NCBI GenBank assembly: GCA_023664605.1
Contig: JAMPFF010000020.1
Span: 1 to 46,091, forward strand
DNA length: 46,091 nucleotides
Source: Clostridium sp.
Lineage (GTDB): Bacteria > Bacillota > Clostridia > Lachnospirales > Lachnospiraceae
Reading direction: 5' to 3'
Program-made: the position numbers and the translations under genes
Shown here: positions 1 to 46,091 of the stretch, in pieces
How the letters are laid out: every line of letters starts with the position of its first letter
Position numbering within the stretch: position 1 is the first letter of the stretch
Notes under the pieces: model-generated
Seen by the model: only the letters and a program-made list of their open reading frames with translations
What the model was told of the DNA's origin: nothing
Database searches by the model: none

Positions 1-1
1 G

Positions 2-91
2 ACCTATCCAAGTTACATAGAAGTGTTGGCAGCACTACTAATTGAACAGGTCTTCTACATACACACAAATTCATTACCTGAATGGTTTTGA
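2..91 (+). CDS. possible C-terminal end of a gene entering from the left
   Basis: The second frame is open from the window edge to TGA at 89-91 and would encode about 29 residues ending PEWF. It contains a hydrophobic helix-like stretch (IEVLAALLIEQVFYI). The open length alone is not significant, and the other two forward frames stop sooner. It is listed because the composition is protein-like and no other gene explains the left edge. Function is unknown. Confidence 0.25.
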   Translation, partial: TYPSYIEVLAALLIEQVFYIHTNSLPEWF

Positions 92-100
92 ATTTGAAGC

Positions 101-156
101 GCAGAAACGCTTGAAATTATTATACACTATCTCCAATTTATTTCAAGCGTATCTGC
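101..156. repeat. 17-bp inverted repeat upstream of tubRZ
   Basis: Arms at 101-117 and 140-156 match over 17 bp with one mismatch (core CGCTTGAAAT / ATTTCAAGCG), separated by 22 bp. No T-run follows, so it is not a clear intrinsic terminator. It lies about 200 bp before tubR and could be a regulator-binding site, a recombination site or part of a centromere. No tubC-like iteron array is visible beside it. Confidence 0.5.
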
Positions 157-310
157 AATGTAAATCCGGTAAAAAGTTGTAACAATTTCAGAGAAGTATA
201 AATTAAGTCTTATTGTTTGGCAAGATAAGATTTTAATTTGGTACTCTAAAAATTAAATATTGGATAGCATGATGGCTGAAAAGCCTAATATTTTTACTAT
301 AACTCATCAA

Positions 311-384
311 AGTTAGTAAGAAACAAAAAGAGAATATCATTAAAAGAGAGAGGGTGATAAAAGTGAATGAAGAGTTAGTAAGAA
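311..384. repeat. 12-bp direct repeat flanking the tubR start
   Basis: AGTTAGTAAGAA occurs exactly at 311-322 and again at 373-384, the second copy inside the first codons of the TubR-like gene. TubR proteins bind direct repeats near their own gene, so this is a candidate operator. With only two copies it is weak evidence. Confidence 0.25.
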
Positions 385-644
385 CACAGTATGTAATTAT
401 GAAGATTTTAAAGGCTAATAAAGCAACGAGTTACATAAGGGCAATGACAATAACAGAAATCGCAGAACTAGAGGGAAGAAATAAACCTAATACATTGTAT
501 AAGCATATCAAAATTTTACAGAACAGAAATTTAGTGGAATCAGGTGTAAAAGCAGAAAGGGCAAACAGTTATTTTATCAATGAGTTAGGTTTAGAACTAT
601 TAGGAAAATATGATGATATGGAGGAAGAAAAGAATGAATGTTAA
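363..644 (+). CDS. tubR: TubR-like winged-helix DNA-binding protein
   Basis: This is a small (93-residue) predicted winged-helix protein. The segment MTITEIAELEGRNK followed by LYKHIKILQNRNLVE has the helix-turn-helix-wing layout of MarR/ArsR-like folds. In TubZRC systems a protein of this size binds centromere repeats and couples them to TubZ filaments. Its place directly upstream of, and overlapping, the tubulin-like gene supports that role. GTG at 363 is preferred because the purine-rich ribosome-binding site (GAGAGGG) lies 8-9 bases upstream. GTG at 354 would abut that site. Sequence similarity to characterised TubR cannot be tested here, so the name rests on fold, size and context. Confidence 0.6.
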   Translation: MNEELVRTQYVIMKILKANKATSYIRAMTITEIAELEGRNKPNTLYKHIKILQNRNLVESGVKAERANSYFINELGLELLGKYDDMEEEKNEC

Positions 645-1686
645 GGAAAGGTATGGTTTTGTAGGTTTTGGGCAGATGGGCGGTAACATAATAAGAAGTA
701 TTCATGTAAAAGAATATCTTGTTATGGCAGCAAATACGGCGCAATCAGACTTGGATGGTTTGGATATACCGGAAGAATGTAAATATCATATTTTAGGTGG
801 ATATGGCAGTAGCAAGGAAAGAAAAAAGGCAAAACAGTTGTTAGCAGAAAATAATTGTGAGAATTTTAATATGCTTATCAATGAAATAGAAGAAAGATTT
901 AAGGATTGTAAAGTTATCTTCCTTGTAGGAAGTTCTGGCGGGGGATCGGGAAGTGCGATAGTACCGGCAACTAAAATGCGGTTGCAAGCTGAGACAGATA
1001 AGATTATATGTGTTGTTACATGTACGCCTGATGATAACGCAAGCATGAAAGAATATATGAATTGTTATGAGTTCTTTCAGGAATTAGAGAGCATTGAGGG
1101 CGGCGGTGCAACTTTCATTATTGATAACAATAAGAATAAAGAAAAACTTGTTTTAAATGAACAGTTTACTTGTTATCTGGACGCTTTTCTGAATTGTGAG
1201 ACAAATTCTGCAAGGGGGGTAGTAGACAGGGCAGAAATTGAAAATGTCTTATCCCAAAGAGGCGTATGTATTGTCAATAAGCATGGTTCAGATAAAGCGA
1301 CTACTCAAACAGTGATTGAAAGAATTAGAGATAATATCTATGTATCTTTGGAGAATGATGGTGTAGTGGCGAATGTTGCATTAGTTAATTCAAATAATAA
1401 TGTACGTTTGAATGAGATTATTGAAACTATTGGAAAACCTCTTGCAACTTTTGAGGGGTGGGAACTAGAAGCAACGGTATTAGCAATATCGGGTTGTAGT
1501 CTGCCATATAAAAAGTTAGAGGAAATCAAGCAGAAGATTGAAGAAGATAAGGATACAATTAGGAATAATCTTATGGCTACAAGTGAACGTAGATTGACAG
1601 GTAACATTGACTTTTTGGGTGATGTAACAGCCGAAAAATCAAAATCTGAAAAGAAAAAGTCTACAAGAGACTGGTTATTTATGTAG
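634..1686 (+). CDS. tubZ: TubZ-like tubulin/FtsZ-family GTPase
   Basis: This 350-residue protein has the tubulin-superfamily layout. An N-terminal strand-loop reads YGFVGFGQMGGN, and the phosphate-binding tubulin signature reads GSSGGGSGSA (canonical GGGTGSG, here with Ser and a final Ala). A later segment GVVDRAEIENVL occupies the position of the catalytic T7 loop, with Glu in place of the second Asp. The C-terminus is basic (EKSKSEKKKSTRDW). Such proteins polymerise with GTP and segregate low-copy plasmids or plasmid-prophages (TubZ), or centre phage DNA (PhuZ). ATG 634 is chosen because GGAGG at 620-624 is 9 bases upstream, which gives an 11-base overlap with tubR and likely coupling. It is not the host division FtsZ: there is no ftsA/ftsQ context and the motif differs. 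Confidence 0.8.
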   Translation: MNVKERYGFVGFGQMGGNIIRSIHVKEYLVMAANTAQSDLDGLDIPEECKYHILGGYGSSKERKKAKQLLAENNCENFNMLINEIEERFKDCKVIFLVGSSGGGSGSAIVPATKMRLQAETDKIICVVTCTPDDNASMKEYMNCYEFFQELESIEGGGATFIIDNNKNKEKLVLNEQFTCYLDAFLNCETNSARGVVDRAEIENVLSQRGVCIVNKHGSDKATTQTVIERIRDNIYVSLENDGVVANVALVNSNNNVRLNEIIETIGKPLATFEGWELEATVLAISGCSLPYKKLEEIKQKIEEDKDTIRNNLMATSERRLTGNIDFLGDVTAEKSKSEKKKSTRDWLFM

Positions 1687-1689
1687 AGT

Positions 1690-1953
1690 TTGTCAAACAT
1701 AATCAGAGTTAATAAGGAATTAGTAAAAGTAAATCACAATAAAAAAGAATATATTATGGTAGTCAATAATGGGTAGGATTTTTCTCACCTGTCAAAAAAA
1801 ATAAAACTATGTGGTGATTTAAAGGATAAGAATAATCCTGAAAGCCTGGTATTAGAAAATGTTATTTGTATGAAAAAAGGACAGTATGTAACATTTGGAA
1901 TATCGCAATCAGACAAAATGGAATACTTTAAACTTCATAATGAAAATGATTGA
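1690..1953 (+). pseudogene. open frame interrupted by one amber codon
   Basis: The frame from TTG 1690 runs to a single TAG at 1774 and then stays open to TGA 1951-1953. The downstream half contains KKIKLCGDLKDKNNPES and GQYVTFGISQSDKMEYF, which is protein-like. No convincing ribosome-binding site precedes TTG 1690. Internal ATGs at 1756 and 1870 would give 6- and 27-residue peptides. It may be a decayed gene, two short peptides, or a gene read through TAG. No homology is recognised. Confidence 0.3.
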
Positions 1954-2125
1954 AAATTCATTAAAAGAAGACGGTTTATATGTAAAAAATATGAAAGATG
2001 TTTTCGGTAACAAGGCTTACATGGTAGTAGACCAGAACGATATAGTTCAATCAAGCGAGCAGGGAATGTCATTCTTAGAATTGGCTGAGTATGCGAATTT
2101 TGAGATTCAACAGGTATCAGCGTAA
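1940..2125 (+). CDS. small hypothetical protein
   Basis: This encodes about 61 residues starting MKMIENSLKEDGLYVKN. ATG at 1940 overlaps the end of the preceding open frame (stop 1951-1953), suggesting coupling. The frame extends upstream to TTG 1895, but no ribosome-binding site supports that start. The protein is short, acidic and soluble, with an IVQSSEQGMSFLELAEYA helix near the C-terminus. The family is not recognised. It sits in the accessory run between tubZ and the replication genes. Confidence 0.5.
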   Translation: MKMIENSLKEDGLYVKNMKDVFGNKAYMVVDQNDIVQSSEQGMSFLELAEYANFEIQQVSA

Positions 2126-2137
2126 TAAAAGAAGAAG

Positions 2138-2174
2138 TAATATTGTAGGCGGTGTATCAATTTAATATTACGCT
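2138..2174. repeat. intergenic hairpin, first of a related pair
   Basis: TAATATT (2138-2144) pairs with AATATTA (2164-2170) around the sequence AGGCGGTGTATCA. A closely similar core occurs in the hairpin at 2511-2544 after the next gene. It could be an mRNA 3'-end or processing structure, or an operator. Confidence 0.4.
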
Positions 2175-2216
2175 ATGTATACAGACATATTCATAAACAA
2201 AATGGAGGTAAATTAT

Positions 2217-2495
2217 ATGAACACGAAACCTAGTAACAGACAGTATGAATTGGCAAGAGCAATAACAAAGAGTAACGCATCGGATAATCTTATTGAAAAA
2301 GAATTGAATTGCACTACACAGGAAGAATGGGATGAAATGTGTGTAGTTTTAGATAAACTGCTTATAAAACATAACAGACCGTTTGATGATATAGGCTGGG
2401 AGAGTCTGGCAGAAGATTTTATTTCAGTTAGTGCGCCAGAAGGGATTGATGAAGCTACATTATTTATCGCATATATGAATTGGATAAATCAATAA
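2217..2495 (+). CDS. small hypothetical acidic protein
   Basis: This is a 92-residue protein starting MNTKPSNRQYELARAITKS. ATG 2217 is chosen because GGAGG at 2204-2208 lies 8 bases upstream. The longer frame from 2175 lacks such a site. It is largely helical and acidic, with tryptophans in its second half (EEWDEMCVVLDKLL, DIGWESLAEDF, MNWINQ). No known domain is recognised. It is flanked by related hairpins at 2138-2174 and 2511-2544, so it may be transcribed as a separate unit. Confidence 0.65.
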   Translation: MNTKPSNRQYELARAITKSNASDNLIEKELNCTTQEEWDEMCVVLDKLLIKHNRPFDDIGWESLAEDFISVSAPEGIDEATLFIAYMNWINQ

Positions 2496-2510
2496 GAAAG
2501 TTGGTATATA

Positions 2511-2544
2511 AGGCGGTATATCACTATTTTATAATATACCGCCT
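2511..2544. repeat. strong 11-bp hairpin after the 92-residue gene
   Basis: AGGCGGTATAT (2511-2521) and ATATACCGCCT (2534-2544) are perfect complements with a 12-base AT-rich loop. No long T-run follows, so it may be a weak terminator, an mRNA stabiliser or an operator. The core resembles the hairpin at 2138-2174. Confidence 0.55.
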
Positions 2545-2587
2545 ATATGGAGAAACCTATTCTAATAACGGATTGGAGGAATGATTT

Positions 2588-4192
2588 ATTACGAGCGAAA
2601 AAATAACAGAAAACAGAATTTGTAACAGTTTAAGAACTTATTTATATCGAATGGCTGATGATAAAAGTCAAAATACATATGAACCATTAAATCTAAAATG
2701 GGTACTTCCAATAGAAAGTACAGATGGAATGATAACAGCATTTAAAAATGTGATTTATCTTTTAGGCTATGTACAAAAAACAGGATGTAATGAAGATACT
2801 ATAGATAAGATTATTGAAAATGATATACGTCCTATAACGAATGGAATAAGAGATGAATATGATTTTTTTATGGCAGTCACAATTATAGCTATATGTAGCA
2901 TGGAGAATGATTTTTCTGACACAAAAAAATTAATGATATTATTCCATGAGATAATAGGAAAGTTTATCGATATGCTGGAAGAAGTATGGAAATTGATTGA
3001 TTCAAAGGAGAATCCTCTTGTCAATGACAAAGAAGAAATACAAGGACTTGACATAAGTAGACTTGAATCCGGAATGGTAGTAAAGAATTACAAAGAAATG
3101 TGTGAAATTTTAAATGAAGAAATTGGTGATGGTAATTCTAAAAAAGCACAATTAAAGGAATGGTCGAGATATTTCGTATGGGAGAAAAAAGGACAAAAAT
3201 TTATCATATTGGATATATATGATGAACCACTTCCAAAAGATGATGGCAGGCAGAATAAAAATTTATATGTTCAATATATTGAAGTAATTCTTATGAAGAT
3301 ACTTTCAAAGCAAAAAAATACTAAGGAGCCGTTTTATATAACCACAAATCAGATGTGGAAATTATTAGGAATGATAAATAACAACTATAAAAACATATCG
3401 TTGGACGATTTGAATAATATGATTACAGATTATGAAGTTACATCATTTGATATGAAAAAGTTCTATCAAAGATGCAATCAAAGACTGCGAGAGATTTTAT
3501 TTTCTTCATTAAATAAGTTGGAAGACAGAGCATTGATTAAATATGAGATAGAGACGGTTATTGTTTATTTAGATGAAGACAGTAAAACGATATATAAACC
3601 AGCAAATGATTTTCAAAAGAAAAATATATTGAAGGCAGAAAGAAAAGCACTTTTAGATATGGGACTTGAAAGCAAACAACACGCATATGCAAAGTTTAAG
3701 GAAACAGAATTTTTTGAAAGAGTAAATGCTTATTTGCATGAATGGTACGGATGGGAGTATACATTTAACCGTATCAAAATTAATTATAATAAGTCGGATG
3801 TATTAGAAACTGTCCATAGGGATGAATTGAAATTGCGGAATGATTTTGAAGAAATGAAGTCAAATAGATTGGAATTAAATGACAGAGTTGTAGAAGCATT
3901 ATATAAAAATGCACAAGTTATGGCAGAAAACAGACATAAAAAAGCAAATCAGGAATATCAGGAAGCCTTAGAAAAATATAAAAGTGAATGTATGATGATT
4001 GGCAGTATTCCAGATTCGTTTTTGCCTACTAAAGAAGATTTACATATATTTGATTACTTACCATACTTTGTAGAACTTCAGAATAGGCTTACAGATGAAT
4101 TGATTTGTATACGGAAACCACAAGAACGAAGAATGATAATAGAGTTTAATGATGCAGAATCAAAGGAACTTGATGAGTTGTTTAAAATTTGA
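2588..4192 (+). CDS. unrecognised 534-residue protein with an ATT start
   Basis: The frame closes at TGA 2582. The next candidate start near the strong GGAGG (2575-2579) is ATT at 2588, 8 bases downstream, followed by ACG AGC GAA. Starting at the first in-frame ATG (2651) would discard 21 sensible residues and leave the ribosome-binding site about 70 bases away. The product is hydrophilic, charged and mostly helical, with no signal peptide or membrane segment. The middle (about residues 290-340, including FYQRCNQRLREILFSSLNKLEDRALIKYE) could be a winged-helix DNA-binding region, and residues 430-480 look coiled-coil. It is followed by an intergenic region with paired hairpins and then by a primase gene, so a replication-initiator role is possible. 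That role is inference only. Confidence 0.65.
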   Translation: MTSEKITENRICNSLRTYLYRMADDKSQNTYEPLNLKWVLPIESTDGMITAFKNVIYLLGYVQKTGCNEDTIDKIIENDIRPITNGIRDEYDFFMAVTIIAICSMENDFSDTKKLMILFHEIIGKFIDMLEEVWKLIDSKENPLVNDKEEIQGLDISRLESGMVVKNYKEMCEILNEEIGDGNSKKAQLKEWSRYFVWEKKGQKFIILDIYDEPLPKDDGRQNKNLYVQYIEVILMKILSKQKNTKEPFYITTNQMWKLLGMINNNYKNISLDDLNNMITDYEVTSFDMKKFYQRCNQRLREILFSSLNKLEDRALIKYEIETVIVYLDEDSKTIYKPANDFQKKNILKAERKALLDMGLESKQHAYAKFKETEFFERVNAYLHEWYGWEYTFNRIKINYNKSDVLETVHRDELKLRNDFEEMKSNRLELNDRVVEALYKNAQVMAENRHKKANQEYQEALEKYKSECMMIGSIPDSFLPTKEDLHIFDYLPYFVELQNRLTDELICIRKPQERRMIIEFNDAESKELDELFKI

Positions 4193-4199
4193 CTATATT

Positions 4200-4439
4200 C
4201 ATCTACTATATATAAAAACCTTAAAGTAGATGTAAATGTTCAATTTTCGAGGACAATAAAGATTTGGATGATTTATTTGCTAATTTAGGAACAGATTAAA
4301 AAAGGAACCATTTAGACACTCCAATATATATACATACCCTATATTAAACTGTTTAAATGGTTCCTTTTTTAAAGAGAAGAAAAAATGGACAATTCCATCT
4401 ACTATATATAAAAGACTCTATAGTAGATATAAATGTCCA
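4200..4439. repeat. two direct copies of a hairpin repeat around a longer inverted repeat
   Basis: Unit A (4200-4247) and unit B (4386-4446) share CATCTACTATATATAAAA, then AGTAGAT, TAAATGT and CAATTTT. Each forms a hairpin. In B the stem ATCTACTATA / TATAGTAGAT is perfect over 10 bp and is enclosed by TGGACA (4386-4391) and TGTCCA (4434-4439). In A the stem is CATCTACT / AGTAGATG. They flank the inverted repeat at 4298-4370. Candidate roles are initiator or partition binding sites, or operators. Confidence 0.6.
4298..4370. terminator. 17-bp inverted repeat with A/T tails, possible bidirectional terminator
   Basis: The arms 4298-4314 and 4354-4370 are perfectly complementary over 17 bp, starting with six A and ending with six T around GGAACCATTTA. 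The 39-base loop is longer than usual for an intrinsic terminator. The symmetric A and T runs fit a bidirectional terminator or a duplex binding site. Confidence 0.45.
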
Positions 4440-4474
4440 ATTTTTGAAAAAGCAAGTAAATAAAGGGATTATAA

Positions 4475-4714
4475 GCCTACGGCGTTGCCCATCCAACGGC
4501 TTGCGCCGTTGTCTGCCGAGAAATTAAAAAAAGACTTTATGTTTATATTGATGTTCGCAGGATTTTGAGAATTTATTTAAGCCACTAATAATTTGAGCCT
4601 CTTTATCATAAAAAAATTTGATTAAAAAATTCCACATTGCAATCATATATCATTTTTTTATTTCGCGGCAAGGTATGGCGCGCAGCGACATACCGTAGGG
4701 CAACCGTGCGTAGC
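4475..4714. other. non-coding region with GC-rich hairpins before the primase gene; candidate origin
   Basis: No gene is visible from 4193 to 4748. Within this AT-rich stretch are two GC-rich islands. At 4494-4511 CAACGGC/GCCGTTG forms a 7-bp hairpin with a TTGC loop. At 4672-4694 GGTATG/CATACC forms another. The outer segments GCCTACGGCGTTGCCC (4475-4490) and GGGCAACCGTGCGTAGC (4698-4714) are imperfect inverted copies of each other, which gives the 240-bp segment terminal symmetry. Its position between a possible initiator gene and a primase gene suits an origin. A small decayed mobile element is the alternative. No clear DnaA-box cluster was seen. Confidence 0.35.
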
Positions 4715-4748
4715 ACAATATTAATACTGAAGGAGAATATATACATAA

Positions 4749-5717
4749 ATGGGATTTGAATATAAAGAAGAATTAAAAGAGTTATTACCTGATTATATGG
4801 AACTACTGGAAGAACAGGGAAAGACGGAGAATAGGGGCAATGATTACTGGACGTGTCCATTTTGTGATTCTGGAAATAAACAAAACAATTCTGCTGCTTT
4901 TCATGTAATAGACACAAAATATCAATGTTTTTCATGTGACGCACATGGAGATATTTTCGATTTGGTAGCACATATGGAGAAACTACCCAAAAGGGATTTT
5001 ATCAAACATTATAACCGCACATTAAAAATCATGCGTCCTTATTTGGATGGTGGGAAACCTAAAAAGAGCAGGGAAGAATATATTCCTGAGTTTTTGAAGC
5101 AAATAGAAGACTATACAGACTATTTATATAAATGTCATGAGAATGTAGGGCAGACAGATTATTTTGTGAAGCGTGGATTGAGTAAAGAAACGATTGACAG
5201 GTTCAATTTGGGATATGATGCAGAAAAGAATGCTGTAACTATTCCATATAACCCTAACTGTAAAGGATATGTAGATAGGATTTTGTATGATAGCAGTAGC
5301 AAATATTATAAGCATGGTAATGAGATTTTTAATATAAATGCGCTTTATGAATCGGATATAAATTCGTGGCTTTCTGGTTGCAGTGATTATGTATACGTCT
5401 GCGAAGGTCAAATTGATTCAATGTCTTTTGCAGAGATTGGATTAGATGCTATCGGACTTGGCGGGGTGAATGAAGTATCTAAATTAGTACAGATATTAAG
5501 AGAAAAGCCGACTGATAAAATACTTGTTTTAGCTTTGGATAATGATAAAGCTGGCAGACATGCAACAGGGAAATTTATTGAAGAACTTGCGGAGGTTGAA
5601 TTAAATCAAAGATATATTGTTAATAGTGATATTTACGAGAAATATAAAGATGCCAATGAATTTCTGGTTGCTGATAAAAAAGGATTTGCAGAAAGAATGA
5701 AAACTATAACAGTTTGA
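4749..5717 (+). CDS. DnaG-like primase with CHC2 zinc finger and TOPRIM domain
   Basis: This is a 322-residue protein. The N-terminal zinc ribbon (about residues 37-65) shows CPFC and CFSC pairs in the CHC2 arrangement. A linker region resembling the primase N-terminal catalytic lobe follows. Then comes a TOPRIM fold with the conserved glutamate in YVCEGQIDSMS and the acidic DNDKAGR motif. Such enzymes make RNA primers for the lagging strand. It is much shorter than host DnaG (about 600 residues) and lacks a DnaB-binding C-terminal domain, as phage and plasmid primases often do. An AAGGAG (4730-4735) lies a rather long 13 bases before ATG 4749. The TAA just before the ATG rules out an earlier in-frame start. 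Confidence 0.85.
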   Translation: MGFEYKEELKELLPDYMELLEEQGKTENRGNDYWTCPFCDSGNKQNNSAAFHVIDTKYQCFSCDAHGDIFDLVAHMEKLPKRDFIKHYNRTLKIMRPYLDGGKPKKSREEYIPEFLKQIEDYTDYLYKCHENVGQTDYFVKRGLSKETIDRFNLGYDAEKNAVTIPYNPNCKGYVDRILYDSSSKYYKHGNEIFNINALYESDINSWLSGCSDYVYVCEGQIDSMSFAEIGLDAIGLGGVNEVSKLVQILREKPTDKILVLALDNDKAGRHATGKFIEELAEVELNQRYIVNSDIYEKYKDANEFLVADKKGFAERMKTITV

Positions 5718-5788
5718 TGGGTATGTATGATTTTAAGGTTATATATTTATTGATTAAAGGATAAGAAAGATATAGGAGGATTCCATCA

Positions 5789-6028
5789 ATTAATAATACA
5801 AGAATTAAGTATTTATCAGTAGCAGATTCAAAAATTTATAAAGTTACAGATATTGATTTTTATAATCTGACAATAAAAGCAATGGGAACAAACTTATCTA
5901 TTGCAGATGTTCCGGAAAATGAAGTTTTTCCGGCTGAATCATTTAGTGAATTTAAGATTCAGTTATGTAATGGCGGTATGGGAAAGATTATTGATTTTGG
6001 GGAGTGGGTAAAAGGGCATAAGTTATGA
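5789..6028 (+). CDS. 79-residue hypothetical protein with an ATT start
   Basis: A strong AGGAGG (5774-5779) is followed 9 bases later by ATT 5789 and a fully open 79-codon frame ending TGA 6026-6028. No ATG, GTG or TTG lies near the ribosome-binding site in this frame. The first in-frame ATG is codon 32. The peptide begins (I/M)NNTRIKYLSVADSKIY and continues with a beta-rich pattern (ITKV-type strands, FPAESFSEFKIQL, GGMGKIIDFGEW). It is soluble with no recognised domain. The stop overlaps ATG 6025 of a 30-codon open frame that includes CVYC. Confidence 0.6.
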   Translation: MNNTRIKYLSVADSKIYKVTDIDFYNLTIKAMGTNLSIADVPENEVFPAESFSEFKIQLCNGGMGKIIDFGEWVKGHKL

Positions 6029-6104
6029 GTATAGAAATTTGTGTTTATTGTGTAAAGATAAGGGTAGCCAATGAAATGTGTCTTTCAAGAAGTATTACAA
6101 ATAG

Positions 6105-6422
6105 TTATATGTATTAAAAGATTTTTCAAAGGCTGAAAGAATTGATTATGCAAGACGATTAGAAAGAATTGAGAGTTTAAAAGCAAAGAAAAGAATGTCC
6201 GATGGTGGCAAAGGGTGTCTAATATCGGACAACCTTAGAACTGATGAAGTAGTCGCTCATAAATTAGGCATTGGTGGAAAAGACACCTATCGCAAAGAGA
6301 AATATATCGTAGATAACAAAAATTCACTCTCACCAGAAGATTTTGCAGATTGGGATAATAGTAATTTTGTGAAAGAGCGATTCAATACTAAAGAATATGT
6401 AAATAAACATTGTTATTGTTGA
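6105..6422 (+). pseudogene. remnant of a ParB-like or replication-regulatory protein
   Basis: The open frame after TAG 6102-6104 encodes KDFSKAERIDYARRLERIE, then SDGGKG, NLRTDEVVAHKLGIGGKD and ADWD. This pattern is typical of the helix-turn-helix and C-terminal part of ParB-like proteins of phages and plasmids. The N-terminal ParB nuclease/CTPase motifs are absent. Upstream, a short frame (6025-6117) and another stop interrupt any longer gene. ATG 6195 exists but would begin mid-domain. It is read as a decayed or deleted gene, although a short domain protein from 6195 cannot be excluded. Confidence 0.5.
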
Positions 6423-6451
6423 TAAATTTTAATTGTGGAGGTAGTTTTTTA

Positions 6452-8143
6452 TTGAGTAATACGAAAAAAATGCGTGATGAATCAGCTAACAAGGCTGAGT
6501 TAGAGGAACTATATCAAATTTATACAAGATTCCGGTTAGGTGATAAATCGGCTTTGAATGAATTATTTGTAACAGTAAACAGTGAAGATAGTAAGATAAT
6601 TATAAGTAGGAAAAATGAAAGAAAACGTATGGAGAACTTGGATAATGTTTTAGATGCAGAGATGATAATGGCTGAAGAAAAGGATAAGGAAGAAAGAAGG
6701 GAAAAAGATAACTGGTTAAATTCTAACAATGAGAAAGTGATTTTCCGGTTTACATGCCTAAATAAGATGGTATATAACAAAAAAGTAGACTATTTATCAG
6801 AAGCAAAAAGTACAGGGTATGAGAATGGGGAAAAGGTAGCAAATAGAAATGCTAAGTATTATACAGGAAAATATGATGTATCTGATTTAAACAGTTTTAT
6901 ATACGAGACAGTGCTTGAAATTTTTAAAAGTGAAACAGATGAAAACGATTGTTTGACACTAGATGATAAAAAGAGTAAGACCCCAATATGTGACGGTGTA
7001 TCATTGTTGCAGAACATAAAATTTTTTACAAGCATGAGAATAAATAAACGAGCAGAAAATAGCTATTTAGACATATATGAAGGAGATTATTTGTGCGACA
7101 GTGATGATGAATCTAATGATGGTGTAAAACTTTCACTTTTTGACCAATATAATCTGAGGGAATTTATGAGATTAGAAGGCGATACATCGCGTCTGCCAAT
7201 ATATGAAGATTATTTGGAATGGCTAAAGAGAAATAATGTATATAGACTTTTTAAAGTAAACGCATATGATATTCAGGCAATTATTGAAACAATCATGAAT
7301 TGCCCAGATACTTTTGTTAAAGATTTAGAGGGAAACAGAGATGTAGATATTGCCATGCGGTTTATAAAACAAGAAGAATTACAGGAAATGATTAAGTCCA
7401 GGCACGATCTCGATATTGAACAGGAAAATATATCAAAAGATTTAAGGCTAATAGAACAAAAATTATTGAATCATTTGTTATATTCACTGAATTACAGGAT
7501 TGGTGAAGCAGAGAAAAGTAAAGGCATTTTTAAAAAGGAATCGGATAGATTTTTATATGCGTTAGACATAAAGAGATATATAAAAATATTTAGCCGGACA
7601 AGCTATGAAATATATAATATGAGCATTAGATATATAGAGACTCAGGATTATAATGGCTACTTTGATATAGTGAAAAAGTATGAAGATACAGTTATTGATA
7701 TTGTTTCTTTAAAAAAAGGAAAAAAGAAATATGATATGGTCAATTTGATATCTGAAAAGGATAATGATTTAGTAGATGATAAGACGGAAGCATTGCTCGA
7801 TATAGCAAAAACATTAATTGAATATTATCAAAATCAGGAGAAAGAATATAGACAAAATGGATTAAGCGAATATAAACAAAGTAAACATATTAACTGGAAT
7901 ACTGGTTTTTGGGAGACTGAATTAGAAGATGAAGTTTTAAAGATTAAATTATTATCAAATAAAGATGTGAAAAAACCGGCTCAACACAGCATAAATAAAG
8001 AAAAATTAATAGTTTATTGTGGATATATGAATTTTTACTTTTGTAATGTAGAAGAGAAAATATGTTATAGTATGCCTAAAGACAGGCGTATTATTAGCAG
8101 AAGAAATAAGAATCACGAAATTTCTATATACAATGCAGACTGA
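6452..8143 (+). CDS. unrecognised 563-residue protein
   Basis: TTG 6452 is chosen as start because GGAGG at 6437-6441 is 10 bases upstream. The earlier frame from 6410 has no ribosome-binding site. The product is hydrophilic, rich in Lys, Glu and Asn, predicted mostly helical, and lacks a signal peptide or membrane span. The N-terminal YTRFRLGDKSALNELF, and later DLNSFIYETVLEIF, recall the helical layout of sigma-factor-like proteins, but promoter-binding motifs are not evident and no family is assigned. The structured non-coding region begins about 110 bases after it. Confidence 0.65.
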   Translation: MSNTKKMRDESANKAELEELYQIYTRFRLGDKSALNELFVTVNSEDSKIIISRKNERKRMENLDNVLDAEMIMAEEKDKEERREKDNWLNSNNEKVIFRFTCLNKMVYNKKVDYLSEAKSTGYENGEKVANRNAKYYTGKYDVSDLNSFIYETVLEIFKSETDENDCLTLDDKKSKTPICDGVSLLQNIKFFTSMRINKRAENSYLDIYEGDYLCDSDDESNDGVKLSLFDQYNLREFMRLEGDTSRLPIYEDYLEWLKRNNVYRLFKVNAYDIQAIIETIMNCPDTFVKDLEGNRDVDIAMRFIKQEELQEMIKSRHDLDIEQENISKDLRLIEQKLLNHLLYSLNYRIGEAEKSKGIFKKESDRFLYALDIKRYIKIFSRTSYEIYNMSIRYIETQDYNGYFDIVKKYEDTVIDIVSLKKGKKKYDMVNLISEKDNDLVDDKTEALLDIAKTLIEYYQNQEKEYRQNGLSEYKQSKHINWNTGFWETELEDEVLKIKLLSNKDVKKPAQHSINKEKLIVYCGYMNFYFCNVEEKICYSMPKDRRIISRRNKNHEISIYNAD

Positions 8144-8252
8144 AAGGTGCATTTACTTATATAATTTAGTATATATAAATAGAAAGGTAAAAAAGTAAGA
8201 TATTTTACTACAGTTTCCATAAATTAAATTTCCTATAGGCTAATAGGGTGTC

Positions 8253-8540
8253 ATAGCTTTATTAGCTATTATGTATATCGACTCCACAACGATATACAGA
8301 ACAATAACACAACAAAAAACGATGTAAGCGTCAGACGGCTTTTTGGAAGAAAGTTGTTTGATGCAGTCCATATACATCTCCACAATGTATATGGAAATCT
8401 GGTAAAGGTCTACCACACTTTACCAGAGATACAAGCTGCATGATGCGTTATTCGCACAAGCATCATGTAGCAATGTATTATAGGTCATTCAGTCTTAGAC
8501 TACTACAGCTTGTGACTGGATGTTGTTATTTTTTTGCCTT
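8253..8540 (+). ncRNA. candidate structured RNA with a chain of hairpins
   Basis: The gene-free interval 8144-8596 contains at least four consecutive perfect hairpins. They are 8273-8280/8290-8297 (8 bp, loop ACTCCACAA), 8367-8377/8385-8395 (11 bp, loop CTCCACA), 8398-8407/8418-8427 (10 bp, loop GTCTACCACA) and 8439-8446/8460-8467 (8 bp). An outer 8-bp helix (8431-8438 ACAAGCTG with 8506-8513 CAGCTTGT) encloses the last of these and a small AGTC/GACT stem. A further stem lies at 8253-8258/8264-8269. Three loops share CCACA. A seven-T run at 8530-8536 may mark the end. No open frame fits. Large ornate RNAs (for example ROOL, GOLLD) occur in related phages, but no class could be assigned by eye. 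A hairpin-rich replication site is the alternative. Strand is assumed from the T-run and flanking genes. Confidence 0.6.
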
Positions 8541-8596
8541 TTTAATGCACATTTTTATCAAGACATATATAATAAAATGAAGAAAGGGAAAAACGA

Positions 8597-8782
8597 ATGG
8601 ATTTAAAAGAAAGAGTAAAAATGTTTATGAATGATACGGGTGCAAAACTGAGTGTATTCTGTAGAAAAGTTCAAATAAGCAGTACATATTACTACGCATG
8701 GATGCGCGGAGAAATAGAGCCGTCAGAAAGTATGAGTGACCGCATTAGGGTATACCTTGATGAAGTATATAAGAAATCATAA
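8597..8782 (+). CDS. small helix-turn-helix protein
   Basis: This is a 61-residue protein, MDLKERVKMFMNDTG and onward. The pattern KLSVFCRKVQISSTYYYAWMRGE resembles a Cro/C1-type helix-turn-helix in which the second helix (ISSTYYYAWMRG) would contact DNA. The fold is close to minimal, with no oligomerisation domain. A GAAAGGG ribosome-binding site lies just before ATG 8597. It is placed between the structured RNA region and the tail-related genes and could regulate either. Its target is unknown. Confidence 0.7.
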   Translation: MDLKERVKMFMNDTGAKLSVFCRKVQISSTYYYAWMRGEIEPSESMSDRIRVYLDEVYKKS

Positions 8783-8931
8783 ATCAAACTAGCAGTAAAA
8801 TTGAGCAACTATTAACCAAGCAAATATAAAATTCCATTTAATCTTAAATCATCCAAACCAGCACACAATCATGCTGTGACAATCAAATTAATAAAAATTG
8901 AATAGAGAACTAAGAAATACGGAGGAAATTC

Positions 8932-9366
8932 ATTACGGAACAGAATCAGGAAAATAGTAATATTGGATTACAGAGTATTTACGATGCTATACAGCATTTA
9001 AAACCGGAATATCAAGCAACAATACTTTCTAACTATAAATTCACTGAATTGTATAGCGTATTGACAAATAAAGAAAGCTACAAGCAGCATATTGATGATT
9101 TATTTGTGATATCTAATGAATATATGAATAGAATAATTGCACTTTCGGCACTTCGCACAGAAGCACTTTTGAGAAACATGAGAAAGCAGGAAGCATTTGA
9201 TAAGGCAGGTATCATGTGCCAGATGTTTGATTGTATGTCGGAAGCGGACAAGAAGCGGTTTTGTGAGGGTATGCTTCAGAAAAAAGAATTTTTTGAAGAT
9301 GTTCATAAGGCGATGTCAAGTGAAACTCAAAATACAGCAAAAAGCGATTTGCAAGAAGAAACATAG
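8932..9366 (+). CDS. phage tail-region protein with an ATT start, possible tail assembly chaperone
   Basis: GGAGG at 8921-8925 is followed 6 bases later by ATT 8932, then ACG GAA CAG, and a 144-residue open frame. The first alternative starts in frame (TTG near 9049-9061) lack a ribosome-binding site and drop about 39 sensible residues. The product is acidic, helical and soluble, with EALLRNMRKQEAF and MSEADKKRFCEGML. Size and position two genes before the tape-measure gene match tail assembly chaperones of siphophages, but no sequence motif confirms this. The next gene follows 4 bases after the stop. Confidence 0.6.
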   Translation: MTEQNQENSNIGLQSIYDAIQHLKPEYQATILSNYKFTELYSVLTNKESYKQHIDDLFVISNEYMNRIIALSALRTEALLRNMRKQEAFDKAGIMCQMFDCMSEADKKRFCEGMLQKKEFFEDVHKAMSSETQNTAKSDLQEET

Positions 9367-9370
9367 TATT

Positions 9371-9838
9371 ATGGGCAAAAAAGGCGTTTATGATGATATT
9401 GATACATTGTTAAAAGATTTAAAATCAGACATTGAAGACACGCTAATGGATGAGGTATTAGACGAGATAAAAGATATTGAACATAAGCATATAGAAGAAG
9501 ATGTGCTTTCGGTATACAGTCCGTCAATTTATAAAAGACGACTATCAGATGGAATTGATGATGTAGATAACATTGTCGGCACAGTGAGAAATATGCAGCT
9601 AGAAGTTGATAATGTCACTAAGTTTAATGATGATTATAGTACACATAATCATGGAACAGGATTAGCCGATTTGATTAACGATGGGGAAAAGAGCGGCGGT
9701 TTTTTCTATGATTATCCTGGAGAATTTACACAGCCACGCCCATTTATTGATAATACGATTGAAGAAATCGAACATACGGACTCTGTAGAAAATGCGCTCA
9801 AAAAGGGATTGAAGAAAAGAAAATATGATGTTAAATAA
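9371..9838 (+). CDS. phage structural-region protein, possibly head-tail or tail completion
   Basis: This is a 155-residue protein starting MGKKGVYDDIDTLLKDLK. It is helical and acidic at the N-terminus. The C-terminal QPRPFIDNTIEEIE followed by ALKKGLKKR resembles the end of HK97 gp10-type tail-completion proteins, which often read RPF-(x)n-ALKKGL. ATG 9371 follows the previous stop closely and has only a weak upstream GAAGAA. The same frame is open back to 9197 under the previous gene. It directly precedes the tape-measure gene. Function is inferred from context and this C-terminal similarity. Confidence 0.55.
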   Translation: MGKKGVYDDIDTLLKDLKSDIEDTLMDEVLDEIKDIEHKHIEEDVLSVYSPSIYKRRLSDGIDDVDNIVGTVRNMQLEVDNVTKFNDDYSTHNHGTGLADLINDGEKSGGFFYDYPGEFTQPRPFIDNTIEEIEHTDSVENALKKGLKKRKYDVK

Positions 9839-9880
9839 GGGTGTTTGCTACACCTTTTTTGATGGAGGAAAATATATTTA

Positions 9881-12800
9881 ATGGCAACAAAAATAACAAT
9901 TACCCCAGAACTGGATGAAGAGAAATTAAGACAGCAGTTAGATAAAGTAAAAAACCAAAAAGAAAAAATCAAAGTAGATATAGATACCGGAAACATTGAC
10001 AGTGCTAATCAGAACATGAAAAAGCTGAATAATACGGTATCAAATAGCAATACGATATTTGGCAGACTAAAAAATACCATAGGTAATACTTTTTCAACCG
10101 GAAAACTAGCTATGACCGGATATCTTGCGGTACTAAATGAAATCAATAAGGCGGGCAAAAACGCAAAACAGACAATAAATGAATTGGATAAGGCGGCTAC
10201 AGATTTAGCAGTAGCCACTAATATGTCAAGAGAATCAGTATCAGAATTAGTAAAAAATTATAATGATTATGCAAAAGAATTGAAAAGCACGACTACGCAA
10301 ATAACGTCTGCTGCCGATGATTATTTAAGAGCCGGTAAGTCAATGAGCGAAACACAGGCACTAATCAAAGATTCTATCATGCTATCAAAGTTAGGACAGT
10401 TGGAGGCAGGCACAGCAACCGAGGATTTATTGGCGGTCATGAATGGTTATGAAATGTCCATTGAAGAAGTGAGAAAGTCTTTAGATGCAATGGTAGCGTT
10501 GGATATGGCAGCAGCTACATCATCGGGAGATATTGCAACGGCATTAAAATATTGCGCTTCCAGTGCTGATGTAGCCGGAGTTTCATTTAATAAATTGGCG
10601 GCTATGGTTGCCGTCGTACAGGATAAAACTCAGCAGAGCGCAGAAACAATCGGTACATTTATGAATACCCTGTTATCCAGATATAGGGATGTTAAAATAG
10701 GGCAGTTTGTAAGTGGTGACGGCGAAGATATATCGCAGGTAGAAACAATACTAAATTCCCTTGATATTAAGTTAAGGGATAGCAGTCAGGAATTTAGGGA
10801 TTTTGAAACAGTAATAGAGGAAGTTGCTTTAAGCTGGGAGGATTATTCATCTGTACAGCAAGCGGCGATTGCAAAAGCCTTCAGCGGCACAAGACAACAA
10901 AACAGATTCCTTGCATTAATGGAAGGCTATAATAAAACACTGGAATTAACAGAGGTTGCGGCAAATTCCGCAGGAACGGCTATTGAGAAATTTGAAAACT
11001 CCTATATGAATTCATTAGAAGCCAAACAAAATGCCTTACAAGCCTCTTTTGAATCTATGATAATGAATTCTGATTTCAGTGAAATATATGCCGGAATACT
11101 TGAAACAACAACAGCATTGGTTGATTTTATGAATCAGACAAATGCACTGAAAGGTGTATTGACAGGGTTAACGGTTACAGGCGGTATCAAAGGATTTCTG
11201 GCAATAAAAACAGGTGTAAACGAAGCCTATATCGCTTTAAATAAATTTCAAAATGCACTGAATATAGTAAAGCAGACGAATATATCCACACAGGAATATG
11301 AGAGATTATTACTGTTATCAAACGGACTATCCACAAGCCAGATGAAACTTGTATTATCTACAAACAGTCTTTCTGTAGCACAGAAAAAAGAGTTATTAAT
11401 GGCAAGCGGTTTATCAGAGGAAGAAGCTATTTTGCAGTTGCAGACGTGGAAGATGACAGCCGCAAATACAGGATTGACAGCATCTACGGTAACACTAGGG
11501 AATGCGTTTAAAGCATTATGGAGTACGCTTATTGCAAATCCGCTGGTTATAGTAACTGCATTGATTTCCGGTGCGGTAATGGCATATCAATCCTATAATC
11601 AGAAATTAGAAGAAACCAGACAAGCTAATTTGGATGCCGCAACAACAGCGTCAGAAAGCGCAGATAAGCTGAAAGATTTATATAATGAATATAAACGCCT
11701 TGCATCTATACAGGATAGGACAACCTCTGAAGAAGAATCATTTAAAACAGCGGTTGAAAATATCACGGTTGCATTAGGCGATAAGGCAGAAATTATAAAA
11801 GACCTTACAGCCGGAACGGATGAATACGCAGATGCACTTGCAAGAGCGACAAAAGAAGAATTACAGTCTCAGGCAGTAACCGCTACTATTGGCAGAAAAT
11901 CAGCGGAAGAAACTCTGCAAGGTAATATTTGGAGTGATTGGAGCGGTTCAAAAGTATCCGTAGATTCCAACAGTAAAGGGAAATCTTTATCAGATGAAGC
12001 GCAAAAGGCAGTAGATATTGTTTCTGATTCTTTAAAAGAATTTGAGACAATCAACCGCACATGGAAAAGTATTTCATGGGATATTTCCAGTGATAATCCG
12101 ACAGAAGCATTGGAATTTTACAATTCACTTATAGAAGCAAGAGAAAAGTTAGTGTTAGCTTCAAAAGACGATGAAACACTGCTTGATACAGAAATCTATG
12201 AAGATTTGAATACCGCAGTCAATACAATGTCGGAAAGCCTTGATACTTACATTGAAAAGTTGTATGAAGAAGAAAAACTTAACTATATGGCACAAAACGG
12301 TATTCCTAGTGTAACAGAGGAGTACAAGGCTATGGAATCCGCTTTAGTCAGTGCGGCAGGTTCCAGTGTTGATTTGCAGGATAAATTCAAAGAACTGCTT
12401 ATGTCTGATTTTTCAGATTTGGCAACAGATATAGGCAATGTCGGAAATGCTGTAGAAAACGTATCGGCACAAGCAGGAAAGGCAATTCCATTATTTAACC
12501 AGCTTACCACTTCCGAGGAAGCATTAGACCAATTCCAGGCATCCATTAAATCAGCAACAGACGCATATGCAACACTTTTATCCGGTAATTATACGTCTAC
12601 TGAATTGTTGGACTGTATACAGGCAATCAATAAGGCTATGTCCAATATGGGCGGTACTCTTGATTGGGAATTTATCAATCGCCAGACAGATTCTTTGGAA
12701 TTATTAGGTAATGCGATACAGCACATTTCCCAAAAGTGCGCTGAAAGTATATTATCAGGTGCAGGAATCGACATAGACAGTGAGTTTGGACAGATGCTTG

Positions 12801-15800
12801 CAAACATTATAGGACAGATTTATGATACGGAAGCGGCGTTTGAGGGGATGAACTCACAGCTTGATAACTTGCAGTCTTCCTATCAGACATTGACGGGTAT
12901 ATTAGAGGCTTATAATGAAACAGGCTATATCAATTTAGACAATCTTCAATCTTTACTTACGGCAGATGAAAACTTTATTCAGATGTTACAGGTGGAGAAC
13001 GGACAGCTTACATTAAATCAAGCTGCTTATGAAAATCTGGTAGCGGTTCAGTTATTAGAATTTAAAGCGAAATTAAATGATGCCGCCGCTGCTGAAATTG
13101 AGGCACTTGCCAAACAGAAAGCGGAACAAGCAACGAACCAGAACGCGGACGCTTCCCAGAATGCAGTAGCTAAACTGGATGCGGAAACACAGGCATTTAA
13201 CAGGAATACATCGGCGGCTATTGCAAATGCGGTAGCAAAAGCAGAAGAAAACGGCGTATCAGAAGCGGAGATTCAAGGTGTATTTGATAAATATACAGAA
13301 GTTTGGAACTCTGCTATGAATAATTACAGTGTTGATTTTGACAGCTTTATGAGTGGCGGTAAGTCAGCGGCAAGTAAATCCGGCAGCGAACACGCAGACG
13401 CATATTTGAAAGCGTTTGAAGAAGAATACAGCCGCTTAAAAGATATGCTTGACCGTGGCGAGATTTCCGAAGCGCAATATCTGAATGCGTTACGAAGACT
13501 GTATACCCGATATTTCAAAGACCGTAAAGAATATCTGGACGAATATAGGAAATATGAGTCTGAATATTTATCAGGTATGCTTGCCCTGCATAATAAGGCA
13601 TTGAGCGGTATCAGTACATTATTGAACCGTAAGATAAGCGCGGCGAATGATGCCAAAGATGCCGCCATATCAGCATTACAGGAAGAAAAGGAAGCCGCAG
13701 CGGAGGCATATCAAAATCAGATTGATAATATCGAAAAAGAGAAAGATGCCATTGATGACCTTATCAAAGAGAAAAATAAGAAGATAGATTCCATCAATGA
13801 AGAGATAGAGGCAATCGAGAGGGCGGCGGAAAGCAGAAGAAAAAATATTCAGCTTGAAAAAGACCAATTCGCGTTAGAAAAGATGCTCAATCAGAGAACA
13901 TCATTGGTATATAAAGGCGGTCAGTTTGTATATGAAGCGGATACAAGTGGAGTCAGGGATGCGCGTGAAAAGGTAAGAGAAGACCAGGAAGCATTGCAGA
14001 TTGACAGTCTAAAGAATGAAATTTCACTTATCCAAAAAGAAATTGACCTTTTGGAAGAAAAGAAAGATGCCTTGTCAGAAGAACAAGACCGTATCCAGAA
14101 ATTAATGGATGAGTCCAATAAATATTATGACAATCTCATTAAGCAGCAAGAAAAAATGTGGGATTCCATGATAAAAGGCTTGGAGCAGCAGAAGTCCAAA
14201 TGGGAAGAATTAGCCGATATACAGGAAATCGCAGAAGCATTTTCCGCTATTGAACAGGTATTTGGCGAAATGGGATATACAGTCGAGGATATACTTAATG
14301 GCAATGAACAGGCTTTTGAAGATTTCAAGTCAAAATACATATCCCTTCTGAGTGACATGAATAATAATTCCAGTTTTGCAGATGGATTAACTTATGCAAC
14401 AGGAATTGCCAAAGAAAATCTTGGTTCTTTCCTTGATAAGACACAAGAAGCAGGTGCAGGCATTGACGAACTATCCACAAAAGCTGGTGAATTAGGCACT
14501 ATAACAGAGGGTATGGACGGATTAGCGGCATCCGCTTCCGAAGCCAATACAAATATTTCCGAAACGGCAACAAATGTAGGAGAGGTTGCGGCTAATGTAG
14601 GTAACTTAGAAACCAACCTACACAACGTAAATGCGCTTGTATCAGAAGAACAGACCGCATTTGATAACCTCAAACAGACAATAGATGAAGTTCTTGAAGC
14701 AATCGACCAGAAAACCGAAGCTATCCAGAACGAACAAAACGCCGTAGGAATTGCGACAAGTAGCGAAATGGCAGATTTCTTATTGCTGAAAGATAAGATT
14801 CTGGAAGTAAAAGAAACACTTGATACTGTAAATGATACCGTTGCAACTATGGATAGACAACCGATAGATAACCTTACAACGGCTTTTCAGATGTTGTATA
14901 ACCAGTTGCTTCTTGTGTCAAATATATTATCAGTCAACGCAGAAAACAGCATTGCCTCCTCTATACAGGCACTAAATGAGATTTCCTTAGAAGATGGCAT
15001 TATTGCACAATTTACCAACCTGAAAGAAGCCATTGATTCCGTTACTGCTGCAATCAGCGGTGGAGGCGGTGATTCCGAAGGTGGTGAAGGTCAGGGAGGT
15101 AATTCTGCTTCTGGACAGGGCGGCTCATCTGGCGGTAAAGGTTCTGAATCAGGCGGTGGTGGCAGTTCACTTACAGGCGCAATTACTGAAATGGGTAGTA
15201 CAGCACAGGAAGTGATTGGTGAACCCGATGCAGAGGGTGACGGCACTGTTATAGGTGAGTTTGGCTCTATGGAAACTGCTGTAACTGATGTAACTGCTGC
15301 TATTGGCGGCGGTGAATCTGGCAGTGGAGAGGGTTCTGGTAGTGGTGAATCCGGTGGCGAAGATGAGAATAATCTTATCGGCTCTATCGTTAATCTTGGC
15401 GAAACCACGGAAGAAGTATTAGGTGAACCAGGCGGCGACGGTGTTATCGGCAGGTTTGAGCAGTTCAAAGTACCAATCCAAGAAGCGGATACTCATGTGC
15501 ATAGTATATCTGATGGACTTGATGCGATTGACGGCAAGGAAGTTGAATGTACCATTACTGTCAATATCAAGACCAATGGCAGTATACCTGCATTTGCGTC
15601 TGGCACTGCTTTAAGCGGAATGAACCTCAATAGTGCGGAATACAATGCCAAATATACAGGAAATGCTCATGTAGAGGGTACGGCTTTAGCATCTGGCAAT
15701 TGGGCAGTACAATCTAATGAACAGAATGCTTTGGTTGGGGAGGAAGGTTTTGAAATCATCGTAAGGAATGGCAAATTCTTTACCGTTGGAGAGAATGGCG

Positions 15801-16285
15801 CGGAAATGACAAACATTAAGCGCAACGATATTGTCTTCAATCATGAACAGTCGGTTCAGCTTCTTAAATATGGTCGTATTTCTGGACGTGGTAAGGCATA
15901 TGCTGATGGCACTGTTGGTAACGGTAAATTCCTTACACCAAGCGGTAAAATCTTTCAAGAGTACAATCCCGACAAAGATGATTCCTCATTCGGAAAACTC
16001 TATAAGGCATGGCACGCTCATTACGACAATCTTGAAAAAGACGTGCATGAAATCAACGAAGAACTCTCCCACCATTTGCTGATGGAAAGAAACGAACAGA
16101 TGCAAAGGGATATCGCGCAGATTAGTAATGCCAGCAGTATTGTCAATAATACTAGGAATGTGCAGCCTGTAGTAACTCAGCAATTCAATATCACAATGCC
16201 TAATATTACAGATAGTACGTCTGCTGCAACATTGATGAATGACCTTCAATCTTTAGCTACTAAGAAGTTCCAAGTTAATTGGTAA
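9881..16285 (+). CDS. TP901-family phage tail tape-measure protein
   Basis: This very large (2134-residue) protein determines tail length and aids DNA delivery in siphophages. The TP901 core is at about residues 95-270: LDKAATDLAVATNMSRESV, KSMSETQALIKDSIMLSKLG, GTATEDLLAVMNGYEMS and AGVSFNKLAAMVAVVQDKT. A hydrophobic membrane segment lies near residue 555 (NPLVIVTALISGAVMAY). Long coiled coils occupy about 1250-1450 and contain repeated EKEKDAIDDLIKEKNKKID-type heptads. A glycine/serine-rich zone at about 1725-1850 holds two related modules, each centred on EVIGEP/EVLGEP. The C-terminus carries ASGTALSGMN and GEEGFEIIVRNG-like segments. GGAGG lies 12 bases before ATG 9881. Confidence 0.92.
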   Translation: MATKITITPELDEEKLRQQLDKVKNQKEKIKVDIDTGNIDSANQNMKKLNNTVSNSNTIFGRLKNTIGNTFSTGKLAMTGYLAVLNEINKAGKNAKQTINELDKAATDLAVATNMSRESVSELVKNYNDYAKELKSTTTQITSAADDYLRAGKSMSETQALIKDSIMLSKLGQLEAGTATEDLLAVMNGYEMSIEEVRKSLDAMVALDMAAATSSGDIATALKYCASSADVAGVSFNKLAAMVAVVQDKTQQSAETIGTFMNTLLSRYRDVKIGQFVSGDGEDISQVETILNSLDIKLRDSSQEFRDFETVIEEVALSWEDYSSVQQAAIAKAFSGTRQQNRFLALMEGYNKTLELTEVAANSAGTAIEKFENSYMNSLEAKQNALQASFESMIMNSDFSEIYAGILETTTALVDFMNQTNALKGVLTGLTVTGGIKGFLAIKTGVNEAYIALNKFQNALNIVKQTNISTQEYERLLLLSNGLSTSQMKLVLSTNSLSVAQKKELLMASGLSEEEAILQLQTWKMTAANTGLTASTVTLGNAFKALWSTLIANPLVIVTALISGAVMAYQSYNQKLEETRQANLDAATTASESADKLKDLYNEYKRLASIQDRTTSEEESFKTAVENITVALGDKAEIIKDLTAGTDEYADALARATKEELQSQAVTATIGRKSAEETLQGNIWSDWSGSKVSVDSNSKGKSLSDEAQKAVDIVSDSLKEFETINRTWKSISWDISSDNPTEALEFYNSLIEAREKLVLASKDDETLLDTEIYEDLNTAVNTMSESLDTYIEKLYEEEKLNYMAQNGIPSVTEEYKAMESALVSAAGSSVDLQDKFKELLMSDFSDLATDIGNVGNAVENVSAQAGKAIPLFNQLTTSEEALDQFQASIKSATDAYATLLSGNYTSTELLDCIQAINKAMSNMGGTLDWEFINRQTDSLELLGNAIQHISQKCAESILSGAGIDIDSEFGQMLANIIGQIYDTEAAFEGMNSQLDNLQSSYQTLTGILEAYNETGYINLDNLQSLLTADENFIQMLQVENGQLTLNQAAYENLVAVQLLEFKAKLNDAAAAEIEALAKQKAEQATNQNADASQNAVAKLDAETQAFNRNTSAAIANAVAKAEENGVSEAEIQGVFDKYTEVWNSAMNNYSVDFDSFMSGGKSAASKSGSEHADAYLKAFEEEYSRLKDMLDRGEISEAQYLNALRRLYTRYFKDRKEYLDEYRKYESEYLSGMLALHNKALSGISTLLNRKISAANDAKDAAISALQEEKEAAAEAYQNQIDNIEKEKDAIDDLIKEKNKKIDSINEEIEAIERAAESRRKNIQLEKDQFALEKMLNQRTSLVYKGGQFVYEADTSGVRDAREKVREDQEALQIDSLKNEISLIQKEIDLLEEKKDALSEEQDRIQKLMDESNKYYDNLIKQQEKMWDSMIKGLEQQKSKWEELADIQEIAEAFSAIEQVFGEMGYTVEDILNGNEQAFEDFKSKYISLLSDMNNNSSFADGLTYATGIAKENLGSFLDKTQEAGAGIDELSTKAGELGTITEGMDGLAASASEANTNISETATNVGEVAANVGNLETNLHNVNALVSEEQTAFDNLKQTIDEVLEAIDQKTEAIQNEQNAVGIATSSEMADFLLLKDKILEVKETLDTVNDTVATMDRQPIDNLTTAFQMLYNQLLLVSNILSVNAENSIASSIQALNEISLEDGIIAQFTNLKEAIDSVTAAISGGGGDSEGGEGQGGNSASGQGGSSGGKGSESGGGGSSLTGAITEMGSTAQEVIGEPDAEGDGTVIGEFGSMETAVTDVTAAIGGGESGSGEGSGSGESGGEDENNLIGSIVNLGETTEEVLGEPGGDGVIGRFEQFKVPIQEADTHVHSISDGLDAIDGKEVECTITVNIKTNGSIPAFASGTALSGMNLNSAEYNAKYTGNAHVEGTALASGNWAVQSNEQNALVGEEGFEIIVRNGKFFTVGENGAEMTNIKRNDIVFNHEQSVQLLKYGRISGRGKAYADGTVGNGKFLTPSGKIFQEYNPDKDDSSFGKLYKAWHAHYDNLEKDVHEINEELSHHLLMERNEQMQRDIAQISNASSIVNNTRNVQPVVTQQFNITMPNITDSTSAATLMNDLQSLATKKFQVNW

Positions 16286-16296
16286 AATGTAAAATG

Positions 16297-16322
16297 ACCG
16301 CACTCTGAAATATGGGTGCGGT
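16297..16322. terminator. hairpin after the tape-measure gene
   Basis: ACCGCAC (16297-16303) pairs with GTGCGGT (16316-16322) around a 12-base loop, 12 bases after the tape-measure stop. Only a short AT tail follows, so termination may be weak. Confidence 0.5.
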
Positions 16323-16410
16323 TATAGTAGAAACATATGTTCTGATAGTGTTTTGTCAATTGTTGGTATATAATGAATTATTATAATACTAATGATTGGA
16401 GAAAACGATT

Positions 16411-16596
16411 ATGTGGAAAGATAAACAGCTCCAGATAGATGATGATAATAATTTGAATGAAAGTGTCTATCATAATTATGAGGAAATAATTGGTGGAAGA
16501 ACTGCTAATTTTTCAGTTGAGCCGTCTAATGAAAAAGATTATGATATTTATCTTATGACAGGAAATAACAGCGAGAAAGGTAGTGAGAAAAAATAG
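16411..16596 (+). CDS. small acidic hypothetical protein
   Basis: This is a 61-residue protein starting MWKDKQLQIDDDNNLNES. ATG 16411 lies 9 bases after GGAG (16398-16401). TTG 16396 has no ribosome-binding site. The product is highly acidic with no hydrophobic segment. Its TAG stop overlaps the ATA proposed as start of the next gene, so the pair is probably co-translated. Function is unknown. Confidence 0.6.
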   Translation: MWKDKQLQIDDDNNLNESVYHNYEEIIGGRTANFSVEPSNEKDYDIYLMTGNNSEKGSEKK

Positions 16597-17186
16597 AAGA
16601 ATTTCAAAAAATAATAGCAAATTTACCCTTAATATTACAATATATTATACCAGGATATATTTCTATTGTAATGTTTGAATTTGCTTTGTCTAAGAAAATA
16701 GATACAAAGAATAGCTTAATAGCAAGTTGTGTGACGAGTTATGCCTTGCTTTCTGTAGTATCATTAATAAGAATCAAGTGGTTAGGGTGGATACCTGATA
16801 CAGCAATTGTCAATTCTGGTCTATCCATTATAACTGGACTTCTGCTTGTGTGTATAGTTGCAATTTTGTCTCAAAGAAGATGGTTTAGAAAAATCACGGT
16901 TAAATTATTTCATAAGACATTGAATAGTGATATTTGGAGAGATGTGCTTGATTTAGAAAAAGGATCTAATCTGAAAGTTTATTTGAAAGATAAAGATTAC
17001 TATGTTATAGGACACCATAAAAACCATGAGGAAAAAGGAAGCGAGTCATGGATTGCGTTAAGTGCGTTTGCAAAGTTTGATAAAGAAACTAATCAAAATT
17101 ATAAAAGTGAGCCAAGTTATTTAGATAGAAAAGATGTAATTATAACATTAAGATTTGCAGATATTGAACATATAGAGATATTTTAA
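16593..17186 (+). CDS. small membrane protein with a probable ATA start
   Basis: The frame opens after TGA and reads ATA GAA GAA TTT CAA, giving (M)EEFQKIIANLPLILQYIIP. This looks like the natural N-terminus of an amphipathic-then-membrane protein. ATA 16593 overlaps the preceding TAG stop as ATAG, mimicking the usual ATGA coupling. The first ATG (16671) lies inside the first hydrophobic segment and has no ribosome-binding site. The 197-residue product has about three membrane segments (residues 8-30, 40-57, 65-85) and a soluble charged C-terminal domain ending IEHIEIF. Two-gene membrane/accessory pairs of this shape are common beside phage integrases. The function is not recognised. Confidence 0.6.
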   Translation: MEEFQKIIANLPLILQYIIPGYISIVMFEFALSKKIDTKNSLIASCVTSYALLSVVSLIRIKWLGWIPDTAIVNSGLSIITGLLLVCIVAILSQRRWFRKITVKLFHKTLNSDIWRDVLDLEKGSNLKVYLKDKDYYVIGHHKNHEEKGSESWIALSAFAKFDKETNQNYKSEPSYLDRKDVIITLRFADIEHIEIF

Positions 17187-17194
17187 CAATTTTC

Positions 17195-17231
17195 AGAGGG
17201 CAAGAGAAACATTAATCTCCTGCTCTTTTAT
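17195..17231 (+). terminator. imperfect terminator hairpin
   Basis: AGAGGGCAAGAGA and TCTCCTGCTCT form an interrupted stem followed by TTTTATT, 9 bases after the membrane-protein stop. The internal mismatches make it moderate at best. Confidence 0.45.
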
Positions 17232-17278
17232 TATGTCTAAAAATCAACTATTAACTAATATATAGGAGCAACAACAAA

Positions 17279-17569
17279 ATGAGCAGCATAGCAGACGAAA
17301 TCATAAAAACAATCAAATATGCGATTGATAAGAAGACGATTAATTGTGACCGCACCTACAAAACAGTCATAAAAAGAATAGAAAAAAATGGTTATGTCAT
17401 TACAGACGAAACAGGACAGGAAAGAACAGTTCCATGTGGCATACCTAATGTTGAATTAAGACCAATGCAGAGTGTTTATGTAAAAGTACCGATGGGGCGG
17501 TTGAATGAATTGTATATCTGTAATGTGGTAGGAAATACAAGCAATACAGGCAATTCCAGAAGAAGATAA
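17279..17569 (+). CDS. small phage-associated hypothetical protein
   Basis: This is a 96-residue protein starting MSSIADEIIKTIKYAIDKK. The N-terminal helix is followed by a beta-rich region (GYVITDETGQERTVPC, YVKVPMGRLNELYI) that resembles a small OB/SH3-like barrel. The tail GNTSNTGNSRRR is low-complexity and basic. TAGGAG lies about 10 bases before ATG 17279. Barrels of this sort occur in phage late regions, but the family is not identified. Transcription probably ends at the hairpin at 17702-17733. Confidence 0.6.
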   Translation: MSSIADEIIKTIKYAIDKKTINCDRTYKTVIKRIEKNGYVITDETGQERTVPCGIPNVELRPMQSVYVKVPMGRLNELYICNVVGNTSNTGNSRRR

Positions 17570-17701
17570 TTTTAAGTTTCAATGCAAATAATGTAACTAT
17601 CAACGAAGTCAATGTGAGTATAATTTGCTTAAAATAGTAAGTCATATTCCTTATAATATGTGGATTAGATAATGAAAAATTGAATATTGATATGATTTTA
17701 G

Positions 17702-17733
17702 GGTACTGCCATGATTTATAGCAGTACCTTTTT
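17702..17733 (+). terminator. intrinsic terminator before the integrase gene
   Basis: GGTACTGC (17702-17709) and GCAGTACC (17721-17728) form a perfect 8-bp stem followed by a T-run. It lies 33 bases before the proposed integrase start, with no clear promoter between them. Integrase expression may therefore depend on read-through. Confidence 0.75.
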
Positions 17734-17765
17734 AGATAAATTTTATATGAATTGGAGTGTGATTC

Positions 17766-18986
17766 ATTATAGAAGAAAATGTAAAAGCAAATAATGTAAA
17801 TGATTTGTTGAAATATATAGCCGAACACGATATGATTGATTTAGCATATGTGCAAGAGCAGATTGAAATGAAGAAAAGAGATGAATTATTGCATAAGCAT
17901 CCCTACAAAATTTATCAAGGAAAGGATGGTAAATGGTACACATATCTACCGGATGATGAAAAAGGAAGAATATTTAAAAAGAGAAACACAAAAGAAAGCA
18001 TAGAAAGTCTGGTTATCGCATACTGGAAAGAGAAAGAAACAAATCCTACTATAAATGATATATTTAGAGAATGGATTGCGGACAAGATAAGCAGACAGGA
18101 AATTTCAAAGTCAACTAAGGGCAGGTATGAAAGGCAATATGAACAATGTTTTGCAGAGTTTGGAAAACGTAATATTAAATCTATATCGGAATATGATATA
18201 GAAGATTTCTTACTTAGTTCTATCAGCAGTTATAGTCTGACAAGAAAAGGATTTAGTAATTTAAGGACGCTCATCTTTGGCATATTCCGTTTGGCAAAGA
18301 AAAAACATTACATAACATATAGCATTACTGAAATTGTAAATGATATTGAAATATCCAGAAAGTCTTTTAGAAAAATTATCAAAGAGGATGATGAACAGGT
18401 ATTTATGCTTGATGAAATCCCTAAGATTACAGGATATTTAGAACAAAATCAGGATATGTTAAATCTGGGGATATTACTTCTATTTAAAACCGGACTCCGT
18501 ATAGGCGAATTGGCGGCATTAAAGAATTGTGATATTCACGGTAATGTGATTCATGTCAATCGAACAGAAATATGTTATGAAGAAGAAAACGGTAATAGAG
18601 TTTATGAGGTAAGGGATTTCCCTAAAACGGAAGCAGGGATTCGAGATGTTGTTATCCCTAGTAACTGCCAGTGGATATTAAAAAGAATTAAACTGTTAAA
18701 TCCATTCGGTGAGTTCCTTTTTATGAGGAATGGAGAGCGTATCCGTACTTATGTATTTAGGAACAGATTGAGTACAGTATGTAGACATGCAGATGTAAAG
18801 AGAAAATCGCCTCATAAGATAAGAAAGACATATGGAAGTATATTGTTAGATGATGGATTGGCAGAATCATTGATTGTGAGTCAGATGGGGCATACCAATA
18901 TCAAAACTACAAAAGAACATTATTATAAAAACCGCAGAAATGTGGCTCAGATTATGAGCGAATTAGATAAGGTTACGGCACTATAG
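17766..18986 (+). CDS. int: tyrosine recombinase (integrase) with an ATT start
   Basis: This 406-residue site-specific recombinase has an N-terminal arm-binding region (YKIYQGKDGKWYTYLPDDE), a SAM-like core-binding domain (about residues 95-180) and a catalytic domain. Catalytic residues are visible as the first Arg in TGLRIGELAALK, HKIRKTYGS (HxxR), MGHTN, and the nucleophile Tyr in KEHYYKNRR. It would insert the element at the adjacent tRNA-Glu. GGAG (17754-17757) is 8 bases before ATT 17766. The codon two positions upstream is TGA (17760-17762), so no ATG/GTG start is available there. The alternative in-frame start TTG 17805 has no ribosome-binding site. Confidence 0.9.
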   Translation: MIEENVKANNVNDLLKYIAEHDMIDLAYVQEQIEMKKRDELLHKHPYKIYQGKDGKWYTYLPDDEKGRIFKKRNTKESIESLVIAYWKEKETNPTINDIFREWIADKISRQEISKSTKGRYERQYEQCFAEFGKRNIKSISEYDIEDFLLSSISSYSLTRKGFSNLRTLIFGIFRLAKKKHYITYSITEIVNDIEISRKSFRKIIKEDDEQVFMLDEIPKITGYLEQNQDMLNLGILLLFKTGLRIGELAALKNCDIHGNVIHVNRTEICYEEENGNRVYEVRDFPKTEAGIRDVVIPSNCQWILKRIKLLNPFGEFLFMRNGERIRTYVFRNRLSTVCRHADVKRKSPHKIRKTYGSILLDDGLAESLIVSQMGHTNIKTTKEHYYKNRRNVAQIMSELDKVTAL

Positions 18987-18994
18987 GAGAGTGG

Positions 18995-19016
18995 TTTGAC
19001 TACCTTTTTGACTACC
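18995..19016. repeat. two direct TTTGACTACC repeats, candidate integrase arm sites
   Basis: TTTGACTACC occurs at 18995-19004 and 19007-19016, exactly 12 bp apart, just after the integrase stop and about 115 bp from the tRNA 3' end. Tyrosine integrases with an arm-binding domain bind such short direct repeats beside the crossover core. Confidence 0.55.
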
Positions 19017-19128
19017 TCATAAACCAAACAAAGCACAACACCAATTCCAACAAAATAAAAATGCCAAAAAACCTTAATTTTTCAGCATCTTTTCGGGTTG
19101 GGCTGTTCGTTTAAAAATAAACAGTCAG

Positions 19129-19200
19129 CAGCTCGTAGGGGAATCGAACCCCTGTTTCCGCCGTGAGAGGGCGGCGTCTTAACCGCTTGACCAACGAGCC
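19129..19200 (-). tRNA. tRNA-Glu (anticodon CTC), integration target
   Basis: Read on the minus strand from 19200, the acceptor GGCTCGT pairs with ACGAGCT near 19130, with a G-U at the first pair. The D-arm is GTC...GAC. The anticodon stem CCGCC/GGCGG encloses loop CTCTCAC with anticodon CTC. The T-arm is AGGGG-TTCGATT-CCCCT. CCA is not encoded. The tRNA 3' end faces the integrase gene 143 bases away, the usual arrangement for an element inserted at a tRNA 3' end. The attachment core therefore probably includes the T-arm/acceptor segment. The other copy is not in the window. A minus-strand TATAAT (19225-19230) is a plausible -10. Confidence 0.95.
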
Positions 19201-19290
19201 ATATACTGGACACTTGCTTATTCTATTATAGATTTATGCAAATTGCAAGCCCTTTTTTAATTTTTTCAGGAAAAACTTTTACCTTTTACC

Positions 19291-19497
19291 ACGGAAATCA
19301 ATTTTCAGTTTCATTCTTTTTGAAGTGGCAGGACAGGAATAAATCCCTTGTCGGTACGCTTTCGCTTCGTGAAAAATGCAGCGGCAGTAAATTCGTGAAA
19401 GACCTCATTAACTGCCGACATTTTTCAAGAACCGCTGCGGGATTCATCTCTGCCCTGCCGACTCTAACCAAAGTGATAACTGAAAAATGATTTCCGT
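19291..19497. repeat. 207-bp imperfect palindromic element
   Basis: The left arm starts ACGGAAATCA (19291) and the right arm ends TGATTTCCGT (19497), an exact complement. Inner matching blocks include GGCAGGACAGGAATAAATCCC-like against its counterpart near 19440, and GTGAAAAATG against CATTTTTCAA. The whole segment can fold into one long hairpin and leaves open frames on both strands. AAACTTTT occurs just outside each end (19273-19280, 19498-19505). It resembles a miniature inverted-repeat element lying between the tRNA and rimP. Confidence 0.6.
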
Positions 19498-19507
19498 AAA
19501 CTTTTGC

Positions 19508-19536
19508 TTGCATCTCTTCCAATTTAGTGCTACACT
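19508..19536 (+). promoter_or_regulatory. sigma-A-like promoter of the rimP-nusA operon
   Basis: TTGCAT (19508-19513) and TACACT (19531-19536) are separated by 17 bp. Transcription would start near 19543 and run through the leader hairpin at 19567-19591 into rimP. Confidence 0.6.
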
Positions 19537-19566
19537 GTAATAGTCATAAATAATATTTACGATAAG

Positions 19567-19591
19567 AGTGGACTGGCAAGTCCACTTTTTT
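19567..19591 (+). terminator. leader terminator/attenuator before rimP
   Basis: AGTGGACT (19567-19574), loop GGCA and AGTCCACT (19579-19586) form an 8-bp stem followed by six T. It lies about 25 bases after the inferred transcription start and 40 bases before rimP, so it probably controls read-through. NusA, encoded downstream, affects termination at such sites, which makes autogenous attenuation plausible. Confidence 0.7.
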
Positions 19592-19631
19592 ATGTGATAA
19601 TAGAATGTCCAAATATCAATGGAGGAATCAA

Positions 19632-20096
19632 ATGTCCAAACGAGAAACCTACGAATCCAAAACAGAAGCGCTGCTTATGCCGATTGTGGAACGCTTCGGT
19701 GTGGAAATTTATGATATAGAATACGTAAAAGAGGGCAGCGAGTGGTATTTAAGGGCTTATATTGATAAGCCGGACGGCGTTAATATCGACGATTGTGAAA
19801 ATGTGAGCCGCGCCTTGTCGGATGAACTGGACAGGGAGGATTTTATACAGGACGCATACATTCTTGAGGTGAGCAGCCCGGGGCTTGGCAGGGCATTAAA
19901 GAAAGATAAGCATCTTAAGAAGAGTTTAGGGGAAGAGGTAGAAATCAAAACATATAAGCCGATTGATAAACAGAAGGAATTTTGCGGCGTTTTAAAGTCC
20001 TATGATGCGGACAGCATTACCATTACCATGGAAAACGAAGAGAAAAAGTTTGCAAGAACGGAAATAGCGTTAATCAGGCTTGCGCTTAACTTATAA
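19632..20096 (+). CDS. rimP: ribosome maturation factor RimP
   Basis: This 154-residue protein helps 30S subunit maturation by assisting assembly around S12 and the central pseudoknot. The N-terminal domain includes LLMPIVERFGVEIYDIEYVKEG and YIDKPDGVNIDDCENVSRALS. The family signature EVSSPGLGRAL is followed by a small C-terminal SH3-like barrel. GGAGGA at 19621 fixes ATG 19632, and ATG 19605 is not supported. It is the first gene of the conserved rimP-nusA-ylxR-ylxQ-infB operon. Confidence 0.95.
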   Translation: MSKRETYESKTEALLMPIVERFGVEIYDIEYVKEGSEWYLRAYIDKPDGVNIDDCENVSRALSDELDREDFIQDAYILEVSSPGLGRALKKDKHLKKSLGEEVEIKTYKPIDKQKEFCGVLKSYDADSITITMENEEKKFARTEIALIRLALNL

Positions 20097-20123
20097 GAAA
20101 ACAATAAGGAGGATACTGGAAAA

Positions 20124-21329
20124 ATGAATAAGGAATTGATGGAAGCATTGGATATGCTGGAAAAGGAGAAAGAAATCAGCAAGGAGACTTTGTTTGATGC
20201 GATTGAAAATTCTTTGCTTACCGCCTGCAAGAACCACTTTGGCAAGGCGGATAATATTAAAGTAGAGATTGACAGGGAAACATGCGACTTTTTGTGCTAT
20301 GCGGAAAAAGAAGTGGTAGAGGAAGTGGAAGACGACTGTATGCAGATTTCCTTAGAGGATGCGCAGGCAATTTCTGCAAAAGCCAAACTCGGCGACATGA
20401 TTCATGTGGAAATCAAGTCCAAGGAGTTTGGACGTATTGCGACACAGAACGCCAAAAACGTCATTTTGCAGAAAATCCGCGAAGAGGAAAGAAGCGTTAT
20501 CTATAATCAGTATTATGAGAAAGAAAAGGACGTAGTGACCGGTATTGTACAGCGTTATGTGGGAAGAAACATTTCCATTAATCTTGGCAAGACGGACGCT
20601 GTTTTAAATGAAAGCGAGCAGGTGCGCGGAGAAAACTTCAAACCGACCGAAAGAATCAAGGTATATATTCTGGAAGTAAAGAATACGCCAAAAGGACCGA
20701 GGATTTTAGTCAGCCGTACGCATCCGGAACTGGTAAAAAGATTATTTGAAACGGAAGTAACGGAAATCAAAGACGGCACGGTAGAGATTATGAGCATTGC
20801 CAGAGAGGCGGGCAGCAGGACGAAAATCGCGGTGCGTTCCAACAATCCCAACGTGGACGCTGTCGGCGCCTGCGTCGGTTTAAACGGCGCCAGAGTCAAT
20901 TCTATCGTGGAGGAACTCTGCGGTGAGAAAATTGATATTATCAACTGGGATGAAAACCCGGGCAATCTGATTCAGAACGCATTGTCACCGGCGAAAATCG
21001 TTGCGGTCTTTGCGGACCCTGACGAAAAAACGGCTAAGGTTGTCGTGCCGGATTATCAGTTATCGCTTGCTATCGGAAAAGAGGGGCAGAACGCAAGGCT
21101 GGCGGCAAGGCTGACAGGATATAAGATTGATATTAAGAGCGAGACACAGGCAAAGGATGCGCCGGGCTTCCGCTATGAAGATTACGAGTATGACGAAAAG
21201 GATTACGACGAGGAAGAGTATGACGGCGAGGGAGAATATAGCGACGAGGAATATGACGCAGCGTACGAGGAAGAAGAGTACGCTGGGGACGATGCTGCAG
21301 ACGGCGAGGGAGAAAACTTTGAAGAATAA
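20124..21329 (+). CDS. nusA: transcription termination/antitermination factor NusA
   Basis: This 401-residue RNA-polymerase-binding factor modulates pausing, intrinsic termination and antitermination. The N-terminal RNAP-binding domain (about 1-125) is followed by an S1 domain (about 135-200, VVTGIVQRYVGRNISI) and two KH domains (RTKIAVRSNNPNVDAVGACVG, LAIGKEGQNARLAARLTGYK). After KH2 there is a long acidic tyrosine/glutamate-rich tail (about 345-401, EYDEKDYDEEEYDGEGEYSD). This replaces the C-terminal repeats of proteobacterial NusA. AGGAGG precedes ATG 20124. Confidence 0.96.
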   Translation: MNKELMEALDMLEKEKEISKETLFDAIENSLLTACKNHFGKADNIKVEIDRETCDFLCYAEKEVVEEVEDDCMQISLEDAQAISAKAKLGDMIHVEIKSKEFGRIATQNAKNVILQKIREEERSVIYNQYYEKEKDVVTGIVQRYVGRNISINLGKTDAVLNESEQVRGENFKPTERIKVYILEVKNTPKGPRILVSRTHPELVKRLFETEVTEIKDGTVEIMSIAREAGSRTKIAVRSNNPNVDAVGACVGLNGARVNSIVEELCGEKIDIINWDENPGNLIQNALSPAKIVAVFADPDEKTAKVVVPDYQLSLAIGKEGQNARLAARLTGYKIDIKSETQAKDAPGFRYEDYEYDEKDYDEEEYDGEGEYSDEEYDAAYEEEEYAGDDAADGEGENFEE

Positions 21330-21588
21330 AAAGATTCCCATGCGGCAGTGTGTAGGCTGCAAGGAAATGAAAAGCAAAAAGGAAATGATGCGCGTTTTAA
21401 AGACCGGGGAGGGTGCGATTGTGATAGATACGACCGGTAAGAAAAATGGCAGGGGAGCCTATCTTTGCAAGACAAAGGAATGTCTGGTAAAAGCAAGAAA
21501 AAACAAAGGGCTGGAACGGTCTTTTAAGGTGAGTATTCCGGATGAGGTATATGATAAGCTGGAAAAGGAGTTTGATGGGAATGTGTAA
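21319..21588 (+). CDS. ylxR: YlxR/RnpM family RNA-binding protein
   Basis: This 89-residue protein carries the family signature PMRQCVGCKEMKSKKEMMR and GRGAYLC. Members bind RNA and modulate RNase P. TTG 21319 is chosen: GAGGGAG lies about 7 bases upstream and it overlaps the nusA stop, giving KNKKIPMRQC as the start. ATG 21340 would remove only the basic leader. Upstream extension to 21127 is just a second reading of the nusA tail. Confidence 0.88.
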   Translation: MKNKKIPMRQCVGCKEMKSKKEMMRVLKTGEGAIVIDTTGKKNGRGAYLCKTKECLVKARKNKGLERSFKVSIPDEVYDKLEKEFDGNV

Positions 21589-21922
21589 AGACAATAGACC
21601 GGTGGAGGCTAAAATTTTATCTATGCTTGGTCTTGCCGCACGTTCCAGAAATATTGCCAGCGGGGGATTTGCAACGGAAAATGCGGTAAAGTCAGGGAAA
21701 GCATATTTAGTTATCGTATCGGAGGACGCTTCCGACAATACGAAAAAAAAGTTTCGGAATATGTGCGAATTTTATAAGGTGCCTTTTTATCAGTTCGGCG
21801 AAAAGGAAAAATTAGGGCATTTTATAGGCAAGCAGGAGAGAACATCCCTGGCGCTTACCAATGCCGGATTTGCAGATTCCATACGAAAACATTTGGAAGA
21901 TTTAATCATGAGACGGAGGTAG
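21581..21922 (+). CDS. ylxQ: YlxQ, ribosomal protein L7Ae-like
   Basis: This L7Ae/L30e/S12e-family protein of about 113 residues probably binds kink-turn RNA on the ribosome. Conserved features are [19 protein letters not shown], the central [18 protein letters not shown] and [24 protein letters not shown] 21581 lies 10 bases after AAGGAG (21565-21570). ATG 21575 is only 4 bases away and is less likely. It overlaps ylxR by 8 bases and is followed closely by infB. Confidence 0.9.
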
Positions 21923-21927
21923 TGAGC

Positions 21928-24714
21928 ATGGCAAAAATGAAAGTGCATGAGCTTGCAAAAGAGCTGGATATACAGAGTAAGGAAATTGTGGCTTTTTTGC
22001 AGGATAAAGGATATGAAGTAAAAGCGGCTCAAAGTTCGATAGAAGAGGATGCGATTGCATTGGCGCGCGGGCAGTTTGGAGGCGGACAGCCGGAAAAAAC
22101 GGATGTTGCGGGCAAAGATAATGCTGCAGGTAAAGAGGATGCTGCCGTAAAAGAAAAAGATAACGCGAAAGCGCAGCCATCCGGCGGCGCGCAAAAGCAG
22201 GAGACGCCGGAAAACAAAAAATCCGCGCCGGAGAATAAAAAGCCGGAGCCGGAGGAGCGTCCGGCAGCAGGAGAGGTCAAAAAGAAAAAGAAAATTATTT
22301 TCGTAAACAATCCGCATAATTCCAGGATGCCGGGAAACAGACCGCCGCAGGGAGGCGCGGATAAAAGAGGCGCCAGTGCAAACCGCGGCGCGGGCGCAGG
22401 GCAGGCGCCGCATAAGATAATAAGACCGACTCAGAAACCGATTCCGGTAACGGCGGAACCTTATGACGTGCGGCAAAAACAGCAGCAGGAGAGGCGTTTG
22501 GAGCGTAAGCAGCAGGAAAAACAGGAAAGCAGGGAAAAGGAAAATGTCCAGAGCAAACAAAACGTACCGGAAAAACAATATGCTGCTTATGAAGATAGAA
22601 AAGCTGAAGGACAAAGTAAAGCGAATTATAACAATGGCCAGGGGGGTAATCGCCCTGTCTCATCTTCCGGAGGCGGCAGTCGGAATTTTAACAATAACGA
22701 ACGTCCTCAGAGAGGAAACGGCGGGTCGGACAATCGATTTAAAAAGGGTGGCAGCAACAAGGACTTTCTGCCGGAGAGTCCCATCAAGGACACTGAAAAG
22801 CATAGGGATGAAGAAAAGAGAAGGATAAGCCAGGAAAAGGATAAACGTTCCAGAAAAGATTTAATCTATGAAGAGGATGAAATCGGCGGCAAGAATCGCA
22901 ATAAGGCCGGACGTTTTATCAAACCCGAGAAGAAACCGGAAGCGGTAATAGAAGAGCAGATTAAGGTTATTACGCTGCCTGATTCTTTGACGATTAAGGA
23001 ACTGGCGGATAAAATGAAAATCCAGCCGTCGGTGATTATCAAAAAGCTGTTCATGCAGGGGCAGATTGTGACGGTAAATTCCGAAATAAGCTTTGAAGAC
23101 GCGGAAAATATCGCGATTGAATATGAGATTATCTGTGAAAAGGAAGTCAAAGTAGACGTTATCGAAGAACTGTTAAAAGAAGAGGAAGAGGATGAAAGCA
23201 AGATGGCGGCAAGACCGCCCGTTATCTGTGTCATGGGGCATGTTGACCATGGTAAAACCTCTCTTTTGGATGCGATTCGTAAAACCAATGTGACGGATAA
23301 GGAAGCAGGCGGCATTACACAGGCAATCGGCGCTTATACCGTTACGATTAAGAATCAGAAGATTACGTTTTTGGATACGCCCGGACACGAGGCGTTTACG
23401 GCAATGCGTATGCGCGGCGCCAATTCCACGGATATCGCGGTACTGGTTATTGCGGCGGACGATGGCGTGATGCCGCAGACCATAGAGGCGATTAACCATG
23501 CGAAAGCGGCGGGCATTGAAATTATCGTTGCGGTCAATAAAATAGATAAGCCGAATGCCAATATTGACAGGGTAAAGCAGGAAATGACCGAGTATGAACT
23601 GATTCCCGTGGATTGGGGCGGCTCTACGGAGTTTGTTCCCGTTTCCGCAAAATCGGGTGAAGGAATCGAGACGCTTTTGGAAACTATCTTATTGACGGCC
23701 GAGATTCTGGAACTGAAAGCCAATCCGGACAGACGCGCAAGGGGACTTGTCATTGAAGCGGAACTGGATAAAGGGCGCGGACCGGTGGCAACGGTGCTGG
23801 TACAGAAAGGTACGCTGCGGATAGGCGACTTTATTTCCGCGGGCGCAAGCCACGGTAAGGTCAGGGCCATGATTGACGATAAGGGCAGACGGGTTAAAGA
23901 GGCTGGTCCGTCCATGCCGGTAGAGATTCTCGGGCTTTCCGACGTACCCAGCGCGGGTGAGGTATTTATTGTCCATGAAAATGATAAATCGGCAAAATCT
24001 TATGCAGATACTTATATGGCGCAGCATAAAGAAGAGATGCTTGCAGATACTAAGACAAGGATGTCTCTGGACGATTTGTTCAGCCAGATTCAGGAGGGTA
24101 ATTTAAAAGAACTGAATCTGATTGTAAAAGCGGATGTACAGGGCAGCGTGGAAGCCGTAAAACAGAGCCTTATGAAACTTTCCAACGAAGAGATTGTCGT
24201 AAAATGTATCCACGGCGGCGTCGGTGCGATTACCGAATCCGACGTAACGCTTGCATCGGCATCTTCGGCAATTATTATCGGCTTTAATGTGAGACCGGAT
24301 GCAACGGCAAAGGCAATAGCGGAGCGCGAGGGCGTGGACGTCAGGCTTTATAAGGTTATCTATCAGGCAATCGAGGATATTGAAGCCGCTATGAAAGGCA
24401 TGTTAGACCCGGTATATGAAGAAAAGATTATCGGCCATGCAGAGGTTCGCCAAATCTTTAAAGCTTCCGCTATCGGTAACATTGCAGGTTCCTATGTACT
24501 GGACGGAGAGTTCCAGCGTGGCTGTAAGATACGTATTACCAGAGAAGGGGAACAGATATATGAGGGCAGCTTAGCGTCCTTAAAGAGATTTAAGGATGAT
24601 GTGAAAGAAGTAAAAGCGGGCTTTGAATGCGGTCTTGTATTTGAGGGATTCGATAAAATGCAGGAGCAGGATATCGTAGAAGCCTATATTATGGTGGAAG
24701 TACCAAGGGTCTAA
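21928..24714 (+). CDS. infB: translation initiation factor IF-2
   Basis: This 928-residue GTPase places initiator tRNA on the 30S subunit and promotes subunit joining. The order is IF2_N ([18 protein letters not shown]), a long disordered Lys/Glu/Gln/Gly-rich linker (about 50-330), a second IF2_N ([20 protein letters not shown]), and the G domain. The G domain shows [14 protein letters not shown] (G1), DTPGHEAF (G3), NKIDK (G4) and SAKSGEG (G5). Domains II-IV ([22 protein letters not shown]) complete the protein. GGAGG (21915-21919) is 8 bases before ATG 21928, and GTG 21922 is too close. The element next door uses start codons that depend on initiation-factor behaviour; the genetic proximity may be incidental. 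Confidence 0.97.
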
Positions 24715-24788
24715 AGAAAATCTAAGACACTAAAGGACAGAGTCTAAGATTTTCTATGTTAGACCCGCAAGAATCGCGTTGCGATTCT
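24715..24788 (+). promoter_or_regulatory. two hairpins between infB and rbfA
   Basis: AGAAAATCTAAGAC (24715-24728) pairs with GTCTAAGATTTTCT (24742-24755) except at one position. AGAATCGC/GCGATTCT (24770-24777/24781-24788) is perfect with a GTT loop. No T-run follows either stem, so they look like mRNA processing or stabilising structures. A partial terminator is the alternative. Confidence 0.5.
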
Positions 24789-24815
24789 CGCATGGTTTGG
24801 AAAGAGGTATTTGTT

Positions 24816-25169
24816 ATGCGTAAAAACAGTATTAAGAATACGCGTATTAACGGAGAAGTGCAGCGCGTATTGGCGGAAATTATCAGAGGGGATTTAAAAG
24901 ACCCGAGAATCGGGGAAGTGACTTCCGTTATGGCGGTGGAAGTGGCGCCTGATTTAAAGACCTGTAAAGTGTGGGTCAGCGTGTTAGGAGACGAAGAGGC
25001 ACAGGCGGACACACTTGCGGGTTTAAACAGCGCGGAGGGATTTATCAGAAACCAACTGGCGCGCAAAATTAATCTGCGTAACACGCCGCAGATACGGTTT
25101 ATTATGGACCAGTCGATTGCATACGGCGTCAATATGTCGAAGTTAATCGACGAAATAAACGGGCAGTGA
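24816..25169 (+). CDS. rbfA: ribosome-binding factor A
   Basis: This 117-residue KH-like protein binds the 30S subunit near the 5' helix of 16S rRNA during late maturation and cold growth. Conserved features are RINGEVQRVLAEIIRGDLKDPRIG, the strand TSVMAVEVAPDLKTCKVWVSV, and RKINLRNTPQIRFIMDQSI. ATG 24816 is chosen because AAAGAGG lies just upstream and family members start near here. The open frame from 24756 crosses the hairpins and lacks homologous residues. Confidence 0.94.
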   Translation: MRKNSIKNTRINGEVQRVLAEIIRGDLKDPRIGEVTSVMAVEVAPDLKTCKVWVSVLGDEEAQADTLAGLNSAEGFIRNQLARKINLRNTPQIRFIMDQSIAYGVNMSKLIDEINGQ

Positions 25170-25197
25170 CGACGCAGAAAGGAGAATCATTGTATCA

Positions 25198-26184
25198 ATG
25201 AAGATAATAGATGAAGTGCGGGATGCCAAAACCATAGGGATTAGCGGGCATATCAGACCGGACGGGGATTGCGTCGGTGCTGTTATGAGTCTGTATCTTT
25301 ATCTGAAAAAGGCGCTGCCAAAGGCGCAGGTTGATGTGTTTTTGGAGCAGCCGGCGGACATTTTCAAATGTATTAAGGGAATCGATGTGATACAATCTGA
25401 TTTCCATACGAATATGCAGTATGATGTTTTTTTTGCCATGGATTGTAATGCGGAGCGGTTGGGCGAGGCGGAACCGCTTTTCGAGAAAGCCGGCAAGAGA
25501 ATCAATATCGACCATCATATCAGCAATACCGGGTGCGGGGATATTAATATCGTAGAGCCGGACAGAAGTTCGACCTGCGAACTTCTTTATGGGCTGTTGG
25601 AAAAAGAACAGATAGATAGGGAAATTGCCCAGGCGTTATATATCGGGATTATCCACGATACAGGCGTTTTTAAATATTCCAATACCTCCCCGGAAACGCT
25701 GCAGACAGCGGCGGAACTGATTCGGTTTGGCTTTGATTTTCCCAAACTGATTGATGAGACTTTTTATGAAAAAACCTATATACAGAGTCAGATTATGGGC
25801 AGGGCGATTTTGGAAAGCATCCGTTTTTTGGACGGCAGATGTATCGTCAGCATGGTCAATAAAAAGACCATGCACTTTTATCAGGCGCAGCCCAAGGATT
25901 TGGACGGTATCGTCAATCAGCTTCGTATCGTAAAAGGCGTAGAGTGCGCCATTTTTATGTATGAAGTAAGACCGATGGAATATAAAGTGAGTATGCGTTC
26001 CAACGGGGCGGTGGATGTGGCGGCCATAGCGGTGCAGTTTGGCGGCGGCGGACACGTGCGTGCGGCAGGCTGTTATATGAATGGCACATACCATGACGCG
26101 ATTAACAATTTGTCCGTACATATTGAAAAACAGTTGAAAAACCATGATATGATGAGGATGAGAAATGTATCACGGGATGATTAA
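25198..26184 (+). CDS. nrnA: DHH-family oligoribonuclease/pAp phosphatase
   Basis: This 328-residue phosphoesterase degrades nano-RNAs and 3',5'-adenosine bisphosphate. The DHH domain shows GHIRPDGDCVGAV, FAMDCN, the metal-binding INIDHHISNTG and GIIHDTGVFKYSN. The C-terminal DHHA1 substrate domain ends with FGGGGHVRAAG. AAGGAG lies 13 bases before ATG 25198. It overlaps truB by 20 bases. The place between rbfA and truB is conserved in Bacillota. Confidence 0.94.
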   Translation: MKIIDEVRDAKTIGISGHIRPDGDCVGAVMSLYLYLKKALPKAQVDVFLEQPADIFKCIKGIDVIQSDFHTNMQYDVFFAMDCNAERLGEAEPLFEKAGKRINIDHHISNTGCGDINIVEPDRSSTCELLYGLLEKEQIDREIAQALYIGIIHDTGVFKYSNTSPETLQTAAELIRFGFDFPKLIDETFYEKTYIQSQIMGRAILESIRFLDGRCIVSMVNKKTMHFYQAQPKDLDGIVNQLRIVKGVECAIFMYEVRPMEYKVSMRSNGAVDVAAIAVQFGGGGHVRAAGCYMNGTYHDAINNLSVHIEKQLKNHDMMRMRNVSRDD

Positions 26185-27064
26185 TATTAATAAAGAAGCA
26201 GGCTATACATCCCATGACGTTGTGGCAAAACTGCGGGGCATTTTAGGACAGAAAAAAATAGGCCATACCGGAACGCTCGACCCGGACGCGGTAGGAGTGC
26301 TGCCGGTATGTCTTGGCGTAGGAACAAAGCTTTGCGATATGCTCACGGCATCGGATAAGGAATACGCTGCCGTGATTTGTCTTGGCATTACGACGGATAC
26401 GCAGGATATGTCGGGAACGGTTTTAACGAGAAATGAAGTATGTGTGACGCCAAAGCAGGTAGAAGAGGCAGTATTTTCTTTTCAGGGCAGTTATGAGCAG
26501 ATTCCGCCCATGTATTCCGCATTGAAAGTGAATGGAAAGAAGCTGTACGAACTGGCAAGAGAGGGCAGGGAAGTTGAAAGAAAGGCGAGATGCGTCACGA
26601 TAAAGGAAATTGAAATTGTACGGATGCAGATACCAAAGGTATGGATAAGGGTAGTATGCACGAAAGGCACTTATATCAGGACGTTATGTGATGATATCGG
26701 AAAGAAATTAGGATGCGGCGCGGCGATGGAGTCTTTGGAAAGGACAAGGGTCGGAGACTTTATGATAAAAGACGCGCTTTCTTTATCCGAGGTGGAGCGG
26801 CTGGCGCATGAAAACATGTTACAGGACGTTATCATACCGCCCGCGGATATGTTTCCCGATTTGCGAAAGGAACGGGTCAAAAGCCGCTATCAGAAACTGC
26901 TGGCAAACGGAAATCCCCTCGTTTGGGAAATGATGTGCGATGGCAGCGGTTTTTGCGATAATGAACAGGTCCGCATTTACAGCGAAGAAAATATTTTTTA
27001 TGGCATATACCGTTATGAAGAAGGAACAGAGAGCTTTCATCCGGTGAAAATGTTCATCGTGTGA
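26165..27064 (+). CDS. truB: tRNA pseudouridine-55 synthase TruB
   Basis: This 299-residue enzyme makes pseudouridine 55 in the T-loop of tRNAs. The N-terminus MININKEAGYTSHDVV leads to the catalytic motif HTGTLDPDAVGVLPVCLG, where Asp is the nucleophile. QIPPMYSALKVNGKKLYELAREG and VVCTKGTYIRTLCDDIG are also conserved. A C-terminal PUA-like segment follows. ATG 26165 overlaps the nrnA end, indicating coupling. Confidence 0.96.
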   Translation: MYHGMININKEAGYTSHDVVAKLRGILGQKKIGHTGTLDPDAVGVLPVCLGVGTKLCDMLTASDKEYAAVICLGITTDTQDMSGTVLTRNEVCVTPKQVEEAVFSFQGSYEQIPPMYSALKVNGKKLYELAREGREVERKARCVTIKEIEIVRMQIPKVWIRVVCTKGTYIRTLCDDIGKKLGCGAAMESLERTRVGDFMIKDALSLSEVERLAHENMLQDVIIPPADMFPDLRKERVKSRYQKLLANGNPLVWEMMCDGSGFCDNEQVRIYSEENIFYGIYRYEEGTESFHPVKMFIV

Positions 27065-27084
27065 ATGAAAGGCGTGGTACGAAT

Positions 27085-28014
27085 ATGCAGATTATCAAAG
27101 ACACAACTGAATTTGTGCTGCCCAAAAGAAGCGTGGTCGCCATTGGAAAGTTTGACGGAATGCACTTAGGGCATCAAAAGCTGTTTGACAGGGTGCTTGC
27201 ACAGAAAGAAAAAGGACTTCTAGCGGCTGTTTTTACGTTTGACCCGCCGCCGGAGGCTTTTTTCAGTGGGAAAGCGGCCAAAGGTTTGATGAGCAGGGAA
27301 GAAAAAAGAAATGCCTTTGAGCAGATGGGCATTGATGTGTTAATAGAATTTCCAATGAATAAGGAAACGGCGGCAACGGAACCGGAATATTTTATCAAAG
27401 AATACCTTGCCGGAAAACTGCGCGCCGCAGTGATTACGGCGGGTGCGGATATTTCTTTTGGCAGCAGGGGAGCGGGAGACGCCGGGCTTTTAAAAAAGCT
27501 TTCGGAAGAATACGGCTATCGTGTGGAAATTATAGAAAAAGTAAGCATAGCAGGAGAGCGGGTCAGCTCGACAGCAATCAGAGAAGCGGTCAGAAAAGGC
27601 GATATGGCAAAGGCGGAGCTGTTTTTAGGAGCGTCTTATCAGGTAAACGGCGTCGTATCCCATGGCAGGGAACTTGGCAGGAAGTTAGGGATGCCTACCT
27701 TAAATATACTGCCGCCTGATGATAAGCTTCTGCCGCCAAGCGGTGTATACTATTCAAAAGTGTGGCTTGATAACGTGCGGTATCCGGCGATTTCCAACGT
27801 GGGATGCAAACCGACGGTAAGCAGAGGCCAAAGGATGGGAGTGGAAACCTATCTGTATGATTTTACCGGGGATGTATACGGAAAAGAAATTGTTGTGGAG
27901 CTGCTTGATTTTAAAAGAGCAGAAAGAAAGTTTGATGGCGTGGAGGCATTAAAAGCGCAGATGCAGAAGGATATTGCAGAGGGAGCGGCCTGGCATGGAA
28001 ACCGTCCGGCGTAA
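27085..28014 (+). CDS. ribF: bifunctional riboflavin kinase/FAD synthetase
   Basis: This enzyme of about 309 residues converts riboflavin to FMN and then FAD. The N-terminal adenylyltransferase domain has AIGKFDGMHLGHQKL, FTFDPPPEAFF and the SSTAIREAVRKGD motif. The C-terminal flavokinase domain has GRKLGMPTLN, PPSGVYYSKVWL and VETYLYDFTGDVYGKEI. ATG 27085 is used. GTG 27061, overlapping the truB stop as GTGA, is an equally possible start that adds eight residues. No FMN riboswitch is visible upstream. Confidence 0.94.
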   Translation: MQIIKDTTEFVLPKRSVVAIGKFDGMHLGHQKLFDRVLAQKEKGLLAAVFTFDPPPEAFFSGKAAKGLMSREEKRNAFEQMGIDVLIEFPMNKETAATEPEYFIKEYLAGKLRAAVITAGADISFGSRGAGDAGLLKKLSEEYGYRVEIIEKVSIAGERVSSTAIREAVRKGDMAKAELFLGASYQVNGVVSHGRELGRKLGMPTLNILPPDDKLLPPSGVYYSKVWLDNVRYPAISNVGCKPTVSRGQRMGVETYLYDFTGDVYGKEIVVELLDFKRAERKFDGVEALKAQMQKDIAEGAAWHGNRPA

Positions 28015-28038
28015 GGCAGGCAGGCGCAAAAATAAGAC

Positions 28039-28067
28039 TTGTCAGAAAATATGATTTAGCATAGAAT
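28039..28067 (+). promoter_or_regulatory. sigma-A-like promoter of the Na/Pi cotransporter gene
   Basis: TTGTCA (28039-28044) and TAGAAT (28062-28067) are spaced by 17 bp, about 50 bases before the gene at 28120. Confidence 0.6.
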
Positions 28068-28119
28068 AAAAGTGTATGTGTTTTATGGAAGAAGTACAAA
28101 GGAAGGATAAAAGACAAAC

Positions 28120-29751
28120 ATGAATCTGGAAATCATTCTTTCGATGGCAGGCGGGTTAGGGCTTTTTCTTTTCGGTATGCGCGTGATGAGCGAAAGCATC
28201 GAAAAGGTCGCCGGAGCAAAACTAAGGCAGATATTGGAACGGTTGACGACCAACCGCTTTAAAGGAATTTTGGTCGGTATTGTTTTTACCGCCATTATCC
28301 AGTCATCATCAGCCTGTACCGTTATGGTAGTCAGCTTTGTCAACTCCGGGTTGATGACGCTATATCAGGCGGCGGGCGTTATCTTTGGCGCCAATATTGG
28401 TACGACGGTCACATCCCTTTTAGTTTCCTTTAAACTGGAAAAAGTGGCGCCGGTTATTCTACTTGCGGGCGTTATTATCGTAATGTTTTGTAAGAAGCAG
28501 AAACTGACCAAGTTTGGAGAGGTTATTGTCGGCTTCGGTATTCTGTTTATGGGCTTAAGCGCTATGTCAGGCGCCATGTCAGGCATGAAAGATTCACAGG
28601 CGGTTTTGAATATGTTTGCTTCCTTAAAAACGCCGATACTGGCGGTTTTACTGGGAGCGGTTTTAACGGCAATTATCCAGAGTTCCTCCGTTACGGTCAG
28701 TATCATGGTCTTAATGGCTAATCAGGGGCTTTTGGGGCTTGATATGTGTATGTTCATTATTTTAGGCTGTAATATCGGCGCGTGTACCTCCTCGTTATTG
28801 GCTTCTTTAGCGGGTAAAAAGGATGCGAAGCGGGCGGCGTCCATCCATCTGATTTTTAACGTTATCGGAACCGTTATTGTCTATATTATATTCAGCATAG
28901 GCGTCCATCAGATAGTGGAGATATTATCGATGATTGCCCGTCAGGACGCGGGGCGTGTCGTAGCGTACGCCCATATAGCGATTAAACTGTTCCAGGTAAT
29001 TATCATGTCGCCGTTTATAGGCGCTATTGTGAAACTGACATACATAGTGGTTCCCGGTGATGATAAGAAAATCGGCTATCGTGACAGCCACCAGTTAAAA
29101 TATATCGGTGAAACGGTTGTATTCAATCCGGCGACGGCCATGGTGGAGGTTATCAAGGAATTGGACCGTATGGCGTCTTTGGCAAGCGAGAATCTGAACC
29201 GTTCCATGAATGCGCTGATTACGCTGGATAGCGAAGTGATTGAAGAGGTACGGGAAGTAGAGGAGAACATTGATTTCTTAAGCCATGCCATTACGGATTA
29301 TCTGGTAAAAATCAACCAGACGACGCTGCCGATTGAGGACTTAAAGAGTATCGGCGCGCTGTTCCATGTCGTCAACGATATTGAACGAATCGGCGACCAT
29401 GCGGAAAATATAGCGGATGCGGCGCAGCATAGAAGCGAAACGGGCGTTGATTTCAGTAAAGACGCGCAAGTGGACTTGGGATTGATGTTAGATATGGTGA
29501 ATACTTTGCTTCGTTTCTCCGTGGAAATGTTCGTTAAGAGTACGGAGGAGCATGAAGAGGATATCAAGCATTTAGGGGAGGCAATCGACGAGAAAGAGAA
29601 AGAATTACAGCAGAAGCATCTGGAGAGACTGACGAATAACGAATGTACGCCGGAGGCGGGTGTTTTGTTTTCCGATATCATATCCGGGCTGGAAAGAGTG
29701 GCGGAACATGCGACCAATATCGCATTTGCTACGGTAACAGTAGACGCATAA
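28120..29751 (+). CDS. Na/phosphate cotransporter with PhoU-like domain
   Basis: This 543-residue NptA/PNaS-family membrane protein has two inverted Na_Pi_cotrans repeats. Each carries a QSSS signature (AIIQSSSACTVMVVSFVNSG, AIIQSSSVTVSIMVLMANQG) and a matching GANIGTTVTSLL or GCNIGACTSSLL loop. About eight membrane segments span residues 1-320. A C-terminal cytoplasmic PhoU-like helical domain (about 345-543, EVREVEENIDFLSHAI, ERIGDHAENIAD) likely regulates transport. AAGGA precedes ATG 28120. It is separately promoted and apparently monocistronic. Confidence 0.92.
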   Translation: MNLEIILSMAGGLGLFLFGMRVMSESIEKVAGAKLRQILERLTTNRFKGILVGIVFTAIIQSSSACTVMVVSFVNSGLMTLYQAAGVIFGANIGTTVTSLLVSFKLEKVAPVILLAGVIIVMFCKKQKLTKFGEVIVGFGILFMGLSAMSGAMSGMKDSQAVLNMFASLKTPILAVLLGAVLTAIIQSSSVTVSIMVLMANQGLLGLDMCMFIILGCNIGACTSSLLASLAGKKDAKRAASIHLIFNVIGTVIVYIIFSIGVHQIVEILSMIARQDAGRVVAYAHIAIKLFQVIIMSPFIGAIVKLTYIVVPGDDKKIGYRDSHQLKYIGETVVFNPATAMVEVIKELDRMASLASENLNRSMNALITLDSEVIEEVREVEENIDFLSHAITDYLVKINQTTLPIEDLKSIGALFHVVNDIERIGDHAENIADAAQHRSETGVDFSKDAQVDLGLMLDMVNTLLRFSVEMFVKSTEEHEEDIKHLGEAIDEKEKELQQKHLERLTNNECTPEAGVLFSDIISGLERVAEHATNIAFATVTVDA

Positions 29752-29782
29752 CCAAAATTTTACACGTTAATAGGGATTTTTG

Positions 29783-29811
29783 TTGACAAGAATTAATAAA
29801 CTTGTTATAAT
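29783..29811 (+). promoter_or_regulatory. consensus sigma-A promoter of the NlpC/P60 gene
   Basis: TTGACA (29783-29788) and TATAAT (29806-29811) are both exact consensus hexamers with a 17-bp spacer. Downstream, TTTGTAA and TGTAACA motifs repeat (29822-29853), which could be an operator in the 5' leader. Confidence 0.85.
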
Positions 29812-29901
29812 GACAACACAATTTGTAATATTTGTAACAAAAATGTAACAAGTATAAAATAATTCCAGGAGACAAAGAAGCTGTTAGCGAGGGTATTGCG
29901 G

Positions 29902-31119
29902 ATGAAACGAAAAGAGATATGTTATCTTTTATTATGCGCCATATTGTACCAGCCAATCAGGGCTTTTGCCGTAGAGAGCCAGACGGATTCTTCCATACAG
30001 GCAGATGTGCAGGAAGAAATCTTTATGGAAACGGAAGAAGAAACTGTAGAAGAAAATGTGGAAACGATACAGTCTGTTTTTGCTGAACTGGCGATGGACG
30101 TTGATTTTATGACAAACGGCGTAAATGCTGACATGATAGATGTTGCAGTAATGGAAAAAGAAGACATTTCCTCTAATATTAGTGATATTTTAGGAACTCC
30201 GCTGGGTGTATCCGCCATCGTGGAAGCGAAAAAGACGCGGGAAGAATATGTGAAAGCCTATGAAGAGGCTAAGAATGCCAACTGGGGTTATACGAATTTG
30301 GGCATTGCAAATGTAGATAATAATTTGAATATCAGAGCCATACCGGGAGAAGACGGAAAACTGATAGGAAAGCTGCCGAAAGATGCGGCATGTGAAGTGC
30401 TGGAGTCCGACGGGGAATGGGCGCATATTCAGTCCGGCCAGGTGGATGGCTATGTCAGTTGTGATTATCTTTTAACGGGGCTGGACGCAAAACACAGAGC
30501 GCAGGAGCTTGTTTCTACCATCGCAACCGTTACCACGGAAACTTTGAACGTACGCGCAGAGGCGAATACGGATTCCGAGATTATTACCTTTGTACCGCAG
30601 GGGGAACAACTGGAAGTAGTATCGTCAGAGGGAGACTGGGTCAGAGTTTATCTGGATGATGAGGAAGTATTCGTATCGGCGGCATATGTGGAGGTAAATG
30701 CCCAGTTGAATACGGCGATTACCATGACGGAGCTTTTATATGGACAGGGCGTGTCGGACGTGCGCGTGGATTTGTGCCAGTATGCCAAAGAATTTCTGGG
30801 CAATCCGTATGTCTGGGGCGGAACCAGCTTGACAAAGGGCGCAGATTGTTCCGGTTATGTTCTCAGCATTTATAAGAAATTCGGCATTTCCTTACCGCAT
30901 TATTCCGGGTCGCAGGCAAAATGCGGAACTGCGATTAAATTATCGGAAGCGCAGCCGGGTGATTTGATATTTTACGGAAAAGGTTCGACGATTAACCATG
31001 TGGCAATTTATATCGGCGGCGGACAGGTAATTCACGCCAGCAGCCCGAAAACAGGCATTCGTATTTCCAATGCCACCTATAGAACGCCGTTAAAAGTGGT
31101 AAGGATTTTACAGGACTAA
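29902..31119 (+). CDS. secreted SH3-domain NlpC/P60 peptidoglycan hydrolase
   Basis: This is a 405-residue cell-wall endopeptidase precursor. A signal peptide spans about residues 1-21 (MKRKEICYLLLCAILYQPIR, cleavage near AFA). An acidic low-complexity segment follows. Two bacterial SH3 domains follow (about 130-190 NLNIRAIPGEDGKLIGKLP and 205-265 TLNVRAEANTDSEIITFVP). The C-terminal NlpC/P60 domain (about 285-405) has catalytic Cys in GADCSGYVLSIYK, His in NHVAIYIGGG, and a downstream HASS polar residue. GAGGG lies 8 bases before ATG 29902. It likely cleaves stem peptides outside the cell during growth or separation. Confidence 0.93.
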   Translation: MKRKEICYLLLCAILYQPIRAFAVESQTDSSIQADVQEEIFMETEEETVEENVETIQSVFAELAMDVDFMTNGVNADMIDVAVMEKEDISSNISDILGTPLGVSAIVEAKKTREEYVKAYEEAKNANWGYTNLGIANVDNNLNIRAIPGEDGKLIGKLPKDAACEVLESDGEWAHIQSGQVDGYVSCDYLLTGLDAKHRAQELVSTIATVTTETLNVRAEANTDSEIITFVPQGEQLEVVSSEGDWVRVYLDDEEVFVSAAYVEVNAQLNTAITMTELLYGQGVSDVRVDLCQYAKEFLGNPYVWGGTSLTKGADCSGYVLSIYKKFGISLPHYSGSQAKCGTAIKLSEAQPGDLIFYGKGSTINHVAIYIGGGQVIHASSPKTGIRISNATYRTPLKVVRILQD

Positions 31120-31148
31120 TGGATTTTGCAGGTTTTATGAAGTTTTTC

Positions 31149-31177
31149 TTGCCAAATATATCCTGATATGATAAACT
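31149..31177 (+). promoter_or_regulatory. sigma-A-like promoter of rpsO
   Basis: TTGCCA (31149-31154) and TAAACT (31172-31177) are separated by 17 bp, with the start expected near 31184. Confidence 0.65.
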
Positions 31178-31195
31178 ATCTAAGTATGAGTTTCA

Positions 31196-31243
31196 GCCGA
31201 CACTCAGAACAGGGAAAACTCCAACCCATTCCCGGTGTCCGGC
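31196..31243 (+). promoter_or_regulatory. structured rpsO leader, probable S15 autoregulatory element
   Basis: GCCGACAC (31196-31203) pairs with GTGTCCGGC (31235-31243) with one bulge, enclosing an inner stem GGGAA/TTCCC (31212-31216/31229-31233). S15 represses its own translation through leader structures in many bacteria. The position between promoter and start fits that role. The exact structural class was not assigned. Confidence 0.5.
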
Positions 31244-31268
31244 GGTTATAGAAAGAGAGGAGAAAACT

Positions 31269-31535
31269 ATGATTTCCAAGGAAAAGAAAACAGCAATTAT
31301 CAAAGAGTATGGAAGAGCAGAGGGCGATACAGGTTCACCGGAAGTTCAAATTGCAATCCTGACAGCGAGAATTCAGGAGTTGACAGACCATTTAAAAGAC
31401 AATCCGAAAGACCATCATTCCAGAAGAGGTCTGCTTAAGATGGTAGGACAAAGACGTGGACTTCTTGCTTATTTAAAGGATAAGGATATCGAAAGATATC
31501 GTGCTTTGATTGAGAGATTAGGACTTAGAAAATAA
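31269..31535 (+). CDS. rpsO: 30S ribosomal protein S15
   Basis: This is an 88-residue four-helix protein that binds the central domain of 16S rRNA. Signature segments are [40 protein letters not shown] and [26 protein letters not shown] precedes ATG 31269. Gene order rpsO-pnp is widely conserved. Confidence 0.98.
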
Positions 31536-31550
31536 AAGAGGCAGATACAG

Positions 31551-31573
31551 GGCTGGCGGACGCTGGCCTTTTT
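31551..31573 (+). terminator. attenuating terminator between rpsO and pnp
   Basis: GGCTGGC (31551-31557) pairs with GCTGGCC (31562-31568), including two G-T pairs, around loop GGAC. Five T follow. It is likely partial, allowing read-through into pnp 26 bases later. Confidence 0.65.
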
Positions 31574-31598
31574 GCCTTTCATGTAAGGAGAGATGACT

Positions 31599-33689
31599 AT
31601 GTATAAGAGTTACACAATGGAACTTGCCGGCCGTACGCTTCGCGTCGATATCGGCAGAGTAGGAAAACAGGCAAACGGATGCGCATTTATGCAGTATGGT
31701 GAGACGACGGTGTTATCGACAGCAACAGCATCAGAGAAACCGAGAGAGGGTATCGATTTTTTCCCGTGCAGTGTGGAGTATGAAGAAAAATTATATGCTG
31801 TAGGGAAAATACCGGGAGGATTTAATAAGCGCGAGGGAAAGGCATCCGAAAACGCGATTTTGACAAGCCGTGTTATCGACAGGCCGATGCGTCCTTTATT
31901 CCCGAAAGATTATAGAAACGACGTTACCTTAAATAATATGGTTATGAGCGTTGACCCTAAATGCCGTCCTGAATTGGTGGCAATGCTTGGTACGGCGATT
32001 GCGACAAGCATTTCGGATATTCCGTTTGACGGCCCCTGCGCCATGACGCAGATGGGTATGGTGGACGGTGAGTTTATTGTCAATCCGTCTCAGGAACAGT
32101 GGGATAACGGCGATTTGCAGATGACGGTAGCTTCTACGGCCGAAAAGGTTATGATGATTGAAGCCGGAGCAAACGAAGTGCCGGAAGCAAAGGTGATAGA
32201 GGCTATCTATAAAGCGCATGAAATCAACCAGACAATTATTGCGTTCATCAATCAGATTATCGCGGAGGTAGGAAAGCCGAAACATGCGTATGAAAGTTGC
32301 GCGATTCCGGACGAGATGTTTGAGGCAATGAAGAAAATCGTAACGCCGGAAGAGATGGAGACAGCGGTTTTCACGGATGAAAAACAGGTTCGTGAAGAAA
32401 ATATCAGAAACATCACTGAGAAGTTTGAAGAGGCGTTTGCCGAAAATGAGGATTATCTTGCGGTACTTTCCGAAGCGGTATATCAGTACCAGAAAAAGAC
32501 CGTGCGCAAGATGATTTTAAAAGACCATAAGAGACCGGACGGACGTGAATTGACACAGATTCGTCCGCTGGCAGCGGAAGTGGATATTATTCCGAGAGTA
32601 CATGGTTCCGCAATGTTTACGCGTGGACAGACACAGATTTGTAACGTATGTACACTGGCTCCGTTATCGGAAGTGCAGAGAGTGGATGGTCTTGACGAGA
32701 ATGTTACATCGAAACGATATATGCATCATTATAATTTCCCGTCTTATTCCGTAGGGGAAACAAAAGTCAGCCGCGGACCGGGGCGTAGGGAAATCGGACA
32801 TGGCGCGCTGGCAGAACGTGCGCTGGTACCGGTGCTTCCGTCAGAGGAAGAGTTCCCGTATGCAATCCGTACCGTATCGGAGACATTTGAATCCAACGGT
32901 TCCACATCCATGGCTTCTACCTGTGCATCCTGTATGTCCTTAATGGCGGCAGGCGTACCGATTAAGAAAATGGTAGCGGGTATTTCCTGCGGACTGGTAA
33001 CCGGCGAAACGGATGACGATTTTGTACTTTTGACCGATATCCAGGGACTGGAGGACTTCTTTGGCGATATGGACTTTAAGGTAACGGGTACGCATGAGGG
33101 CATTACGGCTATCCAGATGGATATTAAGATTCACGGCCTGACAAGACCGATTGTGGAGGGTGCGATTGCAAGATGCCGTGATGCACGCGAGTTTATTATG
33201 GCAAACTGTATGGCTCCGGCTATTTCCGCACCGAGAAAAGAAGTCGGAAAATATGCGCCGAAGATTATCTCCATTCAGATTGACCCGGAGAAAATCGGTG
33301 ATGTTGTCGGACAGCGCGGCAAGACCATCAATGAAATCATTGCGCGTACTGGCGTTAAGATTGATATTACGGATGACGGACAAGTATCCGTATGCGGCAC
33401 GGACAAGGCTATGATGGATAAAGCGGTCGATATGATTAAGATTATCACAACCGATTTTGAAGAAGGACAGATTTTCAAAGGAACGGTTGTCAGCATCAAA
33501 GAGTTCGGCGCATTCATAGAGTTCGCGCCCGGCAAAGAGGGTATGGTCCATATCTCCAAGATTGCCAAAGAGAGAATCAATCATGTGGAGGACGTCTTAA
33601 CGCTTGGCGATAAAGTAACGGTTGTATGTCTTGGCAAAGACAAGATGGGACGTATCAGTTTCTCGATGAAAGACGTAGCACAAGTCTAA
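31599..33689 (+). CDS. pnp: polyribonucleotide nucleotidyltransferase (PNPase)
   Basis: This is a 696-residue 3'-5' phosphorolytic exoribonuclease that degrades mRNA as a trimer. Two RNase PH domains (about 12-215 and 310-550) flank a helical linker. The second contains GGPxxR-type residues in KVSRGPGRREIGHGALAERAL and LLTDIQGLEDFFGDMDFKV. A KH domain (IGDVVGQRGKTINEIIARTGVKI) and an S1 domain (GTVVSIKEFGAFIEFAPGKEG) follow. AAGGAG at 31584-31589 is 9 bases from ATG 31599. ATG 31593 is too close. Confidence 0.98.
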   Translation: MYKSYTMELAGRTLRVDIGRVGKQANGCAFMQYGETTVLSTATASEKPREGIDFFPCSVEYEEKLYAVGKIPGGFNKREGKASENAILTSRVIDRPMRPLFPKDYRNDVTLNNMVMSVDPKCRPELVAMLGTAIATSISDIPFDGPCAMTQMGMVDGEFIVNPSQEQWDNGDLQMTVASTAEKVMMIEAGANEVPEAKVIEAIYKAHEINQTIIAFINQIIAEVGKPKHAYESCAIPDEMFEAMKKIVTPEEMETAVFTDEKQVREENIRNITEKFEEAFAENEDYLAVLSEAVYQYQKKTVRKMILKDHKRPDGRELTQIRPLAAEVDIIPRVHGSAMFTRGQTQICNVCTLAPLSEVQRVDGLDENVTSKRYMHHYNFPSYSVGETKVSRGPGRREIGHGALAERALVPVLPSEEEFPYAIRTVSETFESNGSTSMASTCASCMSLMAAGVPIKKMVAGISCGLVTGETDDDFVLLTDIQGLEDFFGDMDFKVTGTHEGITAIQMDIKIHGLTRPIVEGAIARCRDAREFIMANCMAPAISAPRKEVGKYAPKIISIQIDPEKIGDVVGQRGKTINEIIARTGVKIDITDDGQVSVCGTDKAMMDKAVDMIKIITTDFEEGQIFKGTVVSIKEFGAFIEFAPGKEGMVHISKIAKERINHVEDVLTLGDKVTVVCLGKDKMGRISFSMKDVAQV

Positions 33690-33697
33690 AAAAACAT

Positions 33698-33729
33698 AAA
33701 AAAAGTTGGCGGACTGCCAACTTTTTTTG
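33698..33729. terminator. bidirectional terminator of pnp and the grcA-like gene
   Basis: AAAAAAAGTTGGC and GCCAACTTTTTTT form a long perfect stem with a 5-base loop. The symmetric A and T runs suit both the pnp transcript and the convergent gene at 33789-34034. Confidence 0.85.
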
Positions 33730-33788
33730 ACTGCAAGTTTGCCGGTGTCTGCGATACTGGGCAAACTCGCGGGTTCGCTGATTTCTAC

Positions 33789-34034
33789 CTAGACTTTCTC
33801 ATGGAATGTACGGCTGATAACGTCCGCCTGTTGTTCGGGCGTCAGTTTGATAAAGTTTACCGCATATCCGGAAACGCGGATAGTAAGCTGCGGATAGTTT
33901 TCAGGATGTTTCTGCGCGTCTAAAAGAGTATCGCGGTTTAATACGTTTACGTTTAAGTGATGACCGCCTTTCGTTGCGTAACCGTCCAATAAAGATACTA
34001 AATTGTCAACCTGTGCTGTGTTGCTCTGTGCCAT
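33789..34034 (-). CDS. grcA: autonomous glycyl radical cofactor-like protein
   Basis: This 81-residue protein is equivalent to the C-terminal glycyl-radical segment of pyruvate formate-lyase. [30 protein letters not shown] contains the radical-bearing RVSGYAVNF. Such stand-alone proteins (GrcA/YfiD) replace the damaged C-terminal part of PFL after oxygen exposure. Once activated by PFL-activating enzyme they restore activity. AGGAGG lies 8 bases before the minus-strand ATG at 34034-34032. The longer frame to 34097 covers the promoter. No PFL gene is in the window. Confidence 0.88.
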
Positions 34035-34067
34035 AAGTTTGCCCTCCTGTTTTCTTATATTAAAAAT

Positions 34068-34120
34068 AGTAATCATTACTGTTTCTATTAATATCATACC
34101 ATATTCTATGATAATGTCTA
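34068..34120 (-). promoter_or_regulatory. promoter and palindromic operator of the grcA-like gene
   Basis: On the minus strand TAGACA (34120-34115) and TATGAT (34098-34093) are spaced by 16 bp. AGTAATCATTACT, a 13-base palindrome at 34068-34080, lies just downstream of the expected start. It is a candidate repressor site, plausibly for redox or oxygen control. Confidence 0.55.
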
Positions 34121-34252
34121 TTATTTTTTCTTAAAAAATTGTATTTTATCAGATACACTTATTGTTTTAATTTGCCTGAATTAAGTGATGATTTTATGTC
34201 CGGTATATGATACAATAATGCTGACTCGTACCATTATATGGAGGATATGCGG

Positions 34253-34801
34253 ATGAAGTACTTAATTGTAGTGGATATGCAGAATGACTTTATTACGGGA
34301 AGCCTGGGAAGCAAGGAAGCGCAGGCAATTCTGCCGGGCGTCATTGATAAAGTGAAACATTATCAGGGAACGGTTATTTATACGAAAGATACGCATACGA
34401 AAGAGTATTTGCAGACACAGGAGGGGAAGAATCTTCCGGTTGTGCATTGTGTGCAGGGCGAAGAGGGCTGGATGTTAGCGGAAGCGTTAGAGACCGCGGC
34501 GAATGAGCAGAATGGGAAAATATATTGCAAACCGGCGTTTGGCAGCGTCGAGCTGGCAAAGGATTTGCAGTCTGTCAATGAAAAAGAACCGATAGAAGAG
34601 ATTGAGCTGTGCGGTCTATGCACGGATATCTGCGTGATTTCCAATGCGCTGTTACTCAAAGCGTTTCTGCCGGAAGTGCCGGTTTATGTGGACGCGTCAT
34701 GCTGCGCAGGAGTAACGCCCGCCAGCCATAAGAATGCGTTAGAAGCCATGAAGATGTGCCAGATTTACATAAAAAATGATAAAAGTTTGAGCCAGAGCTG
34801 A
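34253..34801 (+). CDS. pncA: nicotinamidase (isochorismatase family)
   Basis: This 182-residue enzyme hydrolyses nicotinamide to nicotinate. Asp is in VVDMQNDFITGSL, the metal-site region is YTKDTHTKEY, Lys is in YCKPAFGS, and the catalytic Cys is in ELCGLCTDICVISNAL. GGAGG at 34240-34244 is 8 bases from ATG 34253. Upstream ATGs at 34238 and 34247 overlap that site. The following gene uses the product. Confidence 0.92.
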   Translation: MKYLIVVDMQNDFITGSLGSKEAQAILPGVIDKVKHYQGTVIYTKDTHTKEYLQTQEGKNLPVVHCVQGEEGWMLAEALETAANEQNGKIYCKPAFGSVELAKDLQSVNEKEPIEEIELCGLCTDICVISNALLLKAFLPEVPVYVDASCCAGVTPASHKNALEAMKMCQIYIKNDKSLSQS

Positions 34802-34839
34802 TAACGCTTTGGCAGTAAACTCGCAGGACGAGGAAAGGC

Positions 34840-36306
34840 ATGGTTATAAAAATGAGTACACAGTTTAACGAGCGAAACGTCTCTATGGTAATGGATATGT
34901 ATGAACTGACGATGGCGAACGGTTATTTTTGCAAAGATTATCAGAATACGATTGCCGCATTTGACGTTTTTTACAGAAATAATCCTGACAATGCGGGTTT
35001 TGCCATTTTTGCAGGGTTGGAGCAGGTTGTAGAATATATCCAAAATCTTCATTTCAGCGAGGAAGATATAGAATATCTGCGTTCCCAGAATCTGTTCAGT
35101 GAAGAGTTTTTGCAGTATCTTCTGCATTTTAAATTCAGAGGCGACATTTATGCGATGCCGGAGGGAACCATTATGTATCCCAACGAGCCGATTATGACGG
35201 TGATTGCGCCGCTAATTGACGCGCAGCTTATCGAAACGACTATTTTGTTGGAAATTAATCACCAGTCGTTAATCGCCACTAAGACAAACCGTATTGTGCA
35301 GGCGGCAGGCGGTAAGCCTGTTTCCGATTTCGGGGCAAGAAGAGCGCATAATGTGGACGCGGCGGTTTATGGGGCAAGGGCGGCATATATCGGCGGCGCG
35401 GCGTCAACTGCAACGGTTCTTGCCGGTAAGATGTTTGACATTCCGATTTCCGGTACGATGGCGCATAGCTGGGTCATGACCTTTGACAGTGAATATGAAG
35501 CTTTTAAGACCTATGCGCAGACTTATCCGGATGCAACGCTTTTGCTGGTAGATACGTATGACGTTTTAAAAAGCGGCGTTCCCAATGCTATCCGCATAGC
35601 AAAAGAAGTTTTGCAGCCGATGGGAAAACGGTTAAAAGGCATCCGCTTAGATTCCGGCGACCTTGCCTATCTGTCCAAGGAGGCGAGAAAACTTTTGGAC
35701 GAGGCGGGGCTTACCGACTGCATCATCGTAGCGTCAAACAGCCTGGATGAATATACGATTACGTCGCTAAACAGGCAGGAGGCGAAGTTAGACAGCTACG
35801 GCGTCGGCGAAAGGCTGATTACTTCTTTTTCCGCACCGGTATTTGGCGCTGTATATAAAATGGTGGCAATAGAAAAGGGCGGCAGTTTCGTTCCTAAGAT
35901 TAAAATATCCGAGACGCTGGAGAAAATTACGAATCCGGGTATCAAGGAGATATACAGAGTCTATGATAAGGACGGGAAAGCGGTGGCGGATTATCTGACG
36001 CTAAAAGGTGAAGAAATTGACGGTTCACAGCCTGTCCGCTATGTGGACCCGATAAAGTATTGGAAAGACCGAAGTTTTGTCGATTGTACTTTTAAACCGC
36101 TGCAAAAGCAGATATTTAAGGGCGGCGAACTGGTATATGACCTGCCGAAACTGGAAGATATCAAGGCATATGTCAGAAAACAGTTAGAGCAGGAAATATG
36201 GAAAGAGGAACAGCGTTTTGAAAATTCGCATACGCATTATCTGGATATGAGTCCGGCGATGTTTGAATTAAAAATGAGCCTTTTGCATGAGGGCAACAGA
36301 GAATAA
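34840..36306 (+). CDS. pncB: nicotinate phosphoribosyltransferase
   Basis: This 488-residue enzyme converts nicotinate to nicotinate mononucleotide in NAD salvage. Conserved features are MYELTMANGYF near the N-terminus, the phosphorylated-His region SDFGARRAHNVDAAVYGARAAYIGG, SGTMAHSWVM, LLVDTYDVLKSG, GIRLDSGDLAYLS and YGVGERLITS. AGGAAAGG precedes ATG 34840 closely, and ATG 34852 is an alternative start. It is directly downstream of the nicotinamidase gene, forming a two-step salvage pair. Confidence 0.94.
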   Translation: MVIKMSTQFNERNVSMVMDMYELTMANGYFCKDYQNTIAAFDVFYRNNPDNAGFAIFAGLEQVVEYIQNLHFSEEDIEYLRSQNLFSEEFLQYLLHFKFRGDIYAMPEGTIMYPNEPIMTVIAPLIDAQLIETTILLEINHQSLIATKTNRIVQAAGGKPVSDFGARRAHNVDAAVYGARAAYIGGAASTATVLAGKMFDIPISGTMAHSWVMTFDSEYEAFKTYAQTYPDATLLLVDTYDVLKSGVPNAIRIAKEVLQPMGKRLKGIRLDSGDLAYLSKEARKLLDEAGLTDCIIVASNSLDEYTITSLNRQEAKLDSYGVGERLITSFSAPVFGAVYKMVAIEKGGSFVPKIKISETLEKITNPGIKEIYRVYDKDGKAVADYLTLKGEEIDGSQPVRYVDPIKYWKDRSFVDCTFKPLQKQIFKGGELVYDLPKLEDIKAYVRKQLEQEIWKEEQRFENSHTHYLDMSPAMFELKMSLLHEGNRE

Positions 36307-36328
36307 AACAGTAAATGAGGGAATGGAT

Positions 36329-36940
36329 TTGAAAGAAGAATTTACGCAGGAAGAGTATGACCAGTTGATAAAACCCTATTCGGAAGCGTTGACGATTATT
36401 CAGATTCGCTTGGACAGCCTGAATGCGGAATACAGGAGCCGGAGCAGGGAATATCCGATACATAATATTCAGCAGAGAATCAAAAGTAAGAACAGCATTA
36501 TCAAAAAACTGGAAAAGAAAAATATGCCGCTTACTGCGGGCGCGGCAAGAGATGAGTTAAGAGATATCGCGGGTATCAGGGTTATCTGTTACTTTGAAGA
36601 TGATATTTACAGCGTTGTGGCGGCAATCCGTAAACAGACCGATATTTTGGTTATCAGAGAGCGGGATTATGTGAAAAAGCCGAAAGAGAACGGCTACAAA
36701 AGTTACCATATCGTGTTAGGCGTTCCGATTTATACGCTCGAAGAGACGCAGTACTATCCGGTAGAAGTGCAGATTCGGACGATTTCCATGGATTTCTGGG
36801 CGAGTATGGAGCATAGGATATGCTATAAAAGCGGGCAAAATAGGGAGGTATCGGAAGAAACAAGAGAGACTTTGAAAAGTTACGCACAGCAGTTAAAAGA
36901 AATTGAGGTCAGTATGTATGAGCAGAGTATGAAGGGTTGA
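36329..36940 (+). CDS. small alarmone synthetase (RelA/SpoT synthetase domain)
   Basis: This protein of about 203 residues has only the (p)ppGpp synthetase domain, as in RelQ/YjbM. Conserved parts are RIKSKNSIIKKLEKK, RDIAGIRVICYFEDDIY, DYVKKPKENGYKSYHIVLGVP and VEVQIRTISMDFWASMEH. It would make ppGpp/pppGpp from ATP and GDP/GTP independently of the ribosome. Start choice is uncertain. GAGG at 36317-36320 is 8 bases before TTG 36329 but only 2 before ATG 36323. ATG 36287 lies inside pncB and has no ribosome-binding site. Confidence 0.9.
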   Translation: MKEEFTQEEYDQLIKPYSEALTIIQIRLDSLNAEYRSRSREYPIHNIQQRIKSKNSIIKKLEKKNMPLTAGAARDELRDIAGIRVICYFEDDIYSVVAAIRKQTDILVIRERDYVKKPKENGYKSYHIVLGVPIYTLEETQYYPVEVQIRTISMDFWASMEHRICYKSGQNREVSEETRETLKSYAQQLKEIEVSMYEQSMKG

Positions 36941-36947
36941 GAAAACA

Positions 36948-37264
36948 TCAATATTGTTTCAGAAATTCTGCCATGGTGATAATTTCCGGCATATCTACAT
37001 CTAAAACCAGAAAATCTTTATCACCGGTTATGAATATATCAATTTCTTCCATCATTGCCGTTGCCAATATGGGTGAGTCTTTTATATCGCGCACTTCAGG
37101 AAACTCATTCAAGTTCAATGTTTTCGGCGTATAAACTAGCTCAAAAGGCAGTTCCAGAAAAAATCGGTCAAGAAATTTCCGCTTTGTTGGAAATTTTCGG
37201 TCAGTCACAAGCCGCAATTCTTCAATTACATAATCGCACACTATAATTTGGTGATTGTCGGTCA
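36948..37264 (-). pseudogene. 5'-truncated PIN-domain toxin
   Basis: The minus-strand frame encodes CDYVIEELRLVTDRKFPTK, DIKDSPILATAMMEE and FITGDKDFLVLD, the middle and C-terminal motifs of PIN ribonucleases. The expected N-terminal strand with the first catalytic Asp (LDTNVL-type) is missing. The open frame instead runs without an ATG into the 3' end of the adjacent antitoxin gene (KKLTDNHQIIVCDY). A deletion of about 35-40 codons fusing the two genes is the simplest reading. Enzyme activity is unlikely. Confidence 0.75.
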
Positions 37265-37522
37265 GCTTTTTTGCAAATCTTCTTTCCGAATTTCTTTCAT
37301 ATACGCCTGCATTTCTTCCTCCGTAGAAAAACCCGCTTTTTCTGCTTCTCCGGCAAAAGCATCTTCTACTCTTTTAAATGCCAGCATCGCTGAATTTTCA
37401 AAATAGAATCTTCCGTTTTCTTCTAAAATAACAATTTTATCTCCTGTTTTCAAATTTAGCTTATTTCTTACAGATATGGGAATGGTAATCTGTCCTTTAC
37501 TGGAAATTTTTGCTACTTCCAT
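37262..37522 (-). CDS. AbrB/SpoVT-type antitoxin
   Basis: This 86-residue protein has an N-terminal swapped-hairpin DNA-binding domain, EVAKISSKGQITIPISVRNK and LKTGDKIVI. Its C-terminal helical tail would bind a PIN partner. AAAGGA lies upstream of the minus-strand ATG at 37522. Its stop abuts the truncated toxin, so the C-terminal residues may be altered by the same deletion. It may persist as an orphan repressor. Confidence 0.85.
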   Translation of the reverse strand: MEVAKISSKGQITIPISVRNKLNLKTGDKIVILEENGRFYFENSAMLAFKRVEDAFAGEAEKAGFSTEEEMQAYMKEIRKEDLQKS

Positions 37523-37574
37523 ATTTCATCGTCCTTTCATAACTGTTTGGTTTTCTTTACTTTCTTTACATTCT

Positions 37575-37603
37575 ATTATACGCAATAGAACGCATAACAT
37601 CAA
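37575..37603 (-). promoter_or_regulatory. promoter of the antitoxin gene
   Basis: On the minus strand TTGATG (37603-37598) and TATAAT (37580-37575) are spaced by 17 bp, about 50 bases before the antitoxin ATG. Confidence 0.65.
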
Positions 37604-37669
37604 TCTTTTTTAAAAATATTTGAACTTATTACATGATAGTATGATATAGATTGGTATAATAAAATCAAA

Positions 37670-37710
37670 TGATGCAACTTTGATGCAATTTTGATGCAAC
37701 TATGATGCAC
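37670..37710. repeat. four TGATGCA repeats with exact 11-bp period
   Basis: TGATGCA begins at 37670, 37681, 37692 and 37703, one helical turn apart. The array lies just after a TATAAT (37655-37660) and before a GGAGG (37714-37718) that precedes only a short TTG frame. A cooperative repressor or activator site for the YD-repeat operon is likely. It is too short for a CRISPR array. Confidence 0.7.
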
Positions 37711-37823
37711 GGTGGAGGTATATTGTTAGATAGAGTATCTTGGGGGAATAATGCCCTCCTTGCGCAATAGAAACATGAGTTTTGCAATTACCTGGTTACT
37801 CATAAAACAGAAAGGTCGCAGTC

Positions 37824-39674
37824 ATGGATATACTTATAGATAGAATAAAAAACTTTCTGATAATCAGTACGGCAACAGTCTTATTATACTGTTATGCCCT
37901 GTACACGCGGACATACGCGGGAATCACGACATACGCGCCAATCGTCCTAGAGCCGCCCACCGCATCGATACAGGTGGATTTGGATGTGATAAATACATAT
38001 TTTCAGGAACAAGTGATTGTTGTAAAAAGCAGAATATATCCTAAATATAGCGGCGACATTCTCTATTGGGAAACCGATTATGATAAAGCCGGAAATGAAA
38101 TAAGAAAAGTAAGGTATAAAAGCGGCGGCATGGATATGTGGACGGAATCTGAATACAGGGAAGACGGGCAAATCTCTGCATGGATTCGCTATGATGGAGA
38201 TGGAAGCGACACTTACTATGGAGAATATCAGTATGACGATGCAGGAAATAGGATTGAACTCACAGAATATAATAGCAGCGGTGAGGTTATTGAACAAAGG
38301 ATTTATGCTTATGATGAAGCGGGAAATGAAATCGCGTTTACACAGTATTTAAACGGCAGCCTGCTCAGAGCGTATGAATGTATATATGACGGAAATAAGG
38401 AAATTTATATAGAATATAACGGTGGTGGAGATGTCTGTGCCTATGACGAATATGAATACAATGAAGCAGGAGATATAACGAAAGCGAAACATCGCCGTGA
38501 GCCTGCGCTGGACATCGAGGATTATTCCGCCTATTGGTATCGTTATAATGAAGCAGGGGATATCGAAAAGATAATCTGCTATGATGAAAGTGGAAATGTA
38601 TCATTTTGGAAAGAGTATCAGTATGATAAAGCCGGAAATCAATTATCAGAGATAAGCTACAATGATGATTATGGCGTATATACAAGATGTGAACATAAAT
38701 ATGATAAGAACGGAAAGAAAATAAAAGAAACCGTACTAGAGGATGGCGAGATAGTTCAACAGTATGAGTATTGCTATGACGAGTGGGGGAACATAACGGA
38801 AGATGATTTTTACACTTATGAATATGAGTATGAAACGGTATATACTTCCCGCCAGCCTGTTATTGTCTATAAAAAAGAATACCATGACGGAACGCTTACC
38901 TGTCAAAGCGAATATGACCGGACAGGCAAGGAAATAGGGAAAGTCACATATGACTGTGACGGAAACATCCTTAAACAGATAAGCTATAACTATGATAAGA
39001 TAGGAAATCTGATAGAACAGACGGAAGTCTATCCAAGCGGCGGGACTACCGTTATGAAAGAAATTTATATATATAATGAGGCGGACGATATGACAAAGCG
39101 TGTGGTTTCTGTTGATGGCAAGCTGCGCGCCCGATATGAATACGAATATGACAAAACGGGGAGACAGAAAAGCTATACGGTCTATAACAAAGACGGCGAT
39201 ATATGCAGCTATTCCAACCATGAATACAAATATGATGAGACGGGCAACGTCATAAGCGATACGACGCAAGTTTATGATACGATAATGACGGACATTGAGA
39301 CGGAGAGATTCGACACTACTCAGGAAAAATATGAATATGAGTATGATGAGACAGGAAGAAAAGAAAAAGAAATTTGCTATATGGACGATATGATGTATTA
39401 CGGGTATGAGTGGGAATATGACGAGAAAGGGCGGATACTCGTGGAAACAGAATATTCCGTATATGACGGAAGCATAACCGCGCAGGATAAATACGAATAT
39501 GACGGCGATGGAAAAAAAGTAAAGAAAATCCGCACAAAATATGGAAATTATGGAAGTTCGGAAGAAGAGATAGAGAAAGAAGATATAACGGAATATAGTT
39601 ACGATATGCGCGGTAATTTAATTGAAGAGAGAACGGGAGAGAAAAATATTACATATGAGTATATTTATGAATAG
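37824..39674 (+). CDS. secreted YD-repeat-like protein, copy 1
   Basis: This is a 616-residue exported protein. The N-terminal leader MDILIDRIKNFLIISTATVL runs into LLYCYA, a hydrophobic export segment that resembles but does not match a good lipobox (Tyr before Cys). From residue 55 it consists of about twenty repeats of roughly 20-22 residues built on EYxYDxxGNxI, Y and DG positions. These resemble RHS/YD repeats and would form an extended beta structure. There is no RHS core or toxin domain. AGAAAGG lies about 12 bases before ATG 37824. Its end overlaps copy 2. A role in surface adhesion or ligand binding is inference. Confidence 0.8.
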   Translation: MDILIDRIKNFLIISTATVLLYCYALYTRTYAGITTYAPIVLEPPTASIQVDLDVINTYFQEQVIVVKSRIYPKYSGDILYWETDYDKAGNEIRKVRYKSGGMDMWTESEYREDGQISAWIRYDGDGSDTYYGEYQYDDAGNRIELTEYNSSGEVIEQRIYAYDEAGNEIAFTQYLNGSLLRAYECIYDGNKEIYIEYNGGGDVCAYDEYEYNEAGDITKAKHRREPALDIEDYSAYWYRYNEAGDIEKIICYDESGNVSFWKEYQYDKAGNQLSEISYNDDYGVYTRCEHKYDKNGKKIKETVLEDGEIVQQYEYCYDEWGNITEDDFYTYEYEYETVYTSRQPVIVYKKEYHDGTLTCQSEYDRTGKEIGKVTYDCDGNILKQISYNYDKIGNLIEQTEVYPSGGTTVMKEIYIYNEADDMTKRVVSVDGKLRARYEYEYDKTGRQKSYTVYNKDGDICSYSNHEYKYDETGNVISDTTQVYDTIMTDIETERFDTTQEKYEYEYDETGRKEKEICYMDDMMYYGYEWEYDEKGRILVETEYSVYDGSITAQDKYEYDGDGKKVKKIRTKYGNYGSSEEEIEKEDITEYSYDMRGNLIEERTGEKNITYEYIYE

Positions 39675-41553
39675 AATAAAAAACTTTCTGATAGTCAGTA
39701 CGGCAACAGTCTTATTATACTGTTACGCCCTGCACACGCGGACATATGTGGCAATCACGGCATACGCGCAAACCGCCGTAGAGCCGCCGTCCGCGTCGAT
39801 ACGGGCGGATTTGGATGTGATAAATACATACTTTCAGAAACAAGTGATTGCGGTAAAGCGAAAAATGTATCGTGACGGCATACTTCTTTGGGAATCTGAT
39901 TATGACAGAGGCGGAAATGAAATAAAAGCAGTAAGATATAAAAGCGACGGCAGTATAGACAAGCAGGAGGAATATGAATATAGAGAGGATGGGCAAATGT
40001 CCGCATGGATATGCTATGATAGGGATAGAAGCGTCAGCTCCCATGGAGAGCATCAGTATGACGATGCAGGACATGAGATTGCGCGTATAGAATATAATCG
40101 CAGCGGTGACATCACTACTAAATCGACTGCTGCCTATGATGAAGAGGGCAATATCATTGAGAAAGTGCGATATTTTGGAGATGACCTATACAGACGATAT
40201 GAATACGAATATGAATATGTGGACACCGGAAAGAGGGAAAAGCATGTAGAATATAATGGCGATGGAGATATCTTTTCTTACGGGGAATATGAATATGATG
40301 AAACAGGACATATCATAAAAGAAGAATGCCACAATTTGGCGGAGAAAATAGAGTATTCTTACACTTATAGATACCGATATAACGAGGCAGGAGATATCGA
40401 AAAGAGAATCTGCTATGACGAGGATGGAAATATACGCTATTGGTATGAGTATCGCTACGATGAAGCCGGAAATAAATTGTCAGTGATAACCTGCGATAGC
40501 GACGGCATATATGAAAGAAGCGAATATAGATATGATGAGAATGGAAAAGTAATAAAAGAAACCGTACTAGAGGATGGCGAGATAGTCAGCCAGTATGAGT
40601 ATTGCCGTGACGAGTGGGGGAACTTAAAGGCTGATAGTAGCTGCACTTATGAATATGAGTATGAAACGCTGTATACTTCCCGCCAGCCTGAGCCGCCTGT
40701 CATCGTCTGCAAAAAGGAATACCATAACGGAGCGCTTACCTGCCAAACCGAATACGACCGGACAGGCAGGGAAATAGCGCGAATCATATATAACAGAGAC
40801 GGTAGTGTGAAAGTGAAGATGAAATATCGTTATAATGCGGATGGGCAAAAGGCATACGAGACGCGGTATGACCGTGGCGGAAACCTCTATGCGCAGATAG
40901 AATATACATACGATAAGGTAGGAAATCTGATAGAGCAGTCGGGAGTCTATCATAACGGCGAAACTACCAGTAAAGAAACTTATACTTATAATGAGGCGGA
41001 CGATATGACAGGATATAGGATTTATTATGACGACGAGTTATACGCCCGATATGAATACGAATATGACGAAACAGGAAGAGAGAAAAGCTATACAGTCTAT
41101 AACAAAGACGGCGATATACGCGGCTATTCCAACCATGAATACGAATATGATGAGACGGGAAACGTCATAAGTGATACAGCGCAGGTTTATGATATGGTAA
41201 TGACGGACATTGATACGGGAAGATATTATACCTACCAGTATCAATATGGATATGATGAGGCAGGAAGAAAAGAAAAAGAAATTTACTATATGAACGATAT
41301 AATGTATGACTGGTGTGAATGGGAATATGATGAGAAAGGACGGATGCTTGCGGAAATAAACTATAATGATGACGGCAGTATAATCGTGCAGGAAAAATAC
41401 GAATATGACAGCGATGGGAAAATAGAATATGAAAATTCGGAAAAAGAGATAACACTGATAACGGAATATGAATATATCTACGATGCGTTCGGCAATTTAA
41501 TCGAAGAAAGAACGAGAGAGAGAAGTATTACATATGAATATGTATATGGATAG
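39655..41553 (+). CDS. secreted YD-repeat-like protein, copy 2
   Basis: This is a 632-residue paralogue of copy 1. ATG 39655 (MSIFMNRIKNFLIVSTATVL) lies inside the last codons of copy 1, so the two are probably coupled. The earlier ATG 39622 adds only copy 1 codons in another frame. The C-terminal third (EKSYTVYNKDGDI, GYSNHEYEYDETGNVISD, EKEIYYMND) is nearly identical to the other copies, while the middle diverges. That pattern fits gene conversion. Confidence 0.8.
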   Translation: MSIFMNRIKNFLIVSTATVLLYCYALHTRTYVAITAYAQTAVEPPSASIRADLDVINTYFQKQVIAVKRKMYRDGILLWESDYDRGGNEIKAVRYKSDGSIDKQEEYEYREDGQMSAWICYDRDRSVSSHGEHQYDDAGHEIARIEYNRSGDITTKSTAAYDEEGNIIEKVRYFGDDLYRRYEYEYEYVDTGKREKHVEYNGDGDIFSYGEYEYDETGHIIKEECHNLAEKIEYSYTYRYRYNEAGDIEKRICYDEDGNIRYWYEYRYDEAGNKLSVITCDSDGIYERSEYRYDENGKVIKETVLEDGEIVSQYEYCRDEWGNLKADSSCTYEYEYETLYTSRQPEPPVIVCKKEYHNGALTCQTEYDRTGREIARIIYNRDGSVKVKMKYRYNADGQKAYETRYDRGGNLYAQIEYTYDKVGNLIEQSGVYHNGETTSKETYTYNEADDMTGYRIYYDDELYARYEYEYDETGREKSYTVYNKDGDIRGYSNHEYEYDETGNVISDTAQVYDMVMTDIDTGRYYTYQYQYGYDEAGRKEKEIYYMNDIMYDWCEWEYDEKGRMLAEINYNDDGSIIVQEKYEYDSDGKIEYENSEKEITLITEYEYIYDAFGNLIEERTRERSITYEYVYG

Positions 41554-41577
41554 GGTTACAGGAAAAGAGGGAGTTTT

Positions 41578-42699
41578 ATGTTATTTTTTCGGGGGATGAA
41601 GGTGAAACAAACCATAATTTTTATATTAATAGCCATCTGCATTAGGGTAGGGCTTACAGACCAATTTCCCTATGCGGGCGATATCCTGCTGGAAGAAGTT
41701 CCGGAATTGGGATACTCATATAGTCCGGTGGCAGGTGGTGACACTTATATCTGTTATGAAAACATCCTGATTTTAGGAGAAGATATTTACCGCTATGAGA
41801 ATGGGAACTATATCAAAACAGGTGAAACTATACGGGATATGCTGGGAATAGAAGGCAACATGCTTTATTATTATAGGCAGTATAAAAATGTGATTGTTGC
41901 ATGTAATTCTCAATACTTCTTATTATATGATATGGATACGGATAAGAGCTTTACGCATCCGGTTCAGGGCAATAATGAAAGTTTTCCCATCAGTAATTGG
42001 TATCTGCATGACGGATGTTTGTATTATCTGGCATTAAATGAGATTAGGAAGATGAACTTATCAGATGGGGAAGAACAGGTTATTTGCAGTAAAAATGGCA
42101 GTGCGGACATAGTAGAATTTGCGATGCGAAGCGATGGGAAAATTCTGTGTGAGTGCTTGGGCAGTGGTAAGAGAGAATACTATCTGATGGAGCCGTGCGA
42201 TAATGAGAAATGGAACGAAAAAAAGATATGGGAAACGGATAGAGACAGGTGGAAATTTGTAATGTTTTTCGCCTGCAATCAGTATGGGTTGTTTCAGATT
42301 GCAGAGTTCTTTAACTACAAGTCCGGACCGGATGGAACCATATCATCGAGTGAGGATGTAATCATAAGAGAGAATGGAACGGTAGAAAATTTTGGCATAG
42401 AGGTGAAAGGAGGCTGTGGTCTCCTTTTGGATACGGGGTGTCTGGCGAGCGATATTCCATATTCAAAAGAAATGTTAAAGGAAGACAGTACGCATTTATT
42501 GTGCAGACGTGTGTCAAGCGTGACGTTTTATGACTATGCAGGGAATGCTCTGGGAACCTATCAGTTGATAGAACCTGAAATTCTGCAGGACGGGTATTAT
42601 ATGAGAGAACTGTTATATCATGACGGGAAAATAACTGCATTGTATATACAGGAGGATACAGGGAAGCTGTATATTGCGCAGGTAGAAGCGGTTTTATAA
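41578..42699 (+). CDS. secreted predicted beta-propeller protein
   Basis: This 373-residue protein has an N-terminal hydrophobic signal anchor (KQTIIFILIAICIRVGL). It is followed by repeated beta-rich units such as NMLYYYRQYKNVIVACNSQY, WYLHDGCLYYLALNEIRKMN and HDGKITALYI, in the style of DUF5050-like propellers. GAGGG lies about 6 bases before ATG 41578. It sits between YD copies 2 and 3 in the same orientation and spacing, so it is probably co-expressed. No catalytic motif is seen. The family assignment is tentative. Confidence 0.65.
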   Translation: MLFFRGMKVKQTIIFILIAICIRVGLTDQFPYAGDILLEEVPELGYSYSPVAGGDTYICYENILILGEDIYRYENGNYIKTGETIRDMLGIEGNMLYYYRQYKNVIVACNSQYFLLYDMDTDKSFTHPVQGNNESFPISNWYLHDGCLYYLALNEIRKMNLSDGEEQVICSKNGSADIVEFAMRSDGKILCECLGSGKREYYLMEPCDNEKWNEKKIWETDRDRWKFVMFFACNQYGLFQIAEFFNYKSGPDGTISSSEDVIIRENGTVENFGIEVKGGCGLLLDTGCLASDIPYSKEMLKEDSTHLLCRRVSSVTFYDYAGNALGTYQLIEPEILQDGYYMRELLYHDGKITALYIQEDTGKLYIAQVEAVL

Positions 42700-42786
42700 A
42701 TACAGTTCCGCGGTATCTCCTTTTACCAAATCTATTTTGTCATTTTCGCAATTACCTGATTTTCATAAAAAAGAAAAGGAGCAGTC

Positions 42787-44637
42787 ATGGATATATTTAT
42801 AGATAGATTAAAAAAATTTTTGATAGTCAGTACGGCAACAGTCTTATTATACTGTTATGCCTGGTATACGCGTGGGGGCGTGGAAGTCACTGCTGCATAC
42901 GCGCCAATCGCCATAGAGCCGTCGTCCGCGTCGATACAGGCGGATTTGGATGTAATAAACACCTATTTTCAGGAACAAAAGATTGTTGTAAAAAGAAGAA
43001 TGTATTCTAAACGTGCCGGCCTTCTCTCGGAATCCGAATATAGAGAGGATGGGCAACTGTCTGCATGGATAGATTATAGCAGGGATGGAAGCGTAGCCCG
43101 CTGGCGGGAGTATCGATATGATGAAGCAGGGAATCTTATTGAGAGTACGGAATATAATATCAGCGGTAACATTACTAATAAATGGACTTATGCTTATGAT
43201 GAAGAGGGCAATATCATTGAGGAAGCGAAATATTTGGATGGTAAGTTATACAGCCGATATGAATGCGAATATGAATATTTGGAAGCCGGAAAGAGGAAAA
43301 AATGGGTAGAATATAGTTATGAAGACATCTTTTCTTACGGGGAATATGAATATGATGAAGCAGGAAATGTAAAAGAAGAATATCGCAATGTGTTGGGGGG
43401 GATAGAGTCTTATTGCACATATCAGTACCGATATAATGAGGCAGGAGATATTGAAAAAGAAATCCGCTATGATGAGGATGGAAGTGTATACCGCTGGCAG
43501 GAGTATCGGTATGATGAAGCCGGAAACTTATTGTCACAGACAGCTTCTTATGCCCATAACGGTGTATATGAAAGAAGAGAATATAGATATGGTAAGAATG
43601 GAGAGATAATAAAAGAAACCAGACTAGTGGATGGTGAGATAACCAATCAGCGCGAGTATGAGTATGACGAGTGGGGAAACCTAAAGGAAGATGATTATAA
43701 TACTTATGAATATGAGTATGAAACGCTATATACTTCCCGCCAGCCCACACAGCCTGTTATTGTCTATAAAAAAGAATACCTTGACAAAACGCTTGCTTTC
43801 CAAACCGAATATGACCGGACGGGTAAGGAAATAGCGCAAATCATATATAATAGCGATGGAAGTGTGGAAATGCGGACGGAATATCGTTATAATGCGGATG
43901 GACGGGAGATATACGGGGCGTGGTATGACGGTGACGGAAACCTCCGTTCACATAGCGAATATACATACGATAAGGTAGGAAATCTGATAGAGGAGTTGGG
44001 AGTCTATCATAACAACAGAACTACCAGTACGCAGAAAGAAACCTATACTTATAATGAAGCGGACGATATGATAGGATATGTGGTTTATCATGGCGACGAG
44101 TTATACGCCCGATATGAATACGAATATGACAAAACGGGAAGAGAAAAAAGCTATACAGTCTATAACAAAGACGGCGATATATGCGGCTATTCCAACCATG
44201 AATACGAATATGATGATACGGGAAACGTCATAAGTGATACGGCGCAGGTTTATGATACGGTAATGATGGACATTGCGACAGGAAGATATTACACCTATCA
44301 GTATCAATATGAATATGATGAGGTGGGAAGAAAAGAAAAAGAAATTTACTATATGGACGATATGATGTATTACTGGTATGAATGGGAGTATGACGAGAAA
44401 GGGCGCATACTTGCGCAAACAGAATATGATGATGACGGCAGCATAGCCGTGCAGGATAAATACGAATATGACGACGATGAAAAAATAATAAAGAAAATCC
44501 ACACAGAATATGGATATTATGGAAAGGATGGAAATCCGGGAGAAGAGATAACGGAATATAGTTATGATGCATCCGGCAATTTAATCGAAGAAAGAACGGG
44601 AGAGATAAGTATTACATATGAGTACATTTATGAGTAG
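42787..44637 (+). CDS. secreted YD-repeat-like protein, copy 3
   Basis: This 616-residue paralogue starts MDIFIDRLKKFLIVSTATVL. About 40 bases upstream of its ATG (GCAATTACCTG, TTTTCATAAAA, GCAGTC) match the region before copy 1, so the duplicated unit includes the translation start region. AAAGGAG lies 8 bases before ATG 42787. The repeat pattern and conserved C-terminal block match copies 1 and 2. Its last 20 bases overlap the next gene, as in the copy 1/copy 2 junction. Confidence 0.8.
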   Translation: MDIFIDRLKKFLIVSTATVLLYCYAWYTRGGVEVTAAYAPIAIEPSSASIQADLDVINTYFQEQKIVVKRRMYSKRAGLLSESEYREDGQLSAWIDYSRDGSVARWREYRYDEAGNLIESTEYNISGNITNKWTYAYDEEGNIIEEAKYLDGKLYSRYECEYEYLEAGKRKKWVEYSYEDIFSYGEYEYDEAGNVKEEYRNVLGGIESYCTYQYRYNEAGDIEKEIRYDEDGSVYRWQEYRYDEAGNLLSQTASYAHNGVYERREYRYGKNGEIIKETRLVDGEITNQREYEYDEWGNLKEDDYNTYEYEYETLYTSRQPTQPVIVYKKEYLDKTLAFQTEYDRTGKEIAQIIYNSDGSVEMRTEYRYNADGREIYGAWYDGDGNLRSHSEYTYDKVGNLIEELGVYHNNRTTSTQKETYTYNEADDMIGYVVYHGDELYARYEYEYDKTGREKSYTVYNKDGDICGYSNHEYEYDDTGNVISDTAQVYDTVMMDIATGRYYTYQYQYEYDEVGRKEKEIYYMDDMMYYWYEWEYDEKGRILAQTEYDDDGSIAVQDKYEYDDDEKIIKKIHTEYGYYGKDGNPGEEITEYSYDASGNLIEERTGEISITYEYIYE

Positions 44638-44696
44638 ATTCAAAAAAATTCTGATAATCAATACGGTCACAGTCCTATTATACGGCTGTACCCTGA
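44556..44696 (+). repeat. 141-bp duplication, second copy at 45951-46091
   Basis: Positions 44556-44696 match 45951-46091 without gaps (offset 1395) and with few differences. The segment spans the last YD repeat and the first codons of the lipoprotein gene. The second copy continues past the window. Confidence 0.9.
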
Positions 44697-45568
44697 ATAC
44701 GCGGACGGACGTGCAAATGTCTGATGATTTGGTAAAAGAAGATGCCAGCGTAGCTGAAAAAGTAGAAACAGGCGCGAAATCTGCAGACAGCAATATAGAA
44801 ATCGTAGAAGATGATATGGAAACTGTAGAAGATGATATGGAAACTGTAGAAGTAATCGAGGATATTACAGAAGACGACACAGAAATGCCGAAAGCAGAGG
44901 AGGAAAGCTTAGAAAGTGAATGGGATGTAGATTTTGAAGTTGTAACGGATAGCTACATATTTGATGAACAACAGAATGGCATTGAGATTTACTATCCTCA
45001 GCTTTGTGGTTTTGAAGATTCTGTAAAAGAAGAACGGATTAATGCCCTGATTGAAGAGGATGTGATGCAAATAGTAGGAGAAAAAAATACAGGGGGAGAA
45101 GATTCTTTTTATCGTATTTATTTAGATTATAAAATAGTGTTTTTAAATGACCGGGTAATCAGCATTCTTTATAAAGGAGGGAAAGGTTATATCACAACAG
45201 GACATGCATCGATTGACAAGGAAGCAATAGCTACAACAATAGATATTGAGGAGGAAAAAGTGATTACTTTACAAGATATTGTTACAGATTTAAGAGAATT
45301 AAGCGAAATGCTGTTGGCAGATGAATTGGAGAATATCACAATATGGGAAGGAGTAAAAGGCGGATATCCGTTTAGTGGAGAATTTAACGGAACTGTAGAT
45401 GAGCTGGAAGAAAATCTACAGGAAAAGCAACAGGAGTGGTATACGGATGGAGAGAATTTTATATTTATCAGTATGGACAAATACGGCGCATACTATAACG
45501 AATATGCCATCAGTAATGAGTCAGCTAAGCATATATTGGATGCAGAATTTTTAAAGAAACTGGAGTAA
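44618..45568 (+). CDS. DUF3298/RsiV-like lipoprotein
   Basis: This is a 316-residue lipoprotein. The leader MSTFMSRFKKILIINTVTVL ends in LLYGC, an acceptable lipobox with Cys about residue 24. It is almost the same leader as in the YD proteins. An acidic linker contains a tandem EDDMETVEDDMETVE repeat (about 60-90). The C-terminal domain (about 110-316) has IEIYYPQLCGFEDSVKEERI, GHASIDKEAIATTID and YNEYAISNESAKHI, typical of DUF4163/DUF3298. This domain is shared with anti-sigma factor RsiV and other wall-sensing proteins. ATG 44618 overlaps the copy 3 end. Confidence 0.75.
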   Translation: MSTFMSRFKKILIINTVTVLLYGCTLNTRTDVQMSDDLVKEDASVAEKVETGAKSADSNIEIVEDDMETVEDDMETVEVIEDITEDDTEMPKAEEESLESEWDVDFEVVTDSYIFDEQQNGIEIYYPQLCGFEDSVKEERINALIEEDVMQIVGEKNTGGEDSFYRIYLDYKIVFLNDRVISILYKGGKGYITTGHASIDKEAIATTIDIEEEKVITLQDIVTDLRELSEMLLADELENITIWEGVKGGYPFSGEFNGTVDELEENLQEKQQEWYTDGENFIFISMDKYGAYYNEYAISNESAKHILDAEFLKKLE

Positions 45569-45655
45569 GATGCTGCCGGAAAAAATATAACTGATGAAAC
45601 TTTATGAAATGGAACGAATTGCTCAAATGAAAGAAGTTATAGGAGAACAAGACTT

Positions 45656-45781
45656 ATGCGAAATAAATTTTTAAAAATAGTCATGTGGATATTGTGTATT
45701 CATTTCATTATATCGTGTTTTACCCCCAATGTGATGAGACAAATCGGTAAATGGAAAGTATATGGTACAAATACGGTCTGA
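45656..45781 (+). CDS. short lipoprotein-like peptide
   Basis: This is a 41-residue frame, MRNKFLKIVMWILCIHFIIS then CFTPN, with a lipobox-like IISC after a hydrophobic segment. AGGAG lies about 9 bases before ATG 45656. The stop at 45779-45781 is followed by an overlapping frame (45751-45936) that looks like the natural continuation. It may be the front half of a frameshifted gene. Confidence 0.45.
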   Translation: MRNKFLKIVMWILCIHFIISCFTPNVMRQIGKWKVYGTNTV

Positions 45782-45936
45782 CGAGACGAGATGTGAAAAA
45801 ATATCAGAAATATGCAGTTTATAATGTTGTAGTAAGGACATGGACAAAAGTGCATCTGGGATGGTACTGTCTGGAGAGCTGGAAGCTGAAACTGTGCAAG
45901 GTGGAAGACAATACTTTCCGGTTTGAAGAGGAGTGA
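45751..45936 (+). CDS. short protein, possible continuation of the preceding frame
   Basis: This 61-residue frame contains DVKKYQKYAVYNVVVRTWTK and LGWYCLESWKLKLCKVEDN. It overlaps the previous peptide by 31 bases in another frame and has no clear ribosome-binding site. Together they could be one small secreted protein broken by a frameshift. Alternatively they are coupled genes. Confidence 0.4.
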   Translation: MESIWYKYGLTRRDVKKYQKYAVYNVVVRTWTKVHLGWYCLESWKLKLCKVEDNTFRFEEE

Positions 45937-46032
45937 TTTGTAAAGCTGCGATATAGTTACGATGCATCCGGCAATTTAATCGAAGAAAGAACGGGGAAGA
46001 GGAGTATTACATATGAGTACATTTATGAGTAG
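45937..46032 (+). pseudogene. 3' fragment of a fourth YD-repeat gene
   Basis: After the TGA at 45934-45936 the same frame encodes LRYSYDASGNLIEERTG and ends EYIYE, as copies 1 and 3 do. Only the last repeat is present, so this is a remnant left by recombination. Confidence 0.8.
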
Positions 46033-46091
46033 ATTTAAAAAAATTCTGATAATCAATACGGTCACAGTCCTATTATACGGCTGTACCCTGA
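46013..46091 (+). CDS. 5' part of a second leader-bearing lipoprotein gene, runs off the window
   Basis: ATG 46013 begins MSTFMSRFKKILIINTVTVL and continues LLYGCTL to the window edge, identical to the start of the gene at 44618. The mature part lies outside, so its domain is unknown. Confidence 0.7.
   Translation, partial: MSTFMSRFKKILIINTVTVLLYGCTL

What the first reader, a model, noticed from the sequence alone, without database searches (positions are those of the whole stretch)
2588..17768. Several element genes appear to start at ATT
Four genes have a good ribosome-binding site 6-9 bases before ATT and no usable ATG/GTG/TTG nearby: 2588 (534 residues), 5789 (79 residues), 8932 (144 residues) and 17766 (integrase). 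In-frame stops at 2582 and 17760 rule out upstream starts in two of them. The local contexts are alike (TTTATTACG, TTCATTACG, CAATTAAT, TTCATTATA). AUU is a rare start best known from infC, where IF3 rejects it and so autoregulates. Use across an element could tie its expression to initiation-factor levels. Core genes in the same window use ATG, GTG or TTG.
Basis: partly seen in the sequence, partly recalled or inferred. Interest (0 to 1): 0.85.

Follow-up and report, generated by a model that had tools for sequence, protein, structure and literature searches.

The report
Mobile element genes starting at ATT/ATA
A family of mobile DNA elements in Lachnospiraceae bacteria appears to start its integrase and several other genes at the rare codons ATT or ATA, the same codon class their hosts use for initiation factor IF3, which suggests that these genes are kept weakly translated and tied to the host's initiation machinery.

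Summary
All four ATT starts (2588, 5789, 8932, 17766) are present with GGAG(G) 6-9 bases upstream and no nearby ATG/GTG/TTG with a ribosome-binding site. A fifth gene (16593) probably starts at ATA. Relatives support the starts. At 2588, ten comparable starts are ATT in 7, TTG in 2, unclear in 1, ATG in 0, and two relatives lack the downstream ATG that would be the alternative. The stretch before that ATG evolves as coding sequence. The integrase start is read as ATT or ATA in 9 of 9 recognised family members (one by hand judgement), against 4 of 39 other labelled relatives; under the least favourable labelling it is 8 of 10 against 7 of 41, p=0.0003. The trait is scattered over the integrase tree. 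Primase and TubZ of the same elements keep ATG. Host infC is read as ATT in 11 of 12 copies and ATA in one. The IF3 link is well motivated but inferred: no expression data exist. Best reading: deliberately weak, IF3-sensitive translation. The start type is known (infC, pcnB, IS911, ccpN); its element-wide use is the new part.

The parts
2575..2579 (+). Shine-Dalgarno GGAGG of gene 2588
   Evidence: GGAGG or GGAG in the ten sequences compared
2588..4192 (+). ATT-start gene, 534 aa, conserved protein of unknown function (PHROG 36702)
   Evidence: ATT in 7 of 10 comparable starts, ATG in 0; coding signal in codons 2-21
5789..6028 (+). ATT-start gene, 79 aa, unknown function
   Evidence: ATT also in L067 (G718), TTG in L062, L066 and L070
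8932..9366 (+). ATT-start gene, 144 aa, unknown function; least certain of the four
   Evidence: homology from residue 2 in L100, but that relative has no ATT at the position and the L035 relative has ATG
16593..17186 (+). probable ATA-start gene, 197 aa, likely membrane protein (by eye); ATA overlaps the TAG of the ORF ending at 16596
   Evidence: ATA also in L031 (G344); SD weak in both
17702..17733 (+). intrinsic-terminator-like hairpin and T-run ahead of the integrase leader
   Evidence: such a hairpin about 32-38 nt before the start in 7 of 9 member integrases and 3 of 14 others
17754..17757 (+). Shine-Dalgarno GGAG of the integrase
17766..18986 (+). ATT-start tyrosine integrase, 406 aa
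   Evidence: PF00589 2.8e-16; ATT or ATA in 9 of 9 recognised family members
634..1686 (+). TubZ-like GTPase, ATG start with GGAGG (frame open from 604): in-element control
4749..5717 (+). DnaG-like primase, ATG start: in-element control
   Evidence: ATG in 8 of 8
6452..8143 (+). TTG-start gene, 563 aa, unknown; in a similar place some relatives carry a YonO-like RNA polymerase
9881..16285 (+). tape-measure-like protein, 2134 aa, ATG here but ATA in L066 (G717)
19128..19200 (-). tRNA-Glu (CTC), presumed insertion site; its 3' end faces the integrase
   Evidence: 7 of 8 other members have a tRNA gene beside the integrase

Best explanation
These are true initiation codons. A family of integrative elements with some phage-like genes keeps ATT or ATA starts (sometimes TTG), mostly behind good Shine-Dalgarno sequences, on a set of genes: integrase, the conserved 2588 protein, the 5789 protein, a YonO-like RNA polymerase and a few others. 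Initiator tRNA pairs imperfectly with AUU/AUA and IF3 destabilises such complexes, so the genes are translated at a low rate that rises when IF3 is scarce relative to ribosomes. Low, host-coupled doses of integrase and other genes would keep the integrated element quiet. Shown here: the codons, their conservation, ATH starts in integrases from separate branches that sit in these elements, ATG kept in primase and TubZ, and ATT/ATA at the infC start of the hosts. Inferred: low yield (from published S. aureus work), IF3 sensitivity in these hosts, and the benefit to the element.
For: 2588: ATT 7, TTG 2, unclear 1, ATG 0 of 10; L063 and L066 have ATA where the window has the alternative ATG 2651. 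Codons 2-21 in 8 of those sequences: 100 of 197 single-base codon differences synonymous in frame, against 58 of 235 and 9 of 194 in the other frames. Integrases: 9 of 9 members ATH against 4 of 39 others, p=4e-7; least favourable labelling 8 of 10 against 7 of 41, p=0.0003. ATH needs 10 changes on the tree, 8 forced by starred branches. Control integrases: none of 19 depends on an ATH start and 17 have an NTG with SD. Primase ATG 8 of 8, TubZ ATG 7 of 7. infC ATT in 11 of 12 copies, ATA in one. YonO-like: ATA, ATA, ATT. A after ATT in 14 of 14. Reported: AUU/AUA about 10% of AUG in S. aureus (PMC13009471 passages); IF3 repression of a non-NTG start (PMC5472188 passages).
Against: No translation, peptide or expression data. 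TTG, canonical though weak, replaces ATT in 2 of 10 (2588) and 3 of 5 (5789). The 8932 relatives lack ATT: L035 has ATG, L100 has an ATG overlapping its SD. L069 has no clear start. L064, L069 and L071 have upstream in-frame NTG codons without a usable SD, as do several integrases and YonO-like genes. The G344 integrase was labelled ATA by hand; the automatic rule would have taken an ATG 32 codons upstream with a four-base SD match. G179, with an ATG integrase, has one short tape-measure match 16 kb away and may be a member. The ATH label is not significantly clustered on the tree (68 of 500 shuffles as low). Of 6 tree-independent pairs, on average 3.7 go the predicted way, 2.3 do not differ and none goes against; p=0.125. 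10 of 12 infC copies also have an ATG four codons downstream, without SD. Many members are draft or metagenome-assembled; L063's record is titled as another phylum.
Confidence: 0.6

Rival explanations
1. The ATT/ATA starts are real but serve only to hold expression low; IF3 sensitivity is an unused side effect, and any weak start would do.
For: ATT/ATA exchange with TTG at the same position. SPbeta yonO starts at TTG and that of phage Perkons at GTG. A terminator-like hairpin precedes 7 of 9 member integrases (3 of 14 others), which would also lower expression.
Against: TTG or GTG would be the easier way to be weak, and are common in related integrases, yet the recognised members use ATT/ATA on separate branches of the tree.
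Confidence: 0.3
2. Initiation is at downstream ATG/TTG codons and the upstream similarity is incidental.
For: An ATG at the position of window 2651 is present in 8 of 10 sequences.
Against: It is ATA in L063 and L066; there is no SD before it in the window; the stretch before it evolves as coding DNA. Integrase alternatives TTG 17805 and 17808 have no SD, and 17805 is TTA in L031.
Confidence: 0.04
3. Neutral drift: AT-rich elements tolerate G-to-A/T changes in start codons because the SD is strong.
For: Most 1-kb blocks of the element are 29-39% G+C, against 41-49% in most of the neighbouring chromosome; ATT, ATA and TTG interchange.
Against: Primase is ATG in 8 of 8 and TubZ ATG in 7 of 7; ATG is absent from the 10 starts of 2588.
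Confidence: 0.1
4. Translation enters these frames by coupling or frameshifting from an overlapping out-of-frame ATG (as at 2581).
For: An out-of-frame ATG lies between the SD and the ATT at 2581.
Against: That ATG is absent in L064 and L071 and lies one base from the SD.
Confidence: 0.02

Closest known systems
infC (IF3) AUU start and autoregulation
   Same: AUU/AUA start behind an SD; infC of the same hosts is read as using it; IF3 represses such codons (PMC5472188 passages)
   Different: A single chromosomal gene that regulates itself, against several unrelated genes of a mobile element
IS911 AUU initiation (Polard et al. 1991; only its title seen, in the reference list of PMC3219604)
   Same: AUU initiation in a mobile DNA element
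   Different: Insertion sequence with frameshifting; here a tyrosine integrase plus other genes, and also AUA
S. aureus cvfC1 (AUU), ccpN and citZ (AUA) (PMC13009471, passages)
   Same: Non-NTG starts in Bacillota with strong SD; measured at about 10% of AUG in poor medium, ccpN up to 30% in rich medium
   Different: Chromosomal single genes; not a shared trait of one element
sigR GTC start in Streptomyces (PMC5472188, passages)
   Same: Regulatory gene held down by IF3 through a non-canonical start
   Different: GTC codon, single gene
AUU start predicted in phage TP-J34 orf28 (PMC3952083, passages)
   Same: AUU start in a temperate phage
   Different: One ORF of 60, predicted only
SPbeta-type phages with YonO RNA polymerase
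   Same: YonO-like polymerase in related elements; SPbeta yonO has a weak TTG start
   Different: Much larger phages; the three phage genes read start at TTG, GTG and ATG

Membership tests
IF3-controlled non-NTG start genes | Initiation at a codon outside ATG/GTG/TTG | tested here: met
   by sequence and conservation only, not by experiment
IF3-controlled non-NTG start genes | SD at proper spacing | tested here: met
   weak for 16593
IF3-controlled non-NTG start genes | Non-NTG codon conserved at the same position | tested here: met
   2588: ATT in 7 of 10; integrase: ATT or ATA in 9 of 9 recognised members; 5789: ATT in 2 of 5; not met for 8932 in the two relatives found
IF3-controlled non-NTG start genes | Translation changes with IF3 level or IF3 mutants | not testable with these tools
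   needs experiment
tyrosine-integrase tRNA-targeting integrative element | Phage_integrase domain beside the 3' end of a tRNA gene | tested here: met
   7 of 8 other members have a tRNA within about 250 bases of the integrase
tyrosine-integrase tRNA-targeting integrative element | Direct-repeat att sites at both ends | tested here: inconclusive
   no exact repeat over 12 bases with the tRNA region; the window is the whole contig, so the left end may be missing
complete temperate phage | Capsid, portal and terminase genes | tested here: inconclusive
   only a tape-measure-like protein was recognised among the window proteins scanned; not all ORFs were scanned

The most novel reading that the evidence does not exclude
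The element runs an IF3-sensing regulon: by giving integrase, an RNA polymerase module and other genes AUU/AUA starts, it reads the host's IF3-to-ribosome balance (growth state, ribosome stress) through the same codon class as infC and adjusts excision and gene expression to it. Integrases acquired from different sources for new tRNA sites are repeatedly converted to this start class.
Probability: 0.3. Interest if true: 0.82.

Novelty: new variant of a known kind. Interest (0 to 1): 0.62.

Why it matters
Gene callers that allow only ATG/GTG/TTG will annotate these integrases and other genes too short (PMC5472188, passages, makes this point for sigR and infC). If ATT/ATA starts are a shared, repeatedly acquired property of one element family, they offer a natural test of whether mobile DNA exploits initiation-factor control, which the papers seen here describe for isolated genes.

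Tried and rejected
Single-sequence scans for the 2588, 8932 and integrase proteins in viral contigs and for 2588 in genome contigs found no relatives; the profile A1 did. The 8932 protein gave no match in 7 genomes. The bare SD-ATH pattern count is not above host background, and a loose frame scan gave ATH in 18 of 377 host frames, many of which look internal or have a canonical codon near; both were set aside for position-aware counts. The structure model of 2588 was poor (mean pLDDT 61; a helix at residues 10-21, ahead of Met22, is among its better parts) and Foldseek found nothing at E<=0.001. No att repeat was found. Downstream-start, frameshift and drift readings were rejected or downgraded for the reasons in the rivals; sequencing error is unlikely because different assemblies share the codons.

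Rows dropped and labelling. 2588: only sequences whose N-terminus aligns were scored (10); L070, L072-L076, L035 and weaker matches were not. Integrase tree: dropped as short, partial or poorly placed were L119, L131, L137, L152, L174, L175, L176 and L180 (automatic labels TTG, unresolved, ATA, GTG, unresolved, ATG, ATG, GTG). 15 kept rows have no label, among them L143, L144 and L178, whose automatic labels CTG, ATT and ATT I judged ambiguous. Counting these three as ATH non-members gives 9 of 9 against 7 of 42, p=4e-6. Eight rows, including G344 and G716, were labelled by hand. Membership meant sharing a contig with the 2588 gene, tape-measure or 6452-type genes. Only G179 gave a match, a lone short one. 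Flanks of G308 and G156 are short (9.4 and 6.3 kb), so membership there is unsure. Controls cover 7 of the 13 other integrase matches of the own genome.
Full report
Setting. The window is one whole contig (C12, 46,091 bases) of a 3.6-Mb draft genome. It shares its family code with genomes whose contigs match, by length and position, records titled Roseburia hominis and Acetatifactor, so I take it for a Lachnospiraceae member. Bases up to about 19.0 kb are an AT-rich element ending in a tyrosine integrase that faces the 3' end of tRNA-Glu. It carries a winged-helix protein, a TubZ-like GTPase, a primase, a tape-measure-like protein and several unknowns. The chromosome resumes with rimP, nusA, infB (IF2) and rbfA.

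Observation. The four ATT starts exist as described. A fifth gene, 16593, has no NTG codon before its conserved N-terminus; an ATA overlaps the stop of the preceding ORF, and the G344 relative also offers only ATA there. The bare motif is common inside host genes: 4 in the element against 6.9 predicted from the host rate. Restricted to codons that precede every NTG of a gene frame, it is 3 of 15 element frames against 6 of 413 chromosomal frames, p=0.0026. In the 400-kb chromosomal sample the clean cases on reading are infC and one other gene.

Conservation at 2588. Relatives were found in 9 of 396 other family genomes and as 11 loci in genome contigs (four of these are contigs already seen, and one record, L063, is titled as a Gastranaerophilales MAG). 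Of ten sequences with a comparable start, ATT is used in seven (L067 and L068 identical in this stretch), TTG in two, and one (L069) seems to have lost the start region, leaving an ATA 9 bases after the SD. None has ATG. L063 and L066 have ATA in place of the window's ATG 2651. L064, L069 and L071 have an upstream in-frame NTG without usable SD. In codons 2-21 of eight of these sequences, mismatches are most frequent at third positions, and 51 percent of single-base codon differences are synonymous in frame, against 25 and 5 percent in the other frames. Translation therefore begins upstream of 2651, most simply at the ATT.

Other genes. 5789 has ATT in G718 and TTG in three relatives. The tape-measure gene is ATG in the window, G353 and G718, TTG in G720, ATA in G717 and unclear in G715. 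YonO-like polymerases of three elements read as ATA (G717), ATA (G716) and ATT (G719); in G717 and G716 an upstream NTG without SD remains possible, and the one in G353 was not read. For 8932, homology to G718 starts at residue 2, but that relative has no ATT at the position and an ATG overlaps its SD; the L035 relative has ATG. 8932 thus rests on the SD and on the lack of an alternative before codon 39.

Integrase. In the window, G715 and G720 the start reads as ATT; in G719, G717, G344, G718, G184 and G367 as ATA. These nine lie with the 2588 gene, tape-measure or 6452-type genes. Several have upstream NTG codons without SD or overlapping it. In G344 an ATG 32 codons upstream has a four-base SD match, and I set it aside because that frame would run through the stretch corresponding to the terminator hairpin. 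Among 39 other labelled integrases four are ATH (ATA three, ATC one): 9 of 9 against 4 of 39, p=4e-7. Leaving out G344: 8 of 8, p=2e-6. With G344 canonical, G179 a member and the three ambiguous rows ATH: 8 of 10 against 7 of 41, p=0.0003. These tests ignore kinship. On the tree the ATH label changes ten times, eight forced by starred branches, and is not significantly clustered. With membership restricted to sharing a contig with 2588 (6 of 6 against 7 of 42, p=1.4e-4), of 6 tree-independent pairs on average 3.7 go the predicted way, 2.3 do not differ and none is opposed; p=0.125. A tRNA gene lies beside the integrase in 7 of 8 other members (Val, Thr, Leu, Leu, Met, Thr, Leu; none found in G720), as expected if integrase modules are exchanged. 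Of 19 control integrases, 17 have an NTG start with SD and none depends on ATH. A terminator-like hairpin with T-run lies 32-38 bases before the start in 7 of 9 members, and a comparable hairpin precedes 3 of 14 others.

Controls inside the element. Primase starts at ATG in 8 of 8 and TubZ at ATG in 7 of 7, so the element does not use ATH starts everywhere.

Host side. infC reads as ATT in 11 of 12 copies from 11 genomes and ATA in G255; 10 copies also have an ATG four codons on, without SD. The base after ATT is A in 14 of 14 listed element ATT starts against 63 of 139 canonical host starts; counted by five gene families this is p about 0.02. A pairing of that A with U33 of initiator tRNA is recalled, not tested; the nine listed ATA starts do not show it (3 of 9).

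Mechanism. AUU/AUA starts in S. aureus gave about 10 percent of AUG expression in poor medium (PMC13009471, passages), and IF3 represses non-NTG starts in E. coli and Streptomyces (PMC5472188, passages). I infer low, IF3-sensitive translation of a defined gene set. That the genes respond to IF3 in these hosts, and that the element benefits, is not shown.

Novelty. Searches for AUU/ATT/AUA or unusual starts with phage, bacteria, integrase, IS911, mobile element or prophage pointed, in the passages I read, to isolated genes: infC, pcnB (reference title), IS911 (reference title), sigR, cvfC1/ccpN/citZ, a GTC ORF in a Ralstonia phage and one predicted AUU in phage TP-J34. Other listed papers were seen as listings only, and the library holds open-licence papers only, so this is weak evidence of absence. 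I saw no report of an element family that uses such starts across several genes.

Noticed in passing
window 19614-25166: The element sits directly upstream of rimP-nusA-infB-rbfA; infB encodes IF2. Probably coincidence of the tRNA-Glu site, since other members lie beside other tRNAs.
   Followed up: partly
L066:13917-17135, L063:18222-21479, L068:18657-21053: Three related elements carry YonO/RdRP-like RNA polymerases, otherwise matched in SPbeta-type phages, with apparent ATA or ATT starts; the window element has a 563-aa protein without Pfam match (6452) in a similar place.
   Followed up: partly
L031:1761-2264: The G344 relative of gene 16593 has an in-frame TGA in the middle of the alignable region: pseudogene or recoding.
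   Followed up: no
window 2510-2545: An inverted repeat (GGCGGTATAT...ATATACCGCC) lies upstream of the 2588 leader: terminator or operator.
   Followed up: no
window 8160-8560: About 400 bases without a convincing gene; possible non-coding RNA or regulatory DNA.
   Followed up: no
window 6028-6450: ORF 6105-6422 matches proteins that extend further upstream in L035 and L078; it looks like a truncated remnant.
   Followed up: no
L114 (G255) and L069: The one host with ATA on infC (G255) is also the one whose 2588 orthologue may start at ATA; a single case.
   Followed up: no
G000:C11:152100: A chromosomal gene (frame 152082-152633) seems to start at ATT behind AGGAGGTG, a second candidate beside infC.
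   Followed up: no
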